DNA from: Singulisphaera sp. GP187
GTDB lineage: Bacteria; Planctomycetota; Phycisphaerae; Phycisphaerales; SM1A02
Assembly: GCA_945869475.1 (NCBI GenBank)
Contig: CAMBOV010000007.1
Span: forward strand, 1 to 64,000
Reading direction: 5' to 3'
Length of the DNA stretch: 64,000 bases
The position numbers and the translations under genes were made by a program. Shown here one piece after another: positions 1-64,000 of the stretch (position 1 is the stretch's first letter; each line of letters starts with the position of its first letter). A model generated the notes under the pieces. It made no database searches. It was not told where the DNA came from and saw nothing but the letters and a program-made list of their open reading frames with translations.

Positions 1-2531
<2,531 letters not shown>

Positions 2532-2553
2532 ACAGCATGAGATAGACCAAGCG

Positions 2554-2583
2554 CAACGCCCCGGCCGATCGGCCGGGGCGTTG
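2554..2583 (+). terminator. Perfect 30-nt palindrome after katG, likely terminator
   Basis: A 13-bp GC-rich stem (CAACGCCCCGGCC paired with its exact complement, loop GATC) begins 22 nt after the katG stop and is followed by a loose T-rich run (TTGTGTTT). This fits an intrinsic terminator. The T-tract is imperfect and the hairpin is symmetric, so it could act on either strand. It lies immediately upstream of the next gene. Confidence 0.7.
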
Positions 2584-2613
2584 TTGTGTTTCGTCCCGTG
2601 CTACGCTCGCTGC

Positions 2614-3240
2614 ATGTCCGATCCGATCCCTGCGAAGCAGACTCCCGAAGCCACGCGCCTCCTGATCGGTGATTTCGCCTTCAAGTTCGCCGAGATCCGC
2701 CGCGAGAGCGAGCAGGCGATCGCGCAGCTCGACGCTGTGCAGATCCGCCGTTCGCTCGATGGCGATGTGAACTCGGTTGCTGTGATCATGAAGCACGTCG
2801 GCGGCAACCTGCGCTCGCGCTTCACGAGCTTCCTCACCGAAGACGGCGAGAAGCCCTGGCGCGACCGCGAGGCCGAGTTCGTCGACGACTTCCCCGCAGG
2901 CGAAGCGGGGCGCGACGCGGCGCTTGCCGATTGGCGCGACGGCTGGCGCGTGCTCGAGTCAACGCTCGCTTCGCTCTGCGAAGCGGATCTCGCGACGGAT
3001 CTCGCGACGGATCTCGCGACGGATCTCGCGACGAAACCCGTGTTGATCCGCGGCGTGCCCCACACGGTGTCGCGCGCGCTCGCTCGATCGCTCGCGCACA
3101 TGGCGTATCACCAAGGCCAGATCACGCTGATCGCGCGCATGATCGTGGGTCGCGAGCGCTGGAACACGATCTCGATCCCACGCGGCGCCACCGCGCAGCG
3201 GCATGCGGAGATGGGGTTCGATCCCAACTCAAGGCCATGA
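2614..3240 (+). CDS. DUF1572 / DinB-superfamily protein
   Basis: A 208-residue DinB-like four-helix protein of the DUF1572 type. The family signature is visible at residues 18-60 (FAEIRRESEQAIAQL, then a VNSVAVIMKHVGGNLRSR segment with a putative metal-ligand His) and near the C-terminus (HMAYHQGQITLIARM), which supplies the other His ligands of DinB-type metal sites. Members are thought to be metal-dependent thiol-linked enzymes, but the substrate here is unknown. I chose the ATG at 2614 because the residues before it do not look like the family. An in-frame 12-bp tandem repeat encodes ATDL x4 between helices. The reading frame ends 10 bp from a convergent aminotransferase gene. Confidence 0.8.
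   Translation: MSDPIPAKQTPEATRLLIGDFAFKFAEIRRESEQAIAQLDAVQIRRSLDGDVNSVAVIMKHVGGNLRSRFTSFLTEDGEKPWRDREAEFVDDFPAGEAGRDAALADWRDGWRVLESTLASLCEADLATDLATDLATDLATKPVLIRGVPHTVSRALARSLAHMAYHQGQITLIARMIVGRERWNTISIPRGATAQRHAEMGFDPNSRP
2986..3033. repeat. 12-bp tandem repeat x4 inside the DUF1572 gene
   Basis: Four exact copies of GATCTCGCGACG in tandem. The unit is a multiple of three, so copy number can change without a frameshift. It encodes a repeated Asp-Leu-Ala-Thr insert in a loop of the DinB-like protein. Confidence 0.95.
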
Positions 3241-3249
3241 ATCCCGGCT

Positions 3250-4341
3250 TCACGGCTTCGTCGCGAGAACCTTTCGCAGCGCCGCACGGGCCTGGTCGTT
3301 CTCTGCTGGCAGGCCGATGGTGATGCGCACCCACGTGTCGTAGGGCGGGAACGCGCGCGCCACCACCACGCCCTCGGCGAGCATCGCCTTGGCCACCTCG
3401 TTGGTCGGGCGCTTGGCATCGATGAACACGAAGTTCGCCTGGCTCACAGTCTCCTTCAGGCCGAGTTCGTCGCAGAGTGCCTTCCACTTCGCGCGCTCTG
3501 CCGCCATCGCCGCGTGCACGCGCGCAAGGAACTCAGTGTCGCGCAGGCTCGCACTTGCACCAACCAGCGCCAGCCGATTGAGCGTGTGCGGATTTCCAAA
3601 TCCCGCCTTGCGCAGCGTGGCCGCCAGTGGCGCGGGCGCAATCGCGTATCCGAGCGGCATCGCGCCCAAACCGTACGCCTTGGAGAAGGTTCGGTAGATC
3701 AGGACATTCTCGCCGCCGCGCACCAGGTCCACCACGGTCTGTCCCGCGAAGTCGTCGCTGAACTCGAGATAGGCCTCGTCCACGATCACCAGCGCGCGCC
3801 GCGATGCCTCGCGCACGAACGACTTGAATGCCGCGGATTGATTCACCGTGCCCGTGGGGTTGTGGGGATTGATCAGAAAGACGCTGCGAGTCTTCGGGCC
3901 GATCTTCGCAAGCAGCGCAGGCAGGTCGTTCTCGCCTTGCGCGTTGAGCGGGACAGGCGCGCCAACGCCTCCGACATGTGCCGCGGAATCGATCAGCGCC
4001 AGGTAGCCCGGCACGGAGTAGATGAACTCGCTGCCCGGACCGCCTTCAAGCGCGAGTTGCAGCCCGAGGTGCTCGAGCATGTCGCCGAGCACGATCTGCT
4101 CCGCCGGCACGCCTTCATGGGCCGCGATCTGCTTGGTCAGCGCGTCGGCCTCGTCGCTCACATAGCGAAAGAGGTTCTTGGTTTCCGCCTCGATCGCCTT
4201 CAAAGCGAGCGGCGACGGTCCCATCGGGTTCTCGTTCAGGTTGAGTCGGATCGGTCCTTGCGCCGGGTTGCCCGCGGCGGCAAGTGCGAGCGTTACGGCG
4301 CCGAGCAGCGCGAGTCGAACGATGGCGGTAGGGGTCTGCAT
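3250..4341 (-). CDS. Exported HisC-like PLP aminotransferase
   Basis: A class I/II fold PLP-dependent aminotransferase of 363 residues, most similar in motifs to histidinol-phosphate aminotransferase (HisC). It has LNLNENPMGPSP near the N-terminus, NPHNPTGT, DEAYLEFSD, and RTFSKAYGLGAMPLGY carrying the PLP Lys (about residue 221). Residues 1-24 form a hydrophobic signal peptide-like segment (AIVRLALLGAVTLALAAAG) before the enzyme begins, which suggests export. That is unusual for an amino-acid biosynthesis enzyme, and PLP would have to be acquired before or during export. No other his genes are nearby. It is transcribed divergently from the acyltransferase at 4427. Real substrate unknown. Confidence 0.8.
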   Translation of the reverse strand: MQTPTAIVRLALLGAVTLALAAAGNPAQGPIRLNLNENPMGPSPLALKAIEAETKNLFRYVSDEADALTKQIAAHEGVPAEQIVLGDMLEHLGLQLALEGGPGSEFIYSVPGYLALIDSAAHVGGVGAPVPLNAQGENDLPALLAKIGPKTRSVFLINPHNPTGTVNQSAAFKSFVREASRRALVIVDEAYLEFSDDFAGQTVVDLVRGGENVLIYRTFSKAYGLGAMPLGYAIAPAPLAATLRKAGFGNPHTLNRLALVGASASLRDTEFLARVHAAMAAERAKWKALCDELGLKETVSQANFVFIDAKRPTNEVAKAMLAEGVVVARAFPPYDTWVRITIGLPAENDQARAALRKVLATKP

Positions 4342-4426
4342 GGCGGCGATCGTACAGACGGCAACGCTGCTTCACTTGACGGCGAGCTGCGCGCTTGGGT
4401 GCGCCATCGGAAAGTACTCTTCCCAC

Positions 4427-5644
4427 ATGCACACGGCCCGCTACCACGGACTCGACTTCCTCCGCGCGTCGATGATGCTGCTGGGTGTCGTGCTGCATGT
4501 CGTCAGCAGCTACATCGAGGCGCCCGCCGCCGGCGGTTGGCCGCTGCGTGACCCGAACGGCTCGGGCTTCGCTGGCCTCGTGGTCCTCACGATCCATGTC
4601 TTTCGCATGCCGGCGTTCTTCGCGTTGTCTGGGTTTTTCGGTGCGATCGTGGTCGCGCGGCGGGGCATGGGCGCTTGGCTCGCCGATCGCGTTCGCCGCA
4701 TTGCTTTCCCGATGGTGGTCGCGTGGATCGTGCTGTTCCCGATGACCAAGCTCGCGTTCACCTACGCGCTCGGCCGCGCGGCCGAGGCGACGGGAACTCC
4801 AGATGCGTCGGTCCCGCTCATCGGCACCGCGCTCTCGCGACCGTGGGCCAATCCGTCGCCGATACATCTCTGGTTCCTGCTGTATCTGTTGGTGCTCAGC
4901 GTGATCGCCGCAGCGCTCTGGGCCGCGTCGCGTGCGCTGCCCGCCGACGCCCGCCGCCGCATCGCGGAGCTCCCCGCGCGCTGGATATCCGGCTGGCGCG
5001 GCATCGTCTCGATCGCGCTGCTCGCCCTCGCAACAACGCTGCCGATGTGCGCGATGGACAGGCCTGGCATCGCGACCCCCTCGTCGTTCGCGCTCGATCG
5101 AGCGGTACTCGCCTGCTACGCGGTGTACTTCTTCGGCGGTTGGATGATCGCGCAGCACCCGCGCGCAATCGACGCGCTGCGCGCAGGCGCGTGGTGGCGG
5201 CTCTCCGCCGGTGTGTTCGCCCTCGTGGTGTCGGTCGTGCTCGCGATCGCGTGGTTCGTCGGCGCCGGCAGCACCCAGCCCGCCGACGGCCCCGTGATGC
5301 GCATCCTGCTGTTCGCCACGCAGTCTTCGGGCGCCGTCGCCGCATGGCTGCTCATCCTCGGCGGCGCCAGTGTCGCCGAGCGCGTCGTCCGCGCCTCGAG
5401 CCGCCCGCTGCGCGTGCTGGTCGACTCCTCCTATTGGGTCTACCTCGTGCACCTTCCCATCTGCGTCTTCGTGACCGGCCTCCTCATCCCGTGGAGCGCG
5501 CCCGGACTCGTGAAGATGGTGGTTGCGATCGCAGCCTCCGTGCTGCTGCTTGCGCTGGGATACGCGGCGACCCTCGCGGTACTACCACGCCGCGCCCGAC
5601 CAGAGCCGTGTTTGCAGCCAGAGGTCCGTACATTGCCCCAATGA
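4427..5644 (+). CDS. Acyltransferase-3 family membrane protein
   Basis: A 405-residue integral membrane acyltransferase (Acyl_transf_3 / OpgC-like), which typically moves acyl groups onto cell-surface carbohydrates. The N-terminal motif (YHGLDFLRASMMLLGVVLH) carries the conserved His-Asp-Leu-Arg segment followed by the conserved His in the first membrane helix. About ten hydrophobic helices follow, with an arginine-containing loop (RGMGAWLADRVRRIAFPM) typical of the family. The C-terminal YWVYLVHLP motif is also characteristic. I start at the ATG at 4427, since upstream codons do not fit the family. The stop overlaps the next start (ATGA at 5641), so the DUF1801 gene is translationally coupled. 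Acyl donor and acceptor are unknown. Confidence 0.88.
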   Translation: MHTARYHGLDFLRASMMLLGVVLHVVSSYIEAPAAGGWPLRDPNGSGFAGLVVLTIHVFRMPAFFALSGFFGAIVVARRGMGAWLADRVRRIAFPMVVAWIVLFPMTKLAFTYALGRAAEATGTPDASVPLIGTALSRPWANPSPIHLWFLLYLLVLSVIAAALWAASRALPADARRRIAELPARWISGWRGIVSIALLALATTLPMCAMDRPGIATPSSFALDRAVLACYAVYFFGGWMIAQHPRAIDALRAGAWWRLSAGVFALVVSVVLAIAWFVGAGSTQPADGPVMRILLFATQSSGAVAAWLLILGGASVAERVVRASSRPLRVLVDSSYWVYLVHLPICVFVTGLLIPWSAPGLVKMVVAIAASVLLLALGYAATLAVLPRRARPEPCLQPEVRTLPQ

Positions 5645-6285
5645 AGAGCAGCGCCACCACAGTAAAGGACTACCTCGCGTCACTCCCCGCCGATCGCCGC
5701 GCGGGTATCGAAGCGGTGCGCAAGGTCATCCTCAAGAACATCGACAAGGACTACGACGAGAGCATGCTCTACGGCATGATCGGTTACGCCGTGCCGCATC
5801 GCGTGTGGCCGCTCGGATACCACTGCGATCCCAAGAAGCCGCTGATGATGGCCGCGCTCTCGAGCCAGAAGGACAACATGACGGTCTACCTGATGAGCGT
5901 CTACAGCGACAAGGCTGAGCGCGCGTGGTTCCAGAAAGCGTGGGCGAAGACGGGCAAGAAGCTGAACATGGGCGGCTGCTGCATTCGATTCAAGAAGCTC
6001 GAGGACGCCGCGCTCGATGTGATCGGCGAGGCGATCCGCCGCACGCCCGCGAAGGCGTATGTCGACAGCTATGTGAAGATTCTCGCCAGCACGGGCCGCG
6101 GACCCGATGGCAAGAAGATCAGCAAGAAGTCAAGCAAGAAGACGAGCAAGAACACCGACGCCGGCGCGGCCGCGAAGAAGAAGGTCGCAACCACGAAGAC
6201 TTCAACCACGAAGACTTCAACCACGAAGACTGCAACCACGAAGCCGACCACGAAGAAGACCGCGAAGAATTTGACGAAGCGCTGA
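5641..6285 (+). CDS. DUF1801 protein with Lys/Thr-rich tail
   Basis: A 214-residue protein. Residues 1-145 form a DUF1801 (YdhG-like) domain: an N-terminal helical segment, the DYDESMLYGMIGYAVP strand region, and GGCCIRFKKLEDAALDVIGEAIRRTPAKAYVD. The C-terminal 65 residues are almost entirely Lys, Thr, Ser and Ala (KKSSKKTSK, TTKTSTTKT repeats), resembling a histone H1 or AlgP-type nucleic-acid-binding tail. DUF1801 has no firmly established activity. A 15-bp tandem repeat (6188-6232) builds part of the tail. The gene is coupled to the acyltransferase upstream. About 60 bp of non-coding DNA separates it from the convergent metK-like gene. Confidence 0.85.
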   Translation: MKSSATTVKDYLASLPADRRAGIEAVRKVILKNIDKDYDESMLYGMIGYAVPHRVWPLGYHCDPKKPLMMAALSSQKDNMTVYLMSVYSDKAERAWFQKAWAKTGKKLNMGGCCIRFKKLEDAALDVIGEAIRRTPAKAYVDSYVKILASTGRGPDGKKISKKSSKKTSKNTDAGAAAKKKVATTKTSTTKTSTTKTATTKPTTKKTAKNLTKR

Positions 6286-6345
6286 GCAACGCTTCGCGCG
6301 AATCCACAGCACGCACCCAAGTAGCCAGTTCCGCGCAGCGACCTG

Positions 6346-7524
6346 TCATTTCAGAATAGGAACTCGATCGAGAAGTTGAGAAGAGTGACAAGGCGCACTC
6401 GCCAGCCTGCGCGTTGCGGCATCAGTGGCAGCAATCGTGAAATGTCCCCAGCGCGCGATCTCGACAAGATTGCCAACCGTGTCAGGCCAGTCTGCCTTAC
6501 TGGCCAAGCGCAAGTCGACCAATCCTTCCAATTGCGCGCCATCCAGTCGTTGCCGATTCTCTGCATCGATGCGCACGATGCGAAACGCGCGGTCGCCGGG
6601 GCGGATCCCCAAGGTCACCACGCACTCGCGGCAACCATGGCGTTGCACAGCAGCAACAGCGACATCGCGAGCGATGAGCGGGCCCGCGCGATCGACCTTC
6701 CAGAAGTCCTTGCCGCTCATCGCGCCGCCGCCGATGGGAATCCTCGGGCCGTAGAAGTCTGCCACCAGCTTCTTACCAGTGAGGCCGTTGTCGCCGTGGG
6801 GACCACCTTCGACGAAGTCGCCAGCGGCGTTGATCTCGAGCATGAAGGCGGCGTCCGCATCAAAGCCAATCACCGCACTTGCAAACGCCTCAACCGCGCC
6901 CCGCACCCGCGCTTCGATCGCGCGCCGTGCCGCGATCGCGTCCCAATCGGCGGTGTGTTGGATGGAGAGTGACACATCGTTGAGGCAAAACGACCGTCCA
7001 TCGATCGACTCATCGACAAAGACAATCACTTTGCCGTCAGGACCAAGCCGAAGTTCTGGATGCTCGCTGCGCAGCGCATGCAACGCTTTGGCGATTTTGC
7101 GAACAAGCGCGTGTTCGACGGGCAACGCGTCGGTTCCCGGCAAACTGGAGGCGTAGCCAGTCACGATCGATTGGTCGTCCGAGACTTCGCGGAATTCCGC
7201 TTCGCCCGGATGCAGCGGCCCGAGACAGAGATCGGTGATGACTTTCAGGCGCGCGGGTGCAGGCGCAAAGCGCTTGTTGTAGCCCGCTGACTCATAGACA
7301 TCGCGCGCGATGGCCTTGAAGTCGATCGTCTGCGCGTCTGTGCATCCAACCCGGCCATCAATGAAAGCCACATTGCGGTGCACTGCAACTTCGACTCCCA
7401 CCAGTGCGCGAAATTCGCGGCGACGCGCCTCTTGCACGATCGCATCGCCGATGGCGTCGGCGAGTTTGTCAGGATGTCCAGGAAGAACGAATTCTGCGGT
7501 GCGCAGTGTGAAGTCTGTGGTCAT
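6346..7524 (-). CDS. Divergent S-adenosylmethionine synthetase-like protein, copy 1
   Basis: A 392-residue MetK homologue and last gene of SAM-operon 1. Retained core: GHPDK (His17, Asp19), SDDQS (Asp117), GPDGK (Lys165), GDNGLTGKK (Asp245, Lys252) and GGGAMSGKDFWKVDR (Lys272, Lys276, Asp278). Aligned by eye with E. coli MetK, Glu55 (methionine contact) is Arg58, Arg244 (tripolyphosphate cleavage) is Lys251, and the Gln98 methionine loop is not conserved. The enzyme probably binds ATP, Mg2+ and K+, but its thiol substrate or second step may differ. The ATG overlaps the stop of the VWA gene (ATGA) and follows an AAGGAAA ribosome-binding site. Its paralogue at 26475 shares these substitutions. 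Confidence 0.88.
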   Translation of the reverse strand: MTTDFTLRTAEFVLPGHPDKLADAIGDAIVQEARRREFRALVGVEVAVHRNVAFIDGRVGCTDAQTIDFKAIARDVYESAGYNKRFAPAPARLKVITDLCLGPLHPGEAEFREVSDDQSIVTGYASSLPGTDALPVEHALVRKIAKALHALRSEHPELRLGPDGKVIVFVDESIDGRSFCLNDVSLSIQHTADWDAIAARRAIEARVRGAVEAFASAVIGFDADAAFMLEINAAGDFVEGGPHGDNGLTGKKLVADFYGPRIPIGGGAMSGKDFWKVDRAGPLIARDVAVAAVQRHGCRECVVTLGIRPGDRAFRIVRIDAENRQRLDGAQLEGLVDLRLASKADWPDTVGNLVEIARWGHFTIAATDAATRRLASAPCHSSQLLDRVPILK

Positions 7525-8900
7525 GGCTTGATTTCCTTGAGATCGATCCAGTGGTCGGCAAACATATTGAGGTCAGAACGGGTGGAATTGCCAGGGCTGA
7601 TGGCCACTCCCACGACCGCGTTCTGCAGCACGGCAGCTCCCGAGGCACCAGGTTGCCCGACATAACCATCGGTGATGATGAGCGCGCGGCGAACCTTGTG
7701 AAGACGCATGTGGTCGGCGACGCACTCAATGCTGGTGCCACCGGTGCTGACGCACACGCCGCGTCGAAGTTGGTCAAGCGTCACATCGGCAACCTTTGTC
7801 GAGAACAGGTGGATGATCGGATGCACGAATGCGCGCGAAGCGATTACGGCGCCATAGAGCGGACCGATCAAGTTGGTCATACTTCCCGAGACATCGAGGT
7901 AGACATGGACACGCGGGCCATTGTGGACAACGCGGCGCACATGGGTTTCGCTGCGGTAGAGCAGCGTGCGGCCACCGAGTGCCTGTACGGTCATGCTTCG
8001 TCGATCGGATCGCGGCACGACGGATGTCACCGTGGCGGTCACATCGGCGCGTTTAGGAATGCGGCCGTTGCGGTGCGAACCGCCGAGTTTGTGAAGGATC
8101 TCATTGAGTCGCGAACGGTTGCTTTTTGGGACAAGAGTCACGGATTTCTCGAGCATCTCGTGCGGCGAGCGACCGATGATTGGATGCGGCGGTCGCGGCC
8201 ACTGCTCGGTGATCCGACGAAGCTCATCGACCAACACGGGCGCGCGGTGCTCGAGAAGTCCGTCGCTGGATGAGCCGTTCCCTTCCTTACGGTGATCGCC
8301 GAGGAGAGAAACTTCTCCGATGGGCCCCTGTGCGGCGCGTCGCGCAAACGCATCTTTGAGTTCCTCATAGCCCACGCCGTTTCCAGCGTAGAGCGCGCGG
8401 TAGAGCGCCGCGAGCTCCTCGAAGCCCTCGTTGCGCAACGCCTCCGGCATGGCGAAACTGTCCGTGGAACTCCGCTGCGGATCCCACGCCGTCGGCGGAC
8501 GCAGAAAGCACTCGGGGAAGCGATCCTCGTGGTAGAAATCGCGAAACATCGCGGTGTACTCGGCATCAGGAAACATGCGGCAGAGCATCGCGTTGATCAC
8601 CGCATCGAACACCAAGTTGTCGATCAGTTCAATGCGGCGGTAGAGCCGCGTGTGTCCGAGGACCACATGATGCAGTTCGTGCATGACAAGCATGAGCAGT
8701 TTCTCTGGCGTTTGCGCGTGGTTGGCAACGAACGAAGGATTGATAAACATGCGCGGTCGCGCCGTGCACTCAATGCACGCAGTGGGCACCTCGTCGCTCT
8801 CGATGATCTCCACAATGCGCATCAATGCGGGCAGGCAGTACTGCCCCGAGGGGAATGTTGAGAAGACACGATCGGCAATGGAATCGCATAAAACAGTCAT
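7521..8900 (-). CDS. DUF2201-type metallopeptidase-like / VWA protein, copy 1
   Basis: A 459-residue predicted metal-dependent peptidase-like protein with a C-terminal von Willebrand A domain. The N-terminal domain has HELHHVVLGH (His74, Glu75, His78, His83), a zincin HExxH motif typical of DUF2201_N. The C-terminal VWA domain carries a complete MIDAS: DVSGS (Asp336), STGGT and ITDG. VWA proteins of this kind usually work with MoxR-type AAA+ ATPases, and one is encoded two genes upstream. The central region (about 180-320) is basic and variable. The ATG overlaps the upstream stop (ATGA at 8897-8900), which fixes the start. The stop overlaps the metK-like start. Peptidase activity is predicted, not shown. 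Confidence 0.88.
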   Translation of the reverse strand: MTVLCDSIADRVFSTFPSGQYCLPALMRIVEIIESDEVPTACIECTARPRMFINPSFVANHAQTPEKLLMLVMHELHHVVLGHTRLYRRIELIDNLVFDAVINAMLCRMFPDAEYTAMFRDFYHEDRFPECFLRPPTAWDPQRSSTDSFAMPEALRNEGFEELAALYRALYAGNGVGYEELKDAFARRAAQGPIGEVSLLGDHRKEGNGSSSDGLLEHRAPVLVDELRRITEQWPRPPHPIIGRSPHEMLEKSVTLVPKSNRSRLNEILHKLGGSHRNGRIPKRADVTATVTSVVPRSDRRSMTVQALGGRTLLYRSETHVRRVVHNGPRVHVYLDVSGSMTNLIGPLYGAVIASRAFVHPIIHLFSTKVADVTLDQLRRGVCVSTGGTSIECVADHMRLHKVRRALIITDGYVGQPGASGAAVLQNAVVGVAISPGNSTRSDLNMFADHWIDLKEIKP

Positions 8901-9382
8901 CGTGTAGGCTCCGGAAGGGTGAGAGGAAGGGCGAGTGCGATGTTGCGTTTGAGATTGGTGAGTGTCACCATCGGCATCTTTCCGCGGATAAACACATGGT
9001 CGGAACAGCGGCAGAGCACCGACAACGAAAGCAACGCGTTGTCGCTCAAGCCAGGGCGAATCACCGACTTTGCTGGCGACGCAACAGGTGCAATCGCGGG
9101 GAGCGCCGCCAACGCGGGCGGTGCATTGCTCACGATGGTGCGCAGTTGCTCCATCCCATCGTGATCGTTTGTGCACGGCAATCCGAGCAAGCGACACCAC
9201 GCCTTTACAACGTCACCGCTTTCGGCTGTGAAGAACCCGAGCGAGAATCGAACGAGGTTGCACGCGTGCTGTCCCTCATGACTGATCTGTGCCGACGGGC
9301 GACAGCTCATGTTGTGCAGCACCGCGGCCGATGCACGCCTTTCCAACAAGTTGCCATGGTTGTGGTTGAGATGGGCTGCCAT
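8897..9382 (-). CDS. Small unknown protein of SAM-operon 1
   Basis: A 161-residue protein of no family I recognise, lying between the MoxR ATPase and the VWA gene. It resembles the protein at the same place in operon 2 (24629-25084): VLHNM/VLNNM near the N-terminus, IPA/LPAIAPV in the middle, and a final RGK(M/S)PxV followed by a hydrophobic strand pattern ending in LPLTL or PLTIL. It has several Cys and His residues that are not shared with copy 2. I chose the ATG at 9382 because an AAGGAG site precedes it by about 11 nt. Its conserved position suggests an adaptor or substrate of the AAA+/VWA pair. That is inference. Confidence 0.7.
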   Translation of the reverse strand: MAAHLNHNHGNLLERRASAAVLHNMSCRPSAQISHEGQHACNLVRFSLGFFTAESGDVVKAWCRLLGLPCTNDHDGMEQLRTIVSNAPPALAALPAIAPVASPAKSVIRPGLSDNALLSLSVLCRCSDHVFIRGKMPMVTLTNLKRNIALALPLTLPEPTR

Positions 9383-9409
9383 TGGCGTGGGCTCCTTTCA
9401 AGCAGTCAA

Positions 9410-11005
9410 TCACGCGGCGTGTTGGTGAAGCAGGGTGGGGCTGGAGCACAAACGGCTCACGCTTTGCCATGAGTTAAAGACCATCGCCACATCGAGCGGC
9501 GTGGCGATGTCACCCTTGGCGAAGAGTCCCGCAAGGAGATTCGTGATCGAAACCGTCTCGGCATTGTCGGGATTGAGCGTCGCGAGGACCTTGACGATAT
9601 CCAACCACGCTTCATGCTTCGGGGTTCCCACGGTGAGAGACTGCTTCACATCCTGCGCAACGGCAGCAACCCTGTAGAGCTCGGCCGCTTGTTCTGCCAC
9701 TGCGGCATTGAGCCGCTCCGCTGCTGCGCAATACATCACGAAGGCGGCGAGTGCGTGGCGTCCGCCGGGGCCGACTTCCGCGAGGCCGTCGGCGATGTAC
9801 ACCGACAGTTCTGTCGCGGAAAGACTTTCGATGCCGATTGCCCTGATGGCGCGACGCACCGCGCAACGCTCGCAGAGAAGCGCGCGCCTCGGGTCGCATC
9901 GTGCGAGATTCACCGTCTTCCACGCACTGTTGTGCGCCAACATCAAACGACTGCGGTCGATGCGCGTCCCTTGCGCGCGCTGCGGCAACGAGTGTTCCAA
10001 CGCCAGCCAGGCGGAGTCGTTCAGGATCGCCGCCGGCGACTCCACCAACCGCGCCGCATGCACGGCAATCACATTTCCATAAAGCATCGCGGCGCGTCGT
10101 CCGCTGAAGACGAGGCCCATCGATGCCGCGTGATCGCTGATCAACCGCACATACTCGGCAACGGCGGGTCCGAAGGCAGCTTTGATGATGTCGATTTCCT
10201 CTCTAACCGCATCGACGCGTGCGCGCAGCGCCGCTGTAGCTTCCTTCGACACCACAGCATCGGCGGAGCAGATGATCGTTTCACGATCGACATCGGAGAA
10301 CACCTGCCAGCGCGGAATCTCCACGATGAAGTTGAAGCGGTCCGCGAGCGCCGCGTCGAGCGCTTCGCTGCCGAGATAGGCCTCTTGGTCCTGCGCGTCG
10401 TCATCGGCAGTGCAGGGAGGATTCATCGCAGCCCAGCGATAGATCAGCCGCTCGATAGGCATTCCTTGGATCCGCTTCTCATGGATGATCGAGAAAAGAC
10501 GGTTCTGCATGTCGGGGCGACAGCGCGAGAGTTCGTCGAGAAACACCGCTTGCGCCTCCCAAATCGACGCAGGAGTTTGAACGAATCGAAGACCGCCGTG
10601 CTCGTCGGGCAGCGGGTAGCCCACGAGGTCGTCGTAGTTGAGAAGGCTCGCGTTGTAGTGTCGCCAACTCACGTCGAGAGCCTCACAAAGCCTGCACAAA
10701 AGAAGGCTTTTTGCAGTGCCGTGCGGACCAATGAGCAGCAGGGGGTTGGCCGTTGCCAGCGACGCGATCACGACGGGTTCGATGGCATCCATGCCGACGA
10801 GACCGAGACTGCGCAGCAGCGAAGTTCGCGGGGGCCCCGTCATCGGCGTCACCGTCTGATTGAAGATTGGTGCGGCTCTTGGGACTGCGCCGAGGAGTCC
10901 GCCTGGTTGACCGCCTGGGACCGTCGTGCGGACACGAGTGCGGACACGAGTGCGAGGCTTGGATGGAACGCGCTGACTGGCCGATTGAATTGATGCGCTG
11001 CTCAT
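9410..11005 (-). CDS. MoxR-type AAA+ ATPase, copy 1
   Basis: A 531-residue AAA+ ATPase of the MoxR group and first gene of SAM-operon 1. Walker A is GPHGTAKS (residues 93-100), Walker B AVFLDE (153-158), with a sensor-1-like AMNP and the helix-2-insert region around YNASLLNYDDLVGYPLPDEHG. MoxR ATPases typically pair with VWA proteins to remodel or activate metalloenzymes (for example CbbQ/CbbO, NorQ/NorD, RavA/ViaA). The first 60 residues are a basic, disordered-looking extension (TRVRTRVRT from a short tandem repeat) that copy 2 lacks. I start at the ATG at 11005, just downstream of a GGAG displayed in a hairpin loop. An ATG at 11023 is possible but would lie upstream of that ribosome-binding site. 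Confidence 0.88.
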   Translation of the reverse strand: MSSASIQSASQRVPSKPRTRVRTRVRTTVPGGQPGGLLGAVPRAAPIFNQTVTPMTGPPRTSLLRSLGLVGMDAIEPVVIASLATANPLLLIGPHGTAKSLLLCRLCEALDVSWRHYNASLLNYDDLVGYPLPDEHGGLRFVQTPASIWEAQAVFLDELSRCRPDMQNRLFSIIHEKRIQGMPIERLIYRWAAMNPPCTADDDAQDQEAYLGSEALDAALADRFNFIVEIPRWQVFSDVDRETIICSADAVVSKEATAALRARVDAVREEIDIIKAAFGPAVAEYVRLISDHAASMGLVFSGRRAAMLYGNVIAVHAARLVESPAAILNDSAWLALEHSLPQRAQGTRIDRSRLMLAHNSAWKTVNLARCDPRRALLCERCAVRRAIRAIGIESLSATELSVYIADGLAEVGPGGRHALAAFVMYCAAAERLNAAVAEQAAELYRVAAVAQDVKQSLTVGTPKHEAWLDIVKVLATLNPDNAETVSITNLLAGLFAKGDIATPLDVAMVFNSWQSVSRLCSSPTLLHQHAA

Positions 11006-11023
11006 GTCGTGACTCCACGACAT
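11004..11023 (-). promoter_or_regulatory. Shine-Dalgarno hairpin of SAM-operon 1
   Basis: On the minus strand ATGTCGTG and CACGACAT form a perfect 8-bp stem. Its closing pairs and loop contain the GGAG ribosome-binding site, and its 3' arm runs into the ATG of the MoxR gene. The operon 2 leader has the same hairpin with a different stem sequence but an identical GTG-GAGT-CAC core. This suggests regulated access to the ribosome-binding site downstream of the riboswitch. Confidence 0.7.
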
Positions 11024-11116
11024 CGAAAGCTGCCAGCATGAGAAAGGGCCGTTCCCTTACGCGGGGAACAGTTTGCAGAAGGTGGTTTCAGGCACTCGGC
11101 CAAAGACCCCTACGCC

Positions 11117-11219
11117 GCATCGCCCCTTTCAGGGCTGACCTCAGCACCGTGGCCATCGCTTTGAAGGCGACGCTCGGTTGCTGCTCGGGCTTGATGAGGT
11201 CGCCCGAGACTCTGGATGC
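11117..11219 (-). ncRNA. SAM-clan (SAM-I/IV-like) riboswitch candidate 1
   Basis: Read 5' to 3' on the minus strand: P1 GCATC (11219-11215); joint CAGAGT; P2 CTCGGGC/GCCCGAG (11208-11202 and 11190-11184) with loop GACCTCATCAA; then CAGCAACC opening P3 and GGTGC closing it (11148-11144); then GAGGTC (11142-11137), complementary to GACCTC in the P2 loop (pseudoknot); P4 GCCC/GGGC; then GATGC closing P1 (11121-11117). The AGAG, GCAACC and GGTGC blocks and the pseudoknot topology are those of the SAM-I/SAM-IV clan. P2 lacks the SAM-I kink-turn, so a SAM-I/IV variant is most likely. It lies about 110 nt before a SAM-synthetase-containing operon. A TATTCT sequence just upstream (about 11231-11226) could be its -10 box. 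Confidence 0.78.
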
Positions 11220-11389
11220 TGGTTGGAGAATAGCACGAGTTCGACTGTGTGTGATGCGTTCTTTGATGCTTTGAGAAAAAAAGCTCGTGTCATCGATCCG
11301 CGCGATGGACCGCCGCGCGTGCGTCCGTGCCCGCTTCACTTTCGCCATGACCGAGCGTTGATCGCTCGAGTTACAAACGCGGTGCAACA

Positions 11390-12937
11390 TCACATTCCCA
11401 AATCAGTCATCACCCGCATCGCGCAGTTGTGACCTGCGGCGCCGAGAACAGATCCTGCGGGATGGCATCCGGCACTGCACGAATACAGCCCCGCGACTCC
11501 AGTGGCGTAGGGCATGCGTTGATCGAATCCAAAGGTGTTGTCGACATGGTGAATGTGGCCATAGCGAATGCCGATCTCTCGCTCGATGCGCTGTGGAGTG
11601 AAGACCGAGGTGTCGACGACGAGTCTGCGAAACCCGGGACAGAATTGCTCGGCGATCGAAAAGATGTGATCAACATACTTCGATTCTTCAGCCTCCCACG
11701 ATGATCCCTTGATCTCGTAGGGAACCCATTGGATGAAGAAGGCCGCGTTGTGATTTCCTTCGGGATCGCGCAGCGAAGGATCGACCTGCGTATGGATGTA
11801 CCACTCGATCGTCGGACAGGCCGCGAGCTCTCCGCGCATCACCGCCTCGAAACCCGCCTTGATCTCAGCAATCGGATGGGGACCCTGCGGCAAGAGGTGC
11901 ATCGTGCCGTTGTGCTGTCCACGATTTTCTGGAAGGCACGTGAACCGCGGCAGATCAGAGAGCGCCATGTTGATTTTCATCGTCGTGCCCGTGCGCTTGA
12001 AGTTGTCCATTCGATCGTTGAGTGGCGCAGGAAGCGCGCCGCGACCAACCATCTCACGCAAGCGAAATGGATCTGCGTTGACGATTACCGCACGCGCCGT
12101 CAGCTCGCGACCATCGCTCAACACGACTCCTGTTGCGGCGCCGTTGGTGGTGACAATTCGCTGCACGCCAGCGCTTGTGAGAATTTCTGCTCCGTGCGAG
12201 CGCGCGGTCGCCGCGAATGCATTGGCGATTGCGCCCATGCCACCCTTGGCGACCATCCACGTTCCCTCAGACCCTGGCAGTCGACACATGTTGTGCACGA
12301 GAAAGTTCATGCCGGTGCCTGGTGTGCCGAACGATCCAGTGAGTCCAGAAAAACCATCGGTCACCGCGTACATCGCGATGAGCATCTCGCTTTCAAATCC
12401 AAATCGCGCGAGGTAATCCTCGACCTTGCCCGTCACCAGATTCACGAAGACCTCTTGAAGGGATGGCCGAATGTATCTCTGGGCCGTCGCCTGCACGCTG
12501 AGTGGCTCTGCAAGCCAACTTGGTGCCATGTCATCGCGAATCATGGCGATCTCATCAGCGAGTGCTGCGTTGGCTCGCCAATCTTGCTCTGTGAACATCG
12601 CAAGAAACTGATCTTTCATCGCCGCGTGATCGGTGCCAAAGAGCAGCGAGCGGCCATCGAGCATCGGCAAGAAGTAGTGCGGATTTCTGCGGATGAGCTC
12701 GAGCTTCGTGCCGGTTCGCTCGAGGATCTCTGGCGGCATGACGCCAAGCAGATACGAAGCAGTCGAGGCTCTGAGTTGTGGCGCCTTGGGAAAGAGAAAC
12801 TCAGTCTTCGTCGCGCCACCAATCATGGCGCGCTCTTCGACGACGGTGACACGTACGCCGCTTTTCGCCAGGAGCGCAGCGGCGACGAGGCCGTTGTGCC
12901 CGGCCCCGATGATGACGACATCAGTGTGAACGCTCAT
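11390..12937 (-). CDS. PYROXD2/CrtI-like FAD-dependent oxidoreductase
   Basis: A 515-residue flavoprotein of the phytoene-desaturase-like family, closest in pattern to PYROXD2-type enzymes. The N-terminal dinucleotide-binding motif DVVIIGAGHNGLVAAALLA ends in an acidic ribose-binding Glu (VVEE) and is followed by GGATKTE. The C-terminal FAD signature region is YSCSAGCHPAGSVLGAAGHN. No carotenoid genes are nearby, so carotenoid desaturation is not supported and the substrate is unknown. It lies upstream of SAM-operon 1 on the same strand, but the 384-bp gap contains a riboswitch, so the two are probably regulated separately. It is 39 bp downstream of the sulfatase stop on the same strand. Confidence 0.85.
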   Translation of the reverse strand: MSVHTDVVIIGAGHNGLVAAALLAKSGVRVTVVEERAMIGGATKTEFLFPKAPQLRASTASYLLGVMPPEILERTGTKLELIRRNPHYFLPMLDGRSLLFGTDHAAMKDQFLAMFTEQDWRANAALADEIAMIRDDMAPSWLAEPLSVQATAQRYIRPSLQEVFVNLVTGKVEDYLARFGFESEMLIAMYAVTDGFSGLTGSFGTPGTGMNFLVHNMCRLPGSEGTWMVAKGGMGAIANAFAATARSHGAEILTSAGVQRIVTTNGAATGVVLSDGRELTARAVIVNADPFRLREMVGRGALPAPLNDRMDNFKRTGTTMKINMALSDLPRFTCLPENRGQHNGTMHLLPQGPHPIAEIKAGFEAVMRGELAACPTIEWYIHTQVDPSLRDPEGNHNAAFFIQWVPYEIKGSSWEAEESKYVDHIFSIAEQFCPGFRRLVVDTSVFTPQRIEREIGIRYGHIHHVDNTFGFDQRMPYATGVAGLYSCSAGCHPAGSVLGAAGHNCAMRVMTDLGM

Positions 12938-12976
12938 GGTGACTTCAAACTCTAGCGTGTTGCATCGCGCCTCGCC

Positions 12977-15349
12977 TCAACGCGGCGCCGTCTTCACACA
13001 GCGAAATCCAAGGTGTGACATCGCAGAATCGCGCGTCGTAGACATGCGCGCGGCGACTCGGTAACTCGTGCAGTATGACTCATGACAGAGGAACGATCCT
13101 CCGCGGTGCACTCCGCGAATCGCGCCGGATGCCGTGGGGCCCGTGGGATCGACAACCGCGGCGCCCGCTGTGCCCGCTGCGACGCGATTGGAATATTCGC
13201 GCGGGTCGTAGACATCACTGCACCACTCCCAAACATTTCCCGCGCTGCCGTAGAGACCGTAGTTGTTGGGCGGATACGCACGCACAGGACTCGTTCGCTC
13301 AAATCCATCCTCATGCGTGTTCTCAATTGGAAACTCCCCTTGCCAAATGTTCATGCGCGCGAGACCCTGCGGTTTCATCTCATCGCCCCACGGATAGGTC
13401 GCGTGCGCGAGTCCACCACGCGCCGCGAATTCCCACTCGGCTTCAGTGGGCAATCGCTTGCCCGCCCACGTTGCATACGCAACCGCATCTTCGAAGCTCA
13501 CTTGCACCACGGGGTGTTCAAGACGAGAATCGATCGAAGAGGTCGGTCCCTCTGGATGGCGCCAACTCGCGCCGGCGATCCACTTCCACCACTGGCTGTA
13601 GTCAACGAGTTCCGCAACTTTCGCTGGCGCAGTGAACACGAGCGATCCAGGTTGCAAGAGTTCATCAGCGGGCTTCGGCGTGCCGGGTGGAACTTGCTTG
13701 CTCAACTCATTCCAGTCGACGGCGCGTTCTGCGACGGTCGTGTACTTCGTCGCATCCACAAATGCAGCGAACTCTCGATTGGTGACTTCAGTCGCATCAA
13801 TGAAAAACGGGCTCACGCGCACGCGATGTGCGGGCATCTCATCAGGACGCGCCTGCGCATCACCAGTCGCGCTTCCCATTATGAACTCTCCGCCGAGAAT
13901 GAAGACCATCCCAGGCGGCACGGTGAGCGCATCGATCGTCGCGAGAGGAAAGTCTTTCGACACGGTGCGCTGGGCCGCGAAAAGAGTTCGCGCGCGCTCG
14001 ACGAGCTCGTCGTGCTGCGCCGAAACATCAATCGTCTCTGCGGGATCATTCTGCAAGTCGTAGAGCGCGATACTGAGATTGCCGCGCGCGAGTCCTCGTC
14101 GCACCGCTTTGTACCGCCCGATGCGAAGCGCTTGCTGTCCAGGTCCGCCGGCAAACTCGAAGTAGAGAAACTCGCGCGTCGTCGCTCGCGCAGTCGCTGC
14201 GTCACCGCGCTGAAACAAGATCGGAACGAGGGAGCATCCTTCGATATCCGATGGAGCCACGCCACCCGCGAGCTCGATGCATGTTGGCATGAGGTCGTAG
14301 AGCGCAACCGGCGTTGCGCACGTCGAGCCTGCTGTGATGAAGCCGGGCCAATTCGCGATGAGCGGCGTGCGAATGCCTCCCTCATAGAGAGAGCCCTTGT
14401 GACCGCGCAGCCCGGCGTATGAATTGAAGAACGCGCAGTCGGCGCCGCCCGTGTCGCCGGCTGCACCATTGTCACTCGTGACAATCACGATCGTGTTCTG
14501 GTCGAGTGCGCGCTCGCGCAGTGCGGTGAGGATGCGGCCGATGTCGCGGTCCATGCGAGAAATCATCGCGGCGTAGGTTGCGCGTGGAGTCGCGTTAGCC
14601 ATGTAGCCCTTCTCGCCCGTGTATGGAGTCTCGTCGAAGGCGCCCGCATAGTGCGCGAGGTCGGCCTCGTCAGTCTGCAGTGCGAGGTGTGGAATGGTGA
14701 ATGCGATGTGCAAATAGAAAGGACGGTTCTGATTCGCGTCGATGAATGCGATCGACTCATCCGTGAATCGCTGCTGCGAGTAGACCGCGCCGCGCAGGTT
14801 GTCTCGAGCGTTACCCGAGAGCGCCTCGCGAGTGTCATTGCGCCAGAGTTCAGGTGGATAGTGATTGTGCGCCCTGCGCTGGCAGAGGAATCCATAGAAG
14901 AAATCGAACCCCTGCGCGTTGGGTGCGCCAGAACTTTGTGGACCCCCAAGCCCCCACTTTCCGATCGCCCCCGTCGCATAGTTGAGTGCATGCAGTGCGG
15001 TCGCCGTCGTCGTCGTTCCCGCTGCGAGTGGAAACTGCCCCTCGCGCGTGGCCTCGCGGTTGTCGCGAATCTGCGCGTGTCCGGCATCGCGGCCAGTCAG
15101 CAGCATGCAGCGCGTCGGAGCGCAGACGGGCGCGGGTGAATAGGCGCTGGTGAAACGCATCCCAGATGCAGCGAGCGCATCGATCACCGGCGTCTTGATT
15201 TTCGTTTGACCGTAGCAGCCGAGGTCGCCGAGTCCCAAGTCATCGGCAATGATCACGATGATGTTGGGCGGTCGGTCGTCAGGCCGTGCGTGCGCGATCG
15301 AGCCGGGTGTCACCGCAAGCATGAGAATGATGAGTCGCGCGAGCCGCAT
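12977..15349 (-). CDS. Secreted sulfatase fused to a formylglycine-generating (FGE) domain
   Basis: A 790-residue fusion. Residues 1-22 are a signal peptide. Residues 28 to about 475 form a type I sulfatase of the alkaline-phosphatase fold: IIADDLGLGDLGCYG metal ligands, and CAPTR (Cys76-Arg80), the CxPxR motif whose Cys becomes formylglycine. Residues about 479-790 form an FGE-sulfatase domain (GMVFILGGEFIMGS, LPTEAEWEFAARGG, GSAGNVWEWCSDVYD) that keeps both copper-binding active-site cysteines, Cys755 and Cys760, in LCHESYCTSYRVAAR. The protein may thus install its own catalytic residue or that of a partner molecule. The family acts on sulfated polysaccharides and similar esters. I start at the ATG at 15349, which begins the signal peptide. 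It diverges from thrA after a gap of 29 bp. Confidence 0.92.
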   Translation of the reverse strand: MRLARLIILMLAVTPGSIAHARPDDRPPNIIVIIADDLGLGDLGCYGQTKIKTPVIDALAASGMRFTSAYSPAPVCAPTRCMLLTGRDAGHAQIRDNREATREGQFPLAAGTTTTATALHALNYATGAIGKWGLGGPQSSGAPNAQGFDFFYGFLCQRRAHNHYPPELWRNDTREALSGNARDNLRGAVYSQQRFTDESIAFIDANQNRPFYLHIAFTIPHLALQTDEADLAHYAGAFDETPYTGEKGYMANATPRATYAAMISRMDRDIGRILTALRERALDQNTIVIVTSDNGAAGDTGGADCAFFNSYAGLRGHKGSLYEGGIRTPLIANWPGFITAGSTCATPVALYDLMPTCIELAGGVAPSDIEGCSLVPILFQRGDAATARATTREFLYFEFAGGPGQQALRIGRYKAVRRGLARGNLSIALYDLQNDPAETIDVSAQHDELVERARTLFAAQRTVSKDFPLATIDALTVPPGMVFILGGEFIMGSATGDAQARPDEMPAHRVRVSPFFIDATEVTNREFAAFVDATKYTTVAERAVDWNELSKQVPPGTPKPADELLQPGSLVFTAPAKVAELVDYSQWWKWIAGASWRHPEGPTSSIDSRLEHPVVQVSFEDAVAYATWAGKRLPTEAEWEFAARGGLAHATYPWGDEMKPQGLARMNIWQGEFPIENTHEDGFERTSPVRAYPPNNYGLYGSAGNVWEWCSDVYDPREYSNRVAAGTAGAAVVDPTGPTASGAIRGVHRGGSFLCHESYCTSYRVAARMSTTRDSAMSHLGFRCVKTAPR

Positions 15350-15378
15350 GAATAGAGCGTACGGCGGCGTGGTGCGAG

Positions 15379-17838
15379 ATGCCCTATTACACTCGCTTCG
15401 TGATCGCACACAAATTTGGTGGAAGCAGTGTCGCTGATGCATCGCGGATGGCGCAGGTTGTTTCGTTGTTGCTCGCGCGCGATGAGCGCCAAATCGTTGC
15501 AATCAGCGCGATGCGCGGCGTCACCGATGCACTGATCGCTCTCGCGACCCAAGCCGCGGCCAAAGACGCGCAGTGGAAGGCTGCACTCATGCTGCTCGAA
15601 GCGCGACACGTCGAGTGCGCGAAAGAACTCTTGTCGAGCCACGCGCAACCGACGCTCGACCGCCTCGCGGATGAATTCGCGAGCCTTCGAGAGCTCTTGC
15701 AAGCGCAGTCGCTCGTCGGAGCCGTGTCGAGTGACATCCTCGATCTCGTCTCTGGACTCGGCGAAGTCTGGTCGTCGCTGCTGATTGATGCGGCGATTCA
15801 CGCACGCGGCGCGCCGAGTCGTTGGCTCGATGCGCGCGAGGTGCTCGTCGTTGAAAAGAGTGATCTCGGAGCGATGGTGCAGTGGCGCGAGAGTGCCGAC
15901 CGTTTGCATGCGCATTTGGGCGACATTGGATCGCGCACCATCGTGACAGGGTTCGTCGCGCGAACACGCGAGGGTCGCATCACGACGCTCGGTCGCAATG
16001 GCAGCGACTACTCAGGTGCGATTTTCGCCGCGCTCTTCGGCGCGAAAGAGTTGCATCTCTGGAGCGACGTCGATGGCATTTATTCTGCCGATCCGCGCAT
16101 CGTGCCTGAAGCGGTGCTCGTCGAACGACTCTCATACGCAGAAGCGTGCGAGCTCGCGTACTTCGGAGCGAGTGTGGTTCACCCACAGACGATGGCTCCC
16201 GCATTCGAGCGCGGCATCCCGATCTTCGCTCGCAGCACGTTCAATCCGACGCATCCCGGCACCCGCATCAGTGACGAGCCAGGCGTTTCGCAACCTGTGA
16301 AGGGAGTGACGACGTTCAAAGATTTGGCGATCCTCAACATCGAAGGTGCTGGAATGCTCGGCGTGCCCGGCACCGCAGCGCGCGCGTTCGAGGCGCTGCA
16401 CCGCGCGGCGATTTCGGTTGTCATGATTAGCCAAGGATCGAGCGAACACTCCATCTGCTGCACGATTCGCGCGCGCGACGCTGTTGCGGCCGAGAGAGCC
16501 GTGCGCGAAGCATTTACACGCGAGATCGCCGCGGGACAGATCAGCGATGTGCATGTGACGGGCGAGATCGCAGTGCTTGCAGTTGTGGGTGATGGAATGG
16601 CGGGCCATCCTGGAGTCTCTGCACAACTCTTCGAATCGCTCGGACGCTCGCGCGTCAATGTGCGCATGATCGCGCAAGGAGCATCCGAGCGAAACATCTC
16701 GGTTGCCATCGACGCCGCCGACGCGACGCGCGCCTTGCGAGCGGTCCACGCTGGCTTTTATCTGAGCGCGCAAACGATTTCAATCGGTCTCATCGGACCC
16801 GGCCACGTTGGAGGGGCGGTGCTTCGCCAGATCGCCGCGGCACGCGATGGACTCCTCGCGCGCAGCACGGTCGACTTGCGCGTGCGAGCTGTCGCGACGA
16901 GTCGTCGGATGGCACTCGCCGAACACTCGCTGCCTCTGGCGGGCGAGTCGGGGCGTGCGCCCGGTCTTGATCTCGGTCTTGATCTCGACCTCGATGCGTT
17001 CGCAGCGCACGTGCAAGCAGACCATCTGCCACACGCGATCATCATCGACTGCACGAACAGCGACGCCATCGCAGACCGATATGCAGGATGGCTCACCCGC
17101 GGGATTCACGTCATCACTCCAAACAAGTGCGCTGGGAGCGGTGATCTCGCGCGCTATCAAGCGATCAAGAGTGCCGGCGCGCGCTTTCGCTACGAGGCAA
17201 CGGTCGGCGCAGGATTGCCGATCATCACGACACTGCGCGATCTCATCGACACGGGCGATGACGTGCACTCGGTCGATGGCATCTTCTCTGGAACGCTCGC
17301 CTACCTCTTTAATCGTTTCGATGGCATCCAACCTTTCAGCGAGCTCGTGATGCAGGCGCGTGAACGGGGCTACACCGAACCCGATGCGCGCGATGATCTT
17401 TCGGGGCGCGATGTCGCGCGCAAGCTCGTCATTCTCGCGCGCGAGTGTGGGCTTGCGATGACGCTGAGCGATGTGCAACTCGAATCGCTCGTGAGTGAAC
17501 CGCTGCGTGCACTCTCGCTCGACGCCTTTCACGCACGACTGCGCGAACTCGATGCGCCGATGCAGGCGCGACTCGACGGCGCACGCGCGAAGCAGTGCGT
17601 GTTGCGTTACGTCGCACGACTCGCGGAAGGCCGTGCGAGTGTGGGATTGGTCGAGCTGCCGCTGAACCATCCCTTTGCTCATATTCAACTCACCGACAAC
17701 GTTGTGCAATTCGCATCGCGGCGATACTGCGAGAATCCGCTCGTTGTGCAGGGACCAGGCGCGGGTCCTGAAGTGACGGCCGCCGGCGTGATGGCCGACC
17801 TTCTGCGCGTCGCGTCTGCACTCGGAGCGCATCTGTGA
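15379..17838 (+). CDS. thrA: Bifunctional aspartokinase / homoserine dehydrogenase
   Basis: An 819-residue ThrA-type fusion that carries out the first and third steps of the aspartate pathway towards threonine and methionine. The aspartokinase domain starts with HKFGGSSVADA and contains TTLGRNGSDYSGAIFAALF. ACT regulatory segments follow (about 320-450: VMISQGSSEHSI, RMIAQGASERNIS). The homoserine dehydrogenase domain starts at GLIGPGHVGGAVL and carries GTLAYLFNRF and ERGYTEPDARDDLSGRDVARK. I use the ATG at 15379. No clear ribosome-binding site precedes it, and a GTG at 15400 just before IAHKFGGSS is an alternative. The stop overlaps the thrB start (GTGA). It is flanked on both sides, several genes away, by SAM-synthetase-like operons. 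Confidence 0.93.
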   Translation: MPYYTRFVIAHKFGGSSVADASRMAQVVSLLLARDERQIVAISAMRGVTDALIALATQAAAKDAQWKAALMLLEARHVECAKELLSSHAQPTLDRLADEFASLRELLQAQSLVGAVSSDILDLVSGLGEVWSSLLIDAAIHARGAPSRWLDAREVLVVEKSDLGAMVQWRESADRLHAHLGDIGSRTIVTGFVARTREGRITTLGRNGSDYSGAIFAALFGAKELHLWSDVDGIYSADPRIVPEAVLVERLSYAEACELAYFGASVVHPQTMAPAFERGIPIFARSTFNPTHPGTRISDEPGVSQPVKGVTTFKDLAILNIEGAGMLGVPGTAARAFEALHRAAISVVMISQGSSEHSICCTIRARDAVAAERAVREAFTREIAAGQISDVHVTGEIAVLAVVGDGMAGHPGVSAQLFESLGRSRVNVRMIAQGASERNISVAIDAADATRALRAVHAGFYLSAQTISIGLIGPGHVGGAVLRQIAAARDGLLARSTVDLRVRAVATSRRMALAEHSLPLAGESGRAPGLDLGLDLDLDAFAAHVQADHLPHAIIIDCTNSDAIADRYAGWLTRGIHVITPNKCAGSGDLARYQAIKSAGARFRYEATVGAGLPIITTLRDLIDTGDDVHSVDGIFSGTLAYLFNRFDGIQPFSELVMQARERGYTEPDARDDLSGRDVARKLVILARECGLAMTLSDVQLESLVSEPLRALSLDAFHARLRELDAPMQARLDGARAKQCVLRYVARLAEGRASVGLVELPLNHPFAHIQLTDNVVQFASRRYCENPLVVQGPGAGPEVTAAGVMADLLRVASALGAHL

Positions 17839-18782
17839 GAACCACATCGCAACAATCACAGCGCCGCGCCACCGCAGAGGCTCCCCCAACGGTTGGCAAT
17901 GTTGCCGTTGGATTCGATCTGCTCGGTCACGCGCTTGTTGGCAGTGGCGACCGAGTCACGGTGACGCGCACTGCGTCGGGCTGCGTGCGCATTCTCTCGA
18001 TCACCGGCGTCGTCGTCTCACTTCCACTCGACACTGATGCGAATACTGCGGGGCGCGCGCTCACTGCGCTTCTGCTCTCGTGCCCACCCGCAACTGGATT
18101 CGACGTCGAGATTGTCAAGGGCATTGCACTGAGTTCGGGCATGGGAGGATCAGCGGCGTCGAGTGTTGCCGCAGTCGTTGCGGCGAACGCGACGCTCGAT
18201 GCTCCGCTCTCGACTACGACGCTTTATCACGCGGCGATGCGCGGCGAGTCTGCCGCGACGGGCGCCGCACACGGCGACAACGTCGCTCCTGCACTGCTCG
18301 GTGGACTCGTCATCGCTCCCTCGCATGGCGATCCCGTGCAAGTGCCCGTGCCTGCGTGGTTGCACGCGGCGGTCGTTCGTCCGCATTTTCCGCTCGAGAC
18401 GCGCGCGAGTCGCGCGGTGCTCACCGAGCCGTATGCATTGCATGCTTTCGTCGAGCAGAGTGAAGCTCTCGCACTCACCCTTGCTGGCTGCTACACGCAA
18501 GACGCTTCTCTCATCGCTCGCGGGCTTCGTGATGTGCTCGTTGAACCAAGACGCGCTGCACTCATTCCAGGGTTCGCTCAGGTGAAGCAAGCGGCGCTCG
18601 ATTGCGGCGCACTCGGTGCGAGTATTTCGGGGGGCGGTCCAAGCATCTTTGGATGGTTCGACTCGCACGAGAAGGCGACGCGCGCCAGCGGTGCGATGCG
18701 CGAAGCGTTTCGAGCGGTCTCACTCGAGAGTGATGCGCTCGTGAGTGTTGTTGCGGCGCCAGGCGCTCGGGTGGTTGAGTGA
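17835..18782 (+). CDS. thrB: Homoserine kinase
   Basis: A 315-residue GHMP-family kinase that phosphorylates homoserine to O-phosphohomoserine. The N-terminal substrate motif is APPTVGNVAVGFDLLG, the GHMP ATP-binding loop is GIALSSGMGGSAASSVAA, and the C-terminal ISGGGPSIFGWF is the family glycine-rich motif. The length matches E. coli ThrB (310). The GTG start overlaps the thrA stop and the stop overlaps the thrC start, so the three genes form one translationally coupled unit in the order thrA, thrB, thrC, as in enterobacteria. The first 13 residues are an extra Gln/Arg-rich extension, so a later start is possible. Confidence 0.93.
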   Translation: MRTTSQQSQRRATAEAPPTVGNVAVGFDLLGHALVGSGDRVTVTRTASGCVRILSITGVVVSLPLDTDANTAGRALTALLLSCPPATGFDVEIVKGIALSSGMGGSAASSVAAVVAANATLDAPLSTTTLYHAAMRGESAATGAAHGDNVAPALLGGLVIAPSHGDPVQVPVPAWLHAAVVRPHFPLETRASRAVLTEPYALHAFVEQSEALALTLAGCYTQDASLIARGLRDVLVEPRRAALIPGFAQVKQAALDCGALGASISGGGPSIFGWFDSHEKATRASGAMREAFRAVSLESDALVSVVAAPGARVVE

Positions 18783-20071
18783 AAGTCGCGAGCACACGCG
18801 GTGGCGCACCGGTCGCACTCTCAGATGCAATCGTGCAAGGACTCGCGCCCGATGGCGGTTTGTATATGCCTGCACCGCTCACGGCACCCACAGCACTCAC
18901 TGGCGAATCGCTCGTTGAGCGCGCGCAGGCATTGCTCGCGCCATACTTTGCAGGCGATCGACTCGCGCCGCATCTGCACGCGATGCTCACCGAGGCATTC
19001 ACCTTCGACGCGAAGACGCACTGGCTCACCGACGACACCGCACTTCTCGAACTCTTTCATGGACCGACCGCCGCCTTCAAAGATTTCGGCGCGCGCTTTC
19101 TCGCTGCTGCGATGCGTCGATTGGTGGATGGCAACTCGACGACGACGGTGCTCGTGGCGACGAGCGGCGACACGGGCGCGGCAGTCGCATCCGCGTTTCA
19201 CCAGCTCTCTCGATTTCGTGTGGTGATCCTCTACCCCAACGGCCGCGTTTCACCCAGACAAGCGCATCAACTCGGCGCGTTCGCCGACAACGTGACTGCG
19301 CTTCGTGTCGATGGCACCTTCGATGATTGCCAGCGCATCGTGAAGAGTGCCTTCGCCGATGCGACGCTCACGGCGCGACATCGACTCGTCAGCGCGAACA
19401 GCATCAGCCTGGGACGGTTGCTTCCGCAGATGGCGTACTACGCGCACGCCTCGCTCTCGTGCATCGCATCGGGACGGGGCATCCCATCATTTGTTGTGCC
19501 GACGGGAAATCTTGGCAACGCGTTTGCGTGTTTGCTCGCGCGTGAGGCGGGCGTGCCGATCGACCGCGTCGTGGTCGCGAGCAACGCCAATCGAAGTGTT
19601 GTGAACTTGCTCGCGACGGGTCACTACGAACCGACCACGACGGTCGCGACCGTCGCCAACGCGATGGATGTCGGTGCGCCGAGCAATGTCGAACGGCTCA
19701 TGAATCGCTTTGGCGATCTGCGCGGTGTCGTTGAGGGTGATTCGGTCGACGATGATGCGATTCGCGCTTCGATCGCGCTGACATTCGCGCAGACGGGCGT
19801 TGCGATTTGTCCGCACACCGCCTGTGGGGTTGAAGTCCTCAGGCGCATTCGCGCGTGCGGCGACTCGCACAGTGCGGGTGCGTGGATCGTCGCTGCGACA
19901 GCGCATCCTTCAAAGTTCGAAACGATTGTCGAGCCGCTCATCGGAGAGGTCGTGCCCCCACCGCCCGCGCTCGCCGAGTTGCTCACACGCCCATCGCATT
20001 CCATCGCGATCGCGCCGACACTCGCCGCGCTTGCGGATCAACTCGCCCGCGATCACCGCTGGCCTGCTTAA
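18779..20071 (+). CDS. thrC: Threonine synthase
   Basis: A 430-residue PLP-dependent enzyme converting O-phosphohomoserine to threonine. The PLP lysine lies in LFHGPTAAFKDFGARFLAAA (about residue 100), followed by the phosphate-binding VATSGDTGAAVASAF. The GTG start overlaps the thrB stop. It is the long enterobacterial/yeast type of threonine synthase rather than the short Bacillus form, as shown by the N-terminal segment VASTRGGAPVALSDAIVQGLAPDGGLYMP. It completes the threonine pathway in this operon. The gene is followed after 13 bp by a secreted protein on the same strand. Confidence 0.93.
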   Translation: MKVASTRGGAPVALSDAIVQGLAPDGGLYMPAPLTAPTALTGESLVERAQALLAPYFAGDRLAPHLHAMLTEAFTFDAKTHWLTDDTALLELFHGPTAAFKDFGARFLAAAMRRLVDGNSTTTVLVATSGDTGAAVASAFHQLSRFRVVILYPNGRVSPRQAHQLGAFADNVTALRVDGTFDDCQRIVKSAFADATLTARHRLVSANSISLGRLLPQMAYYAHASLSCIASGRGIPSFVVPTGNLGNAFACLLAREAGVPIDRVVVASNANRSVVNLLATGHYEPTTTVATVANAMDVGAPSNVERLMNRFGDLRGVVEGDSVDDDAIRASIALTFAQTGVAICPHTACGVEVLRRIRACGDSHSAGAWIVAATAHPSKFETIVEPLIGEVVPPPPALAELLTRPSHSIAIAPTLAALADQLARDHRWPA

Positions 20072-20084
20072 TTATCATGGAGAA

Positions 20085-21425
20085 ATGCGAAACACCTCTC
20101 TTGCGACCGGGCTGATCGTGTGGTTCTGCTGTTGTGTGATCGTGAACGCGCAAGGCGACTCGCCGAACCAAGACGCGTCCACCGACGATCGCAAACGAAA
20201 GCAGATTGCCAAGATGTTGGAATCACTTCCGATTGTCGCGCTGCCGATGACTGCCACGACCGTGCAAGCGCTGATGACACGTGTTGGATTGTTGCCCACC
20301 ACCGCTGCGCTCGAGAAGCCATTCGCCGATGCGCTCACGACCGCGGTTGCTGCGAGTGACGCAAGTCGTCACTCTTTCGCAGCGGGTGCCTTTGCCGATG
20401 CGACGGTTCAATTCACGGCGAAGATGGAGGTCGAGGGGTATCCATCGCGTTCGCAAGGTCCACTCGTGAAGGATCTGCGCGCGCAAGCTCTCGCGATTGA
20501 TCTCACATTGATCGCAAGCGCCGCTGCTGCGTTTGGCAGTGACGAGCGCACCAAGGGAATGATCGAACAAGCGAAGTTGATGCGTCGCGCCGATGCGGCT
20601 GCCGAGACGATGACAAAGGGCACGTCCTTTGCGTTGCCGTTTACGACGGTGACTCCAGCATTCGATGCGCTCGCAACACTCATCGACGCTGACCGCGCCG
20701 CCACGCGTGCGCTGCTCTTAAGCGACGCAGCAAGTCGTGCGCAACTCGCCGAACGTCTTTCGTTTGCGATGTTCGAAGGATCGGTGCTCATGGCGGGCGA
20801 AACGGCGATTGGACTGCAGACCGCGGCGCGCGATCGACCTGCGGGCGAGCCGAAGATTGATGGAGTCGAATTGACCGGAGTCGCAATGCTCATTCAACTC
20901 GGAGGTCTGTACAGCGCGGCGAGTCCTCTAGCGACCTTGAATGCGCCACTCGAACAGGCGCTGCAATCGCAACTGCCGCCAACCATCGCCTTTGCTGCCA
21001 TCTCGGCGCTCGAGAGTGGACCATCGCGCCGACCATCCCGAAATTCTCCGCGCACGATTGGCGAGTTGGAATCCGCTGCCATCGCGCTCGCTGGAGTGAC
21101 CGCTGAGCAGAGCACGGCGATTGGCAACATCGCGACTGCGTGGCGACTCGAAGAGATGCAGGCGTACGTGACTCAGACGCAGAGCGACGGTCCAATGATG
21201 CGCGAGATCGGTTCGTATGCGAGTGGAATCGTCGCGAACGATCCAAAGACGTGGCCCATCGGCGGAGCTGCGCCTGCAGCTTCGGCGCAGTTGATGCAGT
21301 TCACTCAGAAGCGTCAGCAACATTTGATCGCGCGAAGAGCAGCACAGGATCGCGCAGCGAAAGAGATTGATCAGGTGCTCGGCGCAGAACTCGCCGCGCA
21401 ACTCACACCCACCACGCGCAGATGA
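20085..21425 (+). CDS. Secreted protein of unknown function
   Basis: A 446-residue protein that I do not recognise. The first 24 residues are a signal peptide (TGLIVWFCCCVIVNAQG), possibly a lipoprotein signal given the Cys cluster. The mature part is Ala- and Thr-rich and mainly helical, with no catalytic motif I can name. A GGAGA ribosome-binding site precedes the ATG by about 3 nt, so the start is fairly secure though the spacing is short. It lies 13 bp after thrC and may be co-transcribed, but nothing in the protein suggests a link to threonine. Its 3' end overlaps the convergent transporter gene by 23 bp. Confidence 0.7.
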   Translation: MRNTSLATGLIVWFCCCVIVNAQGDSPNQDASTDDRKRKQIAKMLESLPIVALPMTATTVQALMTRVGLLPTTAALEKPFADALTTAVAASDASRHSFAAGAFADATVQFTAKMEVEGYPSRSQGPLVKDLRAQALAIDLTLIASAAAAFGSDERTKGMIEQAKLMRRADAAAETMTKGTSFALPFTTVTPAFDALATLIDADRAATRALLLSDAASRAQLAERLSFAMFEGSVLMAGETAIGLQTAARDRPAGEPKIDGVELTGVAMLIQLGGLYSAASPLATLNAPLEQALQSQLPPTIAFAAISALESGPSRRPSRNSPRTIGELESAAIALAGVTAEQSTAIGNIATAWRLEEMQAYVTQTQSDGPMMREIGSYASGIVANDPKTWPIGGAAPAASAQLMQFTQKRQQHLIARRAAQDRAAKEIDQVLGAELAAQLTPTTRR

Positions 21426-22914
21426 TCGTGATCACGACGATCGCGCAGATGTTCAAGAGCAATCCGACGCGCATCATCGTGCGCATTGGCAAGAGTCCAG
21501 TCGAATAGACGATCGCGTTGGGTGGAGTGCCGACGGGCAGCATGAACGCCAAGCTTGCGCTGAGCGCGGCCATGATGACCAACTTGTCCGATGCGACTCC
21601 AAGACCTGGAGCCATCGCGCCAACGATTGGAACCGCAGTCGCCGTGAGCGCGGTGTTCGATGCAATCTCGCTTGCGAATGTGAGCACGCTTGAGAGACCC
21701 GCGATCACGAGCGGCTCAGGGAGTCCGCCCAATCCGCTCGCACACTCTGCGATTCGTTTCGAGACGCCAGTGCGTTGCATCGCGTCGGCGAGAGAGAGCC
21801 CACCGCCGAAGAGCATGAAAACTCCCCAGGGCAGTCGCTGCGTCAGTGCCCACGGCACGATCGGTTCGACGCGTCCACGAACCGCTGGCAAAATGAAGAG
21901 CACGATCGCTGCGGCGATTGCGATCATTCCATCCTTCATCACGAGCGATGGAGCGACCGACTTCACGAACGGTGCGCTCACCCATGCGATGACCGTCAAC
22001 GCGAAGATGACGATCGTGAGTTTGCCCGCGCGGGTCAATGCAACTCGCTCTGTGGATGGCGCTGGGTCATCTGTGAGCGTCAGCGCATGACATGGAAAAA
22101 CGAATCGAAAGATCACAAGCGCGCAGATCATCATGAGCACGCCCGTCGGCACGCCGATCGATGACCAGCGCAGGAAGTCCATGCTTCCGCCGTTGGCGTT
22201 GATCCACTCGGCGCCAATTGGATTGGGCGGGCTTCCGAGCACCGTCATCACTCCACCGATGGTTGCTCCGTAGGCGACGGCGAGCAGAATCGCGTGCTGA
22301 AAGTTTGTTGCGGCAGACTTGGCCGCAGTGTGAGACTCGCTCGACGGTGCGTCGCTCACCGCATACATCGCAATCGCCGCACTCGCGAGCGGAAGCATCA
22401 TCGCCGCAGTCGCCGTGTTCGAGACCCACGCGCTGATGAGCGCCGAGACAATCAAGAACGCGGCGATCACCCGTCGCGGAGCGTTACCGATGCATCCGAT
22501 CACGCTCATCAAGAATCGGCGCGCGATCCCGTGTCGCTCGAGAGCGAGTCCAAGGACGCAACCGCCTGCGAAGAGAAAGATGACGTCGTTTGCATAGGGC
22601 GCGAGCGCCTGCTCGGTGGTCGATGTTCCAAGCAGTGGAAGCACGATGATGGGAAGTAATCCAGTGACCGCGAGGTCGACGGCTTGGGTCATCCACCAGA
22701 GTGCCATCCACACGAGCAACCCCACGACAGCTGCGCCCGAGGTTGTGAGTGCGGCGCCCGAGGTCGAAAGTGCCGCTGTGCCCTCTGCTGTGGGACGGAG
22801 CCATATATAGAGAGCTGCGCCGATCACGGGTCCCGCCCACATCGCGAGTTGGCGAACGAGAGTCGATCGTCCATCCGAGTACTCGTGCGAAATTGTCACG
22901 ATCGAAGAGTACAA
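21403..22914 (-). CDS. DASS/SLC13-family sodium-dependent transporter
   Basis: A 503-residue membrane protein of the divalent anion:Na+ symporter family (SLC13, CitT/SdcS-like), which moves dicarboxylates, citrate or sulfate across the inner membrane. The Ser-Asn-Thr signature is present (AWVSNTATAAMMLPLASA), and its repeat partner appears in the second half (FASEIASNTALTATAVPIV). About 12 hydrophobic helices are visible. The substrate cannot be read from the sequence. Sulfate is conceivable next to a sulfatase and SAM-related genes, but that is only context. It diverges from SAM-operon 2, whose riboswitch lies 36 bp beyond its start codon. Confidence 0.87.
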   Translation of the reverse strand: MYSSIVTISHEYSDGRSTLVRQLAMWAGPVIGAALYIWLRPTAEGTAALSTSGAALTTSGAAVVGLLVWMALWWMTQAVDLAVTGLLPIIVLPLLGTSTTEQALAPYANDVIFLFAGGCVLGLALERHGIARRFLMSVIGCIGNAPRRVIAAFLIVSALISAWVSNTATAAMMLPLASAAIAMYAVSDAPSSESHTAAKSAATNFQHAILLAVAYGATIGGVMTVLGSPPNPIGAEWINANGGSMDFLRWSSIGVPTGVLMMICALVIFRFVFPCHALTLTDDPAPSTERVALTRAGKLTIVIFALTVIAWVSAPFVKSVAPSLVMKDGMIAIAAAIVLFILPAVRGRVEPIVPWALTQRLPWGVFMLFGGGLSLADAMQRTGVSKRIAECASGLGGLPEPLVIAGLSSVLTFASEIASNTALTATAVPIVGAMAPGLGVASDKLVIMAALSASLAFMLPVGTPPNAIVYSTGLLPMRTMMRVGLLLNICAIVVITIICAWWV

Positions 22915-22950
22915 ACGGTTTGCTTTCTTAGAACCTTGGTGTACCCTTTT

Positions 22951-23050
22951 GGTGCATCAAGAGTCCTGAACTGACCTCTTCAAGTTCAGGCGGCAACCGA
23001 GCCCATAGGGTCACGGTGCCGAGGTCAGGTCCTGACGGGACCGATGTGGC
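22951..23050 (+). ncRNA. SAM-clan (SAM-I/IV-like) riboswitch candidate 2
   Basis: P1 GCATC (22954-22958); joint AAGAGT; P2 CCTGAACT/AGTTCAGG (22965-22972, 22983-22990) with loop GACCTCTTCA; P3 opened by CGGCAACC (22991-22998) and closed by GGTGCCG (23015-23021), with an inner CCC/GGG; GAGGTC (23021-23026) complementary to the GACCTC loop (pseudoknot); P4 GGTCC/GGACC (23028-23042); GATGT closes P1 (23043-23047). Blocks AGAGT, GACCTC, GCAACCGAG, GGTGC and GAGGTCA are shared with candidate 1, while P2, distal P3 and P4 differ in sequence but stay paired. Two small hairpins follow (GGGC/GCCC, GCACA/TGTGC). TTGCTT (22920-22925) and TACCCT (22942-22947) could be the promoter. Such RNAs normally shut expression off when SAM is plentiful. 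Confidence 0.8.
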
Positions 23051-23154
23051 GCTGGGCTTTGCCCGCACAAAAACTGTGCGATCAATGAAACCCAATGCAC
23101 AAATGATTCATGCGGCGATGTTCGTCGCACACCCGTCGAGCTTGATTGCTTTGG

Positions 23155-23172
23155 TGCAGTGGAGTCACTGCA
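23155..23172 (+). promoter_or_regulatory. Shine-Dalgarno hairpin of SAM-operon 2
   Basis: TGCAGTG and CACTGCA form a perfect 7-bp stem with loop GAGT, so the GGAG ribosome-binding site sits at the top of the hairpin, directly before the ATG at 23173. It is the counterpart of the operon 1 hairpin: same GTGGAGTCAC centre, different but still complementary outer stem. Confidence 0.7.
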
Positions 23173-24639
23173 ATGGCAACGCCTCGCAAAACCGCTTCAA
23201 AACAAGGCTCAAATGGAATTCTCGAACGACTCGGTCTCTTCGGACTCGGCAAGATTGAGCCCGTCATTCTCGCAGCACTCGCGAGTGAGTTGCCGCTCTT
23301 GCTCATCGGTCCGCATGGATGCGCCAAGAGCATGTTGCTCGAGCGACTTGCCAAAGCACTCGCGCTTGAGTTTCGTCATTACAACGCGAGTCTTCTGAAC
23401 TACGACGACCTTGTGGGCTATCCACTGCCCGATGAACATGGATCGCTTCGCTACGTGCAGACGCCTGCGAGTATCTGGCCAGCCGAGGCGGTCTTTCTCG
23501 ACGAGCTCAGTCGGTGCCGTCCCGACATGCAGAACCGACTCTTCTCGATCATCCACGAGAAGCGCGTGCAGGGAATCGCACTTGAGCGGCTGCGCTATCG
23601 CTGGTCGGCGATGAATCCGCCGCCATGCAACTCAGCCGAGAACGACGCGCCAGAAAGTGCGGACGATTCGGTCGGATACGCCGGATCAGAACCGCTCGAT
23701 GCTGCACTCGCTGACCGCTTTGGATTCATCGTCGAAATGCCCTCGTGGAAAGCGCTCTCAGTCACAGCGCGCAATGCGATCATCTCGCACAGCGATTGCA
23801 TGGTCGCCCCCGCGATGGCGCAGCAACTGCACGTGGCGATCAATGATGCACGTGCGGTGAGCGCACAACTCGAGAAGGCGTTTGCGAAACAGCTCACTGA
23901 GTACACGCGACGCGTGGTTGATCACTCCTACACGATCGGCATCGAGCTCTCTGCGCGCCGCGCGAATCTTCTCATGCGCGTGATCTGCAGTGTGCACGCG
24001 GTGCGATACACGAACGATCCACTCGCCGATCTCGGCGAGAGTTGTTGGATGGCCCTCTCACACTCATTGCCGCAGCGCGCGCAGGGCATCCGCATTCCCG
24101 ATGGAAAATTACTTGCTGCGCACCGTGATGCGTGGAAGATTGCGCAACTCAGTGAGGCAGACCCCAGGCGGATGCTCGCGGCCGAGAGTGACCACGTGCG
24201 TCGCGCCTTGTTGGCACTCTTACTCACCCAGTCAACCGACGCAGAGGCCTCGGCGCATGTCGCGGATGCCCTTGCGCATTGTAAAAGCGGCGCGCGCGAG
24301 GCTTTCGCACTGCATCTCATCGAGCACGCTGCGATTGGGCGCGTCCATGTTGCTGTTGCTGAGCAGATCGCTGAACTCGCAGCAACGACGCAACGAGAGC
24401 AGACTTTCAACACCTCCATCGCCGCTGGCAGCACGCGACACGCGGTTGGAATGCATGTCGAGTGCTTCCTCGCGTCGCTTGTCCAGTCTGACGAGCATGG
24501 ACTTCTTCGAAACCTCGTCATCTCCCTCTACGCGAGAGATGAGAAGCAGACGATCAAGAGCATCGATCGGGCGATCGCCTCATGGGTGGAGATGCGCGCG
24601 CGCTTTCGCATCGAAAAGGAGACTGCTCGTGCAGCGTGA
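23173..24639 (+). CDS. MoxR-type AAA+ ATPase, copy 2
   Basis: A 488-residue MoxR-group AAA+ ATPase heading SAM-operon 2. Walker A is GPHGCAKS (residues 46-53), Walker B AVFLDE, with a sensor-1-like AMNP. The segment YNASLLNYDDLVGYPLPDEHG is almost identical to copy 1, as are LSRCRPDMQNRLFSIIHEKR and SLPQRAQG. It lacks the basic N-terminal extension of copy 1 and has an acidic insert after the sensor region. I use the ATG at 23173 because GGAG lies 8 nt upstream. Its stop overlaps the start of the small protein by 11 nt. It is expected to form a hexameric ring working with the VWA protein two genes downstream. Confidence 0.9.
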   Translation: MATPRKTASKQGSNGILERLGLFGLGKIEPVILAALASELPLLLIGPHGCAKSMLLERLAKALALEFRHYNASLLNYDDLVGYPLPDEHGSLRYVQTPASIWPAEAVFLDELSRCRPDMQNRLFSIIHEKRVQGIALERLRYRWSAMNPPPCNSAENDAPESADDSVGYAGSEPLDAALADRFGFIVEMPSWKALSVTARNAIISHSDCMVAPAMAQQLHVAINDARAVSAQLEKAFAKQLTEYTRRVVDHSYTIGIELSARRANLLMRVICSVHAVRYTNDPLADLGESCWMALSHSLPQRAQGIRIPDGKLLAAHRDAWKIAQLSEADPRRMLAAESDHVRRALLALLLTQSTDAEASAHVADALAHCKSGAREAFALHLIEHAAIGRVHVAVAEQIAELAATTQREQTFNTSIAAGSTRHAVGMHVECFLASLVQSDEHGLLRNLVISLYARDEKQTIKSIDRAIASWVEMRARFRIEKETARAA

Positions 24640-25084
24640 ATCGCCACCCAACGTGTTGAACAACATGGGCAGCCGACCACATGTGAGCGTGACGATGCGT
24701 GGCGCCGCTGGGCTCGTGGGTCGACTCGTGCTGTGGGCGCCGACCGTTGCGACGAGCGAGACTCCGCTCGAAGCGTGGGGGCGAGAGCTCGGATTCACTG
24801 GGTCACCCTTCACTCATGCTGCTGCGTTCGACCTACTCAAAGTAATTGAGATTCCAGCGGCGTTTCCAGCGATCGCGCCGGTGCTCGCCAATGACAAGGG
24901 CACCGCGGCCGCCGCAACCTCGCCCGAAATGAACTGGCACCTTGCCTTCGCCTTGCGCGCGCGCTGCACATCGAAAGTCTTCCTGCGCGGCCGCTCACCG
25001 ATTGTTATCTCGTCGATGTTGACCATGCCACTGACCATTCTCATTCCACGCACCACACAAGAAAAGGAAGTTCAAATCTCATGA
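24629..25084 (+). CDS. Small unknown protein of SAM-operon 2
   Basis: A 151-residue protein without recognised domains. The GTG start at 24629 follows an AAGGAG site by 7 nt and overlaps the end of the MoxR gene. The stop overlaps the VWA start (ATGA at 25081), so its reading frame is embedded in a coupled operon. Weak but positionally consistent similarity to the operon 1 protein (8897-9382): VLNNMGSRP, FPAIAPV, and a C-terminal RGRSPIV followed by MPLTILIP. The large sequence divergence compared with its neighbours suggests a rapidly evolving adaptor or specificity factor. A frame running from 23990 through this gene is an artefact of the overlapping MoxR gene. Confidence 0.72.
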   Translation: MQRESPPNVLNNMGSRPHVSVTMRGAAGLVGRLVLWAPTVATSETPLEAWGRELGFTGSPFTHAAAFDLLKVIEIPAAFPAIAPVLANDKGTAAAATSPEMNWHLAFALRARCTSKVFLRGRSPIVISSMLTMPLTILIPRTTQEKEVQIS

Positions 25085-26463
25085 ACGTCACAACCACCGC
25101 ACCACCATCCATCACCGCTCATGAGATCTTCGATCGCGTCAGCAACAGTCTTCCAGCCGGTGATTACTGCCTGCCGGGACTCCTTCAACTCTGCGAGATC
25201 TCAATCACCGACGCTGTGCCGACCGCATGCATCGAATGTGCGACTCCACCAGTGATGCATGTCTCACCCACCTTCGTTCGCGAGCACTGCAAGACCAACG
25301 AGCATCTTGTGATGCTCATCATGCACGAGATTCATCACCTCATTCTTGGTCACACCCGCCTCTGTCCACGTGCGACGCAACTCGACAACGTCGTCTTCGA
25401 TGCCATCATCAACTCGATGCTCTGCCAACTCTTTCCAGACGAGTGTTCATTCTCATTCTTCACTGAGTTCTATCGATCGGATCGCTTTCCCCAGTGTTTC
25501 TTGCGGCCGCCACCCAACTGGACTGGAACGTGGGGAGAGGTGACGACACCAGAAGCCCTCGCGGGTGCAGAGTTCGCTGAAGCAGCGAGCGTCTATGCGC
25601 GACTCTACGGCGACGGGTGTACGTACGAGGAACTTCGCGCGGTCATGGTCGCCCATGCGCAAGCCGCGAATGATCAGCAGGTCACATTACTCGGCGACCA
25701 CTCACCTGAGGGTGAGGGATCGAGCAGCGATGAAGCGGCGGTGGCGCGTGCGCCATGCTTCTTCCGTGAAATTCGCAACATCATCGATCATTGGCCGAAG
25801 ACTGACCGTGCTGGGCGCGCGTGGGGAGCCGCCATCCGCAAGAAATTTCTCGCGCGCAAGGCTGTTTCGAACCAATCGAGACTCCGCCGGCTCCTGCAGC
25901 GCATCGGCAAACCGCGCAACGGTGCAGAGTCGCGCCTGCGCCGCGTAAGTGTTGGCACGACCAACGTGAGCGCGCCGATTGCACGACTCGACCGGCGTTC
26001 AATCGTCGCCCGTTCGCTCGGAGCACAACTGCTCTTGCCGTCGACCAGCGTGAGTCACCGCGTTCGCACGCCGATCACCACACGCACCCATGTGTATCTG
26101 GATGTCTCTGGATCAATGAATGGAGTGCTCGCCGCAGTTCTGGGGGCGATGCATCTATGCCGCGAGTTTGTCCATCCGACGGTGCATCAGTTTTCAACGC
26201 GCATCGTCGACACGAGCATGCGCACGCTGCTCTCGGGTGAGATCAGCTCGACCGGCGGCACAGAGATCGCGTGTGTTCTCACCCACATGCGCACACACAA
26301 TGTGAAACGCGCGGTCATCATCACCGACGGACTTGTCGGCGCGCCATCACCAGAAGGCGCGGAGTGGATGCGCGGTGCGCGCATCGGCGTTGCCCTCACA
26401 CCGGGCAGCCAACGCAGCGATCTCGAGGCGCACGTGACCGAGTTCGTCCAACTTCAACAGTAA
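25081..26463 (+). CDS. DUF2201-type metallopeptidase-like / VWA protein, copy 2
   Basis: A 460-residue paralogue of the protein at 7521-8900. The N-terminal predicted metallopeptidase domain has HEIHHLILGH (His82, Glu83, His86, His91). The C-terminal VWA domain has DVSGS (Asp341), STGGT and ITDG, a full MIDAS metal site. Long shared stretches include SGQYCLP/AGDYCLP near the N-terminus, VPTACIEC, and DRFPECFLRPP/DRFPQCFLRPP. The central Arg-rich linker differs. It is coupled to the small protein upstream and lies 11 bp before the metK-like gene. Whether the zincin site cuts a protein or only binds metal is not known for this family. Confidence 0.9.
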   Translation: MNVTTTAPPSITAHEIFDRVSNSLPAGDYCLPGLLQLCEISITDAVPTACIECATPPVMHVSPTFVREHCKTNEHLVMLIMHEIHHLILGHTRLCPRATQLDNVVFDAIINSMLCQLFPDECSFSFFTEFYRSDRFPQCFLRPPPNWTGTWGEVTTPEALAGAEFAEAASVYARLYGDGCTYEELRAVMVAHAQAANDQQVTLLGDHSPEGEGSSSDEAAVARAPCFFREIRNIIDHWPKTDRAGRAWGAAIRKKFLARKAVSNQSRLRRLLQRIGKPRNGAESRLRRVSVGTTNVSAPIARLDRRSIVARSLGAQLLLPSTSVSHRVRTPITTRTHVYLDVSGSMNGVLAAVLGAMHLCREFVHPTVHQFSTRIVDTSMRTLLSGEISSTGGTEIACVLTHMRTHNVKRAVIITDGLVGAPSPEGAEWMRGARIGVALTPGSQRSDLEAHVTEFVQLQQ

Positions 26464-26474
26464 GAAAGGCAACA

Positions 26475-27707
26475 ATGACTCACACCACCATCGTCAACAC
26501 CACACACACTCCGATCGTCCCCACAGGATGGACCCTGCGATGCGCCGAATGGATCTTGCCAGCCCATCCCGACAAACTCTGCGACGCGATCTGCGATCGG
26601 TTCGTCGGCGAAGCGATGCGCCGCGAGGCACGCGCACTCGTCGGAGTCGAGGCAGCGGTGCATCGATCAAGCGTCTTCATCACAGGACGCATCGCATGCG
26701 CAGATTTCGAATCGATCGATGTCGAGGCGATCGTGCGTGATGTGTACCGAGCAGCGGGATACCACCCCGACTGCCCTCCCAGTCCAGATGCGCTGCGCAT
26801 CGTGACCGACCTTGACATCGGACCACTCTGCGCAGATGAAGCTCGCATTCGTTCGATCTCAGATGACCAATCGATTATCACTGGCTACGCGCAGAGCACT
26901 GCGGCTTCTGGTGGACTGCCCCCCGAGCACGTCCTCGCGCGATCGATCGCCAAGAGTCTCTTCAACGCGATTCGCGCGAGCGATTGCCCGGCGACGCTCG
27001 GTCCAGATGCGAAGGTGCTTGTGCTCGCATGCGAGTCGCCTGACCGCTCCGTGTTTCGTCTCGACCAGGTGACGATTTCACTTCAATACTGCGAGTTGCT
27101 TGCAACATATGAAGATGGACTGCGCGTAGCACGGTCGGTCGTTGATCTCGTCGTTGAACGATTCTCGCAGGAGTATCCCGGGTTCGAGTGCAACGCGAAA
27201 ATGAAGTTTCTCTTCAACCCCTGCGGCGACTTCGGATGCGGCGGACCGCTCGGCGACAACGGTCTCGCTGGCAAGAAGTTGGTCGTCGACTACTACGGTC
27301 CGCGCGTTCCCATCGGAGGTGGCGCGATGTCGGGCAAGGATTTCTGGAAGGTCGATCGCGCGGGACCCCTCATCGCGCGCGAGGTCGCGCAGTATTGCGT
27401 TGCGCGGTTTGGACTGCGCGCGTGTACGGTGACGCTTGCGATTAGTCCTGGCGACCGGGTCTTTCAAATCGTGAACGTCGACACGCATGGAGGAGTTGCG
27501 CTCGACTGTGCAGTGCTCGCGAAGAGTCTCACGAGCGGCAAGCGCGTCGACCTGCGACTCTCGTGTAAGTGGAAGTGGTTCCGGCAACCGACGTTTGCCA
27601 CCGCGGCGCTCTGGGGTCACTTCTTCGAGGCATCGCTCGATCGTTATGTTGTGCAGAGCGCGACCAGCGAACTCGCTCACGAACTTAGTGAACGCGCAAT
27701 CGTCTGA
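26475..27707 (+). CDS. Divergent S-adenosylmethionine synthetase-like protein, copy 2
   Basis: A 410-residue MetK homologue ending SAM-operon 2. Core residues retained: HPDK (His31, Asp33, Lys34), SDDQS (Asp131), GPDAK (Lys180), GDNGLAGKK (Asp261, Lys268) and GGGAMSGKDFWKVDR (Lys288, Lys292). The Gly of GHPDK is Ala30. By eye against E. coli MetK, Glu55 is Arg72, Arg244 is Lys267, and the STQH His is replaced by Tyr in SLQYCE. It is roughly half identical to copy 1 by eye. The ATG at 26475 follows an AAAGG site. It carries an N-terminal extension of about 14 residues relative to copy 1. It overlaps the convergent permease remnant by 23 bp. Confidence 0.9.
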   Translation: MTHTTIVNTTHTPIVPTGWTLRCAEWILPAHPDKLCDAICDRFVGEAMRREARALVGVEAAVHRSSVFITGRIACADFESIDVEAIVRDVYRAAGYHPDCPPSPDALRIVTDLDIGPLCADEARIRSISDDQSIITGYAQSTAASGGLPPEHVLARSIAKSLFNAIRASDCPATLGPDAKVLVLACESPDRSVFRLDQVTISLQYCELLATYEDGLRVARSVVDLVVERFSQEYPGFECNAKMKFLFNPCGDFGCGGPLGDNGLAGKKLVVDYYGPRVPIGGGAMSGKDFWKVDRAGPLIAREVAQYCVARFGLRACTVTLAISPGDRVFQIVNVDTHGGVALDCAVLAKSLTSGKRVDLRLSCKWKWFRQPTFATAALWGHFFEASLDRYVVQSATSELAHELSERAIV

Positions 27708-29026
27708 GCGCACTCTTGACATCTGCAGCCGGCAGCGCGCAGCGAATCGCGGCGAAGAAGATGGGCACCGAGACCGCCGCGAGCACAATCGTGTCGAGCG
27801 CGATGAGTAGCGGCGCAAACGAGTCAATGCCGCTCCAATAGACGATCAAGAGATTCGTCGCGAATGCGACGGCGCACATCACGATGCCGCCGCCGAAGCG
27901 AAACGGTCGTGGTCCAGTGGGATCGACGCGCCGCAGCACCGCGACACTCACAGGAATCGTCACGACGCTGAGAAAGTACGCGGCCGCGTTGAGGTTCGCG
28001 AGTTTGGTCCAGTTGGGATAGGCAACAACGATGACTGCGCTGATCGCCCAGCAGACCAGGAGCGATGTGACTGGCACCCCCTGCTTGTTCAGCGAGAGAA
28101 AAATGCTCGGTGCGAACTGCTGTTGCGCAGCGGCATATCCGACGCGACCTGTGCTCGCGACGTACGCGAGCCCACTGCCACCTGGCGAGATGACCGCATC
28201 GACAGACAACAACTTCGCAAGCAGTGGCATCCCCGCGACCATCAAGATCGCCATGAACGGCGCGTTGTTTTCGTCGAGGCTTAGGGTGAGCCATCCACCT
28301 GCAAACGATGCAGGGTCAAGCGCGCCGATGAATGCAGCTTGCACGACGAGGTAGAGCCCCACTGCGAAACACGTCGAGACGATGAACGCGAATGGAATGT
28401 CGCGGCCGGGATTGCGCGACTCGGCCGCAAGATCGGCGATGATGCGAAATCCGCAGAGCGTGAAGACGATCCCGCCCGACGAGAGCGCTGCGAAGAGACT
28501 CTGCACGCCGAGCGGCATGAATCCATCTCCATGCGAGTGAAAATTGCGCGGCTCGAAACGTGTGCAGAGCAGCACGATCGCGACACCAATTGGCACCGCA
28601 AGCTTCCACCAGGTGATCCAATTGTTCATGCGAATCAACCAGCGAATGCCGAAAAAGTTCAGCACTGTAAAGACGCCCACGAGTGCGATCGTGATGACCT
28701 GGCCCCAGAGGCTCAGTGTCGCTGCGTTGCCGCTCTTGAGCCACGGGACATATGTTGCGCTGTACGTCACGATGCTCGTCGCTTCGATCGATGGCGTGGT
28801 GACGTATGAGAAGTACAACAGCCACACACGCGAGTTCTGCGAGGCAGAGTCCCATGATGAGCATGAGCACTCCGCCGATCACCCATGCGAGCATCGCTGC
28901 GGGACCCGCCTGCGTCGCGGCCGCCATCGGCGAGTAAAGCCATCCTGAACCGACGACTCCAGAAATTCCAAGGGCGACGAGTCCCCACCGCCCGATGTCG
29001 CGACGAAGTGTGCGCTGATGCGCCAT
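27685..29026 (-). pseudogene. APC-family amino-acid permease, broken by a deletion/frameshift
   Basis: Two frames together encode an amino-acid/polyamine permease. The first (from 29026) carries LVALGISGVVGSGWLYSP and a second helix ending in LCLAEL. The second (from about 28829 to 27685) continues with LYFSYVTTPSIEATSIV and the remaining helices. At the junction near 28828-28832 the frame changes, and about 30 residues normally found between these helices (the rest of transmembrane helix 2 and the start of helix 3) are missing. The cause is a frame-breaking deletion rather than a single-base error. The rest of the protein is intact and unmutated, so the lesion is recent or an assembly fault. 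It lies 82 bp downstream of recD on the same strand. Confidence 0.8.
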
Positions 29027-29108
29027 CGACAGAGCCTACTAGGCAGGCGCAGGCGGAGGCGCAGGAAAAGTCTCTCGCGCTCTGCTCGCTGTGCTACAGG
29101 GCACACTC

Positions 29109-30728
29109 TCACACACTCATTCGGTCGCGCAGTCCACTCGCGCGGTGCGTGCGTTGTTCAACCGCTGATTGAAATGCGTGCGCCGTCGCGATGATGAGCA
29201 CATCGCCTGTTGTGCGGGTGATTGCGGTGTAGAGCAACTCGCGCGTGACAACTGGGGATGGATGCGCGGGCAAGACAACGATGACGCGCTCGTACTCTGA
29301 TCCTTGCGACTTGTGAATCGTGAGCGCATACGCGGCTTCATGCTGTGGAAGCTGGGCGAGCGGCAGTGGATCACTCATGCCATCGATGAGCACCTCGAGT
29401 TCGCCTTGTGCGTTGCGCTGCACAACACCTGTGTCACCATTGCGTACTCCAGTCACCTCATCATTGACCGTCACGATGATGGGGCGTCCCGCGAACTCGT
29501 CGCCATCCTGCGCATCTGGATTTGAGGCGCCACCGACGCGCTTGGCAAGCATGCGATTGATCGCGAGCGATCCATCACGACCCCGCCGGTGACCGCACAA
29601 GACGCGACTCTCAGGGGCGCTCTTGAATGCCGCGAAACACGCATCGACGACACCGCGCGAATCGCTGACGACGTGCCATCGAACGGATGACGCCGCGTTG
29701 TCATTGAGCAGTGTGCGCACGCGATCCCACGCGCCATCATTCACCGCCGCGGCGACACGCGCAACAATGCCATCGGCAGGAAAGCGGTAGTTCTCAGTGA
29801 GCCGCACGGTGCACGACGAAAGTGGATGCGTCGTTTCGCCAGCGCCTGGCAGAATGTCGGCGAAGACCGACCCCGCTTCAACACTCGCGAGTTGATGCGC
29901 GTCGCCCAGCAGCACAAGACTCGCATCGGGATGGATCGCCTCGAGCAACTTTCGCATGAGTTCAAGGTCGATCATTGAAGACTCGTCGGCGATCACCAAT
30001 CGTTTGTTCGCAAGCGCATGTTCGCCGCGCGCGTACAGCGCTGCGTGGATCGTCGTTGCGGTGATGGTTGCGAGAGAGGCTCGCCGCATGCTGTTCTCGA
30101 GTCGTTTCGCGGCCTTTCCGGTTGGCGCGACAAGCGCGACTTCGACGGGCGCAATACTCAAGATCGCCGCGACCATCCGCGACGCAATCGTTGTCTTTCC
30201 AGTGCCTGGTCCACCCGTCACGATCGTGAGTTGATTGCGGCGAATCGCCGCAATGGCCTGCTCGGCAGGAGAAGTGGTCGTGGCGGGCGCACTCTGATGC
30301 CACGCACACTTCTTCGTTGCCCTCGCGCGCAGTGCGCTCGCAACCTGAATCTCATCATGACGGCACGTCGCGAGAAACAATTTTCGTCCATCGAGCACGA
30401 GCAGCTTGTCTGAGTCGGTGTGTGATCCTGCGCTGCCCGGCTGAACATATTGAACATGCGGATGCTTCGCGAGATCAGTGAGCCACGAAGCCGGCACAAC
30501 CGCGCTGAGGATGTCGCGTTCATCGCCGACCTTCGCGCCGCACCGAGTCGCATGAACAGGAAGATCGAAGTCAAGGCAGGTGTGCCCCTGCTGCAGCTGA
30601 TGAAAGAGCCAGACTGCAGCAGATGTGAGCGATCCCGCGGTTGGATCGACAACGCGCGCGAATCGTTCGCCCATCCACTGCGCACTCGCAGAGGGAGCGA
30701 GCTGGTCGATTAAAAGATCGTCGTTCAT
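29109..30728 (-). CDS. recD: RecBCD helicase/exonuclease subunit RecD
   Basis: A 539-residue superfamily 1B 5'-3' helicase, the fast motor of the RecBCD double-strand-break repair enzyme. Walker A GGPGTGKTT, motif II ADESSMIDLELM, motif III LVLLGDAHQLASVEAGSVF and the C-terminal YALTIHKSQGSEY (motif V) are all present. It is somewhat shorter than E. coli RecD (608). The start is fixed by an ATGA overlap with the end of recB, and upstream in-frame codons belong to recB. It is the last intact gene of a recC-recB-recD run, in which the upstream rhlE-like helicase gene is only 34 bp from recC. Confidence 0.93.
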   Translation of the reverse strand: MNDDLLIDQLAPSASAQWMGERFARVVDPTAGSLTSAAVWLFHQLQQGHTCLDFDLPVHATRCGAKVGDERDILSAVVPASWLTDLAKHPHVQYVQPGSAGSHTDSDKLLVLDGRKLFLATCRHDEIQVASALRARATKKCAWHQSAPATTTSPAEQAIAAIRRNQLTIVTGGPGTGKTTIASRMVAAILSIAPVEVALVAPTGKAAKRLENSMRRASLATITATTIHAALYARGEHALANKRLVIADESSMIDLELMRKLLEAIHPDASLVLLGDAHQLASVEAGSVFADILPGAGETTHPLSSCTVRLTENYRFPADGIVARVAAAVNDGAWDRVRTLLNDNAASSVRWHVVSDSRGVVDACFAAFKSAPESRVLCGHRRGRDGSLAINRMLAKRVGGASNPDAQDGDEFAGRPIIVTVNDEVTGVRNGDTGVVQRNAQGELEVLIDGMSDPLPLAQLPQHEAAYALTIHKSQGSEYERVIVVLPAHPSPVVTRELLYTAITRTTGDVLIIATAHAFQSAVEQRTHRASGLRDRMSV

Positions 30729-33700
30729 TGAGCGCCCTCCGCACGCGGCCCCGGCTCGCTCGATAAGAAGCACGCACTCAGCGCGCACACGAGTTCCGTC
30801 GATGGTCGCCACTGCCAGATTCCCTGACCTTTGATCGACGCATCCATCCCGCGCACGAAGAGATACGCGATACCCCCGATCGATGTTCCAAGCGCGGCTG
30901 TGTGTCCACGACGTGTCGCGAGCCAGCGCTCGATTGCAACGGCGTAGAGCGCCGCTTGCAGTGGATAAAGACTGCTGATCATTGCTTCATCGAGGGGCGA
31001 GAGTAAGTCACTCTCGCGCGTCGAACTGTACGCCTGCGCGGATGATCCAAGTCGATTCGACTTGTAGTCGTAGATGAACCACGCGCCATTACGCACTGCC
31101 ACGAGATCGATGTTGCCGACGAAGAGTCCGTTGAGATCGCGCGCGTTTAGTGCGCGAATTTTCGCGGCAAGTGCTTTGCTCCACGGCGCCGGATCGAGTG
31201 CGAATGCATCCGCGATCTTCTTGGGTGATCCGTTCCACGGAGTTGTGATGTTCATCTCTCGACGCGTTGCGCGCAGATTTGCAGCGAGATCAACAACGCT
31301 CGGAATCACGCCGTCAGTACATGGGGATGCAAGCGCGCTTGCGAGTGCGCTGGCGAGATCGGTGAAAAGTGTCGCGTCGCCAGCGCTTTCTGGAACGAGT
31401 CCCGCGAAATTTCTTTGCAGCGCGGTCGCGAGCGGCGAGCGGTCAGCGTCGAGTGCAAGCGCTGCGAATGCCGCTGGCTCAGCGAGAGATTCGTGCAGCG
31501 CCGTGCCAAGCGAAACACCAGCAACCTTCAGCCGCGTGATCGCGACATCGCAAGGCGTTGCACTGCCTGATTCATTTGGATCGCGCTTCGCCACCGCTCG
31601 ATCGCGATCGCGTTCTTCGTCGCCGTCGTCGCGATGCGCGAGACGTGTGAGCGCAGTGAAACTGACTTGGTCTTGCCACCGCGGAATCGTCGGTAGCGCG
31701 AGTGGCGACGCAAGCTCCGCGCTCAGCGCGAGAGGCGACCGAACATCATGTGCAAGTGGCAGCGCAACGATTCCAATCGCACTCGGCGCGAGCGCAGCCA
31801 GAGCGGTGAGATCGGCAGAGGCAAGCGCGAAAGCATCGAGTTGCACCTCTGCCTGCGCCTTCGCCTCAACGAACTTCGTGAGCCCGCGCGCGTGAACGAT
31901 CGTCGCGAGCGGTGACGCACTCGTCTTGCCGCCATGTAACCAAATGAGATGCGAACGCCAGCGCGAGCGGGTCAGCCCGACGTAGAGCACGCGCCGCTCT
32001 TCGCCGGCGCTCCTCTCACGTTCAGCCTCTGAAACACCATCATCGACACCGCGGTTGCGTTTTCCCATGAACGTCGGCAACCAGGTGACGCCGTAGGTGA
32101 GTCCTTTGCTGCTGTGAAGCGTTTGAATAGTCACCGCGTTCACGACACCGATCGAACGCGACCTGCATCGATCATCTCCCCCCATCCCACCTCCGTCGCC
32201 GCCGCTCTCGAGTTGCTCTGCGCACCAGATCGAAAGTGCGTTGGCGCCACAGATGCCATCCGCTTCAGCCGCTGTGACGAGTTCGAGCAAATGTCGGTAG
32301 TCAAGCAGAAATCGCTCGCCACAGTCGTCTGTGGTCAATCCGGTAATGCCGTTCGTCGGCGAGTTCGCACTCTCGACCAACTGCTCGATCGCAGCGGCGG
32401 CGCCATGCTTCTCGCACGCCTCGCTCGCGTGGCGAATGCGCGACAACCACAGCGCCGGCTCACCGATCGACTGCGCGTGATTCATCCCAAGAAGTCGGCC
32501 GGCGCACGCTGCGAGCGCTGCACTGGGATGGTCTGGTCGCGCGAGCGCCGACATGATCTGTGTGATCTCGATCGCCGCCTCTGAACTGAACACCGTTGCA
32601 TTTCCGAGCACGATCGCAGGAACTCCAAGCGCGCGAAGTTCAGCGCCGATCCGATTATTCTGCCCGTGCGTGTGACACAAGACTGCGATGTCACTCGGTC
32701 GCAGCGGACGCATCGCATCGCCCTCTCGCTCGCACACCATGTTTCCAACGCTGAGCTCTTCTTGGATGGCACGCGCGATACAGGGCCACGCGACGGCCAG
32801 CGTCTCTTCGTCAACACCATGATGCACGACGATGCCAGCCCCGCGCTTCGCGCCCTTCCACGCAGCGCGTGGCTGCGAGTAGTGACTTGTGACCGTGTCG
32901 GGTTTGATCTTGGCATGAAAGAACGGCTCGGGAATCTCGAAGAGCGCGTTCACTGCATGCACGAGCGCGCGATCCGATCGATAACTGACTGCGAGCGAGC
33001 GACGGTGGGTGCGCGCAGCGTCGCTGCCGTCTCGGTCGCGAAGCGCCAAGTAACTCTCGAGATCAGCATCGCGAAAGGCATAGATGCTCTGTTTGGGATC
33101 GCCCACGAGAAAGAGATCGTGGTTCGGCGAATCGATGAAGAGCCGCTCGAGGATTTCGGCTTGCAATAAGTTGGTGTCTTGAAACTCATCCACCACTGCA
33201 AAGTCGAAGAGCCCGCGCACGGCCGTCAGTAGCGGCGAGTTGTCAACACGCAGAGCATCAACGAGTCGCTCAAGCACATCTTGAAAGCTGAAGATTCGCA
33301 GCCGAGCTCGCCGAGCCGTGAGCCGCGCGTGAGCATCGACCACGATGACATTGGTTGCCGCACCAACGTTGTCGCGCCAGAGTTGCACACCCGCTGAGAG
33401 TTGCGACTGCACCTCTCGAAAGAGCGGCGCGGATGTGAGCGCATGAGCTTTGTTGTTCAACTCAGACTTCTTCTTCGCGAGCGCTGTGACCGCTGAAGCA
33501 TTCGAGCACAGTAAAGCAGTGCCCGCGAGCGCCTTCCCAAGATCAATCGCGCAGATCGCTCGGTCGCGCGTCGTCGCCGCGTCACCGACTCGCTTTACAC
33601 AGTCGAGAAGCGACGCAACGACCTTCTTTCCCTCGGCGAGGAGTGTCTCGGCGAGATCACCGAACCACGCATGCAAGACGTTGTTCGCAACAAATGCATC

Positions 33701-34321
33701 GACCCACACGTGCCACGCGGCTGCGGCAGTTGGGTAGTCCGCACGCTGCATCCTCTCTCGAATGCGTGGATTGCCAAGCGCCGTCTCGAGCGGTCGATTC
33801 AGGGCAGAGGGCGCTCCGACCGTCGTCGCCCACACCTCATCGAGCATCGCCGAGGCGCTCCACGCATCGAGTACGGCGCGCCTTTGGCTGCCCTTCGCGT
33901 CTGGATCGAGTTGCCATCCTGCAAGACCGAAGGCTGCAGCGGCTGCGGCGTGTTCTTGCAACATGCGCAAACAGAAACCGTCGATCGTCGTGATGCATGC
34001 ACTATCGAACGCAAGCAGCGCCGCCTGCAATCGACCGCGCACTTCGTCGGTCAGTTGGCCGCTCGCCTCGGCGGCGGCATCTTCGCTGAGCGCCTTGCGA
34101 AAAACTTCGCAGACACGCTGTGAGAGTTCAGCCGCGGCCGCGCGCGTAAAACTCGTCATCAACATCCGCTCAATCGGTGTGCCATCTTTAACTCGGCGCA
34201 GCGCGATCTGCTCGATCGACCAGGTCTTGCCCGTGCCTGCACTCGCTTCGATCACCGTGGTGCCTTGAAGCAGCGCATCGCTCGGGACAAACTGTTGAGA
34301 ATGCTGCGTCACTTCTCCCAT
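30725..34321 (-). CDS. recB: RecBCD helicase/nuclease subunit RecB
   Basis: About 1198 residues with a UvrD-type helicase and C-terminal nuclease. Walker A EASAGTGKT is at about residue 25-33, FAVVDEFQDTNLLQAEIL is motif II, and HSSKGLTYGVTWLP and VLYVGLTRSRWR are motifs V and VI. The nuclease domain contains FVGNIDLVAVRNGAWFIYDYKSNRLG, matching the Asp...Asp-x-Lys catalytic site (GxxDL...DYKSN). The start is uncertain. The ATG at 34321 overlaps the recC stop by 13 bp, and a GTG at 34312 is also possible. An earlier in-frame ATG at 34351 lies well inside recC. The stop is coupled to recD by ATGA. Confidence 0.93.
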   Translation of the reverse strand: MGEVTQHSQQFVPSDALLQGTTVIEASAGTGKTWSIEQIALRRVKDGTPIERMLMTSFTRAAAAELSQRVCEVFRKALSEDAAAEASGQLTDEVRGRLQAALLAFDSACITTIDGFCLRMLQEHAAAAAAFGLAGWQLDPDAKGSQRRAVLDAWSASAMLDEVWATTVGAPSALNRPLETALGNPRIRERMQRADYPTAAAAWHVWVDAFVANNVLHAWFGDLAETLLAEGKKVVASLLDCVKRVGDAATTRDRAICAIDLGKALAGTALLCSNASAVTALAKKKSELNNKAHALTSAPLFREVQSQLSAGVQLWRDNVGAATNVIVVDAHARLTARRARLRIFSFQDVLERLVDALRVDNSPLLTAVRGLFDFAVVDEFQDTNLLQAEILERLFIDSPNHDLFLVGDPKQSIYAFRDADLESYLALRDRDGSDAARTHRRSLAVSYRSDRALVHAVNALFEIPEPFFHAKIKPDTVTSHYSQPRAAWKGAKRGAGIVVHHGVDEETLAVAWPCIARAIQEELSVGNMVCEREGDAMRPLRPSDIAVLCHTHGQNNRIGAELRALGVPAIVLGNATVFSSEAAIEITQIMSALARPDHPSAALAACAGRLLGMNHAQSIGEPALWLSRIRHASEACEKHGAAAAIEQLVESANSPTNGITGLTTDDCGERFLLDYRHLLELVTAAEADGICGANALSIWCAEQLESGGDGGGMGGDDRCRSRSIGVVNAVTIQTLHSSKGLTYGVTWLPTFMGKRNRGVDDGVSEAERERSAGEERRVLYVGLTRSRWRSHLIWLHGGKTSASPLATIVHARGLTKFVEAKAQAEVQLDAFALASADLTALAALAPSAIGIVALPLAHDVRSPLALSAELASPLALPTIPRWQDQVSFTALTRLAHRDDGDEERDRDRAVAKRDPNESGSATPCDVAITRLKVAGVSLGTALHESLAEPAAFAALALDADRSPLATALQRNFAGLVPESAGDATLFTDLASALASALASPCTDGVIPSVVDLAANLRATRREMNITTPWNGSPKKIADAFALDPAPWSKALAAKIRALNARDLNGLFVGNIDLVAVRNGAWFIYDYKSNRLGSSAQAYSSTRESDLLSPLDEAMISSLYPLQAALYAVAIERWLATRRGHTAALGTSIGGIAYLFVRGMDASIKGQGIWQWRPSTELVCALSACFLSSEPGPRAEGAQ

Positions 34322-37300
34322 CCAGTCTTCGCAAGCAACCCTGCGAGCCATGCAGCGATGTCCACGAATGTCTGCGGCGTCGCGCCGTGCGATGCATACT
34401 CAAAGAACTGTTGACCACGAAAGGCAAGCGGGATGTTTCGGTCGAACTCGAGTTGATCGTCAAACGCCACCTTTGCGCGCGCGAGTTTGCCTGCTGGGGT
34501 TTGCACGTTTGCACGAATCCATGGATGGAGCAGCTTTCCACTGAACGGCATCAACTCTTTGTGCGAAGCGCTCGCCCACGCGCCAATCTCGTTGAGAGTC
34601 GCAGCCGCGACGAGCGCGGGGACTGGCGCACGCCAGTCCACTTTGATTTTGTCCGCAGTTCCGATGGTCACGAGCATCGACCGCCGATTGGCGTGTGTCG
34701 AACACCACGCGAGATGCTCGAGCCAGGCCGAGAGCAGATCCTCGCCCTTGCCCTCTTTCGCGAAGAGCAATTGCGTCGCGGCGCATTCGAGTTGCAGCGT
34801 CTCGCACACGATCTGTGGAGCGCTACCAGTCACGTCAAACGTGTACTCGTCGCACTTCCATCTCGCACCGAGCGGCTCGCCTTCACTGGCGAAGCGCTCC
34901 TCGATCGCTTTTCGCGCCGCTCGAGGTCGCGAGGCGATGTCATTCCACTCGATTGATCCAGACGCTCCGTGTGGAAGGTCGCCATCGAGCCGCAACTCCT
35001 CCCGAATCGAGGCCTCGCCGATGCCGTGAACGGATCGCGAGAGCGCCTGCTTGCGCATGGTGTAAAGCATCCGCGCATCGTGTAGCGGATGAAACTCGAT
35101 CGGCTCAATCGTTGACTTGATGACGCCGAGCGGGTCAATGGGTCGCAATCCACTCGCCTTCACAAATGCGCTAACGGGATCTTTCAGCACACGCGCCATC
35201 TCTCGCACCGACGGGATGTCGACACGAACGGCCGCGACGGTCGTCGCGACCACCCCTGTCGGCACAGCGACCGTTGTCGGCGCTACAAATGATCGCTGAC
35301 TCACGTGCGCTCGAGCGAGCGCGATTCGCGTCGCACGATCATGCGCTTTCACATCGAAGCCCGCAGGCGCGTCATTGGGCCACGCCTCGGGTTGATCGGC
35401 CATCGGCACATGACTGCGGCAGCACTGCGACTTCGCACGCTCGAGCGAGAGTGAACCGTCACCCGCTCGCAGATGATCAACGCACGTCTCAATCAACCGA
35501 TCGACAACGGGCGACGCTGGTTTCGCGCGAGAGGTACTCGCCTCAATTCCCTCGTAGACCACGATCAGCCGATCCGTTGCCGCGTGAATCGTTTCAAGCA
35601 ACAAGAGCAAGTCATCGTTGCGCGAATTGCGATCGCCCGCACGCGGACAAAGTGTTTCGATGTCCATCACGTTGCTCTTGAATGGACGGGGAAAGACTCC
35701 TCGGTCAACTCCCACGAGTGCGATGCACCGAAATGGCACGCTGCGCATTGGTGAAAGTCGAGCAAGTGTGATGCCGCCGCTGGCGAAGCGCGCTCCATCG
35801 GTCACACTCTCGAACTCCTTGGCAAACTCGCTGCGCGCAACGGCGAACTCGACCGCAGGCAAATCAGCATCCTTCGCGACTCGTGCGACTCTCTCGACCG
35901 CGCGGTCGATCTGCGCGCGCTGCTCCCCCCACTGCGCACTCGATGAAGTGGGCATGATGCGATCGAAGATCGCGCGCAACTCTTCTGCCCACGCGTCGAT
36001 CGTCTTGACGGCAATGCCGCCACGACTGAGATGCGCCGCTTCTTGATTCGTAGCGCCTGCGACCGACTCTGCGAATGCTTGCAACCTCTCGATGCGCGCA
36101 CCGACAGCGTGAAAGACCGACGTTGACTTCCCAGCAACGCCCGCTGATGCGCGACACGATCCAATCACATGCTCTTGCGCTTGCGAATCGCCCGCGACGG
36201 TTCCCAAGATCACTCGGTCAATCGCCCACGCAATGGTGTGCAGTTCATCATCTGCCGCGTCGCTCGTGCCGATCCACCTGCGGCGATGTGCGGCGTCGAA
36301 GAATCGCGACGCTCCAGCCTCAGCGATCACATCGAGTTGTCTTCGCACATCATCGACACTCTCACCGATCGCATCACAGACAACCTCGCTCGAGATGAGC
36401 GCAGAAACCTGCGCAAATGCAGCGTCGTCAATGACAAGGTCCATGATCGCCACTGCGGCATGGGCAACTGGCGATTGATCGCTCGCGGCGGCATCGGCAT
36501 TGCGCAAGGAGAGTCGCTTCTCGACGGGCATTTCGGCAGCGCGACGGGCGAAGAGTGCTTGCAGCGAACCGCCATACATTGCCAGACTCGGCACGAGGAT
36601 CGCCACCTCTTCTTGCGCAAGCCCTTCGATCTCTGCGAACGCGCGCAGAATTTCGTCGTGCACAACTTCGGCCGCGCGCGATGCAGAACTCACGGCATGA
36701 AACTGCACGGATGCGTCGACAGTTGCCGCGACCTCGCGCGCTGGACGATCCTCACGCACCGCTTGTTGCACAGCCGCGAGCAGTGTTGTTGAGGGGGCAG
36801 ACTCGCTCTCGCACGCATGTTCGTCGACGCGGGCAAGTGCGTCGATCACTTTCGCCGCTTCGAATGCCACCGCGCCAAAGGTCTCGCGCAATCCGTTGCG
36901 CTCATCACGTTTGTGCGCCGCGCGGTAACTCTCGATATCCGTTCCAGCGCGCGCCGCGCGCTTGGCGATTATGCGGTCGGAGGCGCCATCCTCGATCAAT
37001 TCTTCGGTGGGCACGAGCATGTGCACGCACACTGGAATGTGTCGCGCAAGCCCCTCGAGGAACGCAAAGACCGATGGCGGCAACGTTGAGACTCCAAAGA
37101 CGCTCACGAAACGAATCGAGTGCAATCCTGCGGGATAGCTGCCGCTCTCGAGCTTCTTCGCCAGTGCATAGAAGTGCTTCCACGCCTCGTGCGGCTTCCA
37201 TTTTCCTGGCACCACATCACGCCACAGTGAACGTTGCCACGACTCGGCTTCGATGGCGCTCGCGGACCATCGATCATCCGCATCGCGCCACGCACTGTCG

Positions 37301-37881
37301 CGCGCGAGCCACGAAGCGATCATCTCGGGACGGTCCATCTCGTACCGATCGAAAGACTCCGCGAGCGCATGACTATGCGTCAGGAGCGTCTCCAGAGCGA
37401 GCCCGCCCGACGAGTCACGACACGCCGCGAGAAACGGCGCGATGCGCGCACTCAGCGCAGCACTCGCACGCGTGACATGTGCTGCGATGCGATAGGCAAG
37501 TTCTTGAATGTCCTGTCGACTCGACGTAGGAAGTTCGTCGTCGCACGCGAGCGCTGTCACATCAAAGAGGAACTTTCGCAGGAAGGGAGTCTCGACTCCA
37601 CCCCATGCGCCGAGTCGATTCGCCATGTCGCGCCGCAACCATCGATGCATTCCCGCTCCTTGCAGAACGACAATGCACTCATCGAGTGGATTCGATGCGT
37701 CAAGATCCCCCAGCCGCTGTGCGAGGTCGTGTGCGAGCCCATCTGCGCGCGTGGCTCGCACAACAATGAGATGGCCGTGGTCGCCACTTTCGCCGTAACG
37801 ACCATCGCGCACCACATGCGCCCCATGCGCAGATTGCTCATTCGTATCGTGTGACACTGAACCGAGTGTATGGCTCGTCAC
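34309..37881 (-). CDS. recC: RecBCD subunit RecC
   Basis: A 1190-residue inactivated helicase/nuclease-like subunit that holds the complex together and recognises the regulatory sequence (Chi in E. coli). N-terminal family signatures are seen: a DPLDECIVVLQGAGMHRWL-type segment and NRLGAWGGVETPFLRKFLF. Later come QEEVAILVPSLAMYGGSLQALFA and GVDRGVFPRPFKSN. No intact Walker A is visible, as expected for RecC. The first 35 residues are poorly conserved, so the true start may be later than 37881. The stop overlaps recB. Order recC-recB-recD without recX or ptrA in between. Confidence 0.9.
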   Translation of the reverse strand: MTSHTLGSVSHDTNEQSAHGAHVVRDGRYGESGDHGHLIVVRATRADGLAHDLAQRLGDLDASNPLDECIVVLQGAGMHRWLRRDMANRLGAWGGVETPFLRKFLFDVTALACDDELPTSSRQDIQELAYRIAAHVTRASAALSARIAPFLAACRDSSGGLALETLLTHSHALAESFDRYEMDRPEMIASWLARDSAWRDADDRWSASAIEAESWQRSLWRDVVPGKWKPHEAWKHFYALAKKLESGSYPAGLHSIRFVSVFGVSTLPPSVFAFLEGLARHIPVCVHMLVPTEELIEDGASDRIIAKRAARAGTDIESYRAAHKRDERNGLRETFGAVAFEAAKVIDALARVDEHACESESAPSTTLLAAVQQAVREDRPAREVAATVDASVQFHAVSSASRAAEVVHDEILRAFAEIEGLAQEEVAILVPSLAMYGGSLQALFARRAAEMPVEKRLSLRNADAAASDQSPVAHAAVAIMDLVIDDAAFAQVSALISSEVVCDAIGESVDDVRRQLDVIAEAGASRFFDAAHRRRWIGTSDAADDELHTIAWAIDRVILGTVAGDSQAQEHVIGSCRASAGVAGKSTSVFHAVGARIERLQAFAESVAGATNQEAAHLSRGGIAVKTIDAWAEELRAIFDRIMPTSSSAQWGEQRAQIDRAVERVARVAKDADLPAVEFAVARSEFAKEFESVTDGARFASGGITLARLSPMRSVPFRCIALVGVDRGVFPRPFKSNVMDIETLCPRAGDRNSRNDDLLLLLETIHAATDRLIVVYEGIEASTSRAKPASPVVDRLIETCVDHLRAGDGSLSLERAKSQCCRSHVPMADQPEAWPNDAPAGFDVKAHDRATRIALARAHVSQRSFVAPTTVAVPTGVVATTVAAVRVDIPSVREMARVLKDPVSAFVKASGLRPIDPLGVIKSTIEPIEFHPLHDARMLYTMRKQALSRSVHGIGEASIREELRLDGDLPHGASGSIEWNDIASRPRAARKAIEERFASEGEPLGARWKCDEYTFDVTGSAPQIVCETLQLECAATQLLFAKEGKGEDLLSAWLEHLAWCSTHANRRSMLVTIGTADKIKVDWRAPVPALVAAATLNEIGAWASASHKELMPFSGKLLHPWIRANVQTPAGKLARAKVAFDDQLEFDRNIPLAFRGQQFFEYASHGATPQTFVDIAAWLAGLLAKTGWEK

Positions 37882-37915
37882 ACAATGTCAAGGGCCATCT
37901 TGAATGCGCCAACTC

Positions 37916-39481
37916 TCAGCGATGACCTGTCCGACGCGCAGACGATGGAGCGCTTTGTCGCCCGTGGCTCGGTCCAGAATTTGGACCGCGATTGCCGCCA
38001 CCATGCGATCCATGTTGTGGACCTTGGTTGCGCGGCGGATTCGCACCACCGCGACCTCGCGGTGCCGCGTGGGGGACAGCATGCTGTACAGCATGTTGTG
38101 CAGCCCTCGCTGGCGCCGCTGGCATGGCAGGAAGATTCGTCGGCAACGCCACAACCGGAATTTGCTTGCGTGTCAACTTTTCGACGCTGCGCAGAAGTCC
38201 GCGCTCTTCTGGAGAGCAGAACGTGATCGCGATGCCCGATGCGCCCGCGCGCGCGGTGCGACCGATGCGATGCACATACGCCTCGGGCTCCATCGGCAGA
38301 TCAAAGTTGATCACGTGGGTGATGCCATCGACATCGATTCCGCGTGCTGCAATGTCCGTCGCAACGAGCACCGGCGATTCGCCTGAACGAAAGGCCTCGA
38401 GCGTGCGCGTGCGGTGATTCTGCGCCTTGTTTCCGTGAATCGCTCCCGCGGTGACGCCCGCGGCATGCAATCGCTTGACCACACGGTCTGCGCCGTGCTT
38501 GGTCTTGGTGAACACGAGTGTTCGTTCGACGCCAGGCGATCGAAGAATGTGGAGCAAGAGCTGCGTTTTCTGCGTTATGGCGACCTGGTAGAGCTGCTGC
38601 TCGATGCGATCGACCGTCGATGCGACAGGCGTGACAGCAACGCGCACGGGATCCTTCAAGAACGAATCTGCAAGATGCTTGATCTCTGCCGGCATCGTCG
38701 CCGAAAAGAGCATTGTCTGACGCTTCAATGGAACCGCTTTCATGATGCGGCGAATTGGATCGATGAATCCCATGTCGAGCATGCGATCCGCTTCGTCGAG
38801 CACAGCGAATGAGATCGATCCAAGATCAACGAGTCGCTGCTGCATGAGATCGGTGAGGCGACCAGGCGTTGCGACGATGATGTCGACGCCATTTCGAAGC
38901 GCGTTTACTTGCGGACGCTGATTGACTCCGCCGAAGATCACGACGTGACGAAGCTTTGTGTTTCGTCCGTACGTTGCGAAACTCTCGCCGATTTGCGCAG
39001 CGAGTTCGCGGGTTGGAGCGAGGATGAGTGCACGTGGAGCGCGACCTTGCGTGCGCAGAGTCTGCACAGCTTCGGCGCGCAACATTTGATGCAAGATTGG
39101 CAGCGCAAACGCGGCGGTTTTTCCTGTTCCAGTTTGTGCGATGCCAAGAATGTCACGACCTTCGAGCGCGGGCGGAATCGCTTGCGTCTGAATCGGAGTG
39201 GGAGTTGTGTAACCCTCGGCCTTCAGCGCGTCGAGAATTGGCTTGGCGAGCAGCAGCGGAGTGAACTCGCAGGCTGTGGTTGATGCGAGAGTTGATGCGA
39301 GATTGGAAGCAGACGATGGTGAAGCGATATCAATAGACAATGAACGAAAACTTTCTGACCATCGGCCTTTTCGGAGACCGAGAGTCGGTGATTTGGACGG
39401 ATCTGGTACTGCCGCGGCGAGCCGGGAATGCACAGGATCAGGCCTGTTGGCGCTGAAAAGGACGCTTCCGATGCGTCCCAC
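37916..39481 (-). CDS. rhlE: DEAD-box RNA helicase, RhlE type
   Basis: A 521-residue ATP-dependent RNA helicase. Q motif TTPTPIQTQAIPPALEGRD, Walker A AQTGTGKTA, DEAD motif FAVLDEADRMLDMGF, SAT motif FSATMP and motif VI YVHRIGRTARAG are all intact. RhlE-like proteins remodel structured RNA and ribosome intermediates. The last 70 residues are Gly, Asn, Arg and His rich, giving a basic RNA-binding tail. The N-terminal 60-70 residues before TPLLLAKPIL have no family match, so the true start may be an internal codon, such as a TTG near 39345. It lies 34 bp upstream of recC on the same strand. Confidence 0.9.
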   Translation of the reverse strand: MGRIGSVLFSANRPDPVHSRLAAAVPDPSKSPTLGLRKGRWSESFRSLSIDIASPSSASNLASTLASTTACEFTPLLLAKPILDALKAEGYTTPTPIQTQAIPPALEGRDILGIAQTGTGKTAAFALPILHQMLRAEAVQTLRTQGRAPRALILAPTRELAAQIGESFATYGRNTKLRHVVIFGGVNQRPQVNALRNGVDIIVATPGRLTDLMQQRLVDLGSISFAVLDEADRMLDMGFIDPIRRIMKAVPLKRQTMLFSATMPAEIKHLADSFLKDPVRVAVTPVASTVDRIEQQLYQVAITQKTQLLLHILRSPGVERTLVFTKTKHGADRVVKRLHAAGVTAGAIHGNKAQNHRTRTLEAFRSGESPVLVATDIAARGIDVDGITHVINFDLPMEPEAYVHRIGRTARAGASGIAITFCSPEERGLLRSVEKLTRKQIPVVALPTNLPAMPAAPARAAQHAVQHAVPHAAPRGRGGANPPRNQGPQHGSHGGGNRGPNSGPSHGRQSAPSSARRTGHR

Positions 39482-39628
39482 AGCTGCCGGCTGAATCCCA
39501 GAGAATCGTCGAAAGCGAAGTGCGTTCGACCTGAGGCTACCGGCGGGGAAGAGGCACTATAGGGCAATCATCGGCAAATGCAAGCGAAACTCTTCAGTCG
39601 CAGGGAGCGGTCATCCGCCGCCTTCTCC

Positions 39629-40996
39629 TCACACCACCAGCGTGCCGGTGCTATCGCCGAAGCGCTCACTCGGTACGCCGACGCGATTGAGCATCGAAAC
39701 ATAGAGGTTGCACAGCGGTGTACCGGCTCGAGCGATGTGCTCGCCGAAGTGATTGATGCCGAGCGAACGTCCACCCGCGAGCACGATGGGTAGGTCATCG
39801 TGATTATGTCGATTGCCGTCGGCGATCGCTCCACCAAAGAGCAGCATCGTGCTGTCGAGCAGCGGAGCGCCATCCACTTCAGTCGCTCGCAACTTCGTGA
39901 TCAGTCGCGCGAACCTCTCGACCTGCCAACGATTGATCTTCGCAAACTTTTCTTTCTTCTCTGCTTGCTCGCCGTGATGGCTCACCTCGTGATGACCATC
40001 GGCAACACCGAGTTCTGGGAAGGATCGATTCGATCCCTCGTTCGCAAGCATGAGCGTGATCACGCGCGTTCGATCAGTCTGCAACGCGAGCGCGGCGAGA
40101 TCAGCGAGCAGGTCGATTCGCGCCGTGTAGTCGGGTGGACTTCCTGTGGGCATCACGATTCCGCCGTGCGCACTCGATGGAGCCTTCGCGAACCGCTCGG
40201 CCATTTCGATGCGCTTCTCGAGTTCTCGCAGTCCATCCATGTACTCGTCAATCTTGCGACGATCGCTCTCACCCACGCGCGCGCGAAGTGCTGCCGTCGA
40301 CGGCGAAAGTGCATCGAGAATGCTGCGCCGAAGTGCGATGCGCCGTTGTCGCGCCTGCGAATCCTCGCGCGATGATCCGGGCGATCCGACCGAGAAGAGA
40401 CGCTCGAAGAGCACGCGCGGATCGTGATCCTTTCCGCTTGGCGTCTGTGCGCCGCGCCACGAAATGTTCGCGCTGTACGCGCAGCTGTATCCCGAGTCGC
40501 AGTCGCCCGCGGTCATCGTTGACTCTCCGCCGAGTTCCAAACTGTCGAATTGCGTGCGACCGCTCAGCGCGCGCGCCGCGACTTGATCGACGCTCACTCC
40601 TGCGGTGATGTCGCCACCAGAGGTTTTCTTTGGATGCACCCCCGTCAGAAAACACGCGGCACTTCGCGCGTGATCGCCAGGGCCATCGAGTTGAGCCTCG
40701 GCGTTTCGATGACAGAGTCCGCGCATCACGCTGTAGTGACCCGCGTGGTCACCGAGCACACTCTGCAATGTCTGCGACCACATCGTCGGCTCGACACCGT
40801 TTGGCAAGAACACGAACATCATGCGCGCTGGAGCCCCCGCTGCCGCCCCTGCCGCCCCTGCCACCGGAGCGTTCACCAACGCAGCGGCCGCACTCTTGAG
40901 AAATGAGTGTGTCGGAATCATCGCTTCGAGCAGAGGCAGCGCGAGCACTGCTCCAGCGCCACGAAGAACTGTTCGCCGAGAAAGTGGATGGGTCAT
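39629..40996 (-). CDS. DUF1552 protein with Tat signal
   Basis: A 455-residue exported protein of the DUF1552 family. The N-terminus RRTVLRGAGAVLALPLLEAM is a twin-arginine signal. The alkaline-phosphatase/sulfatase-like fold is suggested by FVFLPNGVEPTMWSQ, HARSAACFLTGVHPKKTSGGD and the C-terminal HNHDDLPIVLAGG. DUF1552 proteins are abundant in planctomycetes, where they are usually encoded directly next to a DUF1592-type cytochrome-like protein. No reaction is established for the family. Its DUF1592 partner lies about 0.8 kb upstream on the same strand, separated by two small genes on the opposite strand. Confidence 0.9.
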   Translation of the reverse strand: MTHPLSRRTVLRGAGAVLALPLLEAMIPTHSFLKSAAAALVNAPVAGAAGAAAGAPARMMFVFLPNGVEPTMWSQTLQSVLGDHAGHYSVMRGLCHRNAEAQLDGPGDHARSAACFLTGVHPKKTSGGDITAGVSVDQVAARALSGRTQFDSLELGGESTMTAGDCDSGYSCAYSANISWRGAQTPSGKDHDPRVLFERLFSVGSPGSSREDSQARQRRIALRRSILDALSPSTAALRARVGESDRRKIDEYMDGLRELEKRIEMAERFAKAPSSAHGGIVMPTGSPPDYTARIDLLADLAALALQTDRTRVITLMLANEGSNRSFPELGVADGHHEVSHHGEQAEKKEKFAKINRWQVERFARLITKLRATEVDGAPLLDSTMLLFGGAIADGNRHNHDDLPIVLAGGRSLGINHFGEHIARAGTPLCNLYVSMLNRVGVPSERFGDSTGTLVV

Positions 40997-41094
40997 CTGA
41001 TCTCCGCAGATAAAGGATCACGTGACAGCCTCCGAGAGGTGCCGCTGTGAATCAGAGGGTGGCTACTATTCGAGCGCAGAATGATCGATTTCCT

Positions 41095-41601
41095 ATGAAG
41101 TTGACAAGCATCGAAAACCTCGCACGCGCACTGAACGACGCAGGAGTTCCGTATGTCGTGGTCGGAGGTCTCGCGGTCGTTGCGCATGGTTACGGACGAC
41201 AGACGCAGGACGTCGACGTTGTCATTCGTCTTGAACCCGAGCCGATTCATGCGGCTTTCGCGGCACTCGCGTCGCTCGGATATCACCCGCGCGTGCCGGT
41301 GACCGCGGACACTCTTGCAGATCCCTCGCTGCGAGCCGCGTTGCTGCGCGATCGGGCGATGGTCGTACTCCCATTTCACAGCGAACTCCATCATGAGACT
41401 CCCGTCGATCTCTTCACCTTTGAACCGTTCGAATTCGCGAGTGAGCATGCAGCCGCGATGGTCGTCGAACTCACAGCTGGAGTGCCAGTGCGAATCGTTC
41501 GCCTCGAGACATTGCTGCGGATGAAGCGCGAGAGTGACCGCCCGCAGGACCGCGCTGACATCGTCGAACTCACAGCCATCCACCGAGCGAGCAATGAGTG
41601 A
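41095..41601 (+). CDS. Nucleotidyltransferase-fold protein (possible AbiEii/MNT-type toxin)
   Basis: A 168-residue protein with a minimal nucleotidyltransferase core: GGLAVVAHGYGRQTQDVDVV gives the GG, and Asp39 and Asp41 form the metal-binding DxD. PVDLF later supplies a candidate third carboxylate. This pattern is shared by MNT, AbiEii and related toxin or housekeeping nucleotidyltransferases, and the C-terminal VRLETLLRMKRESDRPQDRADI is typical of such toxin-like proteins. I use the ATG at 41095. A GTG at 41047 with a GAGAGG site is an alternative. The stop overlaps the next gene, so the two are coupled. Together they interrupt a DUF1592/DUF1552 pair on the other strand. Confidence 0.75.
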   Translation: MKLTSIENLARALNDAGVPYVVVGGLAVVAHGYGRQTQDVDVVIRLEPEPIHAAFAALASLGYHPRVPVTADTLADPSLRAALLRDRAMVVLPFHSELHHETPVDLFTFEPFEFASEHAAAMVVELTAGVPVRIVRLETLLRMKRESDRPQDRADIVELTAIHRASNE

Positions 41602-41795
41602 CCACGATGAGTGACCACACTGATTGGACCTTGCTCTCGTTCGACGGAAATCGCCGCGCACAGCACGCAGCATTCCGCGCGCTGACCTTTCGCGAGAAGG
41701 TGATTCGTCTCGAACAGATGGCTGAGGTGCAGCGCCGCTTCGCAGATCTGAAGGCGCTGCGGGATCGCCTCGCGAATCCGACGAAGCCTCGCTGA
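41598..41795 (+). CDS. Small partner of the nucleotidyltransferase-like protein
   Basis: A 65-residue, strongly charged helical protein (FREKVIRLEQMAEVQRRFADLKALRDRLA) with a likely short coiled coil. Starts at GTG 41598, overlapping the upstream stop, or at ATG 41607. The start region carries a direct repeat of ATGAGTGACCAC. Small helical partners that overlap nucleotidyltransferase genes are commonly antitoxins or HEPN-like partners, but the RxxxxH HEPN motif is not visible here, so I call it only a candidate antitoxin. It ends 37 bp before the convergent DUF1592 gene. Confidence 0.6.
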   Translation: MTTMSDHTDWTLLSFDGNRRAQHAAFRALTFREKVIRLEQMAEVQRRFADLKALRDRLANPTKPR

Positions 41796-41831
41796 ACTGT
41801 GCGGCTCTGTGGTGAGCATTCACGAACGTCC

Positions 41832-44117
41832 TCACGGCACACCGCGCATTCGCATCGATGAACTCTCGGCAACGGCGATGACGACTTGTCGCAGCGTCGG
41901 CGTGCTGCCGAGGTTCTCAATGAGGTCATCGATCACGATCTCATCGTGCTCGCCTTGCTCACGCCCCGTCGCATAAATAAGCAAGTGCTTCACGACGCTT
42001 CGCAGAAATGCTGGATCGCTCAGCAAGACCTCGCGAACTCCGCTGAGACCAACGACAGCTCGCCCATCTGGCAAGACGCCGCGATCATCGATGGGAGCTG
42101 CAGCGGATGACGGGCGGTGCCGACCCACGGCATCCCACTGCTCAAGCGCAAACCCAAGCGCGTCCATTCGACGATGGCACGCGGCACAATGTGGATCAGC
42201 TCGATGCGACTCGAGCAACTGCCGCATCGTCTTGCCCGTGGGATCGTCGGCCTCGCGCGGAAGTTGCGTCGTGCCTGGTGGCGGCGGTGGTGGCGCGGCA
42301 TCAAGCATCGATTCGAGCACCCACTTTCCGCGTTTCACCGGCGAGGTTCGCGTTGGATTCGATGTCGCGAGCAAGACGCTTGCGTGTGCAATCACCCCTC
42401 CACCGCGCGCCGGATCGATCGCGACACGCTGCATCCCCGCGCGAGTCGGCGCGGTCATTCCGTAGTGTTTCGCCAGCGGCGCATCGACAAACGTGTAGTC
42501 GGCGTTGAGCAGCGTCGCGACTGGACGCCCCTCGCGGAGCACCGAGTCGAAGAGCAACACCGTCTCGTCGCGCATCGACGAGAGCAGTGCAGTGTTGATC
42601 TCAGGAAAGCGCGTCGCATCAGGAGTTCGCGACTCGAGTGCATCGACGCGCAACCACTGCGAAGCGAAACGGTCTGAGAGTCGAGAGGCTCGTGGGTCGT
42701 CGAGCATTTCGTGAATGAGAGCGCGACGCGTCGCGAAGCGCGTGAACGCGTGGGCATCCGCCGACGCGCGCACACGCGCATCGGGCACGCTCGCCCACAA
42801 AAACGCCGCGAGTCGAGTTGCGATTTCGTAGTCATCGAGCTCGCGCTGCACCGCGGGAGCAATCGGATCTCGCTCAACCCGAAAGAGAAATTCTGGATGC
42901 ACCAGCAACGTGGTGATCGCTGCGCGCAGCCTCGTTTCGCGCGCCGCCGACGCAGCGAGCGGGGCGAGCGCAACTTCCAATACATGCAGATCTTCTACCG
43001 TCGCTGGTCGCCGCAGAAACGTCGCGACAAGCCAGCGAAACTCTGCCTCTTCGCGCTCGCGCGCTGGCAACTCTTCATCGAGCGAAAGTTCGTCACTCAT
43101 CACGCGTTGCCACGATGGAATGCGCTGTTGATCCACGGGACCCACACACGCGAACTCGACCACCACGAGATTGCGGTCGAGCGCTTTCCCATCGGGTCCG
43201 CTCTTCAAGTAATAGTCGTTGAGAAACATGACGCCGATCGTGTGCGATCCACCAGTGATCGCGATCTCTGCCGAGCGCGTCGACCTCGTCTCATATGGCT
43301 CTTGCAGATCGAAGTACGCGACCGGCTTGCCATCGACCGAAAGCGCGATCTTGACGACTTCTTCTCCCGCCTGCTGTGCCGCCGCGTGAACTCGCAGTGT
43401 GTAGAGACCCGCACGCGGAAGATTCACGCGCGCTGAAGCCTCACCGTTCGACCAGATCGTGAGCATCTTCGCACTCACCCGTCCACTCTTCTCAGAAATT
43501 TTGAAATCTTTGAGCGCAATCTGGCGGATCACCGGCTCTGCGGCGTCGACCTCTGGACACGAAACCTCTGCGATCGACTCTGCGAGATCGACGTACCGCT
43601 CAAGCGCGTTCGGTGCGAGCGAGAGCACCGTTGCGATGTTGTCGAAACCTGCGCCAATCTCATCTGGAGGCAACGCGCCCAGCAACGCGACATCGATGCC
43701 GAGCAAATCCTGCATCGCATTGGCGTACTCGGCGCGATTGAGTCTTCGCGGCGCGCCACCGGCTGGCGCAACGAATCCGTCGCGATTTCGCAGTAATGCG
43801 ATGAGCGCATCGCTGCCGAGCGACGCATCTGCGGCCGTGGGACGGTCATCCTCTTCTGGTGGAGGCATCTCGGCAGCTCGCACACGTGCCGCTGCCGCGC
43901 GAAGCACCGAGCGATCACTCGTGGTCAGCGAATGACTCGCGAGGCGCGCAAGTATCGATTCGAAGTCGACTTTGCCTTTGGGCTTCTCGCCACTGTGGCA
44001 ATGCACGCACCAGGTGTCGATGAACTCAGGGGCCGACGACTCGGCAACCTGCGCAAGCGTGAGTTGCGCGATCAGTGCGAGCGGGGCCAACACCATGAGC
44101 ACGATCCTACGGCTCAT
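41832..44117 (-). CDS. DUF1587/DUF1595/DUF1592/DUF1588/DUF1585 planctomycete cytochrome-like protein
   Basis: A 761-residue exported protein. Residues 1-22 are a signal peptide. CVHCH (Cys37, Cys40, His41) is a c-type haem-binding site of the planctomycete cytochrome type (PSCyt1). The familiar DUF series follows: LNRAEYANAMQDLLGID (DUF1587), a carbohydrate-binding-like beta region, FRWLVATFLRRPATVEDL (DUF1595), ATRLAAFLWASVPDARV (DUF1592), a DUF1588 segment with a second site CAACH, and DUF1585 at the end. The function is unknown; such proteins are thought to act in periplasmic oxidation or degradation. I start at the ATG at 44117, which begins the signal peptide. The DUF1552 partner lies downstream, beyond the inserted pair of small genes. 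Confidence 0.9.
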   Translation of the reverse strand: MSRRIVLMVLAPLALIAQLTLAQVAESSAPEFIDTWCVHCHSGEKPKGKVDFESILARLASHSLTTSDRSVLRAAAARVRAAEMPPPEEDDRPTAADASLGSDALIALLRNRDGFVAPAGGAPRRLNRAEYANAMQDLLGIDVALLGALPPDEIGAGFDNIATVLSLAPNALERYVDLAESIAEVSCPEVDAAEPVIRQIALKDFKISEKSGRVSAKMLTIWSNGEASARVNLPRAGLYTLRVHAAAQQAGEEVVKIALSVDGKPVAYFDLQEPYETRSTRSAEIAITGGSHTIGVMFLNDYYLKSGPDGKALDRNLVVVEFACVGPVDQQRIPSWQRVMSDELSLDEELPAREREEAEFRWLVATFLRRPATVEDLHVLEVALAPLAASAARETRLRAAITTLLVHPEFLFRVERDPIAPAVQRELDDYEIATRLAAFLWASVPDARVRASADAHAFTRFATRRALIHEMLDDPRASRLSDRFASQWLRVDALESRTPDATRFPEINTALLSSMRDETVLLFDSVLREGRPVATLLNADYTFVDAPLAKHYGMTAPTRAGMQRVAIDPARGGGVIAHASVLLATSNPTRTSPVKRGKWVLESMLDAAPPPPPPGTTQLPREADDPTGKTMRQLLESHRADPHCAACHRRMDALGFALEQWDAVGRHRPSSAAAPIDDRGVLPDGRAVVGLSGVREVLLSDPAFLRSVVKHLLIYATGREQGEHDEIVIDDLIENLGSTPTLRQVVIAVAESSSMRMRGVP

Positions 44118-44163
44118 ACACTTGGTTTCCAAGCGATCGACCCCCGAGCAAGAGAGCCAATCG

Positions 44164-44298
44164 ATGAACGATCTTGAGTGGTACCGAGCCCTTCCAGCAT
44201 TCGATGAGTTCAACGAACTCACCGGCGATGCGCACTCCCAACGCGTTCCCCCTAGATGGATCGTCATCGTCACCGACATCGCTGGATCGACCAAGTGG
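44164..44298 (+). pseudogene. 5' fragment of a DUF3095 (adenylate-cyclase-like) gene
   Basis: Forty-five codons from an ATG encode WYRALPAFDEFNELTGDA and VPPRWIVIVTDIAGSTKW, which resembles the N-terminus of DUF3095 proteins, including the DIxGST segment of their class III nucleotide-cyclase-like core. After that the frame continues into sequence with no family resemblance, at the edge of the IS91-like remnant zone. The rest of the gene is absent, so this looks like a gene truncated by mobile-element activity or deletion. Recognition is from memory of the family and is moderately sure. Confidence 0.5.
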
Positions 44299-44499
44299 AC
44301 CTGCACACCAATCACGGACATGCACGAGAACGCTATGCGACCCTCTAGCAATTTGGGACGAGCAATCTGGGACAGGCACAATTCCCGATTGCAAGTCACA
44401 CTCCAATTGATAGGACTTCGCTTTTCGGCGTCGCGCGCGGGCGCCCGACAAATGCACTGTGAAGCGGCGATTTCATGCTTTTCATGTCGCGTTTGTCAC

Positions 44500-45350
44500 A
44501 CCTGCCAGAGCGGTGGATTGCAGTCATCGTCCGGCATCGGATCGTCAAGGCATAGTTCGATGACGAGTTGGCCACACTCGATTATCTCCGTTGCCGGCGG
44601 CCCCGTGCTTGGCGCGATGCGAACGCCGTGATTGCGAATCTCATCCACCCACTGGTCTACGCCCCCGGAGCCAACATGCCGCAAGATGCGCTCGATGAAC
44701 TGAACGTGATTGATCAGTGACACGATGCGCATCTCGTGATGAAACTGGGATGTCATGGATGTCATGGATGTCATGGATGTCATGGATGTCATAGGGACAC
44801 AGCAGCGGATCAACTTCCCAGACCTTCTTGATCAGCTCGCGCCACGATCGCGATGGAATGCGCGGCGGCTTGAGCGCACGATGCTCGATGAATTCAGTCA
44901 CTCACGCATTGATGCGCGATGCGGCAGAGTTGCTTGAGCAGTCCAAACTGAATCCAAGCTGAATCCAAATTGAGTCCAAGCTGAAATCGAAAGTACGGCC
45001 GCAGCGACTGGGAAATCGTGTGGGGAATCGTGAATGTGAAATGACGATGCGGCACGACCGCCAAGATCGACTCCGCCAGCATCGCGCCAAACATCTGCAC
45101 CTTCTTCTGATGGCATGACGCGCAGAACCAGCCCTCCTTTGCAGGAGAATGCCAACAAGTATTCATGGCTGCACTCGTCGCAGCGCACACGCGCGAATCC
45201 TTTAGCGAAGTCGCCGCATCCCATGAACTTGTCGACCACTTCTGGGATCACACCGCGCAACACGCCGTAGCGCGATTAATAGTCGCGTGGATACGCGGCC
45301 GTGAAGTGATCAAAGTGCGCGTGAAAGCATTTCCAAAGCGGCGATGACTT
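44500..45350 (-). mobile_element. Degenerate IS91-family transposase remnant
   Basis: On the minus strand a transposase can be pieced together in several frames. From about 45350, HAHFDHFTAAY, then an in-frame stop, then RYGVLRGVIPEVVDKF and GFARVRCDECSHEYLLAFSC. A frameshift leads to FCASCHQKK and VVPHRHFTFTIPHTISQSLRPYFRF. The middle of the protein, including the catalytic region, is deleted. The end reappears at about 44900-44600 (EHRALKPPR, WRELIKKVWEVDPLLCP, EMRIVSLINHVQFIERILRHVG). The cysteine pattern is the N-terminal zinc-binding domain of IS91-type transposases. Short repeats mark the deletion site (TGAATCCAAG copies near 44946-44980) and the 9-bp array at 44748. No intact transposase remains. 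Confidence 0.75.
44748..44792. repeat. 9-bp tandem repeat x5 in the transposase remnant
   Basis: Five exact copies of GGATGTCAT. On the minus strand it reads as an Asp-Ile-His triplet array inside the decayed transposase C-terminus, just after LLCP, where a Cys pair would be expected. It is a simple slippage expansion, not a CRISPR. Confidence 0.95.
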
Positions 45351-49450
<4,100 letters not shown>

Positions 49451-49464
<14 letters not shown>

Positions 49465-50479
49465 CGGGAGTCGCCGGGGGAATCTCAACGGGACTCTGCG
49501 CCGCATCCTTCGTCGCGCGATCGTCGTACTTGATGAAATCTTTCTTCTGCGCTTCGGTCGGCTCCGACGCCTTCCACGCGGCCCAGTACATCCCAGAGAG
49601 CACGCTCGCGCCGTCGGCCATCCGCTCACGAATGAAAAGTCTTCCGGCATCCTTCTTCAACTCTCCGCTCTTCTCAAGTTCATAGAGAGGTTTCATCGCC
49701 GCGAAACTTCTCTCGATGAGTTTGATCGCCTCATCCCACACGCGATCTTGCGTCATCACAACCATCTTCTTGCCCTCGGCAGCAACTCCCGCAAGATCGA
49801 GCTTGTGCAACCTCACGACGTCACCATCGATATAGGAGTGGAATCCCTTGTCTGTTGTGAAGTTGTCTGGGTTGTCGCCGACCCATCCATGATGATGGAT
49901 CGTCGCATGCAGTGGTTGCGCCGCGTCGCCCACAAAGTGGCTCAACTGCCCCATTTCATGGATCACATTCGCTCGCGCAACGGCGAGTTCAGCCTCGCGC
50001 CCCTCACTGGGCACGCGTTCAAGAATGCGCAGCGTGTTGAAGCTCGAGACGAGCTTCGCCTGATGTTCAACGATCGCATACGGCAGATAACCGACTTCAT
50101 CCTTCGCGAACTTTGCGACTCCGCGCTTGGGCCCTGTGTCAACCGGAGTCGCGCGCGCAACCTCAGCAACGAACTCATATCGCATGCGTGGCATCGACTT
50201 GAGTGTGTGGCCGGTCTTTTCGAGTAACTCGACATCGAGAAAGTGGTCGGGCCCATTTTCGTTGGTGAGCACGTCAATTTTCGTACCCCTCCACCGATCG
50301 GGTTCATTCGATTGATAGGCGGCTTGCGTGCGGGCTTCGCTCTGGCGAATCCAGGCGGGAGCTTCGGGTGGTAAGAGGTCGATGGCCAGTTCGGTGATCG
50401 TTCGGTGGCCAGCACCGCTCCAGGCAAGGGCGGTCAGAACGATGGCTCCCACAGGGACGAGTCGTGCAAGGCGTCGCAT
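49451..50479 (-). CDS. Exported S1/P1 nuclease / zinc-dependent phospholipase C-like protein
   Basis: A 342-residue protein with a signal peptide (residues 1 to about 20, LVPVGAIVLTALA) ending just before WSGAGHRTI. In S1/P1 nucleases and PLC-type enzymes the mature N-terminal Trp and the following His bind the trinuclear zinc cluster. The other expected ligands are visible: DHFLDVE, HEMGQLSHFVGDAAQPLH and FHSYID. The enzyme therefore should hydrolyse nucleic acids or phospholipids outside the cytoplasm. It is longer at the C-terminus than typical S1/P1 enzymes, with a Lys/Pro-rich tail. I chose the ATG at 50479, which places the signal peptide at the start. Confidence 0.85.
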
Positions 50480-50576
50480 AGAGGCTGAGAATAGGGCTTT
50501 TTGCGTGGTATCCAAGTGGATTGCTCCACACTCGGCGAGCGGCGGCGGTCGACCACTGAAAGAAAGATTCAAAATT

Positions 50577-50630
50577 TCTCAAAGTTGACTCGATCGCCCC
50601 ACCCTTCCATCCGATTATCTCAGAGTTGAC
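50577..50630 (+). promoter_or_regulatory. Direct repeat TCTCARAGTTGAC x2 in intergenic DNA
   Basis: TCTCAAAGTTGAC (50577-50589) and TCTCAGAGTTGAC (50618-50630) are 41 bp apart, about four helical turns, in the 306-bp gap upstream of a large secreted protein gene. Both end in TTGAC, like a -35 element, but no convincing -10 follows at the right spacing. It could be an operator or part of a promoter. The rest of this gap holds nothing I recognise. Confidence 0.35.
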
Positions 50631-50785
50631 AACCCCAGATTGGATGCGACCGCCCCTTTCTGGGCATCGAACGCAAAAATTATTTTCGTTCGCCACACGG
50701 ACGTGTTATTCTCGTTTGGTCGCCTCTAGCCAGCAGTTGAAGGAGACGTAGCCGAATGACAGCCTTTCACTCCGGAACATTTATT

Positions 50786-52924
50786 ATGCGAACAAAAATT
50801 CTTACTGTGCTCGTCGCTGGACTGTTCATCGCAACTCCAGCTTTTTCTCAATCGACTCGACTCGCAACGCCATCGGGCGCGAACGCGAAGGCTCCACCAA
50901 CAAAGCCAAAGGCAGAGCCGAAGGCCGCCGCAGTCAAGACCAGTAAAGAGACACCGCCCGCGTCTGCAAGCGGAAAGTCTGCAGGCACAACATCGAGCGC
51001 TGCCGATAAGACTGTGACTTCCGCTGGTGGAGCAAAGGAGCCAGCAAAGGTTGTCGCGACACCACCAGCCGCGACCAAGACCGTTGCAGGCAACACGCAA
51101 GGCGAGAAAGTTGTTGTCGCGAAGCCCGCAACGATCGTTCGGCCAGCGACCGTTGTCGCAACTGCGAAACCTGCAGTTCCTGGCACAGGCCAACCTGCAG
51201 TTCCTGGCACAGGCAAACCTGCAGTTCCTGGCACAGGCAAGCCTGCAGTTCCTGGCACAGGCAAGCCTGCGACTGAAGTCGCAACCGCAAAGCCAGCAAC
51301 TCTTCCAACTGAGACGAAACCCGATCTGGGCAAGGCCGTTGAAGGACTCGCGTCTGGAAAGCTTGATCCAAAGGATTTCACAGCGCTCCTCGCAGGTGGA
51401 GCCGTCACTCCCGAACAGTTGGTGAAGTTTCGTGAGTCGGGCGCAGTTCCACCAGACACCGTTCTCAAACCCGCTGACGTGGCAGTCGCTCCTGTGACAC
51501 CAGCCGTTGTTGTTCCCCCACCGCCAGACTTTTCTCTCGCACTCAAAGCGCTTCCAGCTGTGACAGAAACGGCACGTTTCAAGGCGTGGACGTGGCACGC
51601 GATCGACCAAACGGCGACAGACTTTCAAGTTGCGACCATTTGGGTCGGAGTTCCTGGTGGTTGGTGCGAGAGCGATCCAGCGCGCATTGCTCAACTCTTG
51701 AACGCTCAACCCGTCGGACAACGCGTGCTGTTTCTGTGGGACATGACGACCGACCTCACGATGAATTCGGGTGACAACATTGGGCAAATGACTCTTGGCG
51801 GGATAGGCACGATGCCGAGCCCATGGATGGACGTTGGCACTGCGACCGTGCGTGCGCGCATGACCGCATTTATGACCGCCTTCGTCAATGCGGGTGGCAC
51901 ACTCGATGCCGTGCTCGTCGACAACGAGCTCGATTTGAAGTGGGGCGATCGATATTTCTCGCCTGGGCAATTCGCTGCGATCGAGAATGACCCTCGCTTC
52001 CCAGAACTCGCCGCTGAATTGGGTTTCAACGATCTCGACTTGATTCAACATCTCAATCCCCAAAACATTCGGTGGAACGAAGTGATGGGCGGACGCTTCG
52101 ATGCTGCTTTGCAAACCGCCGTCTATGACCCCATTCGCGCCCGCTTTCCTGCTTCGGTCGTGAGCAACTACGAGTCCTATGCAGCGAATAGCAACAACCC
52201 GACTCCGTGGATCATAGGAACCCCCGACCTGCGCAAGAGCAGCGGATTCGGCACGCACGACACGCACAGTTACTACGGTCTCATCTCGGACTTCCTCGGA
52301 GAAAATCGAAACTTTGGTGGTCAAGCCATCGGTAGGGACCCCTTCGCTGGCTTCCGACTTCAAGTGAATCGTTGGCGCTCATGCGACCTCGCGACCACCC
52401 GTCCAATGCAAGCGTGGATCGCTCCGGCGAACAATCCAGCACATCAGTACCCATCGAACGTCGCATTGACGTTGACGAACAGCCCCTACTACGACGAGAT
52501 GCTCTTGCAACTCGGCGTGAGTGGATGCGAAACCTTTCTCTACTGGAATCCTTGTGCGTGGGGCGCTGATATGAATCCTGCAGAATGGAACACAACAGCG
52601 GATCAGCGACGACTCGACTCAAGCCTCAAGGAACTCAATGAAGTTCTCGGCCAAGCGCCTGGCACCGTTGTGCCGACGCGCGGTCCAGCCTTCGGTGACC
52701 TCGTCGTTGCTTCGGGACGGCAAGTCGGCGATCGCATGGTCTGGCGATTCACCTTCTCGCCAAGTGTGAATGCGGTCGTCGTGAAGTTCACTGATGGATC
52801 GACTGCACGGGTGACCAAAGAGGCAAACCGTCCTGGCGCGTGGTTCTCCTACCCAGCATCGCTGACGATTGTGATGAACTCTTCATCGAGTGCACCCGAC
52901 ATGGTCATCGCTGCCTCACCCTGA
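50786..52924 (+). CDS. Large secreted protein with Ala/Pro/Lys-rich repeat linker
   Basis: A 712-residue exported protein. Residues 1-22 are a signal peptide (ILTVLVAGLFIATPAFSQ). About 25-235 is a low-complexity Ala/Lys/Pro/Thr region with four KPAVPGTG-type repeats. From about 260 onward is a globular domain that I cannot place with certainty. Alternating beta/alpha character, VLVDNELDLKW, THDTHSYYG, and CETFLYWNPCAWGADMNP hint at a glycosidase-like TIM barrel with acidic residues at strand ends, but this is inference. The linker may span or attach to the cell wall or surface. I start at the ATG at 50786, where the signal peptide begins. An ATG 10 codons earlier is possible. Confidence 0.75.
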   Translation: MRTKILTVLVAGLFIATPAFSQSTRLATPSGANAKAPPTKPKAEPKAAAVKTSKETPPASASGKSAGTTSSAADKTVTSAGGAKEPAKVVATPPAATKTVAGNTQGEKVVVAKPATIVRPATVVATAKPAVPGTGQPAVPGTGKPAVPGTGKPAVPGTGKPATEVATAKPATLPTETKPDLGKAVEGLASGKLDPKDFTALLAGGAVTPEQLVKFRESGAVPPDTVLKPADVAVAPVTPAVVVPPPPDFSLALKALPAVTETARFKAWTWHAIDQTATDFQVATIWVGVPGGWCESDPARIAQLLNAQPVGQRVLFLWDMTTDLTMNSGDNIGQMTLGGIGTMPSPWMDVGTATVRARMTAFMTAFVNAGGTLDAVLVDNELDLKWGDRYFSPGQFAAIENDPRFPELAAELGFNDLDLIQHLNPQNIRWNEVMGGRFDAALQTAVYDPIRARFPASVVSNYESYAANSNNPTPWIIGTPDLRKSSGFGTHDTHSYYGLISDFLGENRNFGGQAIGRDPFAGFRLQVNRWRSCDLATTRPMQAWIAPANNPAHQYPSNVALTLTNSPYYDEMLLQLGVSGCETFLYWNPCAWGADMNPAEWNTTADQRRLDSSLKELNEVLGQAPGTVVPTRGPAFGDLVVASGRQVGDRMVWRFTFSPSVNAVVVKFTDGSTARVTKEANRPGAWFSYPASLTIVMNSSSSAPDMVIAASP
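51167..51262. repeat. 24-bp tandem repeat x4 (KPAVPGTG)
   Basis: Four near-identical copies of a 24-bp unit encoding Lys/Gln-Pro-Ala-Val-Pro-Gly-Thr-Gly, in the linker of the secreted protein. The copies differ only at the first codons. Phase-neutral expansion would lengthen or shorten the linker. Confidence 0.95.
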
Positions 52925-53911
52925 GTTGCCAGTTTGCACGACAGGCTGCGCACCGCGTTCACTCACGAGCACGACGAGTAAGTTCGTCACCATCTGAGAC
53001 TTCTGTTCGGTCGTGAATGTCGCAAGGTTTTTCGCAGCGATCTGCTCGAGCGCGAGTTCGACCATGCTGACGGCACCTTCGACGATCTTGAATCGTGCAG
53101 CCACGACGGCTGCTGCCTGCTGACGTTGCAACATCGCAGCGGCGATCTCTGGCGCATAGCTCAAACTTGAGATCCGACTCTCGAGCACTTCAACGCCAGC
53201 GCCACCGAGTCGGCCATCCAACTCTTCTTTCAACTTGGCGCCTACAAGGTCCGTGCTTCCGCGCAGACTCGCTCCATCGGCGTCGGCGTAGTCATAGTGG
53301 TAGCGGCTCGCGAGATTGCGCAGCGCCGACTCACTCTGAATCTCAACGTACCGCACATAGTCCTGCACCGCGAAGAGTGCTTCAGCAGTATCGACGACAC
53401 GCCAGACGACAATCGCTGCGATGTCGATTGGGTTTCCATCGAGGTCATTCACCTTCACTGGATGGCGCGACCGCGTCGCTTCTCGAATGACCTTTCCCGT
53501 CGCGTCCTTCACCGCTTCGGTGTCGAAGGCGCCTGTCTCGAAGGTGCGAACACGAAGAGTCATCCGCGTGCGCCCCGTGAAGGGATTTGTCCAGTGAAAA
53601 CCGATCTTTCGGACCGTACCTCGGTAGGTGCCGAAAAACACGAGCACGCGGCTCTCGTTGGGACCGACGACGAAGAATCCGATTGCGCAGATGACCAAGA
53701 AAAGAAAACTAACCACGGCAAGGACGCCTAGTGGTGCGTTCTGTTCTTTCACGCCCCCCACGAAGATCGCAATGACCAGAAGCAAGAGGATGCACCAGAC
53801 CGTCAAGATGAACCCGCCAGAAAATGGCAAGAAAGGAAGCTCTTTGAACTTCGCCTCCCCGATCAGTTTTTGGTTTGCGGAGGGCATTGAGATGGTGGTT
53901 GTTGTTGTCAT
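52916..53911 (-). CDS. SPFH/band-7 domain membrane protein
   Basis: A 331-residue membrane-anchored SPFH (stomatin/prohibitin/flotillin-type) protein. Two N-terminal membrane helices (about 37-57 and 65-88) precede the band-7 domain, which starts at VVGPNESRVLVFFGTYRGTV and includes VKVNDLDGNPIDIAAIVVWRV and a helical RNLASRYHYDY-EVLESRISSLSYAPEIAAAMLQRQQA segment. Such proteins form large ring or cage assemblies in membranes. I start at the ATG at 53911, since the preceding residues are low complexity. A 97-bp divergent intergenic region separates it from a small membrane-protein gene. Confidence 0.88.
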   Translation of the reverse strand: MTTTTTISMPSANQKLIGEAKFKELPFLPFSGGFILTVWCILLLLVIAIFVGGVKEQNAPLGVLAVVSFLFLVICAIGFFVVGPNESRVLVFFGTYRGTVRKIGFHWTNPFTGRTRMTLRVRTFETGAFDTEAVKDATGKVIREATRSRHPVKVNDLDGNPIDIAAIVVWRVVDTAEALFAVQDYVRYVEIQSESALRNLASRYHYDYADADGASLRGSTDLVGAKLKEELDGRLGGAGVEVLESRISSLSYAPEIAAAMLQRQQAAAVVAARFKIVEGAVSMVELALEQIAAKNLATFTTEQKSQMVTNLLVVLVSERGAQPVVQTGNSG

Positions 53912-54007
53912 ATGGATTGGCCTCGTGGACGTGATGCTAGTTGTTGGGTGCGTGCGAGCGGTACGATCGCGACTCGTTCGGAACTCACTACCACCCAAGG
54001 ACTCACA

Positions 54008-54412
54008 ATGGCAGACTCAACTACTGGATCATGCGGATCATGCGGATCATGCGACTCAGCTCGGATGCAGCGGCTCGAAGACAAAGTAAGCCGCATGCGC
54101 TTCTGGATGACCATCGGCGCGCTCGTCATCGTTGCAGTAATTTCATTCGCGCTCGGACGCGTTAGCAGCGTTCGAAACGACGGGGAAAAAGGCGGACTAG
54201 GTCGAGGCGGAATGCAATTCTTTGACACCACCGTTCCGAATCCAAATGGTGGACCGCAAGGTGGACCAAAGGGTGGCATGCTTCAGTTTGGTCCAGGAAT
54301 GCATGGCGATATGAAGGTCATCGAACTTCGCGGCGGCGGGAAGATGATGATCAACACCGAAGATGAAGATGGTCTAGACGATGCACCGCCCGCAACACCT
54401 GCCACGCCATAA
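54008..54412 (+). CDS. Small single-span membrane protein, Gly-rich
   Basis: A 134-residue protein with one membrane helix (FWMTIGALVIVAVISFALG, residues about 30-48). Before it is a cytoplasmic segment with a GSCGSCGSC repeat and a short coiled-coil-like ARMQRLEDKVSRM. After it is a Gly/Pro/Met-rich exported part (GGPQGGPKGGM), then an acidic end. The Cys repeat comes from a 9-bp tandem repeat (54026-54052) and could bind metal, but this is speculation. Not recognised. It is transcribed divergently from the SPFH gene, and an inverted-repeat hairpin follows 84 bp downstream. Confidence 0.65.
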   Translation: MADSTTGSCGSCGSCDSARMQRLEDKVSRMRFWMTIGALVIVAVISFALGRVSSVRNDGEKGGLGRGGMQFFDTTVPNPNGGPQGGPKGGMLQFGPGMHGDMKVIELRGGGKMMINTEDEDGLDDAPPATPATP

Positions 54413-54495
54413 GAAGCCCGTTCGTGCGAATCGTCACGCTCGCGCTCTTTCTTATCTCACTCGCTGCAGACGCGCGTGATCAAAAGTTCCCATCC

Positions 54496-54534
54496 AGGTG
54501 AAAAACCTGCCCGATTTGGGCTTCTTTTTCACCT
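54496..54534 (+). terminator. Composite inverted repeat, probable terminator
   Basis: AGGTGAAAAA and TTTTTCACCT are exact inverted repeats enclosing an inner hairpin GCCC-gattt-GGGC. The T-run in the 3' arm fits an intrinsic terminator between the small membrane-protein gene and the FAD gene at 54631. It could serve both strands. The rest of the 218-bp gap (54413-54630) shows nothing else. Confidence 0.5.
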
Positions 54535-54630
54535 AGACAATGGATTCGCGCCCGTCGCCGGGTTGGGCTTCGCTCGCCGTTCGCGACAGAGAATTGTGGA
54601 ACGCAGCGATTCTGTGGGTACTTTGAAGTC

Positions 54631-56346
54631 ATGTCTGAGCCGCTGCGAGAAAACGTCCCGCGCAGAGAGTTTCTGCGCACTGGCTTCGCTGCCGTTGGAG
54701 CATTCATGCTCGCGGCCTCGCCTCGGCGATTCTTTCCGAGCTTCGATGACCTCGCTGCGCGAGCGCCATGGACCCCTCTGCATGCGAGTTGTCCCATCCG
54801 AAAGATTCCAGCGAACACGCTGACCGTTGCAATCGATGGACTGCCCTTCGCGCCGACGTGGTTTGGCGACAACTTTCCAAGTGGAGGATTTCCATTTCAC
54901 TCGCCCGAAGATCCGCCGAGTTGGGCGCAACTCGATGAACGCGTTGATGTTGCGATCGTTGGCGGCGGACTCTCTGGACTCGCCACTGCATACAACATGC
55001 GCGGGCGCGACTGGGTCTTGTTCGATTTGCGTGACCGCTTCGGAGGCAACGCGATGGGCGAGCAGTGGAATCGCATGCCCTACTCGCTAGGCAGTGCGTA
55101 CTTCATGGTGCCCGACAAAGAGAGCGAGCTCGACCTTCTCTACCGCGATCTGGGGGTGTACGAACTTGCGCGCATCGATGCAGGCGATGGATTCCGCGTC
55201 GAGTATGCCGATGTCTTGCTGAGTGATCTCTGCCAGGATTGCACCCCCGACGAAATCGCCGCGATGAAACTCTATCGCGCGGCGGTGACTGACTACGCAA
55301 ACAACAATTACCCAGAGATTCCCTGGAGCGATCCTGACATGCAAGCGTTTGTGCAACTTCTCGACACGCAGAGTTTTCACATGTCGGTCGACACTGCGTG
55401 CGGCGGCGTGACTCCACCGCTGCTCGCCAAAGCGTTGCAGGCATACTGCTACTCAAGCTTCGGCGTTGGATGGGATGAACTTTCAGCCGCAGCGGGATGG
55501 AACTTCGTGGCAGCCGAAGAGTTTGGACGGCTTGTGCTTCCTGGTGGAAACGCAGGCCTTGCGACGCTCTATTGGAAAGAACTTGCGAGTGTTGCGCCGC
55601 GGTCGAATGGTCGGGATCGGCTTCGCGCGGGCTGCCTCGCGACGAATGTGCGGCTCGAGAAAGAAGGCGTTTCACTCTCGTGGCGTGATGCAACGGGACG
55701 CGTGCGCACGCTCGGCGCCAAGCACCTCGTGTACGCCGGATCGAAGCACATCTTCAGGCACATGATGCCCGAGCTCGCGACGATCGATCCAGAAAAGTAT
55801 GAAGCGTTGCATCAGACGCCGACGGTGCCTTACGTTGTGGTGAATGTGTTGCTCAACCGAAATGTGCCTGAGCGCTTCTATGACATTTTTTCGATTCACG
55901 ATGCGCAGTTTCCGATGTACGACGAGTCGTTCGAGACCGATCGGCGCATCACGGATGTGCTCGACGGCACCTTCGCAATCGCGACGCCCCATCCATCTGC
56001 CGATGTCTTGACGATGTACTGGCCGCTTCCGTGGCACACGGCGCGGTTCACGATTATTCAGCCCGAGTCGTTCGGCGAGTACGCGGCGCTCGCAGCGCCG
56101 CAGATTCGACGGTTGCTCACGCTCGTGGGCGTTACCGCGTCAGACGTTGCACAGATTCGCATGGCCCGGTGGGGACACGCGATGCCATACGCACGACCGG
56201 GCGCATACGCAGGCAACCTCTGCGAGACATTGCGGCGACCAGTGGCTGATCGAATCTGGTTTGCGAATCAGGACAATTGGCTGCTGCCTGCGGTCGAGAC
56301 GTGCCTCGCCGAAGCGGCGTGGGTTGCGGCGAATGTTCCTTCGTAG
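54631..56346 (+). CDS. Tat-exported FAD-dependent amine-oxidase-like protein
   Basis: A 571-residue flavoprotein. A twin-arginine signal (Arg11-Arg12 in RREFLRTGFAAVGAFMLAA) opens the protein. The FAD-binding motif VDVAIVGGGLSGLATAYN lies at about residue 105-122 with a following acidic DLRDRFGGNA, placing it in the NAD(P)-binding Rossmann / flavin-containing amine oxidase group. The C-terminal RWGHAMPYARPGAYAGN...IWFANQDNWLLPAVETCLAEA is the second part of the flavin site. It is expected to fold with FAD in the cytoplasm and then be exported. Substrate unknown. It is followed 44 bp later by a cytochrome b562-like protein that could accept its electrons, although only adjacency supports this. 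Confidence 0.85.
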   Translation: MSEPLRENVPRREFLRTGFAAVGAFMLAASPRRFFPSFDDLAARAPWTPLHASCPIRKIPANTLTVAIDGLPFAPTWFGDNFPSGGFPFHSPEDPPSWAQLDERVDVAIVGGGLSGLATAYNMRGRDWVLFDLRDRFGGNAMGEQWNRMPYSLGSAYFMVPDKESELDLLYRDLGVYELARIDAGDGFRVEYADVLLSDLCQDCTPDEIAAMKLYRAAVTDYANNNYPEIPWSDPDMQAFVQLLDTQSFHMSVDTACGGVTPPLLAKALQAYCYSSFGVGWDELSAAAGWNFVAAEEFGRLVLPGGNAGLATLYWKELASVAPRSNGRDRLRAGCLATNVRLEKEGVSLSWRDATGRVRTLGAKHLVYAGSKHIFRHMMPELATIDPEKYEALHQTPTVPYVVVNVLLNRNVPERFYDIFSIHDAQFPMYDESFETDRRITDVLDGTFAIATPHPSADVLTMYWPLPWHTARFTIIQPESFGEYAALAAPQIRRLLTLVGVTASDVAQIRMARWGHAMPYARPGAYAGNLCETLRRPVADRIWFANQDNWLLPAVETCLAEAAWVAANVPS

Positions 56347-56390
56347 GCGCGCGCGCTCTTAAGACTACGAGCGTTACCATCCCAACCCTC

Positions 56391-56975
56391 ATGAAGACAA
56401 CACAGATCGTCGCTTGCCTCGCACTCGTTGCTTGTTCACTCGCCTCGGCGCAGACGGCGCCGACGGCTCCTCCGGCTGCGCCACCTGAAGGCGCGCCACG
56501 TGACATCACCGGCGGTGGACAGTTTGAAGGTCGCGCGCCACGTGCTGGCGGTCGCGCTGGTGGTGCGCAGAGCTTTGAAGCAGCGATGAAGCGCACCGAG
56601 CGCGGATTCGACGTGCTCGAAGAGTCTGCATTCGATGCCGCGTCAAAGACCAAAGATCTCGAGAGCATCCAGGGAGTGCAGGCTGGGCTCGTCGCAGCGA
56701 AGGGCATGTGCTCAACAGTCAAGATGACTGCAGCGGCGAAGGCGAAGTATGGCGAAGACAATGCGAAGTTCGTGCTCGACATGCGCACGCAGCTCATCGC
56801 TGCACTGCAAGACGCAATCGCGCTCGAGCAAGCGGTGTTGGCGAACAACCAGGCCGCTGCGAAGGCCGCCTTCGACAAGTTGCACAATCAGGAGCACGCC
56901 TCGCACGACGTGTTCAGGCCAGCTGATGACGAGAAGAAGAGCGACGCGCCTGCGAAGCCAGCGCCGAAGAACTGA
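56391..56975 (+). CDS. Periplasmic cytochrome b562-like four-helix protein
   Basis: A 194-residue protein: signal peptide (1-20), a Pro/Gly/Ala-rich spacer (21-60), then a roughly 115-residue four-helix domain. Its first helix (AMKRTERGFDVLEE) aligns with the start of E. coli cytochrome b562, placing Met66 at the axial-Met position. The last helix (KLHNQEHASHDVFR) offers His172 (or His169) at the axial-His position. It may therefore bind non-covalent haem b and carry electrons, but the family also includes haem-free members. The tail is Lys/Pro-rich. It lies directly after the exported flavoprotein gene. Confidence 0.65.
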   Translation: MKTTQIVACLALVACSLASAQTAPTAPPAAPPEGAPRDITGGGQFEGRAPRAGGRAGGAQSFEAAMKRTERGFDVLEESAFDAASKTKDLESIQGVQAGLVAAKGMCSTVKMTAAAKAKYGEDNAKFVLDMRTQLIAALQDAIALEQAVLANNQAAAKAAFDKLHNQEHASHDVFRPADDEKKSDAPAKPAPKN

Positions 56976-57218
56976 CGCGAAGCCCGCTGGCTTGCAGAAG
57001 GTCTCGGGCGGCGGAAAACCCCGACTGAACGCCGAACAACTCGCCTCGGCGCACGAACTTGAAGCGCCGTTCGTCGCGAAGATTCTCACAACGCTCTCGA
57101 GCGCTTTCGCGTCGCCTACAGAAACTCGGCCACCGCCCAGTTCCCGCTGGAACGAAACCAAAGGGTGCTGCGAAGCGCGAGAGTTACCGCGCGCCGAAGA
57201 ATGGAAAGGAGCGGGCGC

Positions 57219-57509
57219 CTAATCCTCGGTGGCGCCGAAACTCATGTTGATCACGGCGAAGAAGCCGCATCCACATGCGACAACCACGCATGTCGCGATC
57301 GTCCGCCAGAGCGAGTCTTGCCGCGCGAAATCCCAAATCGCCAAGATCGACGCGACCACACTGACAAGAATGCACAGCGTGATCAAGTAGAACGCGAACG
57401 CGCGCACCTTTCCCGGGTTGAGGAAGCCGCGCGCTTTCTTCTTCGTCTTCACGAGAACAGGCGGGATGAATGTCGGTGTGCTGGCCGATGGCGAATTCGA
57501 GTCACTCAT
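57219..57509 (-). CDS. Small two-span membrane protein, unknown
   Basis: A 96-residue protein with a Ser/Pro-rich N-terminus, a basic segment (VKTKKKARGF) and two membrane helices (AFYLITLCILVSVVASILAI and IATCVVVACGCGFFAVINM). No family recognised. I start at the ATG at 57509, where the membrane-protein-like sequence begins. It lies downstream of prfC on the same strand with a 58-bp gap. The 243 bp between it and the cytochrome b562-like gene hold no gene that I can support. Confidence 0.65.
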   Translation of the reverse strand: MSDSNSPSASTPTFIPPVLVKTKKKARGFLNPGKVRAFAFYLITLCILVSVVASILAIWDFARQDSLWRTIATCVVVACGCGFFAVINMSFGATED

Positions 57510-57567
57510 GCGATGGCTCCTTGTGGGGGCAAGCGTAGTGGCGCCGCGTGAGTGTCGAGGCGCGGCG

Positions 57568-59151
57568 CTAGTCGATGAATGGAATCGGCGAGAGCTCAAC
57601 CCCAGCGTTGCGCGATGAGAACTGCTTCAACGCCCACTCATCGGTGAAGAGCACGACCCCATTCTCGTCGCGGTCGCATCCCAGAATCGCATCGGAGAGC
57701 AAGTCGGGAGTGAACTCAGCCGGCGCCCCAACCTTGCGCCACCAACGCACACTCCTCCAGCGCGCGATCTCGAGGCGCGACTCAGCTCCGTACTCGGCCT
57801 TGAGTCGATACTGCACGACTTCAAACTGTAGTGGACCGACTGCCGTGAGCAATTGGCGCTGTGATTGTGCTGTGCCGAGCGTCAAGACTTGCACGACACC
57901 CTCTTGCAAAAGCTGCTCGATGCCGAGTTGAAACTTTTTCGAATTGCCTGGTTGCGGATTGTGCAGATAGGCGAAACACTCAGGGGCGAACCGCGGAATC
58001 TCGTTGTAGACAATCGTTCGATCTTCGGTGAGCGTGTCGCCGATGCGAAGCGCGTCCTGACCGACGATGCCGACGACGTCCCCTGCGCGACCCTCTTCGA
58101 TCGTCTCGCGCTGCTGACCAAAAAGTTTCTGCGCGTTGCTGAGGCGGATGCGCCGTCCACTTTGCGCATGAACCACTGACATTTCGCGAGTGAACGCTCC
58201 AGAGACGACGCGCACGAATGCAATGCGGTCGCGATGGCGCGGATCCATGTTCGCCTGAATCTTGAAAACGAATCCGCTGAACTGCGCCTCGTCGGGTTGC
58301 ACGAGTCGCGCGCCAGCGGGGCGCGGTCCCGGGCCAACGGAGTGGGCGAGAAAACCGTCGAGCAAGAGCTGTACGCCGAAATTGTTCGCCGCGCTTCCAA
58401 AGTAGACGGGGGTCACTTCGCCGGCTGCGACGCGCGCCTCATCGAAGGTCTCGCCCGCTCCCTGCAAGAGTTCGATCTCGTCGCGAGCTTTCAGATAGAC
58501 GCTCTCGTCAAGTCGGTCGCGCACCGCATCATCATCGAGTGAATGCACCTGTACGGGAGCGACGAATGCACCCGCGCGCGTGCGCTCGAAGAGCGAGACA
58601 CTGTGCGAGAGTCGGTCGTAGACGCCGCGAAAGGTTGGTCCCGACCCGAGCGGCCAATTCACCGGAAACGCCGTGATTCCGAGCACTGATTCGAGTTCAT
58701 CGATAAGTTCAAGTGGCTCACGTGTGGGACGGTCGCACTTGTTCATGAAGGTGAAGATTGGAACGCGACGCTTGCGGCATACCTCGAAGAGTTTGCGCGT
58801 TTGCGTTTCGATTCCCTTTGCTGCGTCGATCACCATGATCACCGCGTCGACCGCGGTGAGCACGCGGTAGGTGTCTTCAGAGAAATCGTTGTGGCCGGGA
58901 GTGTCGAGCAAGTTGATGCGAAAGCCGTTGTAATCAAATTGCAACACCGTCGAACTCACTGAGATTCCACGTTGTTTTTCGAGTTCCATCCAATCACTCG
59001 CAGTTGCCCGTTGCGCCTTGCGCGCAGTCACTGAGCCCGCGAGGGCGAGCGCACCGCCATAGAGCAGCAACTTTTCTGTGAGCGTGGTCTTGCCCGCGTC
59101 GGGGTGCGAGATGATCGCGAAGGTTCGTCGTGGAAGGTGCGTTGGTGCCAT
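57568..59151 (-). CDS. prfC: Peptide chain release factor 3 (RF3)
   Basis: A 527-residue translational GTPase that removes RF1/RF2 from the ribosome after termination, close to the length of E. coli RF3 (529). G1 SHPDAGKTTLTEKLLL, G2 around ISVSSTVLQF, G3 DTPGHNDFSEDTYR, G4 NKCDRP and the RF3-specific domains 2-3 (FVRVVSGAFTREMSVVH, QLLTAVGPLQFEVVQYRLKAEYG) are intact. The ATG at 59151 is the correct start (APTHLPRRTFAIISHPDAG); longer upstream codons lie in the intergenic region with the divergent HD-GYP gene. Confidence 0.96.
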   Translation of the reverse strand: MAPTHLPRRTFAIISHPDAGKTTLTEKLLLYGGALALAGSVTARKAQRATASDWMELEKQRGISVSSTVLQFDYNGFRINLLDTPGHNDFSEDTYRVLTAVDAVIMVIDAAKGIETQTRKLFEVCRKRRVPIFTFMNKCDRPTREPLELIDELESVLGITAFPVNWPLGSGPTFRGVYDRLSHSVSLFERTRAGAFVAPVQVHSLDDDAVRDRLDESVYLKARDEIELLQGAGETFDEARVAAGEVTPVYFGSAANNFGVQLLLDGFLAHSVGPGPRPAGARLVQPDEAQFSGFVFKIQANMDPRHRDRIAFVRVVSGAFTREMSVVHAQSGRRIRLSNAQKLFGQQRETIEEGRAGDVVGIVGQDALRIGDTLTEDRTIVYNEIPRFAPECFAYLHNPQPGNSKKFQLGIEQLLQEGVVQVLTLGTAQSQRQLLTAVGPLQFEVVQYRLKAEYGAESRLEIARWRSVRWWRKVGAPAEFTPDLLSDAILGCDRDENGVVLFTDEWALKQFSSRNAGVELSPIPFID

Positions 59152-59234
59152 GGCTGCAGATTCAGTGAAGAATCGAACTGTATCGCAAAGCCCCCTCAAC
59201 AGTCGCTCGGTGACCGCTCGGTTACCCTCTGAGA

Positions 59235-60944
59235 ATGACACCCCAATCGACGCTGACGAACGAGCCATTCGATGTGCTTGTGGTCGACGACCAACCGATG
59301 ATCATCGAGGCGGTGCGGCGGTTGCTCAGCGACGACGCGCGCGTGCGCGTTCACGGTTGCCAGCGGGCGACTGAGGCACTCGCGCGCGCGACTGAACTGC
59401 GTCCCGCGTTGATCTTGCAAGACATTTCGATGCCTGATGGCAACGGACTCGACCTCGTCGCGACCTATCGCCAAGCACCATCGCTCGCGGAGTGTTCGGT
59501 GGTCGTGCTCTCTGCGACTGAAGATGCGGCAGTGAAGGCGCAGGCGTTCGCACTCGGCGCGAACGATTACATCGAGAAACTGCCTCCGAAAGCTGAGTTC
59601 GTTGCGCGTGTTCATCATCACGCGCAGGCTTCACGTGCGCTCCTCGCGCGCGCTGTGGCGATGCGGGCGCTCGAAGAGAAGGACCGCGAACTGCAGATCC
59701 GCAATGCGATGCTCGATGAGGCGAACGATCGACTCAAGCAAGCGAATCAAGAACTCGTCACGGACATCGGCGCGCAGCGAAAGAAAGTCGAGTCGCTCGC
59801 CTCGGCTGGCACTGGGCTCGCACAGATTCAAGATCTCGACCTGCTGCTCATCACGATCTTGGAAGAAGCCGTGCAATTCGCCGTCGCGAGTGCGGGCGCG
59901 GTCTTTGTGCGCGATGGCACTGAACTTCGCGCAACGACGATTTATGCACATGGCGTTTCGACCGCTGCAGGATCACGCTTCGCGCGCCTGCCCATTTCGC
60001 ACGCGACAGTGGTCGGCGGCGTTGCAGCATCTGGCCACGCGCTGCGAATCGAGAGATTGGATGGCACCACCAACACCCACCACATTCGGCTGCGAAGTCG
60101 TTCGGTTGAAGGTGTGCCTGTCGCACCAGAGGGAATCCTTCCGAGCGAGCCCACGTCGATGTTGATGTTGCCCATCACGCAGGGGTCGAACATTCTTGGA
60201 GTGCTCGCGCTCTGTGATGCGATCGACGACGACGGCTTTTCGCTTGACGACGAGCGGCTGCTGAGACACTTTTCGTCACTCGCAGCGATTGCGATTGAAC
60301 GGGCGCAGACGGCGCGGTCGCTTCTCTTTCGACTCGTTGCGATGGCGGCGCTGCGCGATCCAACAGAAACCGCTGGACACGTGCAGCGCGTCGCTGGAAT
60401 CTCGGCGATTCTCTTTGATTCGTGGGCAACTGCGCACGCGCTTCCCGCGGACGAGCGCGCGCGGCAACTCGATCAACTTCTGACCGCGGCTGTGTTGCAT
60501 GATGTTGGAAAGGTCGCTATTTCAGATGCGATTCTCAAGAAACCTGCCAAGCTCGATGACAACGAGCGAGCGGCGATGCAGCTTCACAGCGAGAAAGGTT
60601 CGCGATTGCTGAGCGAGGGGCTCAATTCTGACCTTGAGCAGTCTGCGGCAATCGTCGCATACTGTCACCACGAAAAGTGGGATGGCACTGGCTATCCGCG
60701 TCAACTGCGCGGCGAAAAGATTCCACTCGCGGCACGCATCGTGGCGGTCGCTGATGTCTACGACGCACTCGGATCGCGACGCGCCTACAAGGAGCCATGG
60801 CCACGCGAAAAAATCGCTGCGCTCTTTCGCGATGAAGCAGAAAAGCACTTTGATCCGCAGCTCGCGCAGATGTTGCTCGATCGCATCGACGAGGTCGAGC
60901 GCGTGCGCGATTCCTTTCCCGACCCAGTTGCGAAGTGCGTATGA
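59235..60944 (+). CDS. Response regulator with REC, GAF and HD-GYP domains
   Basis: A 569-residue signalling protein. REC domain about 13-130, with the phospho-acceptor Asp in LILQDISMPDGNG. A coiled-coil segment follows (about 140-195, LEEKDRELQIRNAMLDEANDRL). A GAF sensor domain spans about 200-370 (GLAQIQDLDLLLITILEEAVQF). A C-terminal HD-GYP phosphodiesterase spans about 375-565, with HDVGK and HHEKWDGTGYP intact, so it should degrade cyclic di-GMP. No sensor kinase is encoded nearby, so its partner is elsewhere. The stop overlaps the next start (ATGA), coupling it to a small membrane protein. It is divergent from prfC. Confidence 0.92.
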   Translation: MTPQSTLTNEPFDVLVVDDQPMIIEAVRRLLSDDARVRVHGCQRATEALARATELRPALILQDISMPDGNGLDLVATYRQAPSLAECSVVVLSATEDAAVKAQAFALGANDYIEKLPPKAEFVARVHHHAQASRALLARAVAMRALEEKDRELQIRNAMLDEANDRLKQANQELVTDIGAQRKKVESLASAGTGLAQIQDLDLLLITILEEAVQFAVASAGAVFVRDGTELRATTIYAHGVSTAAGSRFARLPISHATVVGGVAASGHALRIERLDGTTNTHHIRLRSRSVEGVPVAPEGILPSEPTSMLMLPITQGSNILGVLALCDAIDDDGFSLDDERLLRHFSSLAAIAIERAQTARSLLFRLVAMAALRDPTETAGHVQRVAGISAILFDSWATAHALPADERARQLDQLLTAAVLHDVGKVAISDAILKKPAKLDDNERAAMQLHSEKGSRLLSEGLNSDLEQSAAIVAYCHHEKWDGTGYPRQLRGEKIPLAARIVAVADVYDALGSRRAYKEPWPREKIAALFRDEAEKHFDPQLAQMLLDRIDEVERVRDSFPDPVAKCV

Positions 60945-61198
60945 GCGACTGGGAAGGACCACCACTCACCAAAGTTCGCAAGGTGGCGATTCTGATCGTC
61001 GGCAGTGCAGTGACGCTCTTTGGCGTTGCGCTGCTCGTGCTGCCGGGTCCTGCGTTCATCGTGATCCCCGCAGGACTCGCGATTCTCGCGCTCGAGTTTT
61101 CGTGGGCGCGGAGGTGGCTCGCTCAGGTGAAAGTGTGGGCGAGCAGTGCCGCGCAGAAAGCGCGCGACGCCGTCACGCGCAAGAAGAACCCGCAATAG
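60941..61198 (+). CDS. PGPGW-type small membrane protein
   Basis: An 85-residue membrane protein with one long hydrophobic region (VAILIVGSAVTLFGVALLVLPGPAFIVIPAGLAILALEFSWARRWL). The VLPGPAF...PAGLAILALEF pattern is that of the PGPGW (TIGR02611-like) family of uncharacterised inner-membrane proteins. A basic tail follows. The ATG at 60941 overlaps the HD-GYP stop. Its 3' end overlaps the convergent MBL-rhodanese gene by 26 bp. Confidence 0.82.
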   Translation: MSDWEGPPLTKVRKVAILIVGSAVTLFGVALLVLPGPAFIVIPAGLAILALEFSWARRWLAQVKVWASSAAQKARDAVTRKKNPQ

Positions 61199-62666
61199 GC
61201 GACACCACCGTCGACACCACCGTCGACACCACCGTCGGCACCACAGTGGGCAACTGGGCTGGAAGTTGGGTTGGAAGTTGGGCCTTCTCCCACGCTTCAA
61301 AACCGCCAGCGATATTCGACGCATCAAAGCCGAGTCGTCGCAACATCGCAGTCGCGCACGCCGAGCGACCACCAAGCGCGCAGTGCACGAGAATTTTCTT
61401 CTCGCGCGGAAGTTGCGCGAGTTTGGTGGTGAGCCGGGTGTATGGAACGTTGAGCGATCCATTGATTGCTCCTTGAGCATGTTCGCTACTGCCTCGAACA
61501 TCCAAGATGAACGACTCACCGAGTTCTTTCGCTGCATCCTGCACAGAGACCTCAGGTGTCGCTTCGAGTTTCGGCGCCGGGGCAATCGCGCTCGGCGCCA
61601 CCACTGCGATGATGTCGTCGTAGCCGATGCGGACGAGTTGACGAATGACTTCATCGCTGCCGGCTGGTTCGCAGACAAGCACGATGCGCGACTGCGGTTT
61701 CACGTACGAGCCGACAACCATCGCGAACATCTTTCCAAGTGGCGCGTAGAGCGATCCTGGCAAGTGACCGTCGCGAAATTCCGACCACGCGCGCGTATCG
61801 ACGACGACAGTGCGCGGCTCTTCCCACGCTGCCACGTGCTCGCGAACATCGGTGATGATCTCTGGCTTTGGAATCTCTCCAAGAAGCGCGACGCCGTCGC
61901 GATTGGTCACTTTCATCCGCGCGAAATAGAGCGGTGGTTCGGGCTGTCCGCTGAGAATGTCTGCGATGAATGCCTTCTCGCTGCTGAGAAGTTGCAGCAC
62001 CGCACTCGACGCCAACTCATATCCAACGGTCGATTGTGGAACCGCGCCGAGTGCCTTACCGCACGCACTTCCTGCGCCGTGACCGGGCCACACTTGCAGA
62101 TACGCAGGCATTTTCGCGAATCGCTGCGCGCTCGCGAAAAGTGCACGCGCGCTTGGCTCGGCAACTCCCACAACGCCTGCGGCAGTTTCGAGCAAGTCAG
62201 GACGGCCGAGATCTCCGACAAAAACGAAGTCGCCCGAGATCAATCCCATCGACATCTCACCACCAGCTCCGCGGTCGGTGATGAGGTAGCTCATGTGCTC
62301 GGGAGTGTGGCCTGGAGTGTGCATCGCGCGAATGAGAATTCCGCCGATGGTGATTTCGGCTGCGTCATGCAGCAGCACATGGTCGTACTCGCCGACCCAC
62401 TTCGATTGCCAGTGGGCTCCACCCTCTGCACTCACATAGACGCGCGCACCGAGACGCGCCGCGATCTCGCGCGCACCACTGAGAAAGTCCGCGTGAATAT
62501 GAGTTTCCGCAACTGCGACGATCTTGAGTTTCTCGCGCGCGGCGAGCTCGATGTATCGATCGACATCACGAAGAGGATCGAACAGAATCGCAGTCCCTGT
62601 TTTCTGACAGCCAATCAGATAGGCGTACTGAGCGAGATTTGGTTCAACGATTTGGCGGAAGAACAT
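61173..62666 (-). CDS. MBL-fold persulfide dioxygenase-like / double rhodanese protein
   Basis: A 497-residue fusion. Residues 1 to about 250 form a metallo-beta-lactamase fold of the ETHE1/persulfide dioxygenase type, with ETHIHADFLSG, HTPGHTPEHMSYL, GDFVFVGDLGRPDL and WPGHGAGSACG. Two rhodanese domains follow: the first with a candidate catalytic Cys in VLVCEPAGSDEV, the second with HCALGGRSA. This architecture, shared with CstB-like proteins, suggests oxidation and transfer of persulfide sulfur, that is, sulfide detoxification. The last 25 residues come from a 12-bp repeat (PTVVSTVV pattern) rather than the enzyme. It overlaps the convergent PGPGW gene. Confidence 0.88.
   Translation of the reverse strand: MFFRQIVEPNLAQYAYLIGCQKTGTAILFDPLRDVDRYIELAAREKLKIVAVAETHIHADFLSGAREIAARLGARVYVSAEGGAHWQSKWVGEYDHVLLHDAAEITIGGILIRAMHTPGHTPEHMSYLITDRGAGGEMSMGLISGDFVFVGDLGRPDLLETAAGVVGVAEPSARALFASAQRFAKMPAYLQVWPGHGAGSACGKALGAVPQSTVGYELASSAVLQLLSSEKAFIADILSGQPEPPLYFARMKVTNRDGVALLGEIPKPEIITDVREHVAAWEEPRTVVVDTRAWSEFRDGHLPGSLYAPLGKMFAMVVGSYVKPQSRIVLVCEPAGSDEVIRQLVRIGYDDIIAVVAPSAIAPAPKLEATPEVSVQDAAKELGESFILDVRGSSEHAQGAINGSLNVPYTRLTTKLAQLPREKKILVHCALGGRSACATAMLRRLGFDASNIAGGFEAWEKAQLPTQLPAQLPTVVPTVVSTVVSTVVSPIAGSSCA
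61201..61248. repeat. 12-bp tandem repeat at the end of the MBL-rhodanese gene
   Basis: Three exact copies of GACACCACCGTC and a diverged fourth. They encode the Thr-Val-Val-Ser tail of the MBL-rhodanese protein and begin 3 bp beyond the stop of the PGPGW gene. Unit length is a multiple of three. Confidence 0.95.
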
Positions 62667-62701
62667 TGTGTGACCTTGTCGTCGAGTTCGAGAGAGTTGT
62701 G

Positions 62702-63223
62702 ATGCACGATCGTTACACTTTTGCGATCGACGGCAAGACTACATCTTCCAACACGCCCTCATCCACTGCCTCGTTTGCGAGCCCGCTCCTGACGACCGCC
62801 GATGGCGCGGCGCCGAACTACTCGCCTAACTCGATTGCGACTGCGCCGAAGCCAGATGCGTCGTTCGCTGATCCAACGTGGAAGCTTGGAGAGACGATCA
62901 TCGATCGCTACGACTCGGCAGTGGATCATGATGATTTCACACAGGCTGGAAATCTCTTTCGTATGTTCGATAATCCGCACCGTGAGCGGTTGACCAAACG
63001 CATCGCGGGTGTGCTGAAGCAAGCGCGCACTGAGGTGCAGATGCGACAACTCTGTCACTTCTTCAGAGCTGATGAGGATTATGGATCGCGCGTCGCGAAG
63101 CACCTCGGCATCGACGTCAGCAGTGTGCTGGGCGATGCGAAATATGGCGCAGGTGGTACGTCTCCAGCGCATCCAGCGACGGGCGCAAGTGCAGTTGCGA
63201 CTGCGGGGAAAGTGCTGACGTGA
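62702..63223 (+). CDS. Free-standing catalase C-terminal domain (truncated catalase)
   Basis: A 173-residue protein. Residues about 37-140 match the end of haem catalases: GAAPNYSPNSIA, the DRYDSAVDHDDFTQAGNLFRMF region, and the 'catalase-related immune-responsive' helix pattern RERLTKRIAGVLKQARTEVQMRQLCHFFRADEDYGSRVAKHLGI. The haem-binding catalase core that should precede it is absent. Upstream is only 35 bp and then the divergent MBL-rhodanese gene. The N-terminal 36 residues are Ser/Thr-rich and unrelated. It is either a remnant kept as an open frame or a separate domain used with another catalase. GTGA overlap with the next gene argues that it is still translated. Confidence 0.72.
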   Translation: MHDRYTFAIDGKTTSSNTPSSTASFASPLLTTADGAAPNYSPNSIATAPKPDASFADPTWKLGETIIDRYDSAVDHDDFTQAGNLFRMFDNPHRERLTKRIAGVLKQARTEVQMRQLCHFFRADEDYGSRVAKHLGIDVSSVLGDAKYGAGGTSPAHPATGASAVATAGKVLT

Positions 63224-63696
63224 GCGCATTTGAAGCGGCGATTGCGGCGTATGAGTCTGGTCCGAGCCAGTTGCGCGCGGCGTGCGTTGGACTTTCGACG
63301 GCGCAACTCAACACGCGCATCGCGCCAGGCACGTGGAGCATTCAAGAAGTCGTCGTGCATGTGCTCGACAGTGATTTGGCGTCGACGCATCGCATGCGCA
63401 GGATGGTTGCTGAGAGTAATCCCCTGCTCATCTCGTATGACGAAGATCTCTTTATCGCACGATTGCCGAGTGAGACGAACGAGATCGCCGAAGTGCTTGC
63501 ACTCTTCGAAGTCAACCGGCGTTTCACTGCGCGCTGGTTGCGCACCCTCTCGCACGATGATCTCGCGCGCACGGGCATTCACACGCAGCGCGGTCGAGTG
63601 ACGGTGCTACAACTCGTCGAGATCTATTCGCACCACGTGAACCATCACATGACCTTTGTGGACGGCAAACGCAAAGCGCTGGGGGTGGCCACGTGA
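63220..63696 (+). CDS. DinB-superfamily protein
   Basis: A 158-residue DinB_2-type four-helix protein. The family's LNTRIAPGTWSIQEVVVHVLDSD motif near the N-terminus supplies the first metal-ligand His. YSHHVNHHMTFVDGKRK at the C-terminus supplies the other two. Such proteins are putative thiol-dependent transferases or metal-binding proteins without a fixed substrate. The GTG start overlaps the upstream stop, and its stop overlaps the next GTG start, so it sits in a coupled three-gene run. It is only distantly related to the DUF1572 protein at 2614. Confidence 0.88.
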   Translation: MSAFEAAIAAYESGPSQLRAACVGLSTAQLNTRIAPGTWSIQEVVVHVLDSDLASTHRMRRMVAESNPLLISYDEDLFIARLPSETNEIAEVLALFEVNRRFTARWLRTLSHDDLARTGIHTQRGRVTVLQLVEIYSHHVNHHMTFVDGKRKALGVAT

Positions 63697-64000
63697 ACGC
63701 AACGGCGGCTCTCTTGATGATGCTCACATCGACCTCCCTTCCAGCGAGCGATCCGAGTTCACTCGTGCCCGTGCCGCAAACGAGCGAAGGAATACTCGCG
63801 CGACAGAACTTGGTGCTGCAACGCGCGAGAGAGAGTGCTCCAGGTGGAGTCGTTTTCGTCGGTGATTCGATCACGCAAGCATGGGATGGCACCGACCTCT
63901 GGACGGAGCGATTCGTGCCGATGGGCGCGGTCAACCTCGGTGTCTCTGGCGATCGAACTGAACACGTGCTCTGGAGACTCGAGCAAGCTCCACTCACGCG
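63693..64000 (+). CDS. SGNH/GDSL-family hydrolase, 5' part (cut by window end)
   Basis: At least 102 residues, running off the window. A GTG start overlapping the upstream stop is followed by a signal peptide-like segment (TAALLMMLTSTSLPAS), then GGVVFVGDSITQAWDG with the nucleophile Ser59 of block I, and MGAVNLGVSGDRTEHVLWRL, which supplies the block II Gly. This pattern is typical of the PAF-acetylhydrolase-like or lysophospholipase/rhamnogalacturonan-esterase-type SGNH hydrolases that planctomycetes secrete. The catalytic Asp/His block lies beyond the window. Substrate unknown. Confidence 0.85.
   Translation, partial: MNATAALLMMLTSTSLPASDPSSLVPVPQTSEGILARQNLVLQRARESAPGGVVFVGDSITQAWDGTDLWTERFVPMGAVNLGVSGDRTEHVLWRLEQAPLT

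Follow-up and report, generated by a model that had tools for sequence, protein, structure and literature searches.

The question raised by this locus is why a divergent S-adenosylmethionine (SAM) synthetase, here called MetK2, should be encoded together with a MoxR-type ATPase, a VWA protein and a small protein, behind an RNA leader resembling a SAM riboswitch. A single housekeeping enzyme is normally regarded as the source of SAM, and pairs of MoxR and VWA proteins are known as activases, as in CbbQ/CbbO (rubisco), NorQ/NorD (NO reductase), RavA/ViaA and CoxD/CoxE. The sequence analysed, referred to as the window, is a 64,000 nt stretch of Singulisphaera sp. GP187 (assembly GCA_945869475.1, contig CAMBOV010000007.1, positions 1-64,000, forward strand).

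Two diverged copies of one operon

The window contains two copies of the operon, A and B, in each of which a SAM-I-clan riboswitch is followed by genes for MoxR, the small protein, an HExxH-VWA protein and MetK2 (Table 1). The gene order, strands and coordinates given in a preliminary description of the locus were borne out, except that the MoxR start codons were refined from 11023 to 11005 in copy A and from 23146 to 23173 in copy B. The four-base ATGA overlap between the small protein and VWA genes was likewise found in both copies, and in copy A the VWA and MetK2 genes overlap too. Identity between the copies ranges from 51-53% for MetK2 through 48% for MoxR and 44% for the VWA protein to 30% for the small protein. 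The MetK2 identity and the position of the copy B MetK2 on its own long branch within a set of 15 sequences, mostly planctomycete, speak against a recent duplication, in agreement with the preliminary description.

Table 1. Features of the two operon copies in the window
Feature	Position	Strand	Evidence
SAM-I-clan riboswitch aptamer, copy A (predicted)	11115..11225	-	Rfam SAM-I-IV 24.8 bits, below gathering score; covariation, 11 leaders
GGAG-loop hairpin, copy A, MoxR start codon at base	11004..11023	-	script scan; fold
MoxR-type AAA+ ATPase, copy A	9410..11005	-	AAA_5 46.5 bits, bpMoxR 32.1 bits, both above cut-off
Small protein, copy A, without Pfam family	8897..9382	-	ORF at same place in 70/70 loci
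HExxH + VWA protein, copy A	7521..8900	-	VWA_CoxE and DUF2201_N, both below cut-off; HExxH + DxSGS in 82/82
MetK2, copy A	6346..7524	-	three S-AdoMet_synt Pfam domains above cut-off; MAT-fold model
SAM-I-clan riboswitch aptamer, copy B (predicted)	22948..23049 (Rfam match 22949-23084)	+	SAM-I-IV 34.4 bits, E 0.033, below gathering score; covariation
GGAG-loop hairpin, copy B, MoxR start codon directly 3'	23155..23172	+	fold; script scan
MoxR-type AAA+ ATPase, copy B	23173..24639	+	AAA_5 47.1 bits, above cut-off
Small protein, copy B, start codon uncertain	about 24653..25084	+	30% identity with copy A
HExxH + VWA protein, copy B	25081..26463	+	VWA fold residues 332-460, Z about 11; Pfam below cut-off
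MetK2, copy B	26475..27707	+	three S-AdoMet_synt Pfam domains above cut-off

Distribution and conservation of the linkage

A scan of named genomes, from which 80 loci were retained, places the module in about nine phyla. MetK2 directly follows the VWA gene in 75 of these loci, one of which (L095) retains only a fragment of it at the end of a contig. In all 70 loci holding both MoxR and VWA genes, which were located via the VWA gene, the two adjoin with an open reading frame between them. The distances of the MoxR, VWA and MetK2 proteins co-vary (r = 0.90-0.91 over 52 loci), a level seen in none of 2000 permutations. The same association emerges from samples of whole genomes: all five MetK2 genes in a 199-genome phylum sample, two of them the window's own, adjoin a VWA gene, and all three genomes with a strong VWA match among 150 Burkholderiales, including the query's own (G062), have the module. 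Four second copies or repeats of MetK2 in module genomes were also accompanied by a VWA gene, such that neither these nor the five genes from the phylum sample occur without this partner. The four-gene linkage, originally proposed from this genome, is therefore well supported well beyond it.

No fifth core gene was apparent, as further neighbours are shared by six of 88 loci at most. The clusters of neighbours found at six loci include antisense ORFs and near-copies. A DUF3293 gene lies between the riboswitch and MoxR in four loci and is retained as a lead; one member has a weak match to S-AdoMet_lyase (E 0.059, below cut-off), and the best PDB match of the profile (E 0.91) identifies no relative of note.

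A phage origin was rejected, as the VWA protein had no match at E 0.001 in 50,697 phage records, though one PHROG profile matches it. Phage MetK sequences are about 28-34% identical to MetK2 among the 40 of 124 records listed, and those of plasmids about 30% among the 15 of 165 listed. Viral contigs yielded no relative, in a weak test that used a query with a spurious N-terminal extension.

Riboswitch leaders

No Rfam family matches the 64-kb window at its gathering score. Below that level, the region 6000-28000 has three matches: one to an IRES family, and two to SAM-I-IV (RF01725) that fall exactly on the two leaders, with 34.4 bits (E 0.033) for copy B and 24.8 bits (E 4.3) for copy A against a gathering score of 41.1. 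By themselves the window leaders are thus marginal, and it is their relatives that decide the assignment. The RF01725 gathering score is reached in five of them (L074, L066, L102, L083 and L061); in one scan, six of seven loci from outside the window exceeded an Rfam gathering score. None of ten loci from the planctomycete set did so. A SAM-I-type RNA is present upstream of MoxR in 44 of the 56 loci with sufficient upstream DNA. Seven of the 12 leaders without such a match were scanned with Rfam, and two contain SAM-II, an RNA unrelated to SAM-I, both barely above threshold (37.9 and 39.0 vs 36).

Covariation points the same way. As an alignment of mixed leaders (A9) supported helix P3 only, two separate alignments were used instead. 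In that of 11 leaders, 98.5% of cells are paired and 10 pairs change on both sides, two of them in the pseudoknot (0 of 500 shuffles). Helices P1-P3 and the P2-loop pseudoknot are supported, the variation in P1 being G-U only. This result and the 44 of 56 loci rule out a chance resemblance, upholding the earlier suggestion that each copy is preceded by a SAM-riboswitch-like leader. Of 19 SAM riboswitch matches in a selection of 18 module genomes, 16 are situated at the module. The RNA is well supported, and it is predicted to sense SAM and control the operon. SAM-I-clan riboswitches are OFF-switches, and this class membership suggests that the operon is induced when SAM is low.

A search for a terminator or a promoter consensus found neither. 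GGAG hairpins resembling those of the window were detected by a script scan in four further loci (L045, L046, L052 and L054), but the overall frequency of five in 57 loci vs nine in 400 random places implies a planctomycete detail rather than a general feature.

The MoxR and VWA proteins

Both MoxR proteins exceed the AAA_5 cut-off (46.5 and 47.1 bits for copies A and B), and Walker A and Walker B motif patterns were found in 62 and 64 of 65 sequences, respectively. The VWA protein had been described as a DUF2201 protein with an HExxH motif. The motif stands, as HExxH in the N-terminal domain and DxSGS are each present in 82 of 82 relatives; the family label does not, since DUF2201_N (PF13203) scores 14.7 and 15.6 bits against a cut-off of 23.2. 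A zincin fold for the N-terminal domain was discarded because structure matches span only the VWA part. NorQ-NorD entries occur among the weak structure matches. The module resembles the known activase pairs in that its MoxR gene adjoins a VWA gene with an intact DxSGS motif and the gene of a presumed client. It differs from them in its candidate client, a SAM synthetase, in its control by a SAM riboswitch, in the N-terminal HExxH stretch of the VWA protein and in the inserted small protein.

MetK2 is a divergent member of the MAT superfamily

All three S-AdoMet_synt domains exceed their Pfam cut-offs in both MetK2 copies. A model of the copy A protein (pLDDT 92) has only MATs among the 50 PDB matches listed, with TM scores of 0.76-0.80 by query length. 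By contrast, the MetK equivalog TIGR01034 scores 151.2 bits for copy A and 146.1 for copy B, about half its cut-off of 309.4. Location downstream of a SAM riboswitch is classical for metK (PMC2864571), and MetK2 shares the fold and catalytic core of the canonical enzyme; unlike it, MetK2 forms a single separate clade, with about 30% identity, and has lost gating-loop and methionine contacts.

A comparison of 69 MetK2 with six canonical MetK sequences localises these losses. The residues H14, D16, D118, D163, K165, D238, K245, K265 and D271, which we take to be the MAT catalytic core (E. coli numbering), are kept in 69 of 69 MetK2 each, and the ATP, metal and phosphate residues are retained. 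The Glu that binds the methionine amine (E55) is replaced by Arg in 68 of 69, the Gln that binds the carboxylate (Q98) is a gap in 68, and the triphosphate-binding Arg (R244) is Lys in all 69; the gating-loop Gln-Ser-Pro is absent. The Ile associated with product inhibition is Pro in most MetK2 (67 to 69 of 69 for each changed residue). The roles of Glu and Gln are as given in PMC6850014, where human MAT S114A and R264A have 2.5% and 4.5% activity and MAT-beta restores both; in E. coli MAT, I303V relieves product inhibition (PMC6152220). This sharpens the earlier proposal that the module may activate, repair or modify the MetK-like enzyme: MetK2 lacks residues whose loss lowers or removes the activity of human MAT, a defect that a partner subunit can repair.

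Most module genomes also encode a canonical MetK. Canonical MetK above cut-off accompanies it in 40 of 49 module genomes; of the other nine, five have a MetK2-like score only and four have fragments as well. No archaeal-type MetK was found in the five. Tepidiforma KatS3mg062 (1.6 Mb) showed MetK2 only, but this genome is probably incomplete, as each of the five other Tepidiforma genomes carries a single canonical-type MetK, split into two pieces in one case. In some genomes MetK2 might nonetheless be the sole SAM synthetase.

A proposed function and its alternatives

The reading we favour, with a probability of about one half, is that the operon is a mobile module induced at low SAM, encoding a back-up SAM synthetase that depends on its MoxR-VWA partners. 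As expected of an OFF-switch class, the riboswitch would permit expression when SAM falls. The operon would then yield a MetK2 that has its catalytic core but, having lost the gating-loop, methionine and triphosphate residues, is probably poorly active alone and in need of partners. MoxR, the VWA-HExxH adaptor and the small protein may assemble MetK2, close its active site or clear a trapped ligand, after the manner of the MoxR-VWA pairs for NO reductase and rubisco. MetK2 also has Pro at a site where mutation of E. coli MAT relieves product inhibition. The outcome would be a second source of SAM, unaffected by product or by whatever had disabled the housekeeping MetK, which most hosts also retain. 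Human MAT2A-MATbeta offers a parallel in function only, with weakened MAT variants restored by a partner subunit (PMC6850014). The activity of MetK2 and the role of its partners are deduced from sequence and analogy. MATbeta itself is not known to have any relationship to MoxR or VWA proteins.

Loss of the methionine contacts might also signify another substrate, or no synthesis at all. In a rather unlikely alternative, MetK2 forms a different adenosyl-sulfonium from a non-methionine thioether, with SAM serving as the cue of sulfur or methyl starvation and MoxR-VWA maturing the enzyme. This would fit the selective loss of the Glu and Gln that contact methionine from a protein that retains its ATP, metal and phosphate residues. 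However, a SAM riboswitch predicts SAM as the product closing the loop, no recurrent neighbour is present to use another product, and human MAT retained 75.6% activity after the Gln-to-Ala change by itself (PMC6850014).

Three loci (L091, L107 and L119) have MoxR and VWA genes without an adjacent MetK2, which leaves room for a different client of the pair. It is improbable that MoxR, VWA and the small protein target something else, such as canonical MetK or SAM-dependent enzymes, with MetK2 only co-regulated. L107 and L119 retain MoxR, small-protein-like ORFs and VWA but have no MetK2 in the locus, their genomes (G098 and G107) show canonical MetK only, and an Eco57I-like methylase lies downstream of L107; against this, MetK2 is adjacent in nearly all loci and its distances co-vary with those of its partners, while canonical MetK was matched within only one of the 80 locus stretches (L111).

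As improbable is an extended form of the favoured reading, an AAA+-machine SAM synthetase in which MoxR and VWA-HExxH would close or reset the loop-less site at the cost of ATP. Such an enzyme would be product-insensitive and inhibitor-proof, would spread between phyla along with a dedicated SAM sensor, and might rescue cells from SAM depletion, for instance by phage SAM lyases that block the housekeeping MetK.

A conflict system, in which the riboswitch senses depletion of SAM by an invader, MoxR-VWA-HExxH is the effector and MetK2 restores SAM or senses attack, is more improbable still. The module is patchy across phyla, the T3 SAM lyase not only destroys SAM but inhibits MetK as well (PMC8406200), and a MoxR and vWA pair is shared with the MoxR-vWA ternary conflict systems (Kaur et al. 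2020, PMC7159879), copy A exceeding the bpMoxR cut-off (PF20030, 27 bits) with 32.1 bits where copy B scores 23.2. Unlike those systems, the operon proteins have no beta-propeller domain at E 1; the only PADLOC match among seven window proteins is to an AAA stretch in one MoxR (E 0.007), and matches to defence families (such as Dnd, AbiE and methyltransferases) account for few of the 107 flanking proteins, the commonest flank Pfam families being for the rest largely metabolic (among the 25 of 83 listed). In Kaur et al., 'adomet' is absent and 's-adenosylmethionine' occurs in the references only.

Significance

No description of the four-gene combination was found in the open-access literature searched; this does not prove its absence, and the set is apparently undescribed. 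We know of no earlier MoxR-VWA client in central one-carbon metabolism. If the favoured reading is correct, MetK2 would be the first, and about nine phyla would possess a second SAM enzyme whose methionine site is rebuilt and which is coupled to an AAA+ activase and a dedicated SAM sensor. A soluble enzyme that is simple to assay would then make it possible to test what MoxR-VWA-metallopeptidase pairs do. The module is carried by two strains with names, Quisquiliibacterium transsilvanicum DSM 29781 and Limnohabitans sp. 2KL-51, which makes genetics feasible.

Structure of the two operons

The assembly that holds the window amounts to 2.55 Mb, and its canonical MetK, the housekeeping SAM synthetase, sits on another contig, C10. 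Each window operon runs from a leader RNA through genes for a MoxR AAA+ ATPase, a small protein and an HExxH-VWA protein to a gene for a MetK-like protein (MetK2), and the two diverge, flanking genes that read like thrA-thrB-thrC; the gene order and the back-to-back copies across a threonine operon reported in the preliminary description can thus both be seen. The proteins of copy A (minus strand) and copy B (plus strand) are 30-53% identical. The start codons of MoxR were refined to 11005 in copy A and 23173 in copy B, because both go with a hairpin displaying GGAG in its loop (Table). A comparable hairpin is found in four planctomycete-type relatives (L045, L046, L052 and L054); 5 of 57 loci pass the hairpin scan, L091 included, against a background of 9 of 400. 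With a ribosome-binding sequence in its loop, this hairpin may be a translational control element. Elsewhere in the window, one minus-strand ORF (12977-15502) reads like a fusion of a sulfatase with a formylglycine-generating-enzyme-like domain.

Table. Hairpins at the MoxR starts and Rfam matches in leaders of related loci
Feature	Position	Strand	Evidence
GGAG-loop hairpin, copy A, MoxR start codon at base	11004-11023	-	hairpin scan
GGAG-loop hairpin, copy B, MoxR start codon at base	23155-23172	+	hairpin scan
Quisquiliibacterium leader			Rfam, 66.3 bits
Tepidiforma leader			two Rfam matches in tandem
Limnohabitans leader			Rfam, 56.4
Gemmatimonadetes MAG leader			two Rfam matches
Acidobacteriales MAG leader			Rfam, above threshold
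Betaproteobacterial MAG leader			Rfam, above threshold
L116 SAM-II	at MoxR start		Rfam
L121 SAM-II	1.45 kb before MoxR		Rfam

Conservation of the operon

The operon is conserved and its genes are co-inherited. Searching 61 genomes, the window's own included, with the VWA protein gave matches in 12, in which the gene order is unchanged as far as the contigs reach, the operon of G010 being divided between two contigs. A scan of named genomes was analysed for the best 80 of 155 relatives, eight of these loci corresponding to genomes already met in the first search. MetK2 directly follows VWA in 75 of the 80, counting a fragment of only 37 bits at a contig end (L095), so the four-gene linkage proposed earlier recurs beyond this genome. 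Two further loci (L100 and L101) stop at a contig edge, and in three (L091, L107 and L119) there is room after VWA, yet MetK2 is absent. MoxR is seen in 70 loci, the remaining ten contigs starting less than 1 kb before VWA. Between MoxR and VWA, all 70 carry an ORF no shorter than 100 aa (median 178 aa), and in 58 of them its stop and a start codon form a four-base overlap. Homology of these small-protein ORFs is established for most, not all, because the LHNM motif common to the aligned ORFs is kept by 54 to 57 of the 70 at each residue. Across the 52 loci where each of the three proteins is long enough, the pairwise distances for MetK2, for VWA and for MoxR show correlations of 0.90-0.91, and by neighbour clustering any other gene recurs in at most 6 of 88 loci.

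Individual loci depart from this arrangement. At L107 (1054-7126), MoxR, two small-protein-like ORFs and VWA are followed by an Eco57I-like restriction-modification methylase in place of MetK2, and on a Holophagaceae contig (L111:6286-8573) canonical MetK comes directly after MetK2. Part of the VWA domain is duplicated in frame within the VWA genes of L011 and L017 (G034:C44), which could be genuine or an assembly error.

By pattern search, Walker A is present in 62 of 65 MoxR proteins and Walker B in 64, and HExxH and DxSGS are both kept in all 82 VWA proteins. The VWA fold was confirmed at residues 332-460 of the copy B protein. NorQ-NorD entries are among the weak Foldseek matches; by analogy, MoxR-VWA could be an activase of MetK2.

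MetK2 as a putative divergent SAM synthetase

The AlphaFold model of MetK2 has a confident methionine adenosyltransferase (MAT) fold, and in the tree 63 MetK2 rows are separated from 27 canonical sequences by a branch with 100% SH-aLRT support; these rows carry nine phylum labels, with six unlabelled, although MAG contigs may be mislabelled. Residues were compared between 69 MetK2 and six canonical sequences, using E. coli MAT numbering, with positions mapped by motif. H14, D16, D118, D163, K165, D238, K245, K265 and D271 are kept in all 69, E42 in 68 and K17 in 58, Arg otherwise. By contrast, E55 is replaced by Arg in 68, Q98 is a gap in a shortened gating loop in 68, R244 is Lys in 69 and I302 is Pro in 67. 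In human MAT2A, according to one report (PMC6850014), Glu70 and Gln113, which by motif are the same positions as E55 and Q98, bind the amine and the carboxylate of methionine, and Arg264 binds the triphosphate; S114A has 2.5% and R264A 4.5% activity, both recovering with the partner MAT-beta, and Q113A keeps 75.6%. The I303V variant of E. coli MAT lowers product inhibition (PMC6152220). Taken with these variants, the residue changes suggest that natural MetK2 is a MAT insensitive to its product and possibly dependent on a partner. We infer SAM synthesis by MetK2, its dependence on partners and the purpose of the module.

Leader RNA

The riboswitch-like leaders of the preliminary description withstand a covariation test: in an alignment of eleven planctomycete-type leaders 98.5% of cells are paired (90.7% in shuffles, 28-40% in slid versions), and both partners have changed at each of the seven P2 pairs, at one pair in P3 and at two in the pseudoknot. 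The window leaders score below the Rfam threshold, a genome-wide family search detected just one of the two, and ten related loci lack an above-threshold Rfam SAM riboswitch. Rfam SAM or SAM-I-IV matches exceed threshold before MoxR in six of seven other loci (Table), the seventh, L054, having none.

Two RNA models built from operon leaders, with matches counted within 1.5 kb of MoxR on the same strand, match 44 of 56 loci with at least 500 nt before MoxR. As 20 of the 44 supplied seeds (L046 included, being the contig of seed L031) and L068, L069 and L071 share the aptamer of seed L063, the independent score is 21 of 33. All but one (L098:7359) of the 65 model matches listed across 1.1 Mb are at the module. 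A selection of 18 module genomes gave 19 matches in 12 of them, and 16 of these matches, several being seeds, are at the module; in the window's own genome the models match only the two window leaders, both seeds. Of the 12 loci without a SAM-I-type match, seven were scanned with Rfam, which revealed SAM-II (SAM_alpha) in two, at 37.9 and 39.0 bits against a gathering score of 36. The presence of two unrelated SAM-sensor classes before the same operon argues that SAM is the signal; the leader presumably binds SAM and would induce the operon when SAM is low.

A DUF3293 gene lies between the SAM riboswitch and MoxR at L102 and L095 (by Pfam) and at L062 and L070 (by similarity); that of L102 has a weak S-AdoMet lyase family match (E 0.059) below the cut-off. 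The Limnohabitans genome has a second SAM-I/IV-like RNA (262525-262623, minus, in L174, G063:C34:257500-263500), preceding an operon that reads as a 272-aa protein, a HIT-type protein and an HNH-like protein.

Distribution and possible relation to phage

The module is rare and patchy, since few carriers occur in two less biased samples. In 199 genomes sampled from the window's phylum, its own included, the MetK2 profile found, among the matches listed, five genes in four genomes at 383-543 bits, the next being 223, and VWA is directly upstream of all five. Three of 150 Burkholderiales genomes have a strong VWA match, one being the query's own G062 and three weak matches of 22-25 bits being left out; MetK2 adjoins VWA in each (L074, L178 and L183, the last across a contig break). 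In G082 and G108, which carry the module, the second MetK2 copy likewise accompanies VWA, with L187 and L188 in this check repeating known loci. The concern that the MetK-like gene might usually occur without the others is therefore not borne out, as MetK2 without VWA was not met among the phylum-sample genes, the strong Burkholderiales cases or these second copies. What counts most against the overall interpretation is that three loci lack MetK2, that the window leaders fall short of the Rfam threshold and that MetK2 has lost its methionine contacts.

A bold reading is that the module answers SAM depletion by phage, which its patchy spread would fit; the T3 SAM lyase, according to one report (PMC8406200), cleaves SAM and also inhibits MetK in filaments. 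This reading stays bold because PADLOC gave a single weak match among seven window proteins, and a few defence matches among 107 flank proteins, a count that has no background rate alongside. Among PHROG families, phrog_1569 matches MetK2, phrog_1297 (ATPase) matches MoxR, and phrog_1314, labelled HNH endonuclease, matches the copy B HExxH-VWA protein over residues 41-421, so distant counterparts of the module's components may exist in phages.
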